DNA from: Chiridota heheva
Taxonomy: Eukaryota; Echinodermata; Holothuroidea; Apodida; Chiridotidae
DNA length: 64,000 bases
Assembly (NCBI GenBank): GCA_020152595.1
Contig: JAIGNY010001213.1
Span: 711,501-775,500, forward strand
Direction of reading: 5' to 3'
Below are positions 1 through 64,000 of the stretch, in pieces (the first letter of the stretch is position 1; every line of letters starts with the position of its first letter). Made by a program: the position numbers and the translations under genes. The notes beneath the pieces were generated by a model. That model was not told where the DNA came from, did no database searches, and saw only the letters and a list, made by a program, of their open reading frames with translations.

Positions 1-40
1 ATGGAAACCTAATGTACCAGTGCAATATTTCCAATTGTAC

Positions 41-68
41 CTGGGAAATTTTGAAGCTTCTTCCTCAT
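41..68 (-). CDS. Microexon 16, acidic tail of the visible part (28 nt, phase 1 to 2)
   Basis: The acceptor is ctcacccctcag and the donor gtacaa. It encodes EEEASKFP after a split H, in phase with exon 15. The donor is not the strongest, and the next exon lies outside the window, so its 3' boundary cannot be cross-checked. Confidence 0.5.
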
Positions 69-3000
69 CTGAGGGGTGAGTCATTCTACCTATGCCCTTG
101 ACTATTATGTGCCTTCACTATGCCCTTGACTGTTATCTGCCTTCACTATGCCCTTGGCTATTATGTGCCTTCATGTACAGACAAAAAATAAAATTATTGA
201 AAGAATCCTGAAAAAACATCATCAATTGTTATCAGAGAAAGGGAAATAAACAAATAAGTCTTACGGTCTGGGTCAATATATTCATCATCACAATCCTGTA
301 AAAAAGGAAGACAAAAACAAATCAATACACAATCATTATCAATTATTCCATTATAATCAATTTCCTTCATAATCAATAAACAAATTGATGACAAATTTAC
401 AGCTTACAGAAATTTATTAGGACATTAATTTGTTAGTACTTCTTCAAACATTGCAATATGAAGTTACCAACCTGTCACACTTCAGAAGCCATGACCTAAA
501 TCTAACGTAAAGATCAATCTTAATCATACAATCAGGTTACAGACACCAAGTAGGGCCATGTAAAGTGTACCAGAACCAAAGGATTTGTGGTTCTGATGCT
601 TTTTATTCCATCAGCTGATTGATTTGCAAAATTTGTATCAACTGCCATGCCATTGCATATCATGAAATATTTGTTCAAGATATTTATTCATAAGCCACAC
701 CCACCATACAGATCAATAAAAATTGTTGACAACATTAGCATTTGCACAATAGTTAAAAACATTATCATAGCAAGTATGATGCAAAAAAAGTTGCTCATTT
801 ATCCTATTTCAAGATATTGACAGTAAGCCCCGCCTACTCATTAATATTCATGACATCACTACCACAACATTATAACATAATGTACAGATAATGACCCATC
901 TGTGTACCACATATGGCATAAATACGATATACCATTCATGAGATACAGTATGGTGTTTACATCCTTTAGCACTTTCACATTAAGCCACGCCTACTATGCA
1001 TATTAATGACATCTGTTGATAATATATAAGCATGTACACAATAACCAACAAATTATCATGCCCAATATGACACAATATGGACATTCACTTGCTCATTTAT
1101 CACTTTTTCAAAAATTTCAGTTAGGCCCTGCCCACTTATCAAAATGTATGACATCACCACCAAAAACATTAGGACACATTTGCAGACCATGAGCTATCTA
1201 TGTACCCCACATGACATGAATCCAGTTCATAATTTTTGAAATATCATGTTTACAAGTTATTTGTTTACAAGATCATATTAAGCCCCACCCACTTCACATA
1301 ATAATTATTACTATTATTATACATTTATAGTGCGCTTGATCTTAAAAAAGCTCTAAGCGCATTACATAATAAACACCATATACACTGATCTACCATAAAC
1401 ACTGATCTACCAAAAACCCTGATCTACCATAAAGACTGATCCACCATAAACTCTGATCCACCAAAATCCCTGATCTACCATAAACACTGATCCACCAAAA
1501 CCCTTATCCACCAAAAACCCTGATCCACCATTAACCCTGATCTACCAAAACCCCTGATCCATCAAAAACCCTGATCTACCAACAACCCTGATCTACCATA
1601 AACACTGATCCACCAAAACCCTTATCCACCAAAAACCCTGATCCACCAACAACCCTGATCTATCAAAAACCCTGATCCACCAAAAACCCTGATCTACCAT
1701 AAACACTGATCCATCAAAAACCCTGATCTACCAACAACCCTGATCCACCAACAACCCTGATCTACCAACAACCCTGATCTACCATAAACACTGATCCACC
1801 AAAACCCTGATCCACCAACAACCCTGATCTATCAAAAACCCTGATCCATCAAAAACCCTGATCCATCAAAAACCCTGATCTACCAACAACCCTGATCTAC
1901 CATAAACACTAATCCACCAAAACCCTGATCCACCAACAGCCCTGATCTATCAAAAACCCTGATCCATCAAAAACCCTGATCTACCAACAACCCTGATCTA
2001 CCATAAACACTGATCCACCAAAACCCTTATCCACCAAAAACCCTGATCCACCAACAACCCTGATCTATCAAAAACCCTTATCCACCAAAAACCCTGATCC
2101 ACCATTAACCCTGATCTACCATAAACACTGATCTACCATAAACACTAATTTACCATAAACACTGATCTACCATAAACACTGATCTACCATAAACACTAAT
2201 TTACCATAAACACTGATCTACCATAAACAATGATCTACCATAAACACTGATCTACCATAAACACTGATCTACCGATAAACACTGATCTACCATAAACACT
2301 GATCTACCATAAACACTGATCTACCATAAACAATGATCTACCATGAACAATGATCTACCATAAACACTGATCTACCATAAACACTGATCTACCAACAACC
2401 CTGATCTACCATAAACACTGATCTACCATAAACACTGATCTACCATAAACACTGATCTACCATAAACACTGATCTACCATAAACAATGATCTACCATGAA
2501 CAATGATCCACCCAAACTTTAATCGACCAAAAATCCTGATTTACCAAAAACCCTGCTCCACCAAAAACCCTCATCTACCACATGAATATCTTTCCTTGGG
2601 AGAAATGGTCTGTCAATCATTCACAGTTATTGCACACATCACTTCAGGCACAACTATTTGTATCACTAGTTTGCAAACAAATTTCTCCCACTAAGACACT
2701 TAACACAGATGAGTGATTTCAATCACAAAAGTGCCTTGATTACTCTTCACTGGCTTCTGTAATCTATAAACACAAATAGCCTTAGTTTACTGTGGTTTGC
2801 ATGGGGATGGCAGACAAACAATCATTGTTAGAATGGAAACACAATACACTGAACAGGAAGTCAGGTTGGTAATTGCCATACCTGAGTTTTCAAGATTAAC
2901 TCAGGTGCCGGGTGCGGGTAGGCTTAAAGAGAAACTTTTCGGCATGCCTAAACACTGATCCACCAAAAATCTTGATCCACCAAAATCCCTGATCTACCAT

Positions 3001-6000
3001 AAACACTGATCCACCAAAACCCTAATCCACCAAAAACCCTGATCCATCAAAAACCCTGATCGACCAAAAACCCTGATCCACCAAAAGCCCTGATCCACCC
3101 AAAATCCTGATCCATCAAAAACCCTGATCCACCAAAAATCCTGATCCATCAAAAACCCTGATCCACCAAAAAGCCTGATCCACCAAAAACCCTGATCTAC
3201 CAAAAACTCTGATCCACCAAAGACCCTGATCCACCAAAAATACTGATCCACCAAAAACCTAATCCACCAAAACCACAACCCACCATTTTGCTACCCAAGC
3301 ACCCTGCCTTACCAAGCAAAATCTCTTATCACACCAAAAAATCTAACTGGTATCAAATCCCTCCCCCCAAAAAAAAAAAAATATTTAAAAAAATACAGGC
3401 CATCCAAAACACCAACCCAGCCAACAAGAGATCCCAACCTAGCCACCAAGAGATCCCAACCCAGACTCCAAGAGATCCCAACCCAACCACCAAGAAACCC
3501 CACCCCACAATATTGAACGATTTTTTGAATTCTAGCGGTTACTACTTACTTCTTCGTTGATAAAGGTACCACTTCCAGAACCTTCAAAGCAAGAATAGAA
3601 AAAAAATGTCATGTACCAAAACTGATTGTGCAGCTATCAAACCTTCATGTCTATCAATTCCCCACCCCCTCCTCCCCCCACCCAGCTTAGAGGCTCCAAA
3701 CCCCACACCCAGCCAATGTCAATCTCTTTGTCAAACCATTTCAATGGGCAAAAGAAGGTTCACCTTTCAGGAGGTGGGGGAATGTGCCTCCCAAATAATT
3801 CCTGGTTACAAGCAGAAAATGATACTGGTCAATTTTTTTTATCATCAGGAAATCCCCAAACAGGGAAGGACAGATGTATTCAACAAGGTAAAATCGGCTC
3901 ACATGGAGGTAGGGGCGGCAGAGCCGGGAGTGGGAGATTCATTCCCAAATAATCTTAGGTGAATTGTGATGAAAATGTGCACATAACGAAAATTATTCAA
4001 GCTGATAAATCATTGTTTGCTAATTTTTCAACAATTAGTCCCCCCCCCCAAATTTGGAATGCTCTGCCACCTGTTACAGGAAGTATAAAAAAGTCTCTTT
4101 TCTGCTATACCTGATAATACAAAGTATCTCACCATTTGGCATAACATATTCCTCATCAGAATCCTGAATAAAAAAAAATAAAAAAACATTACCAAATCAA
4201 TTACCTTAAGCTGCTATACCCTTGTGACACTCAAAAGAAACAAAAACCTACAACCAAAACAAGAAGCAGGCCTGTAGCCAGGACTTTTCTCCAAAGCTGC
4301 CGAAATGCCAAAAACATTCTTTTTAAGCCTACCCGCACCCGACACCCGAGTTAATCCTGAAAACTCAGTTATGGCAATTACCAACCCAACATCCTGTTCA
4401 GTATATTGTGTTTGCACACCAAACAATGACTGTTTATCTACCATTCGCATGCACACCACAGTCAAGTAGCCCAAGGTTATTTGTGTGTATAAGATTACAG
4501 AAAGGCAGTGCTGAGTAATCAGGGGACTTTTGTAATTGAAATCACTCATCCGTGTTAAGTGTCTTAGTGGGAAAAATTTGTTTAAAAACTGGTGGTAAAA
4601 TAGTTGAGTATTTTATGCCTGAGGTGATGTGTGCATTAAGCATGAATGATTGACAGACCATTTCTCCTAAGGAAAGGTATTGCTTCATGGAAGGGCCATT
4701 TCTCCTAAGGAAAGATATTACTTCATGGAAGGGCCATTTCTCCTAAGGAAAGATATTGCTTCATGGAAGGGCCATTTCTCCTAAGGAAAGGTATTGCTTC
4801 ATGGAAGGGCCATTTCTCCTAAGGAAAGATATTACTTCATGGAAGGGCCATTTCTCCTAAGGAAAGGTATTGCTTCATGGAAGGGCCATTTCTCCTAAGG
4901 AAAGGTATTGCTTCATGGAAGGGCCATTTCTCCTAAGGAAAGGTATTACTTCATGGAAGGGCCATTTCTCCTAAGGAAAGGTATTGCTTCATGGAAGGGC
5001 CATTTCTCCTAAGGAAAGGTATTACTTCATGGAAGGGCCATTTCTCCTAAGGAAAGGTATTACTTCATGGAAGGGCCATTTCTCCTAAGGAAAGGTATTG
5101 CTTCATGGAAGGGCCATTTCTCCTAAGGAAAGGTATTACTTCATGGAAGGGCCATTTCTCCTAAGGAAAGGTATTACTTCATGGAAGGGCCATTTCTCCT
5201 AAGGAAAGGTATTACTTCATGGAAGGGCCATTTCTCCTAAGGAAAGATATTACTTCATGGAAGGGCCATTTCTCCTAAGGAAAGGTATTACTTCATGGAA
5301 GGGCCATTTCTCCTAAGGAAAGATATTACTTCATGGAAGGGCCATTTCTCCTAAGGAAAGGTATTACTTCATGGAAGGGCCATTTCTCCTAAGGAAAGGT
5401 ATTGCTTCATGGAAGGGCCATTTCTCCTAAGGAAAGGTATTACTTCATGGAAGGGCCATTTCTCCTAAGGAAAGGTATTGCTTCATGGAAGGGCCATTTC
5501 TCCTAAGGAAAGGTATTGCTTCATGGAAGGGCCATTTCTCCTAAGGAAAGGTATTACTTCATGGAAGGGCCATTTCTCCTAAGGAAAGGTATTACTTCAT
5601 GGAAGGGCCATTTCTCCTAAGGAAAGATATTACTTCATGGAAGGGCCATTTCTCCTAAGGAAAGGTATTACTTCATGGAAGGGCCATTTCTCCTAAGGAA
5701 AGGTATTACTTCATGAAAGGGCCATTTCTCCTAAGGAAAGGTATTGCTTCATGGAAGGGCCATTTCTCCTAAGGAAAGGTATTGCTTCATGGAAGGGATT
5801 GCAGGCCCGGGGGACAAACTGAAAATCTGACCCCCTTATCAGAAAATGCTGTTCCAATTGTCAAGCATCATATTTTTGGGCTCTGTTGTTGAAAGCACAT
5901 CCCTTTTCTGATTTTGTTATGATCCAATTCCCCCCGTCTCGGCGAGACTGCTTTTCTCAAAGGGGGCACAAGCACTTCAAGAATGGGCATTTGGGCAGAT

Positions 6001-7515
6001 TCCCCATATTCCCTCAAAAAAAATTCATTTGATTTTACACAAGGGGGAACAGATCTTGGCAAAATTGGGGCCACATGGCAAGGGAACATAAAGGCTGCAC
6101 AGCCCCATGCTGGCTACAGGCCTAATTATGTTTTGAAAACAATGGAATAAAACAAATGCACCAACCACAAAGGATACAATGAGACCTAATATCAGCGTAA
6201 TATATAGAAAATAGTCAAAACAATCACAAAAAGTGGCAAACAAATTGATCAATCCAAATTATCTTATAAAACTAAACTCAAATTTCAAATTGTACTCAGA
6301 ATTCTTTGAAAGCAGAAACATAATTTTTTGAGGATTGGTCTAGAAGTGAAACTGGCTGTATTAGATTTACTCAAAGAATCCTACAAACAAATGCCAGAAT
6401 TGAGGAATTTATGATATCAAAATGTGAGCACTTAAGAAAACACTCTGCTATTAATTTTGTTATGTTAAAGAAGAAGAAAAATGATCTTGATGGAGTTAAA
6501 GAAGTTATAAGTAAACGAATATACATAGGTCTTACAGAAATGCAAGCCTGTGGGTCAAAAATTTCCACTAAGAACTTCTTTGATGTAAAAGATATTCTTC
6601 AAGAAAAGCTCTGAAAGTACTGTGAACATGCAAAGCTTTTCTCCCCATAAGCAATTTTTTTTTATAGAAATCACACAAACAGAAATTATGCCAGGCAAAA
6701 ATTATTTCAAATGCAACCAGGAAGACACACATGTAACCTTATGCTTTTCCCAATATCATGCTGACAAGTGTTAATAACAAGCTAAAAACAATATGCATGA
6801 TGTTCTTATTTAAATTAATAGAATGTTGCATTCAAGATAAAGGAAATCAAATTACATGGTCCACCGTGAATGTACGTAAACTGGAATGGAACCAACTCTG
6901 CTGGCACAACTGCTTTGAAAGCATAGTTGATATGCTAAATAGGAGAAATGCCAGAGTACCCGGAGAAAAAAACCCATGACCCTAGGCAGGTAACAAACCT
7001 GCACACATATGAAGGCACAGTAATGACAGTCAAGAGCTTAAACCATTTGGCTACCCGATGACCCCTAGTTCTATTCATGAGCATACAGGTATATGAAGGA
7101 ATGTTCCGCCGTGACACCAAGTTGCCCCAAATTCAAATACTTGTCCCCACATTAAGGAAACTTTTAGCCCAAGAAACTGTCATCTAAGCCCGCCCCTAAC
7201 TCACATGCTCCAACTTTGCTTATTATCACGTAATAACAAGTAGCATTCTTTTTTTTCTTGAAATAGAGCAAAAGTTTCTCCTGAAATTTGTGATTCTTCT
7301 AAGTTTCTTTCCCAAAACATTTATGACTTATTTATGGCTCTTGGATTGATATAAAGATATTCATTCTTCAAAACATTCAGTATCATTAGGTTTGACTTAT
7401 CGCGTAACAATAAAATAAGTGATATATGAAAAGTATTGAAGAAAAGTGACTATATATAAATATATTTAAATATATATAAATAAATATATATATAGATATA
7501 TATAATATACATATA

Positions 7516-7582
<67 letters not shown>

Positions 7583-10500
7583 ATAAATGGCAGTTGATGC
7601 ATGGTCAAATTTGCAGTTTTTAGTCTCAATTTGAAATAAGTGATATATAAACTATATCACTTTGACCAGAACCATATAGGACAACTGTGCTTCACTCATT
7701 TTTAGTCTGACAAGCCATGGATATGCCTGTTACTCAATTTCAGTCAAAAAGGAATTCCTTTAATTGAAGTATACTATTATGTTAAATAGATCTAGGCACA
7801 AGAGCTAGGCCAAACTGCAAAGTCAAAACTACAAACATAACAGATTACACAGGGGGGTGTAACAATTTGACTTGCTAGACATAGTGTCCAGAAAGAAGTC
7901 AAAACTACAAACATAACAGGTTACACAGGGTGTTACAATTTAACTTGCTAGTGTCCAGAAAGAAGTCAAAACTACAAACAAACAGGTTACACAGGGTGTT
8001 ACAATTTGACTGGCTAGACATAGTGACCAGAAAGAAGTCAAAACTACAAACATAACAGGTTACACAGGGTGTTACAATTTGACTTGCTAGACATAGTGTC
8101 CAGAAAGAAGTCAAAACTACAAACATAACAGGTTACACAGGGTGTTTTAATCTGACTGGCTAGACATAGTGACCAGAAAGAAGTCAAAACTACAAACATA
8201 ACAGGTTACACAGGGTGTTACAATTTGACTTGCTAGACATAGTGTCCAGAAAGAAGTCAAAACTACAAACATAACAGGTTACACAGGGTGTTACAATTTG
8301 ACTTGCTAGACATAGTGTCCAGAAAGAAGTCAAAACTACAAACATAACAGGTTACACAGGGTGTTACAATTTGACTTGCTAGACATAGTGTCCAGAAAGA
8401 AGTCAAAACTACAAACATAACAGGTTACACAGGGTGTTACAATTTGACTTGCTAGACATAGTGTCCAGAAAGAAGTCAAAACTACAAACATAACAGGTTA
8501 CACAGGGTGTTACAATTTGACTTGCTAGACATAGTGTCCAGAAAGAAGTCAAAGCTACAAATATAACAGATTACACAGGGGGTGTTACAATTTGACTTGC
8601 TAGACATAGTGTCCAGAAAGAAGTCAAAACTACAAACATAACAGGTTACACAGGGTGTTACAATCTTACTTGCTAGATATAGTGTCCAGAAAGAAATTCA
8701 TATAACAAGAATTGAAAATACACAGAAAAATACCCAACTGAATCAAGCACTTTTCAAGAATATGCAATAAAACTTTCAAGAACTTTGATGTCTTTAAAAC
8801 TTCAAGCATGTCCAATGTTTTCAAGCATCCTGTTGGCCAAAAGACCTGCTTAGTCTGCCTATGCAAACACACATTGAAACAAGTGCCTTTTGATTATAAA
8901 CAGTCAGAGAAAAATTGTTGAATACAAAACTTACAGCAAACACTAGAATGTTTTTTGGAATGTTGGTTATAGGGAGGGGGTTTAAATTTGACTTCAACTG
9001 AATCATAGACACATTGCCCAGAGAGAAATTAACTATTATAACAGTTAAAATAAACATAAAAACAATTTCTTTTAAGACATTCGAAGAATAATTGAAAATA
9101 ACTTTTATATAGTTTTTAAGCATCCTGTTGAAGAACAAGCCTGCTTAGTCTGCCTATATACAAACAAACACTGAAACAAGTGCCTAATTGTGGTCATAAA
9201 CATTGTCAGAGAAACAGATGTAGAGTGCAAATATCGTAGCAAGCCCAAGAAAGCTAATAGGAATGCTGGTTATTTGGGAAGATCGTAGCAAGCCCAAGGA
9301 TGCTAATAGGAATGCTGGTTATTTGGGAAGATCGTAGCAAGCCCAAGGATGCTAATAGGAATGCTGGTTATTTGGGAAGATTGTAGCAAGCCCAAGAATG
9401 CTAATAGGAATGCTGGTTATTTGGGAAGATCGTAGCAAGCCCAAGGATGCTAATAGGAATGCTGGTTATTTGGGAAGATCGTAGCAAGCCCAAGAAAGCT
9501 AATAGGAATGCTGGTTATTTGGGAAGATCGTAGCAAGCCCAAGGATGCTAATAGGAATGCTGGTTATTTGGGAAGATCGTAGCAAGCCCAAGAAAGCTAA
9601 TAGGAATGCTGGTTATTTGGGAAGATTGTAGCAAGCCCAAGGATGCTAATAGGAATGCTGGTTATTTGGGAAGATCGTAGCAAGCCCAAGGATGCTAATA
9701 GGAATGCTGGTTATTTGGGAAGATCGTAGCAAGCCCAAGAATGCTAATAGGAATGCTGGTTATTTGGGAAGATCGTAGCAAGCCCAAGGATGCTAATAGG
9801 AATGCTGGTTATTTGGGAAGATCGTAGCAAGCCCAAGGATGCTAATAGGAATGCTGGTTATTTGGGAAGATTGTAGCAAGCCCAAGAATGCTAATAGGAA
9901 TGCTGGTTATTTGGGAAGATTGTAGCAAGCCCAAGAATGCTAATAGGAATGCTGCTTATTTGGGAAGATCGTAGCAGGCCCAAGAATGCTAATAGGAATG
10001 CTGGTTATTTGGGAAAAGTGTAGCAAGCCCAAGAATGCTAATAGGAATGCTGGTTATTTGGGAAGAGCATAGCAAGCCCAAGAATGCTAATAGATATGCT
10101 GGTTATTTGGGAAGATTGTAGCAAGCCCAAGAATGCTAATAGGAATGCTGGTTATTTAGGACGATCGTAGCAAGCCTAAGAATGCTAATAGAAACGCTGG
10201 TTATTTGGAGAGGGGGGGGGGGGGGAAGGTAAAGTGCAAATATCGTAACAAACCCAAGAATACTAATAGGAATGCTGTTTATTTGGAGAATGGGGGAGGT
10301 CAAATTTGATGTCAACTGAATTTGACTTTAACTGAATCTTAGACACATTGTCCAGCAAATATTTCATACAACAAGGGTTTAAAGCAAACATAAACAGGAT
10401 AAATAAAAGTTTTTTTTTTTTTTTTTTTTTTAAAGTGCCAACACTACTTGAAAATTCCTTTTATATAGTGATTCTTAAGCACTTTCCAAGAACATGCAAC

Positions 10501-13500
10501 ATGAAAAAAGAACTTAACCCTTACTCTACCACGCAGCGATAATATCGCCGTTTTTAAAGTACCTTTTTTCTAAAAATAAAGTCGGGACCTTACTATAATT
10601 CTATAGGGGTGCGAATAATTTAATTGCAAAGATCTCGGAAAGATCTTTTATAATATTGAATTTTTTTGAAAGGAAAGGGAGGAAGAAGGGAGGGGGATAC
10701 TCACTTTTTCCGGTAAATTTTGTCCAAACATTACGAAAATTTACTTTTTGTTTAAAATGTCCCAAAAAAATGCATATTTTTAAAAAATTGACAAAAATTG
10801 CTTAGAAAATCAATTTACATATTTTTTTGTATATATAATATTTAGACAGTCATATCGTCCAAATCTCATCAAATTTCGCTTATACCTGGTAAGATTTTTG
10901 AATTATTTGTAAAATATATAACATTTTGTGATTTTTTTAACCCATTTTGTTAAAAAAATTGTGTGATCCACCCCTATATTATAACCAAAGGTTTTAAACA
11001 TTCTGTAGCGAAAACAATGTGCTTTCACATGGATTGCTGCAATAAAAGACATACCTCCTCGATAGTTCCTAACAACGTTTTATAGCTACGTCACTCGAGT
11101 TATTTTTAGATTTTTTGACATTTACGTTGAGATGACAGAAGAACGTTTATCCCAAATCTTAGAGAAAGTGAAACTGAGGATTAGGAAGAGTCAGTAGGCT
11201 TATTGCCAGTGAAGGAGATATTTTAGTACCTGAACCCAACCCAGAAGAGGCTCAAAGATTATCAGAACCACGTGAAATGATTTTTTTTAAATTGATAAAA
11301 TCGCGAGTACTTTTTTAAAACTTCATGCTTACTAACGTTACTCGTAATAGGCCTAACGTTAGGCATAGCTAATGTTGGTGCAGATACTTGCAAAAACACT
11401 ATAATTTAGCAAGGATTATTTACTTGTAAGGATTATAAACAAGTAAATGTTTCACTGAAATCTGACATGATTAACATGAATTGTCCTTCTTATAGTAATT
11501 TTGGATGAAACTTTACAAATCATCCTTTAGTTTGTAGTGCAACAGTGCCCATATACCTATTTTGCGAAATTTTGATTCCTTGTGAGGTTGTGGTGCAGTG
11601 AAGTTGAATTAAAATTTTAAGGGGAAAGGGTCCCATGTTGTGGGAAAGAGACAAGTTGGGGCAAGAGACCCATGCTGGAGGAAAAAGACTTATGGTGGGG
11701 GCCAAGCAGTTCCATGTAGGGGAACATTTTCTTTGAAGCAATTTGGATCCTGGAGAAGGGCCATATTTTTTGGAAATGGCATTACCCCTGGTACCCCCTC
11801 CCAATATAAATAAGCCAGAACCCCCACCCCCAACCCCTGTATTTTCTTGGAAACAGTTAAAAATGTATTTCTCTTAAGGATTTTCCTGTATTTGAACAAA
11901 TTTGTTGACATTTCATATGCTGTACCAACTGTCACTGAAGGATACTAAGTTTGGCAACGTCAACATGATTACTGATGTTCTGAAGCATTTTTAAGTACCT
12001 TTTCACCGATAATTCCTAAAGGAATCAACAAAAGTACATTTTTACAAGACAGTCAGCATAACCTGAATTAATATGAGTATTTTCAAAGTTTGCAATGGCT
12101 GAAATTGGGTCAAAAAGGTCAACAAAATTCAAAATTGATGTATGAATTTTTTCCTTGCTCCAAACAAATCAAGAATACTATCAAATGAAACAATAAATTC
12201 TATCAATTATTTTTCTCCGTAATTAGCCACAAGAAAGCAGAATACCACAAAGATAGCAGTTTTAGGACACCTAATCTGAATTAATGATCTCATTTGCATA
12301 TTTGACCAGCAAATTATGCAAACCAATGTAAAGTCCAACGTCTTAGCTTTCATATAACATAAACTTATTACAGTAGAAAATGAAAATAAATTTGTGAAAA
12401 AGCCCTATTTTCAAAAAGTTCCCCAAAATAACATTTGTAATCTCAAATGCTCTTGTAGAGTAATGGTTATGCATGGCTAAGGTTTTTCAGCATCCTGTTG
12501 GAAGAAAGCATGCTTATGCAAACAAACACTGAAACAATTAAGTGCCTTGTTATAACATTGTCAGAGAAACAGTTTTAGAGTGCAAGGTTCACAGCAAGCA
12601 CTAGAATGTTAACAGGGTGCTTGGTTATGGGGGTAAGTTTACGGTGCTTTAACAAGAAGTTTTACCTTAACTCGTCTTTTGGCTACTCTTGGTTTCCGAT
12701 TGGACTACATAAACAAAAATCGCAAATATTATATTACACAACTGCTATTCTAATACATACCCACCACTGCTAAATAATGAAATATAAACCAAAGTATTCG
12801 TCCACCTTTTCTTCATATTGGGTATCAAATCAATTTTACCGCAACTGAATGACTTGAAACACCAACAATACACTTAGGAACTCCATCGAATGTTTGCATG
12901 GTGGCATTTTAAAGGGTAATGGACATGTAGCACTTTCTATAATGTTTAAAAGAGTTTAACTCTGAGCAGATCAGTTTTTGTTTTGTTTTTGTGAAAAAAA
13001 TCACTATTACTTTTTGACTTGTGGCTGATCAAAGTGTGATCAGTTTTTAATTGATGCAATTTTTGTGATGTATGCTGTTTGTTTGATGAGAGTTTAACGA
13101 CACCACAACAGCAAGGGTCAAATTGTGCCTGAGAGGTTAGATCATTGCAGAGGTAGGCAGGAGAGTAAACAGGGGGAGATTGAGAGAAACACGAGAACTA
13201 AAAGCCAAAAAGCTAAGATCGAGAGAGGTGTATGGGTGGAAAAATAATGTAGAGAGAGAAGGGGTGGGGAAGGAGGACTAAATATGGTTGTGGAGGGAAG
13301 CATGATGAAGGAAGGTAAATTTTTTATATAATTCTGTTAATTTCTTTCTAAATCTTTGGTTACTGAAAATGCTGAGTCTACACCTGCTAGAAGTTGGTGA
13401 GTCTACACCTGCTAGAAGTTGGTGAGTCTACACCTGCTAGAAGTTGGTGAGTCTACACCTGCTAGAAGTTGGTGAGTCTACACCTGCTAGAAGTTGGTGA

Positions 13501-16500
13501 GTCTACACCTGCTAGAAGTTGGTGAGTCTACACCTGCTAGAAGTTGGTGAGCCTACACCTGCTAGAAGTTGGTGAGTCTACACCTGCTAGAAGTTGGTTG
13601 GGGTATGGCAAAGACTCAAAACCTTGAGCTCAGAACATGCTGTTCAACTTCAAAGAATCTGATAGACATTTAAAAACCAAAAGATTTACTAAAGAAAATA
13701 TTAGGGTCGCCCTGTAATACATCACAGAATTTGCATAAAATATGAAAATTGGCTCCATAAGATTGCAAAATGCTGTAAAATGGGTTTTTTAATAACCGAT
13801 TTGGATGAAATCTTTTGTTTGTTTGTTTGTTTGATGGGGGCTTAAAGGCACTATGACAGCAAGGGTCATATTGTGCTTGAGAGGAAACCTTTTGCTACTA
13901 TGAATGTTTTTAATAGATAGATTAGCCCCGACACGTCCATATAGCCTACAAGTAGCCGCGACACGTCCATATAGCCTACAAGTAGCCGCGACAAGTCCAT
14001 ATAGCCTACAAGTAGCCGCGACACGTCCATATAGCCTTTAAGTAGCCGCGACACGTCCATATAGCCTACAAGTAGCTGCGACAAGTCCATATAGCCTACA
14101 AGTAGCCGCGACACGTCCATATAGCCTACAAGTAGCCGCGACACGTCCATATAGCCGATAGACTAGCCGCTACACGTCCATATAGCCGATAGATTAGCCG
14201 CGACACGTCCATATAGCCGATAGATTAGCCGCGACACATCCATATAGCAGATAGATTAGCCGCGACACGTCCATATAGCCGATAGATTAGCCGCGACACG
14301 TCCATATAGCCGATAGATTAGCCGCGTCAAGTCCATATAGCCGATAGATTAGCCGCGACACGTCCATATAGCCTACAAGGAAAAGCTTTAAATTAAGGAT
14401 GAAGCAGCAAGAACGTTTTGCAAAAAAAATGACAAGTTTAGTGGTCGGCCTTGTATGACTTAACCCATATTGCACCACAAACCTGCATATCATCTTTAAC
14501 ATGTGCATCTGGCGATTCATTTTAATACATGAAGGAAAAGTTTCCATTTGGTGTCACTCAACAATTTAAACTTACTCTATAACATCCTTCTTTTTCATGC
14601 TTTATGTTTGAAATTATTTTTAACATTTTTGGAAAGAACAAAATAACAAGGTAAATTTCAAACAATTGCTTACAATTAATCCTAACTCTTTGGCTCACAA
14701 TAATGCTAGCTACGCTCTACATTTCTACAAGTACAGAAATATTAAAATCAGAGTGTTGTCAAATTTAAAACTAATATAATAAATTGTTAAATTCGATCTC
14801 CCCTCTTTCACTTAATCAAAGATAGAATAAATCATGAAATGTCTTGAAAGTAAAATCCAGCTTACAGAGTCAAGTGGTGCTGTATGTCTTGGAGACCTTG
14901 TTGGTAGCGCCGGAGCAATCGCTGGTGATCGACTTAATAACTGAGGTTTTGCCGTCGAAATTTTATGGGTGGGCATTGAAGCCAAAACAGCAGTGGCAGG
15001 CTTTTTTCTGTGATGAAAATAGTATTTGAAAGACTTCATAACCATACATAACTTATTGGAACTTTACTTAAAGGTCTATGGACAAAAATTGTTATGTAAT
15101 GAAAATTAAGAGCATTAAATTATATCTTAATTTTGATTTCATCTGTAACCTTGATGTTTATTTGGTGATGTTTAACGTCACCATGACAACACTGCTCAAA
15201 TTGTGCTAGAGAGCTTAGATTATATCAGAGATGTAAAGAGAATGGAGGAGTTGTGTAGAGGGCAGTAGGTAGGTATAAGTCTGGAGAACGTTAAAACAAG
15301 ATAAGTTGGATATACTTATAGTAGCAGGTATCGTGAAGAAAGATGATTTTTTTTGTGGGGAGTTTTTGCGGTACAGCTCGGCAATGGAGTTGAAGGGATT
15401 GATCTATGGTTTGTAACCTTGAAGCTGAATCATTTGTTGTGAATGCAAGATGATCCGATTGGATGTACAGAAAGATGTAGCTCAGCAAAGGCTGTCTTAA
15501 TACCTTGAAGAGATTCGATTGAAATGAGAGTGCAGTAGCTAAAGGAAGCAGGGTGGTAATTATTTGCTTGCTAGAGTGCAGTAACTAAAGGAAGCAGGGT
15601 GGTAATTATTTGCTTGCTAGAGTGCAGTAGCTAAAGGAAGCAGGGTGGTAATTATTTGCTTGCTAGAGTGCATTAGCTAAAGGAAGCAGGGTGGTAATTA
15701 TTTGCTTGCTAGAGCGCAGTAGCTTAAGGAAGCAGGGTGGTAATTATTTGCTTGCTAGAGCGCAGTAGCTTAAGGAAGCAGGGTGGTAATTATTTGCTTG
15801 CTAGAGTGCAGTAGCTTAAGGAAGCAGGGTGGTAATTATTTGCTTGCTAGAGCGCAGTATAGCTAAAGGTAGCAGGGTGGTAATTATTTGCTTGCTAGAG
15901 CGCAGTAGCTAAAGGAAGCAGGGTGGTAATTATTTGCTTGCTAGAGCGCAGTATAGCTAAAGGAAGCAGGGTGGTAATTATTTGCTTGCTAGAGCGCAGT
16001 AGCTAAAGGTAGCAGGGTGGTAATTATTTGCTTGCTAGAGCGCAGTAGCTAAAGGAAGCAGGGTGGTAATTATTTGCTTGCTAGAGCGCAGTAGCTAAAG
16101 GTAGCAGGGTGGTAATTATTTGCTTGCTAGAGCGCAGTAGCTTAATGAAGCAGGGTGGTAATTATTTGCTTGCTAGAGTGCAGTAGCTTAAGGAAGCAGG
16201 GTGGTAATTATTTGCTTGCTAGAGCGCAGTAGCTTAAGGAAGCAGGGTAATAATTATTTGCTTGCTAGAGCGCAGTAGCTTAAGGAAGCAGGGTGGTAAT
16301 TATTTGCTTGCTAGAGTGCAGTAGCTAAAGGAAGCAGGGTGGTAATTATTTGCTTGCTAGAGTGCAGTAGCTAAAGGAAGCAGGGTGGTAATTATTTGCT
16401 TGCTAGAGCGCAGTAGCTTAAGGAAGCAGGGTGGTAATTATTTGCTTGCTAGAGTGCAGTAGCTAAAGGAAGCAGGGTGGTAATTATTTGCTTGCTAGAG

Positions 16501-19500
16501 TGCAGTAGCTTAAGGAAGCAGGGTGGTAATTATTTGCTTGCTAGAGCGCAGTAGCTTAAGGAAGCAGAGTGGTAATTATTTGCTTGCTAGAGTGCAGTAG
16601 CTTAAGGAAGCAGGGTGTGATTATTTGCTTGCTAGAGCGCAGTAGCTTAAGGAAGCAGGGTGGTAATTATTTGCTTGCTAGAGCGCAGTAGCTTAAGGAA
16701 GCAGGGTGGTAATTATTTGCTTGCTAGAGCGCAGTAGCTAAAGGAAGCAGGGTGGTAATTATTTGCTTGCTAGAGTGCAGTAGCTTAAGGAAGCAGGGTG
16801 GTAATTATTTGCTTGCTAGAGGGCAGTAGCTTAAGGAAGCAGGGTGGTAATTATTTGCTTGCTAGAGCGCAGTAGCTTAAGGAAGCAGGGTGGTAATTAT
16901 TTGCTTGCTAGAGCGCAGTAGCTTAAGGAAGCAGGGTGGTAATTATTTGCTTGCTAGAGCGCAGTAGCTAAAGGAAGCAGGGTGGTAATTATTTGCTTGC
17001 TAGAGCACAGTAGCTAAAGGTAGCAGGGTGGTAATTATTTGCTTGCTAGAGCGCAGTAGCTTAATGAAGCAGGGTGGTAATTATTTGCTTGCTAGAGCGC
17101 AGTAGCTTAAGGAAGCAGGGTGGTAATTATTTGCTTGCAGAGTGCAGTAGCTAAAGGAAGCAGGGTGGTAATTATTTTGCTTGCTAGAGCGCAGTAGCAA
17201 GGAAGCAGGGTGGTAATTATTTGTTTGCTAGGCGCAGTAGCTTAAGGAAGCAGGGTGGTAATTATTTGCTTGCTAGAGCACAGTAGCTTAAGGAAGCAGG
17301 GTGGTAATTATTTGCTTGCTAGAGCGCAGTAGCTTAAGGAAGCAGGGTAATAATTATTTTTGCTTGCTAGAGCGCAGTAGCAAGGAAGCAGGGTGGTAAT
17401 TATTTGCTTGCAGAGCGCAGTAGCTAAAGGAAGCAGGGTGGTAATTATTTGCTTGCAGAGTGCAGTAGCTTAAGGAAGCAGGGTGGTAATTATTTGTTTG
17501 CTAGAGCGCAGTAGCAGGAAGCAGGGTGGTAATTATTTGCTTGCTAGAGCGCAGTAGCTTAAGGAAGCAGGGTGGTAATTATTTGCTTGCTAGAGCGCAG
17601 TAGCTTAAGGAAGCAGGGTGGTAATTATTTGCTTGCTAGGCGCGGTAGCAAGGAAGCAGGGTGGTAATTATTTGCTTGCAGAGCGCAGTAGCAAGGAAGC
17701 AGGGTGGTAATTATTTGCTTGCTAGGCGCAGTAGCTTAAGGAAGCAGGGTGGTAATTATTTGCTTGCTAGGCGCAGTAGCAAGGAAGCAGGGTGGTATTA
17801 TTTGCTTGCAGAGTGCAGTAGCTAAAGGAAGCAGGGTGGTAATTATTTGCTTGCTAGAGCGCAGTAGCTTAAGGAAGCAGGGTGGTAATTATTTGCTTGC
17901 TAGGCGCAGTAAGCTTAAGGAAGCAGGGTGGTAATTAGTTGCTTGCTAGAGCACAGTAGCTTAAGGAAGCAGGGTGGTAATTATTTGCTTGCTAGAGCGC
18001 AGTAGCTTAAGGAAGCAGGGTAATAATTATTTGCTTGCTAGAGCGCAGTAGCTTAAGGAAGCAGGGTGGTAATTATTTGCTTGCTAGAGCGCAATAGCTA
18101 AAGGTAGCAGGGTGGTAATTATTTGCTTGCTAGAGCGCAGTAGCTTAAGGAAGCGGGTGGTAATTATTTGCTTGCTAGAGCGCAGTATAGCTAAAGGTAG
18201 CAGGGTGGTAATTATTTGCTTGCTTGCTAGAGTGCAGTAGCTAAATGAGGCCATGAACCATGGGAGACCCCATTTGAGCAGTGGCACAACTATTAACTTT
18301 GGGGACCATGGGAAATTTGATGCTCTGAGCCCCATAATCACATATCTCAGTGTTATTGCTTCCCCTGCCCCCCCCCCCCCTCCCCCAAACAAAACAAAAA
18401 ATTAGGCAGGGGCACATGAGAGGATTGCACCCGCCTGGTTGCATGCTTTTTACTCGTTTGAAAGGTAAATTGGGAAATTATTAACACAAAATCCTGTACA
18501 ATTGGCAACATTTCCAAAATTTTAAGAAATTGTCCCAAACAATTTCCAAAAATAGAGGAAATTCCTCGATAATTGAAGAAAATTTCCTGAAAATATCCCG
18601 AAAAGTGAAGGAGATTTGCAGCTTAGCAGCAACATTTTGATTTAATGTTTTACTGGTGCAATTTTCCAGCTTACAACCACCAGGGAATCATTAAGTTCTT
18701 GCCCCTTGTGAGATGACCCTTCCTACGCCCCTGGATGTATAAATCACCCTTTACCGTCAAAGCAAAACCTTGAGAAAAGAGGAAAGTGATTCAAGGTAAA
18801 ACTGTCCCGTAATCCATCATCTTGACATTAAACTGAATAATAAGAAAATATTAAAACTTACCCAAAGGGTGATGGAAAACTTGAATTGCCCTGCAATGAA
18901 TAAAATTAATAAAACAATTGTTGTTTTAATAACAAATTAAGTACCTAAATAAGATAACGTTGATGAATGATAATTACTCTCCCCCACTCTATGATTGTAA
19001 ATCTTTAATTAAAATGTTACAACTTCTTACAAGTTGCATAGCTTATACCATTTGAGGTATAAAAAGAAGATACAACATCATTGTACCACAGAGATATTTC
19101 CCATCAAAATTTGAAGAAAATCAGCCCAATTTTTTTTCAATTAGAAAATCAAAATGTTTAGTGGCTCTGATGCATTCTTTCATTATTGGTTGATTTATAC
19201 TAACTGGCATTGTGTAATATACTACAAGACATGCTTCATAACATATATGCATAAGCCATGCCCACCATGTACATGATACATCAATAACATAGAACTTGTT
19301 GACAACACTTTTCAAGATTTTTTAAATTTTATATTAAGCCTCCCACCCCACTTTAAGCAATATGCATGACATCATCACTACAACCAATAGGGCACACAAG
19401 CAGACAATGAGTTATCTGTGTACCACATATGACCTGCATCCAATGTAGTGTCCTTAAGTTACTGTATTTACAAGCTCTTTTCAGCAAAACCAATTAATCC

Positions 19501-22500
19501 CCACCCACTATGTACATTAATGATTTTCAACTATTTTATACCATGCATATGTATACACTATAGCTAACAATATAAATATACCAAGTATGAATCAAAGCAA
19601 ACATGAAGTTGTTAAAATATGAGCATTTGACGAATTTTACATTAAGTTCTGCCTACTCATTGATATGCATGGCATCACCACCAAAACCCATAGGACACAT
19701 CTTTGGACCATGGGCTACAGTATCTGTGTACCACATATGACATAAATCCAATGTACCGTTCTTACGAGCTAGGTGTAACACACACACACACACATACATA
19801 CATACAGGTTTGTCTACATGTACCAAAATTAATAGGACACATAAACGGCACACATTGGCTATTTGTGTACCACACATGACATGATTCCAGTTTATCCTTC
19901 TTTAGATATCGTGTTTACCAGCTCTTTTCAGCAAAATCATATAAAGCCCTGCCTACTATGCATATTGATGAAATTGAACGTTTTTATACAATGAACACAT
20001 ACACACTCATGATGAATAACTCTTGACTATAAATTTTGTCCAATGCATCCAAACTCACCAGAGTGTTTATAACTCACTGATGAAAACATCCTTTTAAAAG
20101 TCCAAATGAATCCTCAGCCCCACATTACACATATGACTTGGCCCTGCAGTAACTAAATCCACAATACCTGGCTCTTCACAATAATTTCCATTGTGTTCAT
20201 AAAAGTAATTGGGAATGTAATTACTGATGCGTAAAATCACTGAATTATCTGTGGTGGGTTTCTTAATTGCTTCTAGTAGTCTAAAAGTCATACCCACCGA
20301 AATGGAGGTTCTCGCGGGTAAAAAGACTGCAAATTTGTAGCGAGGGTTGAGCGTAATGCTAGCAAGTAACATAATTATACCTATGCCAAATATGAAACAA
20401 AACAGACATGTGATTGTAAAAATATGGACATTTCAATTTGTTTAAATTAAGCCCCACCTACTCATTAATGTGCATGATATCACCACCAAAACCAAGAAGG
20501 TACATATACAGATCATGGGCTATCTGTATACCAAATGTGACATGAATCGAGGTTACTATTCTTGAGATACCGTACTTACAAGCTCTTTTTTAGCAAAATC
20601 ATATTAAGCCCCGCCCAGTATGCATATTAATGAATTCCATGTTTCTAAACCACGAACATATACACACTAGCTAGCATCATAATTATACCAAATATGAACT
20701 AGAACGGTAAATACCGTCATGGTTCGCATGCCCATGCAAATTGACACTCATATTATATGACCCGGCCAATTATAAAAATGGCATCTCATGCTAAGTCCCA
20801 CATGGCATCCCATGTGTTACATGGCATCTCACCCCATGTCCCACATGGTATCCCATCCCATGTCACACATGGTATTCCACCATATCTTCCACATGGCATC
20901 CCACCCCATGTCCCACATGACATCCCATGTCCCACGTAGCATTCCATCATATGTCCCACAGGGCATCCCATCCTATGACCCACATGGCATTCCACGCTAT
21001 GTCCCACATGCCATGTACCAAATGACATCCCACCTCATGTCCCACATGACATCCCATGCCTCGTCCCACATGGCATTCCACCATATCTCCCACATGGCAA
21101 ACCTCCATACAGTGTCTCACATGGTATTCCACCATATGTCCCACATGGCATTCCACCATATGTCCCACATGGCATCCCACGCTATGACCCACATGGATCC
21201 CATCCTACATGTATGTCCCACATTAATCCAACCATATGTACCACATGACATCCCTCCCTATGTCCCACATGGCATCCCACCCTGTGTCCCACATCAGTGG
21301 CTTCCCACCTGATGTTCCACATAGCATCCCACCATATGTTCCACAAGGTATCCCTCCTAATGTCCCAATGACATCCTACTTTATGTCCCACATGGCATCA
21401 CATCTCATGTCCCACATCCCATGTCCCCATACCTTATGTCCCACATAGCCTCCTACCCTATGTCACACATGGTATCCTACCTTATGTCACACATGGCATC
21501 CTACCTAATGTCATCCCAACCTATGTCACACTCTGTGTTCCTCGTGGCATCCCACCATGTCCCACATGGCATTCTATCCTGTTCCACATGGCATCCCACC
21601 CCATGTCCCACATGGCATCCCAACCCATGTCCCACATGACATCCCATAGGCTCCATAAGAAGTCTCATCCTAGGTCCTAGCTATCACAGTCCCTGATTGA
21701 GCATACTATGTATGAAAGTGTCAGTTCATATAATAACTTATACGCAAATGAGTTGTTGAAATGGGGTGGGACGCCATGTTCCACATGACATCCCAAACCA
21801 TCCTATGTCCCACATGACATTCCATCCCATGGCAATCTACCCTATGTCCTGCATGGCATTCCACCACGTATCCTACGTGGCATTCCACCCTGTTCCACAT
21901 GGCATCCCACCCCATGTCCCACATGGCATCCCACCTCATGTCCCACATGGCATCCCACCCTATGTCTCACATGACATCCCATAAGCTCCATAAGAAGTCT
22001 CATCCTAGCTATCACAGTCTCTGATTGAGCATACTATGCATTAAAGTGTCAGTTCATATAATAACTAATATGCCAATGATTTGTTAAATAGGAAAAAAAG
22101 GTGGAGTCAAATAATTATGCCTGATATAGCCCTTGGTGTATACAACATGGTAAATATTAAATCATATGTCCTTCATGGCCCCCATCCATGTCCCACATGG
22201 CATCTCTTCCTATGTCCATATGCAATCACATCCTGTCACACTCCCTGCCAAAGCATATTAAATAAACAAGTCTGGTCAGGTCATAATACTGTAGCAACTT
22301 TATGCAAATGAGCACAATAACAAAGGCGGAGTTTAAAAAAATCATGCCTGATACAACTGTTGGTGCCCAAATATTTTGAAGTTTTTTAAGGATTTTAAAT
22401 CTCAAGTACTACAAGAGAGACTTGATGATCTCTGAAGAATATTGGAACATTATACAGTATCATTTTACAGTTATCTTCTAAGAAAATATCAAATGTATTG

Positions 22501-25500
22501 TAGACTTTTTAAGGAAAGTAGTCTTCAATCCTATCTTAAGTATCTCTGAAAAACTTTAACATTTTATAAGGAAATTCTAACCTTCCATAAGGATATCTGA
22601 AAAAACTTTAACTTTTTCTGAGGAACTCTGAAGAAACTTTAACATTTTCTGAGGAATTCTTGAAAAACTTTAACATTTCTGAGGAAATCTCAGGACAAAT
22701 CTGTGGACGGCCGGACGTAATCGCCATTACATAGGTTCGCATAATGCTACGCATGCGAACCAAAAAACAGACACTCGGTTGTTAAATATTAGCATTTGAT
22801 GATTTTTACATTAAGCCCGCCTACTAATTAAAATGCATGACATCACTACTAAAAACAACAGGGACAGACCATGGGCTATCTGTACCACATACAGTATGAC
22901 ATGAATCTAGTGTATTGTTCTTGAGATATCGTGATTACAAGCTTACTGTAACAGACACACATACAGACACCCACACATACACACCCACACACACGCCAGC
23001 ATGACCGCATCGGTTCCTTATGCTATTAGCATCGGCACCAAACATGGGGAAAAAACATTTAAGCAAAAAGACAATCTGGGCAAATAGACTATTCCATTAG
23101 ATTTTATACATGATTACTTGAATACTTTGATTAATCAACTGCTGGGGAATTCTCACATTGTTATCCAACCAATCAGCTGCAGGTGCTTGAGAAAAAGTTG
23201 TAAACAAGAATGCGTGCACTTTTGTCCCATACCGTGTATGAATTGTGCAGACGTTGAAGGATCCCCCTGTACTTGATTGGTTAATAAGATTCCCCCCCCC
23301 CTCTCAGTACTTGATTGGTTTATAAGATTCCCCCCTCCCCAGTATATGATTGGTCCATTATGGACATATGAATTTTGGCCATGTGACATATTGATTAATT
23401 TTGGGAAAATTGCTGATTCAAATTTGAAATGGTCTATAGAGAAATGTGGTGCAGCATACCATTGGTGATCGTGCTGGACGCGGTGGAGTTGAAGGTGGTG
23501 GACCACCCTCCTCATCAGGGGGTATATCGTAGACTTCTTCTGCAAATTAAGGAGAAAAGACATTGTTTTTATTAATCCAATTTTCGCATTCCTGCAAAAA
23601 TCTTTAAAAGTTATTTCAAAGAAATTTTCAATCGTTCTGGCCGGCTTCCAAACAATTATGAAACTAACGTTTTTCAGATTGAAATACATCCTTTTGCAAA
23701 CTAGTGCTAAATAAGTTTTAAATCATGACTTCAAACTAGTGTCACCAAATAGTATCACCAAATAGTATCACCAAATAGTATCACCAAATAGTATCACCAA
23801 ATAGTATCACCAAATAGTATCACCAAATAGTATCACCAAATAGGCACACTAGGACTCTTATAGACATACACATTGTTGAAAGTCTAGTTTTATAGCACAC
23901 AAAATTTGGTTCAACATCTTCCCAAAAAATATTTCAAACCAGATTTGACCCCAATTCATGTACATTTTGTCTTGCCAAAATAAAATAATTGATAACATCA
24001 CACATGGCATTTACATATTTTCTAAAATTATTAGGCATGAAAATTCAGAATTCTACTATTTAAAAAAAATGAATTTTGATGGAAAATTTTGCTATTTGAA
24101 TGATTGCCAAACTATAATTTTCAAACAATCAAGATATTAACATCTGTAGCTGTTACTTGTACTTACAATTATGTGTAAAGCTGCTTTAAACATCTTAAGC
24201 AACATTTCATGTGATGTGTGTGCCCTATGGGGTGTATGTGCCCTATGGGGTGTGTGTGCCCTATGGGGAGATAGGCAAGGTAGGCACACCCAACCCCCAC
24301 CTACCCACCCACCCTTCCCCCATAAAGAACAAAATTGCAATAGGGAAATTTTGTCTGCTCTATGTTTCCCTCTACATGTATGCGGGGGAAAATTTGTTTG
24401 CTAATATCCATTGCTACTCTCCTAATCAAAGAGTTTGACACCATGAACAAACTTCAGAATCTCCTGCTATTATTAGAGTAATATGTATTAAATTCATTAA
24501 ATAATACTAATACAAATTTCTTCAGATATCCATGTGGTTATTAATAATTAGTATCAATGAGTATTCAAACGAGGGAGGAGAAGTCATACTGGTCATGTGA
24601 CAAACAAAACAACATTAAATCAAAGTTAGTAAATGGCAAATAAAGCCTATCAAGCACACAATACATAGCCAGTAACCTTTTGAAAAGCTGTTAAAACACT
24701 TACCAACCGCACATATATTAACCTATTTAGAATAATTGTTTTCCCCAAATAAGCTTTTCTAGGTGTGAATTTTGCAGACATCTTTACAATTTCCCAAGGG
24801 CTTAATGCACTGACAGCCTTTAAAGTGGGGGTGTTTTTATGAAACCAGAAATCAAGTTTAACCAGAGCCTGCAAAAATGGATTTGAGCTAAACCACAAAA
24901 TTCTGGAAATTCCACAACCTCCACCCCCCCCATCCCCACAACAAAGAAACAAGAAATTTTGACATATTTTAGTCCATAGAAGAACACATACTGTAGTACC
25001 TTAAGTTAGTAAACTCTCTCCAATCACATTAAAGTGCAAACTTCAAACCAACAGGGACTGATATTCCATTGTTCTCTGCCTTTAGGCATATGGCTCACTG
25101 TGCTCTAATATTCCCATTTTTAATATTGAACTACATGTAGCTCAATGAAGTTGAATGTATCAAGTGTAACAGAAGAATCCAGGTTAGGCCAGCTCTACCA
25201 GGTTAGGCCAGCTCTACCAGGTTAGGCCAGCTCTACCAGGTAAAGCCAGCTCTACCAGGTTAGGCCAGCTCTACCAGGTTAGGTCAGCTCTACCAGGTTA
25301 GGTCAGCTCTACCAGGTTAGGTCAGCTCTACCAGGTTAGGTCAGCTCTACCAGGTTAGGTCAGCTCTACCAGGTTAGGTCAGCTCTACCAGGTTAGGTCA
25401 GCTCTACCAGGTTAGGCCAGCTCTACCAGGTTAGGTCAGCTCTACCAGGTTAGGTCAGCTCTACCAGGTTAGGTCAGCTCTACCAGGTTAGGCCAGCTCT

Positions 25501-28500
25501 ACCAGGTTAGGTCAGCTCTACCAGGTTAGGTCAGCTCTACCAGGTAAGGTCAGCTCTACCAGGTAAGGTCAGCTCTATTAAGTTAGGTCAGCTCTACAAG
25601 CTTAGGTCAGCTCTACCAGCTTATGTCAGCTTTACCAGGTTAGGTCAACTCTACCAGGTTAGGTCAGCTCTACCGGGTTAGGTCAGCTCTACCGGGTTAG
25701 GTCAGCTCTACCGGGTTAGGTCAGCTCTACCGGGTTAGGTCAGCTCTACCAGATTAGGTCAGCTCTACCGGGTTAGGTCAGCTCTACCGGGTTAAGTCAG
25801 CTCTACCAGCTTAGGTCAGCTCTACCAGGTTAGGTCAGCTCTATCAGGTTAGGTCAGCTCTACCAGGTTAGGTCAGCTCTACAAGGCTAGGTCAGCTCTA
25901 CCAGGCTACATCAGCTTTACCAGGTTAGGTCAGCTCTACCATTCCTTGGTTATTTTATGTTTTGTTTTTTCCCCCAGGCAATTTAGACAGATAGTTATTT
26001 CCATGATATACCAATTAATGGATGTTAAAATAAATGGTCATAGTACCTAAAATATAATATTCAGTGAATAACAAAAGGCAGTGCAGGCAAAAAAAATCTC
26101 CCAACTGATTTATTCATATCAATACTACATGGACATCTTTCTTTGTTTAGGACAATATAATCACCTTTAAAATTTACATTGTCAATAGTTGATTTAAAAG
26201 AGTGTATTTTTTACTGAGAATCTTCAAATTTGGCAAAGAGATCATGCAATTTCTGACACAACTGACAATACATTTCCACTGTTTTTTAATGTATTCAAAA
26301 TTTGTGATGCAGAAAATTCAAAAAGTGGAAATTTCTATGCACTTCTTTTATCGTTGTGTCCCAAATCTCTCTGTTTATGAGTTAAACAGTTTCTTTTTGA
26401 CAAACTGCTGACTGCAGGTAGGTATGCATCATTTAAATGAACAAAACAGAAATTGCTTCAATCAGGTATCTTTACTTCTATTTGGGTTTACAAAATAATA
26501 CATTGGATTCTTGAATGACTAGATTTCTTTCTGCCTATTTTTTCACTCATAAAAATGAATAAAAATACTTGTTTATTAATTTTGAAACAACAAAGATTCG
26601 AGTAAAATACTGAAACCAAGGATTAAAATTTAACTTAAGAGTGCATAATTCAGGAAGATGCAAGGTGAAAATACAAAAACAAAATGAGAAGAAAAAACCT
26701 TCTTTTAAACTTGTAATACTTCAAGGTGTATGGACAAAATGTGCTAAATTGAACATTCATTAATTGATGAATGATGTTGGCAGGTCAACAGATAAAGTCA
26801 TAAGGTCAAATGGTGCCAGAGGATTATATCATTTTGTTATGCCTGTTCCATGTAAGTTGGTTAAATCCATCTGAGCCATTAGGTCCATAGGGCCAGCGCT
26901 TATATCCTGTTTCCATGGCAACAGCGGATGCATGAGAATACATGACTCCCCCTGAAAGGGACACCAAGCCACTCCAGGTTAACTTCCCGTAATTGCTGGT
27001 ACTCATTTTACAGCTGAGTGGACTGGAGCAAGTAAAGTTAAGTGTCTTGCAAAAGGGACACGGCTCTCGCAACAGAATGTACTGACTGAGCCATGTACTA
27101 CACCATGCAGTTCCATATCATCCGAATACAAACATTTGAGACTCAAGTTTGATTACAGCTCTCAGCCAACAATACATCCAAAATTTGCAAAACCATAATT
27201 GAATATTGATGCCAAAAATTCAAAAAGCTGTAAAATAGTCAATTTTTCACTTATTTTGATGGAATTATGTTTGCTGGTTTTTAGTTGAATTAGAAGCAAT
27301 TTAGTTCATGTTGTTTGTTTAAGGCCTTGAGGGACTGGTATGGCACAGAAGGCATCCACACACCTTTAATAGGGGAATGAAAGAAAGGTTGGGTGCTGTG
27401 CATTGAAACAAGTCCATTAGTGTTGCAGATAACATAAATACATATCTTATTTGAAACTTCATATTCTGTAATCACAGATTTAATCAATAATTTAATTAAT
27501 TAATCAGTGACAGATAATCAGCCCACGAAATCACAGATTTAATTCTGCTTTTGCCAATTCCAATCCCCTTTTGACACCTAAAATCCATAACTACAATTCA
27601 AATTCATCATTGTGTTTAATTAGATTTTTTTAAATGTAATTGCTGATTTGAACCCCAAAATATGGAATTAAATTTGTAACCATAATTATTAATTTGAACC
27701 CATTTTACAGATTTCATTTAATATTCAAGGATTTAAATTAATATGCAAGAAATCTATAATTACAGATACAAAAATCTCAAATCAAATATATTAATATCAT
27801 GGCACTAATGGGCTCCATATAATAGTGGGATGTGTTTGACATGTACTTTCACCTTCTGTGTCTTGATCACCTAGACTTTCTTCATCTGCAGAGAGCACAT
27901 AAGATATTTTTGTAGAAAGAGAAAGAAAAGAAGGCAAAGTTGGGAATCAATCACTAAAAAAAATCTACCACCTTAATTATTGTCAATATGATTAATTTCT
28001 GCAGGAAAAGCATTCCATTACTATTTTAGATTAATAAGAACTGAGTTTTACTGATTAAGACTAATCATGCTGTTAATCTGTGGAAAGAAATTCATTCAAA
28101 CATTTTATTTTCCTTCCCACTTAATCTTTGCTTAATATTGACAAGAGAAATAAGAAAACAATATGCCTGTTTTGAGTCACTCTTAAGCCAATACCTTAAG
28201 GTATATATAAGAAAACAATATGCCTGCTTTGAGTCACTCTTAAGCCAATACCTTAAGGTATATATAAGAAAACAATATGCCTGCTTTGAGTCACTCTTAA
28301 GCCAATACCTTAAGGTATATATAAGAAAACAATATGCCTGCTTTGAGTCACTCTTAAGCCAATACCTTAAGGTATTTATAAGAAAACAATATGCCTGCTT
28401 TGAGTCACTCTTAAGCCAATACCTTAAGGTATATATAAGAAAACAATATGCCTGCTTTGAGTCACTCTTAAGCCAATACCTTAAGGTATATATAAGAAAA

Positions 28501-31500
28501 CAATATGCCTGCTTTGAGTCACTCTTAAGCCAATACCTTAAGGTATTTATAAGAAAACAATATGCCTGCTTTGAGTCACTCTTGGGCCAATACCTTAAGG
28601 TATATATAAGAAAACAATATGCCTGCTTTGAGTCACTCTTGGGCCAATACCTTAAGGTATTTATAAGAAAACAATATGCCTGCTTTGAGTCACTCTTGTG
28701 CCAATACCTTAAGGTATATATAAGAAAACAATATGCCTGCTTTGAGTCACTCTTAAGCCAATACCTTAAGGTATTTATAAGAAAACAATATGCCTGCTTT
28801 GAGTCACTCTTAAGCCAATACCTTAAGGTATATATAAGAAAACAATATGCCTGCTTTGAGTCACTCTTAAGCCAATACCTTAAGGTATATATAAGAAAAC
28901 AATATGCCTGCTTTGAGTCACTCTTAAGCCAATACCTTAAGGTATTTATAAGAAAACAATATGCCTGCTTTGAGTCACTCTTGGGCCAATACCTTAAGGT
29001 ATATATAAGAAAACAATATGCCTGCTTTGAGTCACTCTTGGGCCAATACCTTAAGGTATATATAAGAAAACAATATGCCTGCTTTGAGTCACTCTTAAGC
29101 CAATACCTTAAGGTATTTATAAGAAAACAATATGCCTTAACAATATGCCTGCTTTGAGTCACTCTTAAGCCAATACCTTAAGGTATATATAAGAAAACAA
29201 TATGCCTGCTTTGAGTCACTCTTGGGCCAATACCTTAAGGTATATATAAGAAAACAATATGCCTGCTTTGAGTCACTCTTGGGCCAATACCTTGAAGTAT
29301 ATTGAGCAATGCTGCAATTAAAACACCTAAGCTTTACAATAAAATATATAGAACAGATTTAAGATATTGTACATAATAAGGCTTTACAATATGATATATA
29401 AAACCAGCAAAAACAGAATAAAACCTCCTCCATCATTTCAACACTTTGACCCAAAAACACTTTAACATGGTTACATACAACATTTGTCCCCCTACCAGGC
29501 AGAGATGTCCCTAATTTCTTTTCACCCAGAACAATCTGTTGGCAAAATCACTGAATCATTCCATATCAAATAATACATGGCGAGCCACAATCTTGGACAC
29601 AACTTGTTTGTAAACTTTGTGAAAACTTGTACTGTTTTATGAATATCTTTCTTATTCCGTATAATTCAACATCCATACATCATAAATACAGGCACTTTTT
29701 CCATTCCTTATGATTCAACATCCATACATCATAAATACAGGCACTTTTTCTATTCCTTATGATTCAACATCCATACATCATAAATACTGGCACTTTTTCC
29801 ATTCCTTATGATTCAACATCTATACATCATAAACACAGGCACTTTTTTCATTCCTTATGATTCAACATCCATACATCATAAATACTTGCACTTTTTCTAT
29901 TCCTTATGATTCAACATCCATACATCATAAATACAGGCACTTTTTCTATTCCTTATGATTCAACATCCATACATCATAAATACAGGCACTTTTTCTATTC
30001 CTTATGATTCAACATCCATACATCATAAACACTGGCATTTTTTTCTTAGTGGTTCTTCGTTCCAATGCTATCAATTTAAATTACAATTACAATTGTTTTA
30101 TTCTTTGTACATTTTCATGATTTCATTGATGCCCCCAGTGTCTTCTACCCTACATTGATATCTTAACCCTCTCCTTTCTCCCCACCCCATTCAATGTTGA
30201 CCAATGGTAATAATTTGTTTTTCCTAAAATTAGGCTAAAACAAAAACAAATCCAACATTCAAAAAGGGGAAGGAGGGTGGGAAGTTAAATATGGAGGAAG
30301 GAAATAATTCAGAATCACCACACTACACATTTAGGCCTTGCGACGGTGAACTGTTCTACTGGTTTTGTCCAAGATAGTAGCACACCTGTCTTCGTCAGTT
30401 GCTACTGTATTGGTTTGGTCAACATCACAATTTTAGAGGGCAGTCTCACCTACAGTATAGTGACAAAGCCATGTTACAGCTTATCGTTATCAAGTTTCTA
30501 GCAGTGTAGCCAGTGAAAATTTCAACCATATGGGTACTTGTTGCATATAAAAACCTTCAAATTTTGTGAATTTTGCTTCTTTCTTGAACACTTACTAACC
30601 CTTGGTCATGAAACTCTTAAACATTGCAAGAAAAATTCCTTTAAATTCTATTCCCAGCAAAAAAGACGTCAAACTGTATGAGCCAAAAACAGAAGAAAAA
30701 TTTGAGACACTTTTTGAAGACATTCCAACCGGTTTTTACAAACAAAATCAAGTTAATAGTTAATTAAATTTCATGACATCAAGAAGAAACCTGAAATTTG
30801 AATTGAAAAAATATATATATAAGTGATTGTTGTTTATTCATTATTTGGTTGGCTGTCACTAAATTTGAGAGGTTGCAAACAAATGGCTGGTTAACTCCAC
30901 CATTGCATGGCTTCAAAGTGGCTTCAGACGTTCTTCTTTTTTCACTCATAATTCAACAAACTTTGAGGCTTTAGTACCCCAATCGTTGAAATTTTGCTAG
31001 TGGCATAATGGAGGCATACTGGAGGCATACCGGAGGCATACTGGAGGCATACTAGAGGCATACTGGAGGCATACCGGAGGCATACTGGAGGCATACTGGA
31101 GGCATACTGGAGGCATACCGGAGGCATACTGAAGGCATAACAGAGGCATACTGGAGGCATACTGGGGGCATACTGGAGGCAAAGTTAATCGAAAGGGAGG
31201 CTGATGCCTACTCATTCAGTTTCAATTAACGGCCATTAACAACATTTACATCAAGCTTAAAAAGTGATCGTTTATCCTGCATTTATACTTCAATCAAATC
31301 ATATACTTATAATACAAGCTGCAATGAGCTCTGCAAATAATACAAAAGCCCCACCAATAAATAATCTCAAGCATGATTAAATAACCTTCAGCAATGCATT
31401 AATTCTTAGAATTCAGTCTATTTTTAGTATATTTTGTACTAATTTTAAGTCTTTGCACAAATTTTTAGTAATTTCTGTTTAGTACTTTCACTATTTTTTA

Positions 31501-33197
31501 GCAATCAAAGAATATTTGTAACTCATGCACTGCAATGTCCAAAATGAATTAGTATTGACATAACTAAAGAGCTACAAATGTTATCGCATATAATCAAAGT
31601 GCATGATGGGATAACTGCGCAAAGCATAATTCTTTGATGTCACCTTCAGCATCGCCACAGGGTACTTCATACACTTCCTGTGAGAATTCCTCTGAAAGTT
31701 AACGGAATAAAGATCAACAAAATTTGAAATAGAAAAAAAATTAAAAAAATTACAATGGACCAGCAACATCACCTGTCTCTATCATAAACACACTTATAGA
31801 AACCCAACATTATTTCATTCCTTAAATATTTCAACCAAATACATTTTTTTAAACAAATATTACCTTTTATTTTTGGTGAGCTACTTTAGGCCACAATTCA
31901 AAACCAAACTTAGATTGTGCACTAGTGAAAGAACAGCATGATTAAATTTGTTTAAGGAATGTACATTACAAAGTGTTTTACACACTCCAACGAAAATGGC
32001 ATATATCAGTGCTGTATACAGAAACAGGTAAACATTTACAGTATTATTGTGCTCAAATATTGTTAGCTTCTGCAAATTATTTTAGACAATTCTTTGCACT
32101 GAACAAGAGAGAAAAGTAATCAACATAAAAGAAACGCAATGAACAAGATTAACAAATTTTGCCTTATAATTTATGATTAATTATCAATTAATATTGATAC
32201 AATCTATTGATTATAGTATTCACTAGATTGTATGTATGCCTAGCAATCAATGCCATACATACCATTGCATTACTAATTAGGTCTTGATTATAGTATTCAC
32301 TAGATTGTATGTATGCCTAGCAATCAATGCCATACATACCATTGCATTACTAATTAGGTCTTGATTATAGTATTCACTAGATTGTATGTATGCCTAGCAA
32401 TCAATGCCATACATACCATTGCATTACTAATTAGGTCTTGATTATAGTATTCAATAGATTGTATGTATGCCTAGCAATCAATGCCATACATACCATTGCA
32501 TTACTAATTAGGTCGCTGAGTCTGTGTTCACTGCAAACTCAATAAACTTAAGGACGTTGCACAACAAATGTGACACGATGAGCAAATTTGACAACAAAGT
32601 GAAATCAAATATAGGGAAAGATACATTTGACATCTTGTTTTTGAAGATTAAGCTTCATGAAACAGCCATTCAATTACTAACAAATTTCAAGAGGTGTTTT
32701 TACGTCCACCATAGAAAAATTTGTGCTGGGACAAAAAAATTGCACACCACTAAAGTTAATTTTTCTACGATTTATGAACAAGATCACTTTTTTTGCAAAT
32801 CTTCCAGTAATTTCCTGAATTACATTTGATTGAGTGTAAGTAAAAACATTGACTCTACTCGTTCAATGTGCATTAGCCTTAACACAGCTTCAATGTGCAT
32901 TAGCCTTAACACAGCTTCAATGTGCATTAGCCTTAACACAGCTTCAATGTGCATCAGCCTTAACAGAGCTGTAATGTGCATCAGCCTTAACACAGGTTAA
33001 ATGTGCATCAGCCTTAACACAGAAAATATCATCCAATTGTCACTTACATACAGTAGTTTATTGGCATTTCTGTTTGCATTATCATCAACTTTCACTTCTT
33101 TAGCTCCAAAAATACATATGGCAAATACAATTTACAATATCAATATGAATGAATAAATTGCAACAATAACACTTGAATAAGGTGAAATATAATATAT

Positions 33198-33251
<54 letters not shown>

Positions 33252-33307
33252 CACCCATACATACAAACATAGATGAATAGATGGATGGATGGATGGATGG
33301 ATGTATG

Positions 33308-33388
<81 letters not shown>

Positions 33389-33484
33389 GATACATAGATA
33401 GATACATAGATACATAGATAGATAGATATATCGATCGATCGATAGATTGATCTATCGATCGATCGATAGATAGATAGATAGATC

Positions 33485-33573
<89 letters not shown>

Positions 33574-36500
33574 ATAAGCATAATTAAATATTCAGTATAA
33601 ATGGAGTGAATTGTGAACTTGGGAAACTTGTCAGCCAGTTCACCATCAATAGAAAAAACTTACAGTATAAGGTATACGCAATCAACTCAATTGAAAAATG
33701 TTTTATTGATATGAAGAACTGGATGACTAAAATCAAACTTCAACTCAATGATTTAAAACCCGAAGTCCTCCTCATTTATTGCAAATATGACCGTTCTCCA
33801 GTTTCTGTAAGTTCTATTAAGCCAACAGATTCTGCACGAAATATGGGGTCACTTTCGACAATACATACTCTTTTAAACAGCACATTTCCAACACTTGTTG
33901 GTAAAGTAGTGACGGTTATCTGCTTAACTGTTTACCGCCCGTTTGTTCTATTACCCATTAAGAAAATCATGCTCCATGTAAACGAATGTTATTTCAATTT
34001 GTATGTGTTTTATTTTTATTTTTAAAGTTTGAATAAATTCACGAAACTGTCTAACCAACTTTTTTCTTCTCGTGTCAATCTTTACCCACTAAGTTATTGC
34101 CTTCACATTTCACCCAAAGTCCATATGCGCAACACTAAACATTTCCAAGGCACCTGGGATCGGATGGTATGCAGCTAGCTTGCCCTCATAAGGAAGGCCC
34201 AGGCAAGCATTCATTAACATAACCCGTCAACTACACACAAAAGAAATTTCCGCCCATATCCATTCATTATCGAATCACAGTACATATCTCCCAACCACTG
34301 ACCGGCCCACATGCAAATCTTTCGCTCACAGCCACGCTGTAACTCATAATAAAGTCATTAGGATAAAGTACTAACTTTTTTTACAATCCTCATGGAAGAA
34401 TCATTGAGTGGGTCATGCAATATTTTAGGAAAATCTCACATTAAATCCGAACTGGGCATGTCTTAGACACCCCTGGATATATCAAGCGAGAGGTATTGCG
34501 AACTTACTGTGTGTGTGTGAACATGTGCAGTATATTTTGTGGTGGTTTTGGCCTACTTAACTGCTTACCTTTGTTGACAGTGCTTGGATCATTATCGGAA
34601 TTATTAAAAATAAAGTTTTGTTTTAAATATTTTGCAAGATTGCTTACGGTATGTTTCTTACATATTTTCTTCAACAAAAAACTAGGTTTTTCAGTGTGCA
34701 GTATATATTGTGATTTTTATGGTTGTTTTAATTCTCTTGAAGACATTCCATCATGTGTAATGAAAATGATTGAGCCCCAGTGGTGTGTGTTCCCCTTCCA
34801 TTAGTACCATTTTTTTTCCATAAACTTTCGACTTGCATTTATTAGTTTGGATATAAACTTACCGCTCGTTTCCACTCGTTTATAGTATCAACCCAATCCA
34901 TCCCCAAAACAGAAATAGGCTTTGCAAGTTTGCATGAGGGAATAACCAATACATGCATGATGTGAGCGATTACGCACATAACAGTATAGAATATTACGTC
35001 ACTGGATAATTATGTCATCACTTCTGGTTAAGCGGTTAACCGACCGCAATGGTGACGGATGTATGTTTATGAATAAATGCTAACCGTCACAACTTTATTT
35101 GTCGGTCAATTTAGTTCTTATCTTCGTAAAATTGGCCATATCCGAAAATATCTCACCAAGGAATCTTGCCAAAACACTTGTTCATGCTGTCTCATAAAAA
35201 TTGGATTATGGAAATTATCTGCTATTTGGGCTGCAAGACTCTTGTTCCATTCCAATGTGCTCAAAATGTTGTCGCAAGAATTGTAACCCATTCAAATAAG
35301 TTTGACCATATCACACCCCAGTATTAAAGAAACTCAAATGGCTTCCTGTATGGTACAGAATTGACTTCAAGCTACTTTTAATAACCTACAAACCTATCCA
35401 TGGACTTGCACCTAAATATCTGGCTGATCTCATTCACTTCAGATCATCTAAATATCTGGCTGATCTCATTCACTTTAGATCATCTAAATATCTGGCTGAT
35501 CTCATTCACTTCAGATCATCTAAATATCTGCCTGATCTCATTTACTTCAATTCATCTAAATAGCTGGCTGATCTCATTCACTTCAATTCATTTAAATATC
35601 TGACTGATCTCATTTACTTCTAATCATCTAAATATCTGGCTGATCTCATTCACTTCAATTCATTTAAATATCTGGCTGATCTCATTCACTTCAATTCATT
35701 TAAATATCTGGCTGATCTCATTCACTTTAATTCATTTAAACATCTGGCTGATCTCATTCACTTTAATTCATTTAAACATCTAGCTGATCTCATTCACTTT
35801 AATTCTTCTTCACAACATCTGCGTTCATCTAACAAGCATCTCCTTCACCAGCCAAAAATGGAAACTCCAATCTTTGCTCCTAATGCCAATGTTTTGAAAT
35901 GAAGGCTCAAGACTCATTTTTATGCAGAAGCATTTCCTTTATAGCGCCGCTGAACATAACTCTGTTGTGAATAATGGCGCTTTACAAATTATTTTGAACA
36001 TTGAACATTGAAAAATAAGCAGTATCTACCCACACATCCTCCCTTCTTAGCGACCCACCATTCTCATCCGACACACCTTGCACTATCTACCTGACCCCAC
36101 TCTACCCATCCCTCAGTCTTCCCACCTGTACCGTTATCTGCCAACTCATTTGATTGTAGAAGAATAAACAGCGGAAGGAAGTGAAGATAAGTAGAGTAAA
36201 AGAAAGCAAAAGAGGGAGAAAAAAAATTACGAAAGAGAATGGAAGCGAATCGATTAGTTGTAAAAGGCCAATAGATGTTTCTTGAGCATGTACTTAAAAG
36301 TAAATTAGGGATTTTGATACTTTTAAATCATTACTGAGGGAATTCCACTATGGACTTGAGAATGCACTATACTAGTATGAACAAAGGGTTGCATTAAGTG
36401 GGTGTAGGAATGAAAGCTTTTGTTGGTGTTAAAAAATGATAGAAATAACACAGGCAGCAGGTTGTTGGTGAATTTATACATGAATAGGCCTAAATTGTAA

Positions 36501-39500
36501 TCATACAGATCGTAATTAGTTAACAGCTTAGTTTTGTTTTAACAAGGACAATGATGGGGACCTAGCTAGGTAATGCATTACAGATAATCCAAATAGCCCA
36601 TTTTTGGAGAATAAACAATCGTTTTAAAGTGGATTTACTTGAATTACCCCAGAGGAGAATTCCAGAAATTGGAAAAAACTGACATCTGACAATTTAAAAT
36701 TGACATTTCAAAATTTCAATTTGACAAAACTGTTCTTTTGTTTTGTATTTGTAGTTTTTTTTTTAAGTTTTTGTATTAGATCAGTTGGAGAAACTGATAT
36801 TTAACAATTAAAATTGACATATGATAATTTGAAATTGACACATGGCAATTTAAAATTGACACATGGCAATTTAAAATTGACACATGGCAATTTAAAATTG
36901 ACACATGGCAATAAAAAATTGACACATGGCACTTTCAAGGCTTTTGGCATGTAAGTCACAACATAGATGACTGTGTGAAATATACCATCAGTTTATTCTA
37001 TCAGAAACACTATAGAAACAACCGTAAGAAAGAACTATTAGGTAATAAGGTATACATACCAACACACAGCTATACACAGCAAAACCATGTAAAGCTCACA
37101 TTAATGAGATCTTATTTTCCTGTGCATGCAACTTTGTTATTCGTTAGGCTCACAGGGTCAAATTCAAAATGATACAACCTGCTCAAGGAAGTACCTATAA
37201 GTGCGAGGAAGCTTTTAGAAGGAAATGCTGCATGTATCACACCAACAGAAAGACTTACCAGGACAGCATCATCTTAAATGCAACTTACAAGATATGCCAA
37301 ACAAAATATATCAGAAAAGTTCCTCATATCTTACTTCGATGAACACAAATTCTAACTTCCTAGAAAAGATCTTGCTTCCAGAATTATAATCTCTACAAAA
37401 AATTTAAAGACTCAATGCTTGAAAATACGGAGGCTTAACTGATGAATTCTTAAAGGTGTTTTGAGATCTAACTGATAGGAGAGAGCTTTAATTAATAGCA
37501 GAGAGTTTGAAACTTTGATTACAAGTCTTTGTATTTCAGAAAGGTCTTTTAGTTTATGAGTTTTCAAGTAAAGTTGTATTTTATTCTAAATTTGTAATGT
37601 ATAACTGGACAATCATCTTATAATTCTTTCAATTTCTTACCTAAATCTTAGTTACTAGAAATGAATAGAAAGGCTATTCCTGCTAGAAATTAATTGGTTG
37701 TACAGTAAAGAATTAAAACTGTTTAAGCAAAATGTCTTAGAAATATGATGGATGATAAAAACAAATGATTTACATATGAAAACAACAAGACTGCACAGTA
37801 ATATCACACAAATTTGGATAAAAATTGCATTTTCTTGCCTGATAATTTAAAAACGGTAAAATGGTCAATTTGATGATATTTTAGATATATTACTAGATAC
37901 TACTTGATGGTTTTCAATAAGAGTTTAAAGCAAGTTAGCTAACGTAGTCTAAACATATTTATAGAGCTACATTACCAAAATGAAGATATGAATACAAATT
38001 GCTAGATTTGAATCAACACATGTAAATCAACAACTTTAAATCATCATAAATGGTCTTTACTAAGCCCTCATCACTTGCTTTTTTTTTTTTTTTACTTTTT
38101 AAAATATTACAGGAAGAATAGGTCTATGCGAGAATCCATTTTACTCGATACTTTGACGTCTTATTTTTCCACTTTAAATCGTTACTTCTAATGATTTTTT
38201 TATATATTCATAAGAATTGATTGTATATTTCTGACATACATTTCCAAATTTGCAAACTAGTGCATTGTTTATTTAAATATAGTTAACATATACAACAGCC
38301 CAGAAAATAAACAATAACAAAATGCACTTTAATATTAAAGGGGACCTATGAAAACTAGCACTTTCTTTATTTATATATAGTTAACATATACAACAGCTCA
38401 GACAAAAACAATAACAAAATGCACTTTAATATTAAAGAAGACCTATGAAAACTAGCGCATTGTTTATTTATATATAGTTAACATATACAACAGCTCAGAC
38501 AAAAATAATAACAAAATGCACTTTAATATTAAAGAAGACCTATGAAAACTAGCGCATTGTTTATTTATATAGAGTTCACATATACAACAGCTCAGACAAA
38601 CACAATAACAAAATGCACTTTCATATTAAAGGGGACCTATGAAAACTAGCGCATTGTTTATTTATATACATTTAACATATACAACAGCTCAGACAAACAC
38701 AATAATAAAATGCACTTTAATATCAAAGGGGACCTATGAAAACTAGCGCATTGTTTATTTATATATAGTTAACATATACAACAGCTCAGATAAACACAAT
38801 AACAAAATGCACTTTAAAATTAAAGGGGACCTATGAAAACTAGCACATTGTTTATTTATATAGAGTTAACATATACAACAGCTCAGATAAACACAATAAC
38901 AAAATGCACTTTAAAATTAAAGGGGACCTATGAAAACTAGCGCATTATTTATTTATATATAGTTAGTATATACAACAGCTCAGACAAACACAATAACAAA
39001 ATGCACTTTAAAATTAAAGGGGACCTATGAAAACTAGCGCATTGTTTATTTATATATGGTTAACATATACAACAGCTCAGACAAACACAATAACAAAATG
39101 CACTTTCATATTAAAGGAGACCTATGAAAACTAGCGCATTGTTTATTTATATATAGTTAACTTAAACAACAGCTCAGACAAACGCAATAACAAAATGCAC
39201 TTTAATATTAAAGGGGACCTATGAAAACTAGCGCATTGTTTATTTATATATAGTTCACATATACAAGAGCCCAGACAAAAACAATAACAAAATGCACTTT
39301 AAAATTAAAGGGGACCTATGAAAACTAGCGCATTATTTATTTATATATAGTTAACATAAACAACAGCTCAGACAAACACAATAACAAAATGCACTTTCAT
39401 ATTAAAGGGGACCTACCACAAGCTTGAAGCACAATGTCAAGGAGTGAGGGGAAATTGCGCTGATTTTGTCCATTTTGAAACTAAAACTAAATGGTGATAA

Positions 39501-42500
39501 ACTAATCACCATATTGACAAAAAGGGTTCTAGCCATCAAAAAGAAAAAAGAATTGCTCCAATAAAAATCAAAAATCATTCTTACAATAATCAAACTTGTT
39601 GGATTTCCCTTTCCCCCTTCTCCCTAGTGGCTATTTTGATCCTTGGTGCCAAACACGTCAATATTGAGAGGCATGTCAATCAATGAGAGGCAATACAATC
39701 TCATTTAAAAGTGCAAAGTTCACAATACAATCTCATTTAAAAGTGCAAAGTTTAATTGAAGTTTTGTTCTTCAGCATGCTGTGTGATTAATGTGACTCGT
39801 CAAGGTAATAAGGGAGTTTAGTATGGAAGCTGAGAAAGTTGGTAGCTGCCGCATGCATCAACAGGAACTAAAGAAAATCAGTTGGCGTGCAAGTCACTAG
39901 ATAGCATGCACATCACCAGCTCGTGTGTATGTCACCAGCTGCAATGCACGTCATCAGCTGGCGTGCAAGTCACTAGATAGCATGCACATCACCAGCTCAT
40001 GTGTAGGTCACCAGCTGCAATGCACGTCATCACCTGGCGTGCAAGTCACTAGATAGCATGCACATCACCAGCTCATGTGTAGGTCACCAGCTGCAATGCA
40101 CGCCATCAGCTGGCGTGCAAGTCAGCAGCTACAATGCACATCACCAGGTGCTGTACATGTCATCAGCTGCCAGTGGCGTAATTAAGTTGGGAAGGGGGTG
40201 CTTAGCACCCCAAAAATGATACAGCCCCTAAATTTTGTCAAAGCCTATAACATAATTAACAGAAAATATCAATTGAATCATAAAAAACAGAGATGTTGGT
40301 AATATTTATTCACATCAACTGAATTATCATTGATTTTGGACTAAAACAACCTTCAATTTTGAACCCAAAACTTTTGAAATGAAATTGACAATTTAGGGGC
40401 AAACATCTTCAAGGCTGAAACAAAATCTACAATTTAGGACCAAAGATAGGGAGGCAAAGATGTGGTTTTAAGGGCTTAAACCTTCCACAAACTAAAAGCT
40501 AGACATGCCCATGCAGCTGCTGTGCATGTCATCACCTATGCAGCTGCTGTGCATGTCATCACCTATGCAGCTGCTGTGCATGTCATCACCTATGCAGCTG
40601 CTGTGCATGTCATCACCTATCTTACATGACATCAGCCGCCATGCAATTCTTTTTCAACCTAATGATATCCATAACAAATAAGAATGTTAAGTTGTATCAA
40701 TTTTATCAAACAAATTGTGGAAAAGACCATGGCAGCTTCAAGCAGCTACGCATGGTTGGTGTATGGCGACTTCAAGCGGCTGTGCATGGTTGATTCATGC
40801 AGTATCAAGCAGCTGTGCACGGTTGGTGCATGCCAGTTGCCAACTTTCTCTGTGTAAGTAGTACAGTTAAAAGAAGCACCCCAATGCAAAATGTGATATG
40901 TGTTTTTTACCTTCCTCTGGAGCAGGGACTTCATACACCTCCTGGCTGTCATCCTCTGTTAATACAAGAGCAGCAACAATGTGTAGCTTTTTCCTTCTTT
41001 TTAATGAAAGTTGAATTCATTGCAAATGTTTACCAAAATATGAAACTGATAAGTGATCTAGAATTTTCACCTCATATAATCAAATAAATGAAGTGGTAAA
41101 AAAAGTATCAAAACAAAATCAAATTTGGTTTAGGAGATATTCAAGTTTAAAACTCTTTATAGGCATCAGTACAAATGAAATATGCTTGCCTCCTTTTGAC
41201 AAAGAGTTTCGATTCCCCAAAGAGATTTAAAGTTGTCGGTATTTCCAGATGGACTCTACCTTGGTTACGGGTACAGGCTTTATGCAAGTAAACCCTCTGT
41301 GAGCCATGTGTGCATGGCACTCCTTGAAATCACTGCAAGTTTGGAAGCAGTAACTTTCTGTCTTTCATGTAACAGCTACTTTGTTTTCATTATTTTTCCA
41401 AATTTGTTTTATTTGTCAATATTCTTTTAAGAGAGTCATTTTTGTACCTAAACATGTCTCTAAGGACCTGATCATTTTGTGCGATCACAATTATGAAAAA
41501 CAATTCATAACTTGCAACAGAAGAAAACTGCCTTGAAAAGAAGTAATGCAAGCATTTTATAAAAATATACAATTAGATTTGATCATGATTAACACATATT
41601 GAAGAAGTACGCTTGAATGGATACTGTAGTATATGTGTTAGAAAAGATCCAGTTTATAACCAATGGTATATTATATCAAACAAACTTACTATCTATGAAA
41701 GAAAGAAATCTTTTATGAAAAATTGACAATTTATGAAGATTACTGAAATTAGAGGAAAACTTTTAAAGAGGAACAGCAGCACAGTGCAGGGGCATACATA
41801 TAAAGCCAGTAGAAATATAATATATGGATACAATTTATAATATATGAATAAAATTTATAATTATATGAATATGCAAAAAGGACAAAGGTTTTCAGGCCCA
41901 ATGATAACTCCAGAAAATGCTAAAGCTGACAAGAGAGTTTCTCCTTTGATGTATATGTAGTTAATTTGTCCCTCTGTTCAGGTAGTGACGAATGTCAATT
42001 TTATTACCTTTGTATATCAATTCCACATACTGGCGAATATCTTTGGGACTAATTAATCATAAAAGAGAGATTTCCGTAATGATTTTCAAAACTTTTATTA
42101 TCTTTTGCCTTCTTCAACAAGGTATAAATGTTCTACCTTACTCTTCAGAATCACAATAAAAATTTAATTTGAAAATTGAAAAATCTTTGATATCGATTTT
42201 CGTCACTATGCGGAAAAAGGGACGAAATGTACCATCACCATTCTTAATAACTCACTGACATTTCGCTGAGCATGGGCACACCTTCCATTTTGATTCATTA
42301 CCGGCCTTTGTGGTTTGTCTTAAGATGAAAAATGGTAACCAATACCCTAAGTGAGATTCCTAACTCTATCCCTTCATCAAATCACATCTTACATCTTAAA
42401 TTTTTGATGCACGACAAGATACCTCCAAATCTTTAAAAATTGCTGGAATATCTTTTCTCGTCTGATTTGGGGTAATGTTAAGAGTCAAACGCATTATTTG

Positions 42501-45500
42501 TTCAAAGAATTATGATAGATTTTAAAAAAGAAAGGATGTCTGGTCAAACATGACATATTTGCCAGAAAATATAAAACCCACCAATTGTCCAATTTTAAGC
42601 CACTGCACTTTGCTATTTAAAAGATTTCAAGACAAATCAGTGAGTGTTGGTCTCTACACATCCACAAGACCTTAAAATGCTCAAAACTATAAAATAAAAT
42701 ATACCAAAACTGTACCCATGGTCATGCCCTAACATTTTGCTTTTTTTTTGTACTTAAATGCAAACATTGATCATGTATATCAGAACTATGCACATCAAAC
42801 AGTCTGCACAAAGTCCTTCAAACTGAAATATTTCCTGATCTTGGAATGCAAATTTTCACAAAATGTTTTCAATTTGTTTTACATCCATGATCCCACTCCC
42901 CTCAACAACAACAAAAAGTCTCTTACTCCCTGGCTCCAGGTAGAACTCATCATCCCCCTCGTCCATGTTCTGTTGTAAGGAAAATTAAAAATGTTTCAGG
43001 TTTGAGTCCACATAAATGTTGTAAATATATATGTACATGCTAACACCAATTACAACAAATTAAAGGTTTACATGTACATGCTGACACCAATTACATGTAC
43101 ATGCCAATTACAGCAAATTAAAGGTGTACATGTACATGTACATGCTGACACCAATTACAACAAATTAAAGGATTACATGTGCATGCTGATACCAATTACA
43201 GCAAATTAAAGGTTTACATGTACATGCTGACACCAATTACAGCAAATTAAAGGATTACATGTACATGCTGACACCAATTACAGCAAATTAACGTATTACA
43301 TGTACATGTACATGCTGACACCAATTACAGCAAATTAAAGGTGTACATGTACATGCTGACACAAATTACAGCAAATTAAAGGTGTACATGTACATGCTGA
43401 CACCAATTACAACAAATTAAAGGATTACATGTACATGCTGACACCAATTACAACAAATTAAAGGATTAAATGTACATGCTGATACCAATTACAGCAAATT
43501 AAAGGTTTACATGTACATGCTGACACCAATTACAGCAAATTAAAGGATTACATGTACATGCTGACACCAATTACAGCAAATTAACGTATTACATGTACAT
43601 GCTGACACCAATTACAGCAAATTAAAGGATTACATGTACATGCTGACAGCATAAACATAATTATCATAAACAAATGTTACACAATCATTTTCATAACAAT
43701 TGTTAGTGTAATTGTTGCAAATTAAGTCAGCGATTCTTTACTACTTGAAAAACATTTTTCATAATTTCTTCACCTAGTGAATTACAGTTAGTTTTTTTGT
43801 TTTTCACTCATTTGTTAGTAAGCCCACTGATTGTAAATCATAATTACATGTACCTAATAGTAAAAGATATAATGAATGATGTAAAGAGTCTTAGAGAGTG
43901 GTTAGAATGTTCCAATTGTATGGATGAATGATGTAAAGAGTCTTAGAGAGTGGTAGAATGTTCCAATTGTATAGATGAATGATGTAAAGAGTCTTAGAGA
44001 GTGGTAGAATGTTTCAATTGTATGGATGAATGATGTAAAGAGTCTTAGAGAGTGGTAGGATGTTCCAATTGTATGGATGAATAATGTAAAGTCTTGGAGA
44101 GTGGTAGAATGTTCCAATTGTATGGATGAATAATGTAAAGAGTCTTAGAGAGTGGTAGAATGTTCTAATTGTATGGATGTATGATGTAAAGAGTCTTAGA
44201 GAGTGGTAGAATGTTCCAATTGTATGGATGAATGATGTAAGAGTCTTAGAGAGTGGTAGGATGTTCAAATTGTATGGATGAATGATGTAAAGTTTTAGAG
44301 AGTGGTAGAATGTTCCAATTGTATGGATGAATAATGTAAAGTCTTGGAGAGTGGTAGAATGTTCCAATTGTATGGATGAATGATGTAAAGAGTCTTAGAG
44401 AGTGGTAGGATGTTCCAATTGTATGGATGAATAATGTAAAGTCTTGGAGAGTGGTAGAATGTTCCAATTGTATGGATGAATGATGTAAAGAGTCTTAGAG
44501 AGTGGTAGAATGTTCCAATTGTATGAATGAATGATGTTAAGAGTCTTAGAGAGTGGTAGAATGTTCCAATTGTATGGATGAATGATGTAAAGAGTCTTAG
44601 AGAGTGGTAGGATGTTCAAATCGTATGGATGAATGATGTAAAGAGTCTTAGAGAGTGGTAGAATATTCTAATTGTATGGATGAATGAAGTAAAGAGTCTT
44701 AGAGAGTGGTAGGATGTTTCAATTGTATGGACGAATAATGTAAAGTCTTGGAGAGTGGTAGAATGTTCCAATTGTATGGATGAATAATGTAAAGAGTCTT
44801 AGAGAGTGGTAGGATGTTCCAATTGTATGGATGAATGATGTAAAGAGTCTTAGAGAGTGTTAGAATGTTCCAATTGTATGGATGAATGATGTAAAGAGTC
44901 TTAGAAAGTGGTAGAATGTTCCAATTGTATGGATGAATAATGTAAAGTCTTGGAGTAGTAGAATGTTCCAATTGTATGGATGAATGATGTAAAGAGTCTT
45001 AGAGAGCGGTAGAATGTTCCAATTGTATAGATGAATGATGTAAAGAGTCTTAGAGAGTGGTAGAATGTTTCAATTGTATGGATGAATGATGTAAAGAGTC
45101 TTAGAGAGTGGTAGGATGTTCCAATTGTATGGATGAATAATGTAAAGTCTTAGAGAGTGGTAGAATGTTCCAATTGTATGGATGAATGATGTAAAGAGTC
45201 TTAGAGAGTGGTAGAATGTTCTAATTGTATGGATGTATGATGTAAAGAGTCTTAGAGAGTGGTAGAATGTTCCAATTGTATGAATGAATGATGTAAAGAG
45301 TCTTAGAGAGTGGTAGAATGTTCCAATTGTATGGATGAATGATGTAAGAGTCTTAGAGAGTGGTAGGATGTTCAAATTGTATGGATGAATGATGTAAAGT
45401 TTTAGAGAGTGGTAGAATGTTCCAATTGTGTGGATGAATAATGTAAAGTCTTGGAGAGTGGTAGAATGTTCCAATTGTATGGATGAATAATGTAAAGTCT

Positions 45501-48500
45501 TGGAGAGTGGTAGAATGTTCCAATTGTATGGATGAATGATGTAAAGAGTCTTAGAGAGTGGTAGAATGTTCTAATTGTATGGATGTATGATGTAAAGAGT
45601 CTTAGAGAGTGGTAGAATGTTCCAATTGTATGAATGAATGATGTTAAGAGTCTTAGAGAGTGGTAGAATGTTCCAATTGTATGGATGAATGATGTAAAGA
45701 GTCTTAGAGAGTGGTAGGATGTTCAAATCGTATGGATGAATGATGTAAAGAGTCTTAGAGAGTGGTAGAATATTCTAATTGTATGGATGAATGATGTAAA
45801 GAGTCTTAGAGAGTGGTAGGATGTTTCAATTGTATGGACGAATAATGTAAAGTCTTGGAGAGTGGTAGAATGTTCCAATTGTATGGATGAATAAGGTAAA
45901 GAGTCTTAGAGAGTGGTAGGATGTTCCAATTGTATGGATGAATGATGTAAAGAGTCTTAGAGAGTGGTAGAATGTTCCAATTGTATGGATGAATGATGTA
46001 AAGAGTCTTAGAGAGTGGTAGGATGTTCCAATTGTATGGATGAATAATGTAAAGTCTTGGAGAGTGGTAGAATGTTCCAATTGTATGGATGAATAATGTA
46101 AAGAGTCTTAGAAAGTGGTAGAATGTTCCAATTGTATGAATGAATGATGTTAAGAGTCTTAGAGAGTGGTAGAATGTTCCAATTGTATGGATGAATGATG
46201 TAAAGAGTCTTAGAGAGTGGTAGGATGTTCCAATTGTATAGATGAATGATGTAAAGAGTCTTAGAGAGTGGTAGAATGTTCCAATTGTATGGATGAATGA
46301 TGTAAAGAGTCTTAGAAAGTGGTAGAATGTTCCAATTGTATGGATGAATAATGTAAAGTCTTAGAGAGTGGTAGGATGTTTCAATTGTATGGACGAATAA
46401 TGTAAAGTCTTGGAGTGGTAGAATGTTCCAATTGTATGGATGAATGATGTAAAGAGTCTTAGAGAGCGGTAGAATGTTCCAATTGTATGGATGAATAATG
46501 TAGAGTCTTGGAGAGTGGTAGAATGTTCCAATTGTATGGATGAATGATGTAAAGTCTTGGAGAGTGGTAGAATGTTCCAATTGTATGGATGAATGATGTA
46601 AAGAGTCTTAGAGAGTGGTAGAATGTTCCAATTGTATGGATGAATGATGTAAGAGTCTTAGAGAGTGGTAGGATGTTCCAATTGTATGGATGAATAATGT
46701 AAAGTCTTGGAGAGTGGTAGAATGTTCCAATTGTATGGATGAATGATGTAAAGAGTCTTAGAGAGTGGTAGAATGTTCCAATTGTATGGATGAATGATGT
46801 AAGAGTCTTAGAGAGTGGTAGGATGTTCCAATTGTATGGATGAATGATGTAAAGAGTCTTAGAGAGTGGTAGACTGTTCCAATTGTATGGATGAATGATG
46901 TAAAGAGTCTTAGAGAGTGGTAGAATGTTCCAATTGTATGAATGAATGATGTAAAGAGTCTTAGAGAGTGGTAGGATGTTCCAATTGTATGGATGAATGA
47001 TGTAAAGAGTCTTAGAGAGTGGTAGAATGTTCCAATTGTATGAATGAATGATGTAAAGAGTCTTAGAGAGTGGTAGAATGTTCCAATTGTATGAATGAAT
47101 GATGTAAAGAGTCTTAGAGAGTGGTAGAATGTTCCAATTGTATGGATGAATAATGTAGAGTCTTAGAGAGTGGTAGAATGTTCCAATTGTATGGATGAAT
47201 GATGTAAAGAGTCTTAGAGAGTGGTAGAATGTTCCAATTGTATGGATGAATGATGTAAAGAGTCTTAGAGAGTGGTAGAATGTTCCAATTGTATGGATGA
47301 ATGATGTAAAGAGTCTTAGAGAGTGGTAGAATGTTCCAATTGTATGGATGAATGATGTAAAGAGTCTTAGAGAGTGGTAGGATGTTCCAATTGTATGGAT
47401 GAATAATGTAAAGAGTCTTAGAGAGTGGTAGAATGTTCCAATTGTATGGATGAATGATGTAAAGAGTCTTAGAAAGTGGTAGAATGTTCCAATTGTATGG
47501 ATGAATAATGTAAAGTCTTAGAGAGTGGTAGAATGTTCCAATTGTATGGATGAATGATGTAAAGAGTCTTAGAGAGTGGTAGAATGTTCAAATCGTATGG
47601 ATGAATGATGTAAAGAGTCTTAGAGAGTGGTAGAATGTTCCAATTGTATGGATGAATAATGTAAAGTCTTAGAGAGTGGTAGGATCTTTCAATTGTATGG
47701 ACGAATAATGTAAAGTCTTGGAGTGGTAGAATGTTCCAATTGTATGGATGAATGATGTAAAGAGTCTTAGAGAGTGGTAGGATGTTCCAATTGTATGGAT
47801 GAATGATGTAAAGAGTCTTAGAGAGTGGTAGGATGTTCCAATTGTATGGACGAATAATGTAAAGTCTTGGAGAGTGGTAGGATGTTCCAATTGTATGGAT
47901 GAATAATGTAAAGAGTCTTAGAGAGCGGTAGAATGTTCCAATTGTATGGATGAATAATGTAAAGAGTCTTAGAGAGTGGTAGAATGTTCCAATTGTATGG
48001 ATGAATGATGTAAAGAGTCTTAGAGAGTGGTAGAATGTTCCAATTGCATGCTGGAAAAAACAAAACACTTCTTGACTAAACTGCACTTTCGCAGCTGTTC
48101 GAAACAAAGGATGGCTTACCGTAAAGGAAACAATAATACACAAAGGATGGCCTACCATAAAGGAAACATTGATACACAAAGGATGGCCTACCGTAAAGGA
48201 AACATTGATACACAAAGGATGGCCTACCGTAAAGGAAACATTGATACACAAAGGATGCCTTACCGTAAAGGAAACATTAATACACAAAGGATGCCTTACC
48301 ATAAAGGAAACATTAATACACAAAGGATGGCCTACCGTAAAGGAAACATTGACACACAAAGGATGGCCTACCGTAAAGGAAACATTGATACACAAAGGAT
48401 GGCCTACGGTAAAGGAAACATTGATACACAAAGAATGGCCTACCGTAAAGGAAACATTAATACACAAAGGATGCCTTACCGTAAAGGAAACATTAATACA

Positions 48501-50689
48501 CAAAGGATGGCCTACCATAAAGGAAACATTAATACACAAAGGATGGCCTACCATAAAGGAAACATTGATACACAAAGGATGGCCTACCATAAAGGAAACA
48601 TTAATACACAAAGGATGGCCTACCATAAAGGAAGCTGAATGAGGAGTAGGAGCTGCAGAAAAAATGCTTCTGCTGTGATGTTTGGCGTATCTGTCCGTAT
48701 ATAGCTATGGAAAAATCGAGTTAGACCTGACCGAGGGTTGAACCCAGGACCTACAGCATCTCAGCCGTGTGCTCTGCCAACTGATTTCCTATCTATTCTC
48801 TTACCTATTCTCCCACATGACTGGATATCTAGAAGAAAAGGGTGCTTTTGTTGCAAAGAGAGTGGAAATGAGTTTGAGGATGAGGTGGCTGGTGGTAGCA
48901 TTTACCATTTAAGGTTTCGTATGGATGTGAAGATAGATTTAAAGTCAGAAAAGATGGAAAAGTGATTGAGATGAGAGTATCCATTGCAGCAGAGCAGGTT
49001 GGCCTTAGCTTCAGCTAAAAAGATGGTAGTCTGCAACTGAGAGTAATAATGCTCTGGGTGACGGTAGCACCAGTTGTCTTGTCACCCTCTTCAGAGCTGA
49101 CAGTGTAGATGGATGTGTACTTTGAGAGGTAGAATTTTATTTGGCTGTTGGGCTTGTAGTACTTTTGAGGAATGCGAGTCTGTGATGGCAGTCATTTCTA
49201 CAGACAATCATTTCTACAAACATCTGTTTCTTTTATTAAGTTGAATTTCCATACTGAATGGAAGATTCTCACCATTTTCCTCCTTTAATTGTTTGTATAA
49301 CATCTGATGACTATGCTTGACCAATCAACTGAACCTTTCAGACCCAATCATTATCTCAAAGTGACTAACAGGGAAATGTAAATGCAAATGTAAATATATT
49401 ACTCTGTTACTTACATCTGGTGGAATGTGCCCTCTGCCTGCAGAACCTGATTCAGAAGATGAGAAAAAAGGAAGAAACCAAAGAAGAAAACTTTTTTTGT
49501 AAAATCATGAAATAAATTTAAATTTGTATCAAGGAACAAAAGCATGCTATAAGGTAGCACAGAACTAATTATCTGCCCCATTGAAACCTATGATAAAAAG
49601 AGTCAAGTTCAGGGATATTTTTGAACCAGAACGCATAAGATTTGGGATATTTTGTTATGTTTTCCATAAAGGACTATATAATATCTTTGGGATTAGAGTA
49701 ATTTAAATAGCCAATCACCTGAGGTTTTTGCCTTTTTTGTAGAATAAAGTGAAAGGTCAAGACCTATCATTTCTCTACAATTCTTGAAATTTTCAACTTA
49801 TGGGCTTTATGTCCCATGAAATGGCACCTCTCCAAAATATTTGTATTAGTTTTTCCTAAAGGTTCTCAATTTGGGCTGGCAGAGTAATACCTAATTAGTT
49901 CTGTGCTACCTCAAACTGTATTTGTGCAAAGGTATACTGTAATTATACATGACCACAAACTGTAATATGTATAAATATACTATACATGCAATGTTATAGA
50001 CGCCTACAATTTTAGTTTAACAATGAGTTTGAAATGTTTGTTATTGGTTAATGTTTTACTCTTTAACTTCATCACCCACCTGATCTTGTAGGTTTTTGTG
50101 GCTGCTCTTCTTCTTCTTCCTGAAATAGAAATAACATGAATATTCATTATTTCCTGGCGTAATTCCAACTACTTGCTCTATATCTGTCTATATCTTCTAT
50201 ATCCATCTATACTCCATAATAGAAAATCTTTGAAACAACTTCAATATTCTGTTCACAATTTGCCCTCATCATCTTTAAATCATTTCTTTTCCTTACATCT
50301 CTCGCCAGACAATTCCTGCCATTTTAAGACATTATACCCATTTCCGTAAAAAGCCAAGATGACCCCTTAGTAGGTGAGGTAAAACTCCCTTCAAAAAATG
50401 TGGTTTGTATTTCATCTGGAAGCTAATACAGAAACGTTTCTTTACTTTTCAATCTTCACTGCTCCAAGACTTGGAAATAATCATAAAATTTCCCACTGTT
50501 CTGAATAAGTGTCCAAAATTTGTCTTTGAAAAATTGTAACAGAAATGATATTAATGTGGTAAGTACATATTAATAGGCTTCCCTCTTTCACAACTTAATA
50601 TAACATTCATCACACATGTACATGGGGCACATTCGTAGAGCACATATTTACCACACATACTGTCATTTATTCAAGAAATCTATAATATA

Positions 50690-50723
<34 letters not shown>

Positions 50724-53700
50724 AAATATAAAAAAAACCTTTTCAACCCTTAAATACCTAAGCCAGTCGTGGCACTCCCGGTTGGACTTACCTTTTCAAA
50801 AAATTGTTTGGGTAGCTTAACAACATGATATAAACGTAATTCTGGTATCACTTAAAAGAGCTCATATAGTTCATTAAAAAAAATGTAACATTTTGATGGG
50901 GGTTATGTTGAAGATTTTTGAGAAAAAATGGATTGAAATGTAGAAAATAAAAAAAATGCACAAAATTTAGTGAAAAAAATAAAACATTTTTAAAAGCTTA
51001 CATGCCATACTTCCAGACCTAGCTTTTGCTTGAAAAGCGTGAACAATTGACAAAGACATCAAAGTATTCAATTCCGGTCGAATTTTGTCGGTCCCTATCA
51101 TCAATATTTTTTGGGCAAAATTTTCATGATTTTTAGCCTTTTTTAGACAAATTTTGAAAAAATAATTTAGTCAGGATCGCAGTACACCTACCCCATGTAT
51201 TTTGAGTTTCTTTACATACTTTCAATTGAAAACAAAACGAGCAACTACCCTCTCTTCCTTCATGCTGTTATTTAGGTATAAAAACAAACCCATGTATTTA
51301 CACATACGTGTTCTAGTGTAGCAGATAGTGACCAAGCCGGCAACGCACGCATCCCGGGTCCGAATACTGGCTGTGTGCGCGGCTTTACTTTTTTTGCAAG
51401 TAATTTTAGAGGTGATTATAAATTGTTCATTTCTATTATTTTGCTTTGAGAAAAAAATAATGACTGGTATCATTGGAAATTTCACAAACAATCTAAATAT
51501 GTAAAAAAAAAACTCCATTTGTGTTATTTACCAAAAAAAATACAAACTAAAAAAAATTGCCTAATTTTGCCTAAATTTGGCAAATTTGGATGTTAATATT
51601 TTCTTTATTTTGACTTTTTTATTGAAAAGTTTATTGTCTTAGCATTCACATAAACCAAACTTGTAGTAATAGGTAACAAAAGCAAAGTTTATCAAAATTA
51701 AAATTAAAATTCTGAGAAAAAAAACTCTGCCAAATTTTTGTCATGTTCTTATACACACTGGGCGTTTAAGGGTTAAATGAAAACATAATTTCTTTCCGTG
51801 ATTCCCATTTTCCCCACGGTTATAAACCACCAGAACTGTAGGTTCTTGCGGGTCTGCATTCCTCTTACAAGGAATGCAAGCCCATGAAATAGTTTATTCA
51901 TCAAGAATATTGAATTACGATTGTGTTCGAAGACTTGTTTAATAATTTCAATTGCACATACAGTACAGTCGGGAATAACCGTACACGCTAAGTGCGGGGC
52001 GTTAGTGCACTTACCACCATGATGAATGGAGCTGCCCAAGCGCAAAATCGCGCTAAACGTGGGTTACCGCGCTAACATCATTGAGCTTGAAGCCCTGCAG
52101 ATTCTATTCACCTGTGACTTAACGCGCTAAAAATCGATACACATTGTATGCATTATGTCAATCAAGATCGTAAGTACCTGTGCTTGGTAAAGGGACTCCT
52201 AACGTTGCACAGTTATAATAATCGGATTATCGGATTAGGCCTGGCAGACTTTTTCTTTAGCAAAATGTTTTAACGCGAGGCCTAGAGGAATTAAAAACTT
52301 TCGTAAAATATTATTTTGTTTTCATTCAGTTTCACGTTGAACTCTGGGATATAAATATTTGTTTAATTCAGTCAGCATCGCAACGTTCAGAATCACAGTA
52401 CACAGGCCCTACTTGCAATGTTCGCTTACGAAATGAGGCAATGTTTTCATTTGCATTGCATTTTTTCGAACGGAATTTCAATTAAAATACTTATTAAATC
52501 CATTAGGGAAAAAAAATTGATGTGAAAATTGAATCAATCCTTCGATTAAATTTAATTTTTTTACAGTTTTTGGACAAACAAAATGAATTTCGGGCAAACA
52601 AAAACTGATTCTGGCGATGTTTTTTGATTGAATTTAGCTATCCTATCACACAGTCACATTAAAAAGCCTAGCGTTAGGCTACATGGTTTAATCGATGTGT
52701 AATGGTGTTCTGCTTTTGTTATACAATTAGAATTAGGACATAAGAGCTAATATTTCTAAGCTTTGCTGATATTGGTAGGAGGGTTCTGTTAAATATTAAT
52801 GACTAAATATTTCGTTTGATATTTTTCACGGTTATAGATCTACTGTTAGGCCAAATGTTGAGGATGGGAAATGAATAATTTTAAACTGATGTTGACATGT
52901 TTGTCTTATATTTTTTCCACAGCTTCCGAACTTCTGAGCCTTTGTCAGTTTTGCAGATTAGACAAGATACATTGAAAAATCCCTGGGCCAGTATGGATGC
53001 TTATTAATTGCTTTGTCAGTCTAAGTCAACAAGAATTTACAAAAAACTTTTTTTTTTTTCCTCTTTTTTTTGCATGAATAATTATTTTTATAGTAACGTT
53101 TCTACGCCATTCTGTCAGCAATCCAATATCAAGGACATCCGGCTGCAGCCAGTATGAAGAAAAACAGCTACAGCATTTGGCCGTGAAAAAAGAGGCAGAA
53201 GTCAAGAGGGTCTATAAACTCGTGTCGCGTTGAACCTTTCTTTCTTACTATTAGGCCTACTTGATACAGTAAATAAAAAAATTCCTGTGCATGTGTCAAG
53301 TAATGTTGGGCGTAATGAAATGCTGTTACTGCTTTTTTCTTCCACTTGTGTAGAGTACTTTTTTTTTATATTCCAGTTTATGTACAAAACAGAGTGAGTG
53401 ATATTAGAAAAAAGTGTAGGCCTAAATTAAGTAAGCTCAATTGGGTAAAAAAAAGAAGAAGTGAAATTTAGTGCTGTCAAAACTGCACATAAAATAGGTA
53501 AGCCTGCATTGCTTCATCACTTGAGAATTGCAATATCAGGGTGGTAGAAGGCATTGAATATCAGGGCCTCCGACATGGGGAAGGGCATAGCCCCCCTTCC
53601 CGAATAATGTTCCCCCCTTCCCGAATAATGTTCCCCCCTTCCCGAATAATGTTCCCCCCTTCCCGAATAATGTTCCCCCTTTCCGAATAATGTTCCCCCT

Positions 53701-56700
53701 TCCCGAATAATGTTCCCCCTTCCCGAATAATGTTTCCCCCTTCCCGAATAATCTTCCCCCTTCCCGAATAATCTTCCCCTTCCCGAATAATGTTCAAAGC
53801 AATGGTTTTCAAATTGGTCTTGTGTTGATTATAAAAGCAATGGTTTTCAAATTGATCTTGTGTTATTTATCCACAACAAAATTAATTGACAACATTAATC
53901 TTCCCCCCCTTCCCCCTCCTCCGCTCACCTGCCATATGAAACCTGTGTCAGGGGCCCTGAATATTGGTTTGATCATATTTATGTAGATCCTATTTTTAAA
54001 ATATGATACAGGACTTAGGTCTTTGATAGGATTTTCTCCACAGATGACCGATGGTGGTAAAAGGTGAAGCCTGGTCCAATTCATAATTTTAATTTTACCT
54101 GCTTACTTTTTTTTTTTTTAACCAATGTCTTGTTTTTAAAATAATTATATTCCGCAAAGTTATTTTCTGTCGGAACTTACCTCCACTCTTGACTAACTGA
54201 CTTGGTTTTACTTCACTTCATTTCAAATGTTTCAATCGATGCTTCTTTGTGAAGTGGTACGAGAAAATTTAAACGATTATTTTCCCTGCCATTGGGTAAT
54301 ATACAGTACAACATCCCGTCACAGACCTGGTTATAACAGAGTTTACCTCAGCAGGTACAAGTGTTGCTGCCGCATAAGATTTCACATTTTCCAGGAATCA
54401 AAAACAGAAGATTTCCATCATGCCTAATTAAGCATCTTAACATTTTCTTAAAATTTTGGCAGATATATTCTATCATTATTAACTAGCATGCTTGTTCGGC
54501 ATAACAACACATTAAAGGAGGCATAAAGTCTGATACAATCATTATTTCATATGATAGAGAATACAAAATCTTAACCAACTGCCAAAAACATCAGTCAAAT
54601 TCCTATCTCAAGTTATTCATGTTTGAAATCGACACAGGGGGGCTGCCATTTTGTTCAATTCTGTATTGAAATATTGTGCATGATGACATAGATTCCCCAA
54701 TAGGGACATAAAGATTATAATGTAATTCTTTACATATGTGATTAAAGTTTTTTATTTCAAAATGATGTGACACAAAGTTATATCAGCAGGTTTTGATTTT
54801 TCAATTTCATGTATACACAAAATTTTCCTTCACCCTTACAAAATAAAAACACTTGTTCATAAGCTAGAAAACTTGAGGTACATTTGAAAGAAATACAAAG
54901 CATTCCAAGATCCTGCTGGGCCAATGACATAATCTGCATGTTTTGCAATCAAAATGGCAGCTACCATAAAGTAGTAGCATTAAAGTTTTTAACAATTAAA
55001 CAAAAAATATCTTAGATTGCTTCGGGAGTTATGGAACTTGGTCAGAATATTAGTTATTCTCAATTCTATTATATGAAATAAAGAATTATGTCAGACTGTG
55101 CCTCCTTTAACAGTGAAGTCATTTGTGCCAAAAGAGGTTATATATGAATGATTATTGCTTTAGATTGACTAATATTTAACATTATGTCATGTTTTAATCA
55201 GCAAACTATATATTCCAGCTTATAAATACCTCTGCTTTTAAATGCAATCGATGGTGAAACTCATATTGAGTATAGTTCAAAGAAACGACCATTTTTAACA
55301 GCTGTGGTTATGATTCACATCCCTCAGTATGGTTGACATTGGGATTGTGGAAGCAAGTTAAGAACAAATAAACTAATAGTCGTTAAGAACAAATGGGACT
55401 CACCACGAAATACAATCATTATTTCCATAAAATTCCCTGAAGGAAGGGGGGGGGGGGGGGATCCCCTTCCTGCAGTACTTCAATAATGACGTAAGGAATT
55501 GTAAATGAAGGCCCAAGCAGTACTACAATATATTGGTCAGGTTTGTAACCTCCATGACTACTATGGCGACCATGCAACCAAGGACCACTACTACTGCGAC
55601 CCACCAGGGGCCACAGTGGCCTTTAGGGGCAAATCTGTATAATAAAAGTGGTATAGTAGATGCATATAGGTATACGCTAAATAATGCTATATGAAGCAAA
55701 GGATGAGCTTGGCCCCTCCTATAATCTAAGGTCTTTCACGGTCTTGTATATAGTATAGTGTGAAACTTTTTATAGACTATTCAAGTGACTCTCTGGGCTC
55801 TTGACATCTTTCGAAAAAGAAAATATGCTTGTTGGAAGGACCAGGGCCGGGTTATCCATTTATTTATCAATTTTTTGAACGATCTTGCATGTTGCATCCA
55901 TATACAGTATTTAAGATATTACTGTACTTTCTTGCATCCACATACCTTTGTTGCACCTTTATCTTCAGTAGTTACAATATTGACAGTACTATCTTGCCCA
56001 AAATGATTTTTTTTTTTCTTCAAATACTTTTGTGGATTAGCTGATGATTTTGAGGGCCTATTGGAAATTATCAATATTGACAGTACTAGAAATCAATATG
56101 CACAAACCAATTTTAACAAGCCTTGTTTGCCCAATGGTATATGCAGAACATGCAGCTAGCCAAAATGTTGTGTGGAGGTCCGAGGTTCAGATTCATTAGC
56201 TACCTGCCCCACCCCCACATGGTCATCAAGAAGGAAATTTGGACTGACCATGTACTGTAGCAACAACTATTATTTTTTAATTTATAATCTCGGCGAGTGA
56301 ATATCTTTTCAGGTTTTAAACTTATAGTCAGCAGGTCAGGCTTCCAACATTTCCTGAAATCGAATGATCCTGTTCCACAAAAAATATCAACCCCTTGTAT
56401 TCGGATTAACGAAAAAAATAATTTTACCGAAGTTTAGTAACAAATGAAATTATCAAATTTGTTTCTCATGTGCAACTGAAACACAAAAAGCATGCATTAT
56501 AATTCAGTTTACATTCAAATCGCATAATTTCACGAGATATTTTAATTTCTGAAAAATAATAAAAAGTTCTTTTAACTTGCAAGTACAAGCACTGGTTATA
56601 TATATATATAGTTCATTTATTTTATTGAAATGCAGAAGGATTACTTCAAATTCATAAACATACATTGACTAGATCATGGCAGTATGCAAAAGAAGGTGTC

Positions 56701-58956
56701 ATGTAATCACAACTTCCTTGGTAATGAACAAGTTTTTAAATTTGATACACTTGTTATGTCTTCATTATTTTTTTCAAATTCAATAGCTCAATAGTTTCCG
56801 GTCTCCTTTGTAGTTTCACAATACGAACATAACATTTCACTTATATGGATACATTACCTGTAAGGAAAAAACAAGAAGAAAATTGGTTATACTCATGGTG
56901 AAAACTTCTTTTGAGTTTAAAGTAGAAAAGAAAAATGCAAAGCAACATTGTAATTGTGTATAGAAAAATGTTACTAGCAACAAAACAAATAATCTCCATT
57001 AAAAAAAAAAAGGAGAAACAAATATTTCAGTAATTTTGGTTGACAAATACGCCACACATTAAAGCTCCATAGATAGGCTAGGTCTTTCATCATAGCAAAT
57101 GGCCTACACTGAATGACATTTTTGTACGGAAAAATTTTCAGTAAATTCTTGCATTTGCATTTCCAAAAGGGACTGAAATTTACTTAAAATGAATGATTTA
57201 TCTTATTTATACATCTCAATGACAGCAATTACGTTTTTAAAACTATTTTCGATCAAATTTAACCTCTGGGCTGTCTCCCTATGAATTATCACGGTTAGGC
57301 CTAAGATTAGGCCTTTCACTCACTTTTACTATAAGATGGCAACTAGCCTAACATACTGTACGTTCGAACTTTGAAGGAATAAAGAAAAGTCTGGCGAAAT
57401 CGTATAAACGTTAGACTTTTGTCTAATAAATTACAGTCTCAAAGTATGTGAGAAATCTACGCTACACAGAGGTTTTACGGCAGAAATATTTTTGTTTATC
57501 TCGCAAAAGAAGACAAAAAGTTTCGCTTAAATAAATTTAGAAAACATACTCGGGCTTAGTGCAGTGATGCATGTACACAGATTCTGATCACACTCAGTGC
57601 AGTTACGTTACGTAAGCGCTAACAAGCTTAGCGCAATGAGACGTTTACTCCTGTAATACTATTACCGCGCTAACCTCTTTGAGGGAGGAGCAGATTAAAA
57701 TGGGATTATCGGACGCGCTTAGCGCAGAGTTGGGCCAAGTGCCGTCGGTGCATGAAAGACACGAATACAATGGCGGCGGTAAGGGCATTAATCGCGGTAA
57801 ATAATCCGCGCTAACTGCGATATTGGTGCGCTTATTCCCGACTGTACTGTAGCATGCCTCCAAATATTATGAAAAAAGAATTCACTAACCAAATTCACCT
57901 GCACATAGCATGCCTCCAAATATTATGAAAAAAGAATTCACTAACCAAATTCACCTGCACATAGCATGCCTCCAAATATTATGAAAAAAGAATTCACTAA
58001 CCAAATTCGCCTGCACATAGCATGCCTCCAAATATTATGAAAAAAGAATTCACTAACCAAATTCACCTGCACATAGCATGCCTCCAAATATTATGATGTA
58101 AGAATTCACTATCCAAATTTCACCTGCACATAGCGTGCCTCCAAATAATATGAAAAAAGAATTCACTAACCAAATTTCACCTGCACATCCTTCATAAAGA
58201 ATATTGAATTGTGCTATGCATAAGTTTTTATGTTGTAAGAATTTGTATAACAAATTTAAATTTCACATAACACGTACTGCCCCACCTACCATAGCTCAAG
58301 TGGCTACTCCCAAATAGCACCAGACCACACCTGGGTTATACACAGCAAGTGCTTTTCTACCAAGCCAACCAAATTTGGCCTGACACTTGTGTTTGGTCAT
58401 TTCTGGTATTGACGGCTACAAAACTGAAATAATTCCTCATCCAGGTAAATCATGGATTGTCATATTTGCAATATCTCCAGAACTTTCTAGGCGGGTGGGA
58501 CCCTATCCAAAATGGCCGACTGGTGTGACCTCACTGCAGATCTTGTTGGTTGGAGGAAGAGTGCAGTGACCTGCAGGGATTGAAATTGCCAATGTTCTGA
58601 GAACAGAGCTTTCTAAGCCAGAATACCAATTACCATCCCTCCGCCCTGTATTCTTCTAGTAAGCAATGAAAAATGGATCTTGTAAAATGCATGAGCATAA
58701 AAGTACAAACTTACCGATGACCACTCGTCAGACAAACCACCCTGTTCTTCCTCTGAAAAAGAAGAAAGCAGAAAGTCGTCAATTTTACAAATAATTAACG
58801 TCACCAGAAGAATCCCTCTGTTTCCATGTATTACTTTTGAACATACACTGGAAAGATGTACTATTGTTTAGGGCTCAATTGTCCATGACATGGCAGAATC
58901 GAAAAATCAACCTGGAAGCTAGCAACTAAGCATTTTACCTCCACATTCATGGTTTT
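41..58956 (-). CDS. Microexon gene for a YxxP/proline-rich adaptor, SLP-76/BLNK-like (partial, 16 internal exons)
   Basis: Seen: sixteen short blocks on the minus strand, each bounded by AG and GT, keep one open frame across 15 introns with matching phases. In order they end at 58956, 58752, 50119, 49446, 42969, 40955, 31691, 27885, 23539, 18890, 14932, 12704, 4163, 3581, 295 and 68. The roughly 211-residue product is acidic, then proline-rich, then basic, then acidic. It has six YxxP motifs, usually preceded by acidic residues, and three PxxPxR motifs. Known: SLP-76/BLNK/CLNK adaptors have acidic YxxP motifs phosphorylated by Syk/ZAP-70 kinases, then SH3 ligands and a C-terminal SH2 domain, and their genes have many tiny exons. 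Inference: a cytoplasmic tyrosine-kinase scaffold of that family; the SH2 exons would lie beyond position 1 and the N-terminal part beyond 59 kb. A Cas-type YDxP scaffold is the alternative. No start, stop or promoter is visible here. Confidence 0.8.
91..174. repeat. 28-bp tandem repeat, 3 copies
   Basis: Unit is ctatgcccttgact plus attatgtgccttca, in the intron between microexons 15 and 16. Copies differ at a few positions. Confidence 0.8.
265..295 (-). CDS. Microexon 15, YIDP motif (31 nt, phase 0 to 1)
   Basis: The acceptor is ccttttttacag and the donor gtaaga. It encodes [10 protein letters not shown]. It is homologous to exon 13 by length, phase and motif. The acidic residues before Tyr and the P at +3 repeat the kinase-site plus SH2-docking pattern. 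Confidence 0.88.
650..1300. repeat. Dispersed AAGCCCCGCC(C/T)ACT repeat family, block 1
   Basis: Alternating segments recur: aagccMcgccYact followed by tatgcatattaatgacat, then ctatctgtgtaccacat, then a gagata-like and gtttacaag segment. At least five aagcc motifs are seen here (near 693, 825, 994, 1124, 1280). The same family returns at 19.2-20.7 and 22.8-23.0 kb. No coding capacity seen. Confidence 0.65.
1301..1366. repeat. SINE/LINE-tail-like AGCGC hairpin motif
   Basis: An (ATT)n-like stretch is followed by atttatagtgcgctt...aagcgcattacat. The same arrangement is at 60735-60800 and at the 3' end of the L2/CR1 copy near 35940-36010. It is the kind of 3' tail shared by many marine-invertebrate retroelements. 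Confidence 0.45.
1373..2590. repeat. 17-18 bp minisatellite, about 70 copies
   Basis: Two unit types alternate: accctgatccaccaaaa and cataaacactgatctac. The first half mixes them and the second half is mostly the cataaacactgatctac form. It ends at the left arm of the inverted repeat that starts near 2587. Confidence 0.9.
2587..2948 (+). repeat. Left arm of inverted repeat pair
   Basis: This block (starting atctttccttgggagaaatg, ending gcttaaagagaaacttttc) is repeated in inverse orientation at about 4303-4690, at roughly 80 percent identity by eye. The loop of about 1.35 kb holds a minisatellite block and microexons 13 and 14. Likely two copies of one dispersed element. Confidence 0.8.
2949..3290. 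repeat. 17-bp minisatellite, second block, about 20 copies
   Basis: Same accctgatccaccaaaa unit as the array at 1373-2590, resuming just after the left inverted arm. It is followed by a poor 22-bp repeat (agatcccaaccca type, 3 copies, about 3417-3494). Confidence 0.85.
3550..3581 (-). CDS. Microexon 14, Gly/Ser linker (32 nt, phase 1 to 0)
   Basis: The acceptor is a pyrimidine tract ending tttgaag and the donor is the strong gtaagtag. It encodes [10 protein letters not shown] after a split G. Its phase 1 to 0 is exactly what is needed to join exons 13 and 15, which could not be spliced to each other directly without hitting a stop. Confidence 0.72.
4133..4163 (-). CDS. Microexon 13, YVMP motif (31 nt, phase 0 to 1)
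   Basis: A very T-rich acceptor ending attcag and donor gtgaga bound [10 protein letters not shown] plus the first base of Gly. It has the same length and phases as microexon 15 and matches it position by position (D-x-D-D/E-E-Y-x-x-P). An acidic YVMP motif is also present in vertebrate BLNK, as I recall it. Confidence 0.88.
4303..4690 (-). repeat. Right arm of inverted repeat pair
   Basis: Reverse-complement counterpart of 2587-2948. Its outer end, gaccatttctcctaaggaaagg, is also the core of the 38-bp array that follows directly, so the array appears to have grown out of the element's end. Confidence 0.8.
4652..5797. repeat. 38-bp minisatellite, about 30 copies
   Basis: Unit is ggccatttctcctaaggaaa plus ggtattacttcatggaag. 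It is very homogeneous; the only common variants are aggtatt/agatatt and ttac/ttgc. That homogeneity implies recent expansion or conversion. Confidence 0.92.
5798..6300. other. Intron stretch without gene
   Basis: Contains a short GC-richer segment (5800-6120) with gaaaatctgacccccttatc and ccccgtctcggcgagac. I cannot assign it to a family. No splice-bounded coding block supported. Confidence 0.4.
6320..6614 (+). pseudogene. Frameshifted protein fragment of unknown family
   Basis: Two overlapping open stretches on the plus strand read as one degraded protein. The first runs from about 6330 ([20 protein letters not shown]) to a stop near 6411. The second continues in another frame ([20 protein letters not shown] ... 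[20 protein letters not shown]) to a stop at 6614. Composition is protein-like (Lys/Leu/Glu rich). A transposable-element origin is likely but I do not recognise the domain. Confidence 0.4.
6945..7070 (-). mobile_element. tRNA-derived SINE fragment
   Basis: On the minus strand a box A-like TAGCCAAATGG is followed by a box B-like GGTTTGTTACC. Then comes ttttctccgggtactctggc, a tail segment often seen in marine-invertebrate SINEs. No clear target duplication found. Confidence 0.5.
7444..7578. repeat. (TA)n microsatellite
   Basis: Long nearly pure TA run with a few interruptions, in an otherwise plain AT-rich intron stretch (7120-7820). Confidence 0.95.
7826..8700. repeat. 73-bp minisatellite, about 12 copies
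   Basis: Unit is agtcaaaactacaaacataa plus caggttacacagggtgttac plus aatttgacttgctagacata plus gtgtccagaaaga. The first copies have small deletions and the interior ones are nearly identical. Confidence 0.92.
8700..9231. repeat. About 300-bp dispersed unit, two adjacent copies
   Basis: Segments with aagcatcctgttg, then a gtctgcctat-like stretch, caaacactgaaacaag and gtcagagaaac occur at 8818-8950 and 9116-9240. They recur at 12487-12610 beyond the piggyBac-like insertion. Together they form an older tandem family that the element at 10518-12466 split. Confidence 0.6.
9232..10210. repeat. 49-bp minisatellite, about 20 copies
   Basis: Unit is gatcgtagcaagcccaagga plus tgctaataggaatgctggtt plus atttgggaa. 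Copies after about 9950 are more diverged, which suggests the array edge is at the right. Confidence 0.92.
10518..12466. mobile_element. piggyBac-like element, about 1.95 kb, degraded
   Basis: The left end is TTAA then CCCTTACTCTAC at 10514-10529. The right end, read in reverse, is CCATTACTCTAC, followed outward by TTAT (12467-12470), a likely decayed TTAA. Known: piggyBac elements duplicate TTAA and start with CCC/CCY. Sequences outside both ends match one continuous copy of the 300-bp unit at 8.7-8.9 kb, which supports the boundaries. Inside I see no intact transposase, only stop-broken reading from about 11131. Confidence 0.6.
12666..12704 (-). CDS. Microexon 12, basic segment (39 nt, phase 0 to 0)
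   Basis: The acceptor is gtttatgtag and the donor gtaaaa. Of the three frames only phase 0 is open, and it encodes [13 protein letters not shown]. That frame is the one required by exons 11 and 13. The segment could be a polybasic or nuclear-localisation patch. It also contains RVAK and RRVK, which fit the RxxK pattern bound by Gads/Grb2 C-terminal SH3 domains (speculative). Confidence 0.68.
13374..13600. repeat. 25-bp minisatellite, 9 copies
   Basis: Unit is gagtctacacctgctagaag plus ttggt; nearly perfect copies, with one gagcc variant. Confidence 0.95.
13922..14383. repeat. 30/31-bp minisatellite, about 15 copies, two subtypes
   Basis: Unit is agccgcgacacgtccatata plus gcctacaagt in the first half and plus gccgatagatt in the second half. 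Subtypes are blocked rather than mixed, showing local homogenisation. The unit is GC-richer than its surroundings and has two CpG sites. Confidence 0.92.
14384..14865. other. Intron stretch, nothing recognised
   Basis: AT-rich DNA between the 30-bp array and microexon 11. No coding block with splice signals in the required phase. The tail of the array unit occurs once more within 14370-14390. Confidence 0.4.
14866..14932 (-). CDS. Microexon 11, Pro/Ala-rich SH3 ligand (67 nt, phase 2 to 0)
   Basis: The donor is gtaagc. The acceptor ttattaag has a weak pyrimidine tract. Only the phase needed after exon 10 is open; it encodes [20 protein letters not shown] and then DS after a split G. PALPTR fits PxxPxR. 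Base composition is more GC-rich than the surrounding intron, as expected for coding sequence. Confidence 0.72.
15533..18240. repeat. 46-bp minisatellite, about 59 copies
   Basis: Unit is gagcgcagtagcttaaggaa plus gcagggtggtaattatttgc plus ttgcta. Point variants (gtgc/gcgc, ctaaagg/cttaagg) dominate to about 17100. Beyond that many copies carry deletions at two fixed points (ctagag to cagag or ctagg, and gcttaagg to gcaagg). Confidence 0.95.
18862..18890 (-). CDS. Microexon 10, Ser/Pro-rich (29 nt, phase 0 to 2)
   Basis: The acceptor is tattcattgcag and the donor gtaagt. It encodes GNSSFPSPF plus two bases of a Gly codon. Phase 0 to 2 is unusual in this gene, but the following exon has exactly the complementary phase 2 to 0, which supports both. 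Confidence 0.72.
19170..20705. repeat. Dispersed AAGCCCCGCC(C/T)ACT repeat family, block 2
   Basis: Same family as 650-1300, with about six aagcc motifs and the tatctgtgtaccacatatga and gagatatcgtgtttac segments in a fixed order. Period is roughly 300 bp. It is interrupted at 20706 by the insertion that ends near 22763. Confidence 0.65.
20706..22763. mobile_element. 2.06-kb insertion carrying the CCCACATGGCATCCCA array
   Basis: The flanks (ending atgaactagaac, resuming aaaacagacactc) read through as one copy of the dispersed family, so this block is inserted. It has ggttcgcatgc near the left end and gcatgcgaacc at the right end. At the right, ggttcgcat...atgcgaacc can form a 9-bp stem with a 10-nt loop. 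The inside holds the ccacatggcatcccacc array (about 25 bp, 20790-21650 and 21770-21985). A spacer containing gttcatataataact is repeated. No transposase seen; class uncertain. Confidence 0.55.
22764..23040. repeat. Dispersed repeat family, block 3, with CA-rich tail
   Basis: Continuation of the family split by the insertion at 20706-22763: cccgcctactaattaaaatg, ctatctgtaccacat, gagatatcgtgattacaag. It ends in an acacacacac-rich stretch near 22960-22995. Confidence 0.6.
23460..23539 (-). CDS. Microexon 9, YDIP motif and proline-rich SH3 ligand (80 nt, phase 1 to 0)
   Basis: The acceptor is cttaatttgcag and the donor gtatgc. It is the longest exon seen. It encodes [12 protein letters not shown] followed by [18 protein letters not shown] fits the Crk-type SH2 docking motif YDxP, and PPRPAR fits the SH3 consensus PxxPxR. 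Tyrosine docking and SH3 ligand in one exon mark the change from the acidic to the proline-rich part. Confidence 0.88.
23733..23845. repeat. 13-bp repeat, about 8 copies
   Basis: Perfect caccaaatagtat units just upstream (in gene direction) of microexon 9's acceptor side. Confidence 0.95.
24216..24270. repeat. 18-bp repeat, 3 copies
   Basis: Unit tgtgtgtgccctatgggg with a single substitution in the middle copy. Confidence 0.85.
24440..25170. other. Intron stretch, nothing recognised
   Basis: AT-rich. One strong donor-like gtaagtg (minus, near 24700) has no partner acceptor giving an open phase 1-1 block, so I do not call an exon. Confidence 0.4.
25179..25950. repeat. 19-bp minisatellite, about 40 copies
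   Basis: Unit is ccaggttaggtcagctcta. A block of ccgggttagg variants (about 25670-25800) sits in the middle of the more common ccaggttagg copies. Confidence 0.93.
25951..26820. other. Intron stretch, nothing recognised
   Basis: AT-rich unique-looking DNA with no repeat structure and no splice-bounded coding block that fits the gene. Confidence 0.4.
26840..27120 (-). mobile_element. tRNA-derived SINE with conserved core
   Basis: Read on the minus strand, a tRNA-like head (atggctcagtcagtacattc) is followed by a segment complementary to ttaagtgtcttgcaaaaggg and then by cagctgtaaaatgagtacc. This order is typical of deuterostome/marine SINEs. The box B is degenerate. Confidence 0.55.
27130..27850. 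other. AT-rich intron stretch
   Basis: Contains loosely repeated aattaatta and atcacagattta segments (27480-27730) but no clear unit and no coding signal. Confidence 0.4.
27853..27885 (-). CDS. Microexon 8, acidic linker (33 nt, phase 1 to 1)
   Basis: The acceptor is gctctctgcag and the donor gtgaaa. It encodes [10 protein letters not shown] after a split D. It has no tyrosine. It is in phase with both neighbours and has the same 1-1 symmetry as exons 6 and 7, so it may be a relative that lost its YxxP core, or simply an acidic spacer. Confidence 0.7.
28141..29300. repeat. 57-bp minisatellite, about 20 copies, palindromic core
   Basis: Unit is aagaaaacaatatgcctgct plus ttgagtcactcttaagccaa plus taccttaaggtatatat. 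Each unit contains the perfect 14-bp palindrome ataccttaaggtat. Because 57 is a multiple of three and the unit has no stop in several frames, open frames of over 330 codons arise on both strands; I take them as artefacts. Confidence 0.95.
29301..29650. other. Intron stretch, nothing recognised
   Basis: Only a weak duplication of a caatanna-like segment around 29330-29400. Confidence 0.35.
29655..30035. repeat. 49-bp minisatellite, about 8 copies
   Basis: Unit is tattccttatgattcaacat plus ccatacatcataaatacagg plus cactttttc. Confidence 0.93.
30036..31006. other. Intron stretch, nothing recognised
   Basis: Mixed AT-rich DNA. A gacggtgaactgttctactgg-type segment near 30340 and a tatatata stretch near 30810 are the only notable points. 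Confidence 0.4.
31007..31183. repeat. 11-bp minisatellite, about 15 copies
   Basis: Unit is actggaggcat with accgg variants. It lies about 460 bp downstream (gene direction) of microexon 7. Confidence 0.93.
31644..31691 (-). CDS. Microexon 7, second YEVP motif (48 nt, phase 1 to 1)
   Basis: The acceptor is gttaactttcag and the donor gtgaca. It encodes [15 protein letters not shown] after a split E. The core SQEVYEVP matches microexon 6 with several synonymous differences (CAA/CAG-type third positions, GTA against GTC, CCC against CCT). That pattern suggests selection on the protein rather than recent copying. Confidence 0.88.
31692..32203. other. Intron stretch, nothing recognised
   Basis: AT-rich DNA upstream of microexon 7, with no further exon candidate in phase 1-1. 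Confidence 0.4.
32204..32514. repeat. 77-bp tandem repeat, 4 copies
   Basis: Unit starts cttgattatagtattcacta and ends ttactaattaggt. The copies are almost identical, so the amplification is recent. Confidence 0.95.
32862..33022. repeat. 27-bp repeat, 6 copies
   Basis: Unit is caatgtgcattagccttaac plus acagctt; it decays to the right. Confidence 0.92.
33182..33573. repeat. (TA)n followed by (GATA)n microsatellite with GATC patches
   Basis: A TA run at about 33190-33245 precedes about 300 bp of GATA, with an embedded gatcgatcgat patch near 33430-33485. The long open frames here are artefacts of the 4-bp unit. Confidence 0.97.
33670..33901 (+). pseudogene. L2/CR1 non-LTR reverse transcriptase fragment, 5' part
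   Basis: The translation contains [20 protein letters not shown] then [12 protein letters not shown] and [10 protein letters not shown]. After a one-base shift it continues [18 protein letters not shown]. These match the post-catalytic part of L2/CR1 reverse transcriptases (IxxWMxxNxLxLNxxKTExL, then aRNLGVxxDxxLSF). The reading frame is broken. It is inserted antisense to the host gene and continues at 35098 after an insertion. Confidence 0.75.
33902..35097. mobile_element. 1.2-kb terminal-inverted-repeat element inserted in the L2/CR1 copy
   Basis: The left end taaagtagtgacggtta and the right end, read in reverse, taaagttgtgacggtta match at 16 of 17 positions. Flanking 8-mers cttgttgg (33894-33901) and tttgtcgg (35098-35105) are both one step from cttgtcgg, the sequence expected in the retroelement, so they look like a target duplication as in hAT elements. 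A TA duplication is the other reading. No transposase: a non-autonomous element. Confidence 0.7.
35098..36012 (+). pseudogene. L2/CR1 reverse transcriptase fragment, 3' part, with 36-nt internal amplification
   Basis: Translation gives [32 protein letters not shown] and [20 protein letters not shown], the conserved C-terminal part of L2/CR1 reverse transcriptase. The 12-codon piece [12 protein letters not shown] is then repeated about 11 times (35408-35805) before the normal end resumes ([26 protein letters not shown]). It ends with tagcgc...gcgctttacaaat and a short attgaac repeat, as expected for a retroelement 3' end. Frameshifts and stops are present. Confidence 0.8.
36015..36810. other. 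Intron stretch, nothing recognised
   Basis: Cytosine-rich first part (36015-36150), then plain AT-rich DNA. No supported exon. Confidence 0.4.
36815..36935. repeat. 21-bp repeat, about 6 copies
   Basis: Unit is caatttaaaattgacacatgg. Confidence 0.9.
36936..38256. other. Intron stretch, possible decayed coding fragment
   Basis: A broken open stretch on the plus strand near 37170-37350 ([20 protein letters not shown]) looks protein-like but I cannot name it. The rest is AT-rich without repeats. Confidence 0.3.
38257..39412. repeat. 97-bp minisatellite, 12 copies
   Basis: Unit runs from cgcattgtttatttatatat through agttaacatatacaacagct and cagacaaacacaataacaaa to ggggacctatgaaaactag. Copies differ mainly in cata/aaat and gggg/gaag. 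Confidence 0.95.
39890..40160. repeat. About 76-bp repeat, 3 copies
   Basis: Unit contains gcatgcacatcaccagctc, gtgtaggtcaccagctgcaa and tgcacgtcatcagctggcg. It is internally repetitive (caccagct/catcagct). Confidence 0.85.
40509..40835. repeat. 27-bp repeat (4 copies) and related CAGCTGTGCATG copies
   Basis: Perfect units atgcagctgctgtgcatgtc plus atcacct at 40509-40622. Related agcagctgtgcatggttgg copies lie at 40735-40835, about 80 bp from microexon 6's donor. Confidence 0.85.
40911..40955 (-). CDS. Microexon 6, YEVP motif (45 nt, phase 1 to 1)
   Basis: The acceptor is tgtattaacag and the donor gtaaaa. It encodes [14 protein letters not shown] after a split K. It is symmetric (phase 1-1), so it can be skipped or duplicated without breaking the frame. 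It shares the core SQEVYEVP with the next exon, which points to duplication of one ancestral exon. Confidence 0.88.
40960..42920. other. Intron between microexons 5 and 6
   Basis: Nearly repeat-free AT-rich DNA. It holds one strong acceptor directly followed by three bases and a strong donor (41690-41692), described under findings. No longer exon supported. Confidence 0.45.
42927..42969 (-). CDS. Microexon 5, YLEP motif (43 nt, phase 0 to 1)
   Basis: The acceptor is ccttacaacag and the donor gtaaga. It encodes [14 protein letters not shown] and the first base of a Lys codon. Tyr is preceded by D-D-E-F, the acidic context preferred by Syk-family and many Src-family kinases, and followed by x-x-P, the SH2-docking pattern of Crk/Nck/Vav-type partners (family knowledge). 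Confidence 0.88.
43012..43650. repeat. About 41-bp minisatellite, about 15 copies
   Basis: Unit is ttacatgtacatgctgacac plus caattacagcaaattaaagg. Some copies carry an extra acatgt step. Confidence 0.93.
43872..48045. repeat. 51-bp minisatellite, about 82 copies, with higher-order duplication
   Basis: Unit is gagtggtagaatgttccaat plus tgtatggatgaatgatgtaa plus agagtcttaga. Length variants of 47-48 bp (gtaaagtcttggagag) occur. The same series of rare variants appears at about 44.16-44.75 and 45.22-45.85 kb, showing that a block of about 1.1 kb was duplicated. Open frames up to 385 codons here are artefacts. Confidence 0.95.
48105..48636. repeat. 36-bp minisatellite, about 15 copies
   Basis: Unit is ggatggcctaccgtaaagga plus aacattgatacacaaa. 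It starts about 60 bp after the 51-bp array. The 12-codon open frame on both strands is an artefact of the unit length. Confidence 0.95.
48722..48785 (-). mobile_element. tRNA-derived SINE head or tRNA pseudogene
   Basis: On the minus strand cagttggcagagcacacggc fits the D-arm/box A region, and ctgggttcaaccctcgg fits a T-arm with box B ggttcaaccc. The anticodon arm is one base short and no acceptor stem closes, so not a functional tRNA. Confidence 0.6.
48786..49400. other. Intron stretch, probably body of the SINE-like element, then unknown
   Basis: GC slightly higher than average to about 49180. No repeat unit and no coding block in phase. Confidence 0.35.
49415..49446 (-). CDS. Microexon 4 with tandem acceptors (32 or 23 nt, phase 1 to 0)
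   Basis: The donor is the strong gtaagtaa. Two acceptors lie 9 nt apart, at 49446 (aatcag) and 49437 (ctgcag). A long pyrimidine tract precedes the distal one. Both give an open frame: the long form encodes [10 protein letters not shown] after the split Gly and the short form RGHIPPD. The upstream acceptor is the default choice here because it is nearest to the pyrimidine tract. Confidence 0.75.
49450..50070. other. Intron between microexons 3 and 4
   Basis: About 630 bp of unique AT-rich DNA with two related segments around agcacagaactaattatct (49556) and its partial inverse near 49890-49910. No exon seen. Confidence 0.4.
50080..50119 (-). CDS. Microexon 3, Glu run plus SH3 ligand (40 nt, phase 0 to 1)
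   Basis: The acceptor is tttctatttcag and the donor gtgggt. It encodes [13 protein letters not shown] and then the first base of a Gly codon. PQKPTR fits the class II SH3 consensus PxxPxR. The upstream (GAA)n run is also the kind of purine-rich stretch that can act as a splicing enhancer, which would help definition of such a short exon (inference). Confidence 0.85.
50693..50721. repeat. (TA)n microsatellite
   Basis: Short pure TA run just left of the piggyBac-like element. Confidence 0.9.
50747..51772. mobile_element. piggyBac-like non-autonomous element, 1.0 kb
   Basis: Starts CCCTTAAATACC after TCAA and ends, in reverse, CCCTTAAACGCC before TTAA. The first ten bases of the ends agree, and the TCAA/TTAA pair would be a target duplication with one mutation. 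No open transposase frame. A tRNA-like segment (51314-51370) lies inside. Confidence 0.5.
51314..51370 (+). mobile_element. tRNA-like segment, probably SINE-derived
   Basis: Contains gtagcagatagtgaccaag and a box B-like gggtccgaatac. GC content rises sharply compared with both sides. It cannot be folded into a full cloverleaf by eye. Confidence 0.35.
53590..53800. repeat. 20-21 bp minisatellite, about 10 copies
   Basis: Unit is cccccttcccgaataatgtt with variable cytosine-run length. It lies inside the 5.9-kb element. Confidence 0.93.
54516..55106. mobile_element. Kolobok-like MITE, 591 bp, nested in the TA element
   Basis: Bounded by perfect TTAA duplications (54512-54515 and 55107-55110). 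Ends are AGGAGGCA...GTCTGA in inverted orientation with a two-base gap. TTAA plus an AGG start fits Kolobok better than piggyBac, which starts CCC/CCY. No coding capacity. Confidence 0.65.
57850..58190. repeat. 56-bp minisatellite, 6 copies
   Basis: Unit is tagcatgcctccaaatatta plus tgaaaaaagaattcactaac plus caaattcacctgcaca. It abuts the right end of the 5.9-kb element, and a diverged partial unit (aatttcaattgcacata) lies at its left end, so the element inserted into this array. Confidence 0.93.
58195..58714. other. Intron stretch before microexon 2's donor
   Basis: Contains a weak tRNA-like segment (58290-58360) and otherwise nothing recognised. Confidence 0.35.
58715..58752 (-). CDS. Microexon 2, acidic/tryptophan segment (38 nt, phase 1 to 0)
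   Basis: The acceptor is ctttttcag and the donor is the strong gtaagt. The block encodes [12 protein letters not shown] after a split E codon. The acidic-then-SDEW pattern resembles the region just before the first YxxP motif in vertebrate BLNK, which I know to contain an acidic run with a nearby W-S-D. The intron that follows is 8.6 kb and holds the 5.9-kb TA-target transposon. Confidence 0.85.
58939..58956 (-). CDS. Microexon 1 of those seen (18 nt, phase 1 to 1)
   Basis: An 18-nt block lies between a T-rich acceptor (tttttttccag) and the donor gtaaaa. Read in the phase needed by the next exon it gives N-H-E-C-G. Joining it to the next block adds E at the junction and makes an acidic run. 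It is the most upstream exon I can support. An equally open phase-0 reading (KTMNVE) exists but would not join in frame. Confidence 0.6.
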
Positions 58957-58959
58957 CTG

Positions 58960-59660
58960 GAAAAAAACTGTTGTAAATGTTTCGATATTAATTGTATTCA
59001 AATTCTTCTCTTTGTCATTGATCGTCCAAAGCGTTTTGACTTAATAAAACTTACTTAAAGAAATATTTCTTATCATTTCAATTTAGATCAGCTATCATCA
59101 GCACTGCATGGACACTTTACCACTATTCTGGATTGATCAAATTTCATATGTAACAGATATGGCCACAATACCCCTGCAACCTGTCCCTAAGGAAAACAGG
59201 CACTGCCATACCCCACTCCAATCATCTTGACCCTTTGTTCCCGCCCACCTCCCAAAGTCTATCACCACGAATTACGGACATGATACAAAAGTCTGACCCC
59301 AATCCTTTTAATACCCTTTTACACTTGTAAGTCTGAAAAATCAATCCATGTACTTTCATGTTACTGTGCTATCTCAATCACACAGTGAAACAAGGATTAG
59401 TTTAGCGGTCAAGCAAGTTGATCTTACATGAAAGAGGAACTCAAGAGAAACCAGACATCGCAAACAATATCAATCCCCTTGCCATCAATAACATACTTTC
59501 CACCCGATGTCACAACTGCCATCCCACCATCTGTTCTGCATGATATCCCATCCTATATCCCTCCTTACAGGAAATCATACATGAAATCCAGATACCATTC
59601 CACAATACGACCCATATGCCATCACGCCTGCAATCAAGTTGACATCTCACCATATGCCTT
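58960..59660. other. Upstream intron, nothing recognised
   Basis: No splice-bounded block ending in phase 1 was found that could precede microexon 1, so the next upstream exon is probably outside the window. Confidence 0.4.
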
Positions 59661-59669
59661 ACCACCCTG

Positions 59670-59900
59670 TCCCCCATATGCCTTGCCACCCTGTCCCATA
59701 TACAATGCCCCCCTGTCCCATATACCATGCCACCCTGTCCCATATACCATGCCACCCTGTCCCATATACCATGCCACCCTGTCCCATATACCATGCCACC
59801 CTATCCCATATACCATGCCACCCTGTCCAATATACCATGCCACCCTGTCCCATATACCATACCACCCTGTCCCATATACCATGCCACCCTGTCCCATATA
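59670..59900. repeat. 22-bp minisatellite, about 11 copies
   Basis: Unit is cccatataccatgccaccct plus gt. It opens all frames on both strands, producing spurious Pro/His/Tyr-rich frames. Confidence 0.93.
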
Positions 59901-59904
59901 TATA

Positions 59905-60680
59905 CATGTAGCCTTTCCAACACAGATACAAAAAAACTTAGAAGGAAATATTCTCAAAAAGAAGTTCCTTTAAAACATTCCACACAAAATTCACAAGGAA
60001 CAGAAAGCAGAGCATCTGCAACAGCAAGTCCTTTAAAATCAAATTTGTTTGCCTGGATTTCTAAAGTTGCTACGACGATAGAAAAGAGCTTCAAGAGAAA
60101 TACATCTCACTTCAATGTACATCCTTTATCCACATACAGCATTGAAGGAATTCAACACAGAGAAGAAAAAAAAATGAACAGCACTTTTTGAATCTCTAAC
60201 AGTATAATTGCTATTTGTATTTAATCTTGTTTGCCTTCCCAAAAACAGAAATTCCAAAAGTAATATGCTACCTAGAAAAACTCAAAAATTGATGAAGACA
60301 TACCAAGGCACTAAGTAACTTCTTCCTTTTATTCCTTTAAAAAAGATCTGTGTAGTTCTTAAAGAATCCCAGCTTAGAGCAAGTTTACTATTTGTGTCAA
60401 AAAGGTACACTTGAGTAAGTTTCACATGGCTAGCTGCCCCGACCGTTACAAAAACAACTTCTGTATTATTAATAATGGTTTATTTCCTGACAGAATTACC
60501 ACTAAACTTTGTCTATAGTTATTCCACGATAATGAGCCCAAATTTACGGCTTCTGGTCAACCTTATCGCATCCGACTGCAGCCACTTTTTTAATTGGAGC
60601 AAAGAAATTGAAGGAGACAGATCGAACAATTTAGAAATAATAAATCCATGGTAAAAGGTTTGTGAAAATTGAAACATTAA
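59905..60680. other. Upstream intron, nothing recognised
   Basis: AT-rich DNA with no repeat unit and no coding signal that I can support. Confidence 0.35.
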
Positions 60681-60689
60681 ACTGTATGG

Positions 60690-61100
60690 TTGATATAACA
60701 AATAATGATCGGCTGCTTATGTTAGACTGTATGGCCAATATGACAAATAATAATAATAATAATACATAAATTTATATAGCGCTAATTTTGTAAAAACATT
60801 CAAAAGCGCTTTACATACAAGGAAATTAGATCCGAAAACAAAAATAAGAATACAGAAATGACAACATAAATAGAAATACAATGGATCAAGCATGGATAAT
60901 GATTGGCTGCTAATGTTAAACTGTATGGTCCATATAACAATTAATGATTGGCTGCTAATATTAAACTGTTAGTCGATATGACAAATAATGATTGGCTGCT
61001 AATGTTAAACTGTATGGTAGATATGACAAATAATGATTGGCTGCTAATATTAAACTGTATGGTCGATATGACAAATGATTGGCTGCTAATGTTAAACTGA
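60690..61100. repeat. About 45-bp repeat, about 8 copies, with a retroelement-tail insertion
   Basis: Unit is gatatgacaaataatgattg plus gctgctaatgttaaactgta plus tggtc. At about 60735-60890 it is interrupted by (AAT)n plus tttatatagcgct...agcgctttacat, the same tail motif as at 1301 and 35940. Confidence 0.85.
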
Positions 61101-61104
61101 AACA

Positions 61105-61800
61105 CATGTACTCATATTTGTTTTGCAATATTCAAAACATAGTTTCATGTTTTAATTCAGCACGGAAGAGAAAATGTGTATGGTACAATAGACTACCTAG
61201 CGGTCACAATGACAATGTTTATCATTCATCGCACTTCCCCTTTTCTTTTGTTAATCAGCCCTAATTGTTTCAATGAGGAATTAGCAAGATAGCGCTTCAA
61301 TAATCTTTGATCTCTTGTCTAAATAACACTCAAACTTATAATATAATTTCATGCCAAATCGTTCCGGCTCCATTAAAATAATAGATGAAGACATTAAAGC
61401 AGTAGTGCATAGTAGAAAACAGTGGCGGCCGAAGGTCATATCATTTAGAATGGACTGGCAAAATAAGCCGCTTTATTTTATCAGTTATTGGCGTTTTATT
61501 CACTTTGCATATTACTATGCATCAAATTATTTGATCGGACAATTGGCTGTGTCCGCCACCCATGGCAAAGGTATGGAAGCAGTTTTTAAAGGTTTTATTG
61601 TTGTAATCTTGCACCAGTGTTCACATTAGTAAGGGGGTAGAGGGATAAAGTAAGGGGGGTAGAGGAATAATCTCCCTTCTTTTACTAGAATTCCTCCTTA
61701 AATATATTAAAAGGGGGAATTTTCTATTGCTTTAGCATGTAAACCTCAGCATAGATTAAGCAAATAATTTCCCTGCAAGTTTGAACAGTGTCTTGCACAA
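61105..61800. other. Upstream intron, unassigned
   Basis: An open stretch of 92 codons on the plus strand (61351-61629) has mixed aromatic-rich composition but no recognisable motif. I do not call it a gene. Confidence 0.3.
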
Positions 61801-61805
61801 ATCAG

Positions 61806-64000
61806 GAGCGATCCAGACGGTTGGAGCAACAATGGTAATGTTAATTTATTCATATTGAGGTGATCCAGACACTTGGAACAACAATGGTAATGTAAATTTA
61901 TTCATATTGAGGTGATCCAGACAGTTGGAGTAACAATGGTAATGTTAATTTCTTCATGTTGAGGCGATCCAGACGGTTGGAGCAAAAATGATAATGTTAC
62001 TTTCTTCATATTGAGGTGATCCAGATGGTTGGAGCAACAATGGTAATGTTAGTTTCTTCATTATGAAGCAATTCAGACGGTTGGGGCAACAATGGTGATG
62101 TTAATTTCTTCATATTGAGGCGATCCAGACGGTTGGGGCAACAATGGTAATGTTAATTTCTTCATATTGAGGTGATCCAGATGGTTGAAGCAACAATGGT
62201 AAGGTTAATTTCTTCATATTGAGGCTATCCAGACGGTTGGAGCAACAATGGTAATGTTAATTTCTTCATATTGAGGTGATCCAGACGGTTGAAGGAACAA
62301 TGGTAATGTTAATTTCTTCATATTGAGGTGATCCAGACGTTGAAGCAACAATGGTAATGTTAATTTCTTCATATTGAGGTGATCCAGACGGTTGAAGCAA
62401 CAATGGTAATGTTAATTTCTTCATATTGAGGTGATCCAGTCAGTTGGAGTAACAATGGTAATGTTAGTTTCTTCATATTGAAGCGATCCACACGGTTGGA
62501 GCAAAAATGGTAATGTTCATTTCTTCATATTGAGGCTATCCAGACGGTTGGAGCAACAATGGTAATGTTAATTTCTTTATATTGAGGTGATCCAGATGGT
62601 TGAAGCAACAATGGTAATGTTAATTTCTTCATATTGAGGTGATCCAAACGGTTGGAGCAACAATGGTAATGGTAATTTCTTCATATTGAGGTGATCCAGA
62701 TGGTCGAAGGAACAATGGTAATGCTAATTTGTTTATATTGAGGTGATCCAGACGGTTGGAGCAACAATGGTAATGCTAATTTCTTCATATTGAGGTGATC
62801 CAGACGGTTGGAGCAACAATGGTAATGTTAATTTCTTCATATTGAGGTGATCCAGACGGTTGGAGCAACAATGGTAATGTTAATTCCTTTATATTGTGGT
62901 GATCCAGACGGTTGGAGCAACAATGGTAATGGTAATTTCTTTATATTGAGGTGATCCAGACGGTTGAAGGAACAATGGTAATGTTAATTTGTTTAAATTG
63001 AGGTGATCCAGACGGTTGGAGTAACAATGGTAAGGTTAATTTTTTTCATATTGAGGCGATCCAGACACTTAAAGCAACAATGGTAATCTTAGTTTCTTCA
63101 TATTGAGGTGATCCAGTCAGTTCAAGTAACAATGGTAATGTTAATTTCTTCATATTGAAGCGATCCAGACGGTTGGAGCAACAATGGTAATGTAAATTTA
63201 TTCATATTGAGGTGATACAGACACTTGGAACAACAATGGTAATGTTAATTTATTCATATTGAGGTGATCCAGACAGTTGGAGTAACAATGGTAATGTTAA
63301 TTTATTCATATTGAGGTGATCCAGACGGTTGGAGCAACAATGGTAATGTAAATTTATTCATATTGAGGTGATCCAGACAGTTGGAGTAACAATGGTAATG
63401 TTAATTTATTCATATTGAGGTGATCCAGACGGTTGGAGCAACAATGGTAATGTAAATTTATTCATATTGAGGTGATCCAGACAGTTGGAGTAACAATGGT
63501 AATGTTAATTTATTCATATTGAGGTGATCCAGACGGTTAGAGCAACAATGGTAATGTAAATTTATTCATATTGAGGTGATCCAGACAGTTGGAGTAACAA
63601 TGGTAATGTTAATTTATTCATATTGAGGTGATCCAGACGGTTGGAGCAACAATGGTAATGTTAATTTATTCATATTGAGGTGATCCAGACGGTTGGAGCA
63701 ACAATGGTAATGTTAATTTCTTCATATTGAGGTGATCCAGACAGTTGGAGTAACAATGGTAATGTTAATTTATTCATATTGAGGTGATCCAGACGGTTGG
63801 AGCAACAATGGTAATGTAAATTTATTCATATTGAGGTGATCCAGACAGTTGGAGTAACAATGGTAATGTTAATTTATTCATATTGAGGTGATCCAGACGG
63901 TTGGAGCAACAATGGTAATGTAAATTTATTCATATTGAGGCGATCCAGACAGTTGGAGTAACAATGGTAATGTTAATTTCTTCATATTGAGGCGATTCAG
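61806..64000. repeat. 52-bp minisatellite, about 42 copies, runs off the window
   Basis: Unit is gaggtgatccagacggttgg plus agcaacaatggtaatgttaa plus tttcttcatatt. From about 63180 it is organised as a 104-bp dimer alternating cagttggagtaac...gttaattt and cggttggagcaac...gtaaattt. Confidence 0.95.

Follow-up and report, generated by a model that had tools for sequence, protein, structure and literature searches.

The minus strand of the window, the whole stretch of 64,000 nucleotides that was analysed (C1207:711501-775500 in the 1.1-Gb assembly of Chiridota heheva, which has 3744 contigs), very probably encodes the acidic, tyrosine-motif half of a cytosolic adaptor of the SLP-76/BLNK family. 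This assignment, made from the DNA sequence, is supported by a complete SH2 domain downstream on the same strand, which among PDB chains matches B-cell linker protein best. The original prediction had already read the window as coding for an SLP-76/BLNK-type adaptor, and that reading is upheld by the SH2. The family membership is ordinary and the gene layout is unusual. The family itself is known, including a published BLNK-like protein of a sea star; what is new is this member with its striking exon layout. Besides the window, 100 kb were examined on either side of it. Negative coordinates are counted from window position 0 toward lower contig coordinates.

The predicted exon chain in the window

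Between 58752 and 265 on the minus strand, fourteen splice-bounded blocks can be joined into a single open frame. They were picked by splice-site scores and open frames, and phase itself was a selection criterion. Phases are written as entry > exit, and the two numbers that close each bracket below are the acceptor and donor scores. The first exon, 58752-58715, has an acidic start (38 nt, 1>0, 12 aa; 9.6 and 4.8); with the alternative acceptor at 58750, scored 4.8, it has 36 nt and phases 0>0. It is followed by 50119-50080 (40 nt, 0>1, 13 aa; 5.6 and 7.6) and 49446-49415 (32 nt, 1>0, 11 aa; 3.2 and 3.2). The first acidic YxxP is found in 42969-42927 (43 nt, 0>1, 14 aa; 1.6 and 0.3, both weak), for which the chain search described below prefers a later donor. 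The second and third YxxP are in 40955-40911 (45 nt, 1>1, 14 aa; 2.0 and 1.4) and 31691-31644 (48 nt, 1>1, 15 aa; 2.5 and 2.7). Next to them is 27885-27853 (33 nt, 1>1, 10 aa; 6.0 and 2.1), which is open in a single frame. The fourth YxxP is seen together with PxxP in 23539-23460 (80 nt, 1>0, 26 aa; 6.0 and 2.2).

The exon 18890-18862 (29 nt, 0>2; 3.0 and 4.7) encodes GNSSFPSPF, and 15007-14866 (142 nt, 2>0; 0.7 and 0.0, both weak) encodes 47 aa, basic and proline-rich, in 47 open codons with a coding score of 11.4. A rare pair of phases, 0>2 followed by 2>0, had been predicted for the window. The pair stands, but its 2>0 member is probably this whole 142-nt exon and not a piece of it of roughly 31 nt. 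The next exon, 12704-12666 (39 nt, 0>0, 13 aa; 0.4 and 1.4), is tentative. The last three are 4163-4133 with the fifth YxxP (31 nt, 0>1, 10 aa; 7.6 and 4.7), 3581-3550 (32 nt, 1>0, 11 aa; 5.2 and 3.4) and 295-265 with the sixth YxxP (31 nt, 0>1, 10 aa; 11.1 and 0.3), which is in phase with a 507-nt exon 14.3 kb past position 1. The splice sites are uneven: strong, for example, at 4163-4133, at 50119-50080 and at the acceptor of 295, and weak at 42969-42927, 15007-14866 and 12704-12666.

The original prediction came without a list of blocks, and the list was rebuilt here to its description: 16 phase-matched blocks of 18-80 nt that run from 58956 down to 41 and include one 0>2/2>0 pair. Which blocks were meant is thus this analysis's own identification. 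Thirteen of the 16 fit the present chain (12704-12666 tentatively), and the 2>0 block is retained at its new size. The two outermost blocks fare less well. The first, 58956-58939 on the minus strand, encodes KTMNVE and contains ATG (acceptor 3.6, donor 1.3, block score 1.0). Its sites are weak, and it may or may not be an exon; blocks upstream score like it or above it. The last, 68-41 on the minus strand (28 nt, 1>2; acceptor 1.0, donor -0.1), probably does not belong to the main transcript. It exits in phase 2, while the 507-nt exon downstream enters in phase 1, the exit phase of 295-265; the two therefore do not fit together. Seven 2>1 candidates, of the kind needed to rescue it, are listed and are unconvincing. 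Another minus-strand block, 55436-55404 (33 nt), has a very strong pair of splice sites, with scores of 13.4 for the acceptor and 6.3 for the donor. It is excluded as an exon of the gene since the chain needs phase 0 there, and in phase 0 it is closed. It may act as a decoy, serve as an alternative exon or belong to something else.

Short blocks readily have an open frame, and 4 of the 19 exons of the whole chain, which continues downstream, are open in all three frames. The window could therefore be read as chance AG...GT pieces strung together in AT-rich, repeat-laden DNA. The chain search, which uses splice sites, general codon preference and phase and nothing else, bears on this reading. 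The highest score of a phase-consistent chain is 150.7 for the minus strand and 55.3 for the plus strand, and 300 dinucleotide shuffles of the non-repeat sequence give a mean of 35.5 (sd 10.8) with a maximum of 68.1. Splice-bounded blocks with an acidic YxxP number six on the minus strand and zero on the plus strand, while the shuffles give a mean of 0.1 and a maximum of 2 (in 2 of the 300). The best chain has 27 blocks: 12 of the model exons (the first of them starting from its alternative acceptor 58750), one match at the acceptor only (42969) and 14 others, including block 58956. It passes over block 68-41. The 14 extra blocks count in favour of chance, and with them the search serves as a test and not as a gene model. 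It also misses 12704-12666. When letters are shuffled inside the exons, the frame stays open in 0 of 20,000 tries (for the window part and for the whole chain), a figure that is illustrative because the exons had been chosen for openness and phase. The presence of the predicted SH2 on the same strand already contradicts chance. Together with the chain score and the YxxP blocks, it makes an origin of the window chain by chance extremely improbable.

The SH2 domain and the predicted downstream exons

The SH2 domain is complete and lies 28-33 kb past position 1, on the strand of the window gene. It is split over three exons with matching phase 0: -28060 to -28143 (84 nt), -31863 to -32012 (150 nt) and the exon from -33081 (105 nt), which has 34 codons and then the stop. 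An SH2 had been proposed as a check on the adaptor reading. It is there on the same strand as proposed, but begins 28 kb beyond position 1 and not just beyond it. The domain matches Pfam SH2 at 3e-14 over profile positions 1-77 of 77. Among the best 60 of 166 PDB matches, B-cell linker protein ranks first (2eo6; 8.1e-17, 64.7 bits), ahead of PLC-gamma1 (2.8e-10, 43.7 bits) and SYK (40.4 bits). Identities to reconstructed human sequences are 41/111 for CLNK, 36/102 for SLP-76 and 34/96 for BLNK. Such values, about 35-37%, would be expected for a relative that split off before CLNK, SLP-76 and BLNK diverged.

Two exons link the window to the SH2, both on the minus strand. The 507-nt exon, -14334 to -14840, enters in phase 1 and is proline-rich with LPPKP stretches. 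The 59-nt exon, -23990 to -24048, is tentative, and 10 of its bases are inside a tandem repeat. Phase was also used to choose these two exons. The resulting chain of 19 exons has matching phases at every junction and reads without interruption from 58752 to the stop of the exon that begins at -33081. The predicted exons extend over 92 kb.

The introns of this chain reach 14.6 kb and the bridging exon -23990 to -24048 is tentative, which would also suit two neighbouring genes, the first holding the YxxP and proline-rich parts in the window and the second, farther downstream, encoding the SH2. That arrangement is very unlikely: the parts lie on one strand in matching phase with no internal stop, and they are the parts expected for the family. 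Moreover, a same-strand SH2 within 33 kb would occur by chance roughly 1 time in 1000, as estimated from at least 53 SH2 matches in a genome-wide search of 1.1 Gb. The split SH2 of this gene is not among the matches listed in that search.

A docking protein of the Cas family (p130Cas/NEDD9/EFS) with a YxxP substrate domain has a similarly small chance of being correct. YEVP and YDIP of the predicted protein are Cas-like too. However, Cas proteins have an N-terminal SH3 and are not known to have an SH2, while this gene ends in an SH2, in frame downstream, with B-cell linker protein as the best PDB match. No SH3 domain is found in the scanned stretches (54.1-64 kb, most of the first 20 kb upstream and the 229-aa window part), which stop short of the 5' end. 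The SLP-76/BLNK family remains the preferred assignment; as far as sequence can tell, it is mainly carried by the SH2, together with which parts occur and in what order.

Parts of the predicted protein and known relatives

The order of the parts is acidic, proline-rich, acidic again, proline-rich, SH2 and stop. The acidic region, known from sequence, contains six YxxP motifs with acidic surroundings, whose tyrosines are candidate phosphorylation sites. They form two clusters, and each YxxP is in its own exon. PxxP-rich stretches, which are putative SH3 ligands, are seen in window exons and in the 507-nt exon, so that a central proline-rich region is present. The C-terminal SH2 is very probably of the SLP-76/BLNK/CLNK kind (Pfam and PDB match) and is followed by the stop codon. 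Points against the assignment are that the part order differs from that of published SLP-76, that the part before the SH2 resembles the human members only weakly and has neither a Pfam match nor a meaningful PDB match, that the contig has no SAM_2 match, that several window splice sites are weak and that two exons, 12704-12666 and -23990 to -24048, are tentative.

Comparison of the joined translation with SLP-76, BLNK and CLNK, as the original prediction had proposed, bears out the relationship for the SH2 only; the part before it is only weakly similar to the human proteins. The 229-aa window part has no Pfam match, and the 415-aa part before the SH2 has no meaningful PDB match (best E 0.74). 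For the 229-aa part (including block 68-41) compared with reconstructed human sequences, the score is reached by 8 of 500 shuffles for SLP-76, 9 of 500 for BLNK and 290 of 500 for CLNK. For the longer part before the SH2, region-preserving shuffles reach the score in 5 of 300 cases for SLP-76, 33 of 300 for BLNK and 111 of 300 for CLNK (human sequences again reconstructed). A direct tblastn search of the window with whole reconstructed SLP-76, BLNK and CLNK gives mainly repeat-driven matches; the exons are too short for it.

The protein resembles vertebrate BLNK/SLP-65 in its SH2, for which this is the best PDB match, in its acidic YxxP cluster including a YVMP motif, as in human BLNK, and in its proline-rich parts. 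It differs in the part before the SH2, which is only weakly alike. The Gads-type RxxK motif of SLP-76/BLNK/CLNK adaptors is RSTKP. RSTKP is absent from the joined protein, and its two RxxK are both in a 10-aa basic stretch of the tentative exon 12704-12666. SLP-76 also has an N-terminal SAM domain. Pfam finds no SAM on the minus strand in 54.1-64 kb, nor over most of the adjoining 20 kb upstream. None of the 47 genome-wide SAM_2 matches is on the contig of the gene, and the upstream stretch contains 5,000 N. A reconstructed SAM sequence of SLP-76 has only weak matches in the 264 kb of window and flanks, and the best one (E 0.21) is downstream.

In SLP-76, the acidic N-terminal domain is described as having three tyrosines that ZAP-70 phosphorylates and to which Vav, Nck and Itk then attach through their SH2 domains; the proline-rich centre binds PLC-gamma1 and GADS, and the C-terminal SH2 binds HPK1 and ADAP (PMC6603179). 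The present protein shares with this description the acidic tyrosine region, the proline-rich region and the C-terminal SH2. Unlike SLP-76 so described, it has six YxxP in two clusters in place of three tyrosines in the acidic domain. As far as the gene was followed, it also differs from SLP-76 and CLNK in that RSTKP is absent and that no SAM is found, and the N-terminal part of CLNK is described as basic (PMC6603179).

If the protein works as other members of the family do, engagement of a receptor would lead a Syk- or Src-type kinase to phosphorylate the YxxP tyrosines. The phosphorylated motifs could then recruit proteins with SH2 domains (Vav, Nck or PLC-gamma, for instance), SH3 partners would be held by the proline-rich part, and the SH2 would tether the complex to another tyrosine-phosphorylated protein. 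As reported, sequenced invertebrates have a single Vav gene, with one choanoflagellate as the exception (PMC6562523).

A literature search on BLNK/SLP-76 in sea urchin, amphioxus, invertebrates and echinoderms gives only one directly relevant paper, on the sea star Patiria miniata (PMC11593052). It describes a SAM/Pro-rich/SH2 protein annotated as B-cell linker protein-like or extensin-like (XP_038070561, XP_038070565). The SH2 region of the transcript was amplified from eggs and confirmed by RT-PCR, and an apparent assembly error had split the transcript over two frames (PMC11593052). Since this sea-star protein is already published, an SLP-76/BLNK-type adaptor outside vertebrates is less surprising than the original prediction implied. 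Both echinoderm proteins have a proline-rich middle and a C-terminal SH2 outside vertebrates. Set against the published description, the difference is the N-terminal SAM of the sea-star protein, which is not found in the Chiridota heheva scans.

Exon layout and genomic surroundings

The description of the gene as made almost entirely of microexons was overstated. Exons of 51 nt or shorter are 12 of 14 in the window and 12 of 19 in the whole chain, in which the larger ones have 80, 142, 507, 59, 84, 150 and 105 nt. Strictly defined, microexons are usually those of at most 27 nt, and none of the 19 exons is that short. The tiny exons, of about 30-48 nt, mark the acidic, tyrosine-docking half and not the whole gene, given one 142-nt exon in the window and one of 507 nt downstream. 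Vertebrate LCP2 (SLP-76) and BLNK genes have many small exons too. A literature search on exon sizes and small-exon structure of BLNK/LCP2 genes has no apt paper among the matches listed. The micro-exon genes of schistosomes are described as having exons of up to 81 bp, mostly multiples of three, and as encoding secreted proteins (PMC10526429). Many very short exons with long introns between them are common to both. Unlike the published schistosome genes, only 4 of the 14 window exons have a length that is a multiple of three, and the product has an SH2. The schistosome genes are a different kind of gene.

Some of the tiny exons are similar to one another. QEVYEVP is encoded by both 40955-40911 and 31691-31644, whose DNA aligns over 23 columns with a score of 34, against 20 and 19 for the flanks. 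Between 4163-4133 and 295-265 the likeness extends over 21 bases and scores 27; their flanks come close, with 22 and 19. The other four of the six exon pairs compared show no likeness above the flanks. From these sequences, exon duplication can fairly be inferred for the pair 40955-40911 and 31691-31644 only.

The three neighbouring 1>1 exons (45, 48 and 33 nt) could be cassettes, and 50119 + 49446 and 4163 + 3581 form two 0>1>0 pairs. With these cassettes and pairs, skipping could alter the number of YxxP motifs without a frame shift. It can be speculated, although this is rather doubtful, that the tiny exons are a splice-tunable docking array in which exon skipping varies both the number and the kind of the phosphotyrosine motifs, so that one ancestral gene would have several wirings where vertebrates have three genes. 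Two predicted BLNK-like proteins of Patiria miniata differ by a 38-residue segment (PMC11593052). Differences in whole segments are thus found among genes of this kind, although the published proteins do not reveal how they arise. If the cassettes are alternatively spliced, the gene would be a simple system for relating the number of docking motifs to adaptor signalling before the vertebrate family expansion.

Upstream of the window there are exon-like blocks, among them one of 41 nt at 85776-85736 in window coordinates. Its phases are 2>1, which would fit before 58752, and it is possibly an upstream exon of the gene. A death-effector-domain match in the same direction, at about 73090-72866 (E 0.0014), is rejected; it is merely a tandem repeat read in one frame.

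Tandem repeats occupy 105,479 of the 259,000 known bases (40.7%) of C1207:611501-875500, which includes the whole window. Array rows with a period of 9 or more and a length of at least 200 bp number 129 in this stretch (rows can overlap). The 14 window exons are all free of tandem repeats, whereas 14 of the chain's 18 introns contain an array of at least 100 bp with a period of 9 or more. The gene adds a well-defined SLP-76/BLNK-type adaptor from a genome stretch rich in tandem repeats. Genes of this kind are easily overlooked: the acidic half is without a Pfam match, and the split SH2 escapes the genome-wide matches listed.

Rfam (at the gathering threshold) and tRNA scans of the window are empty, and Pfam on 10 of the 27 window ORFs gives three sub-threshold matches, none of them credible. 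Opposite the gene, two adjacent plus-strand blocks, 3686-3773 and 3849-3958, have strong splice-like sites and matching phase, with scores of 14.1 and 16.7. The plus-strand ORF that covers them, 3564-3962, has no Pfam match. A COX1 search of the whole assembly scored one candidate and none at E 0.001 or better, and the mitochondrial genome seems to be absent from the assembly. On two other contigs there are SH2-coding frames that, by eye, resemble ABL and SHP2, so that this genome seems to have the ordinary genes of tyrosine-kinase signalling.
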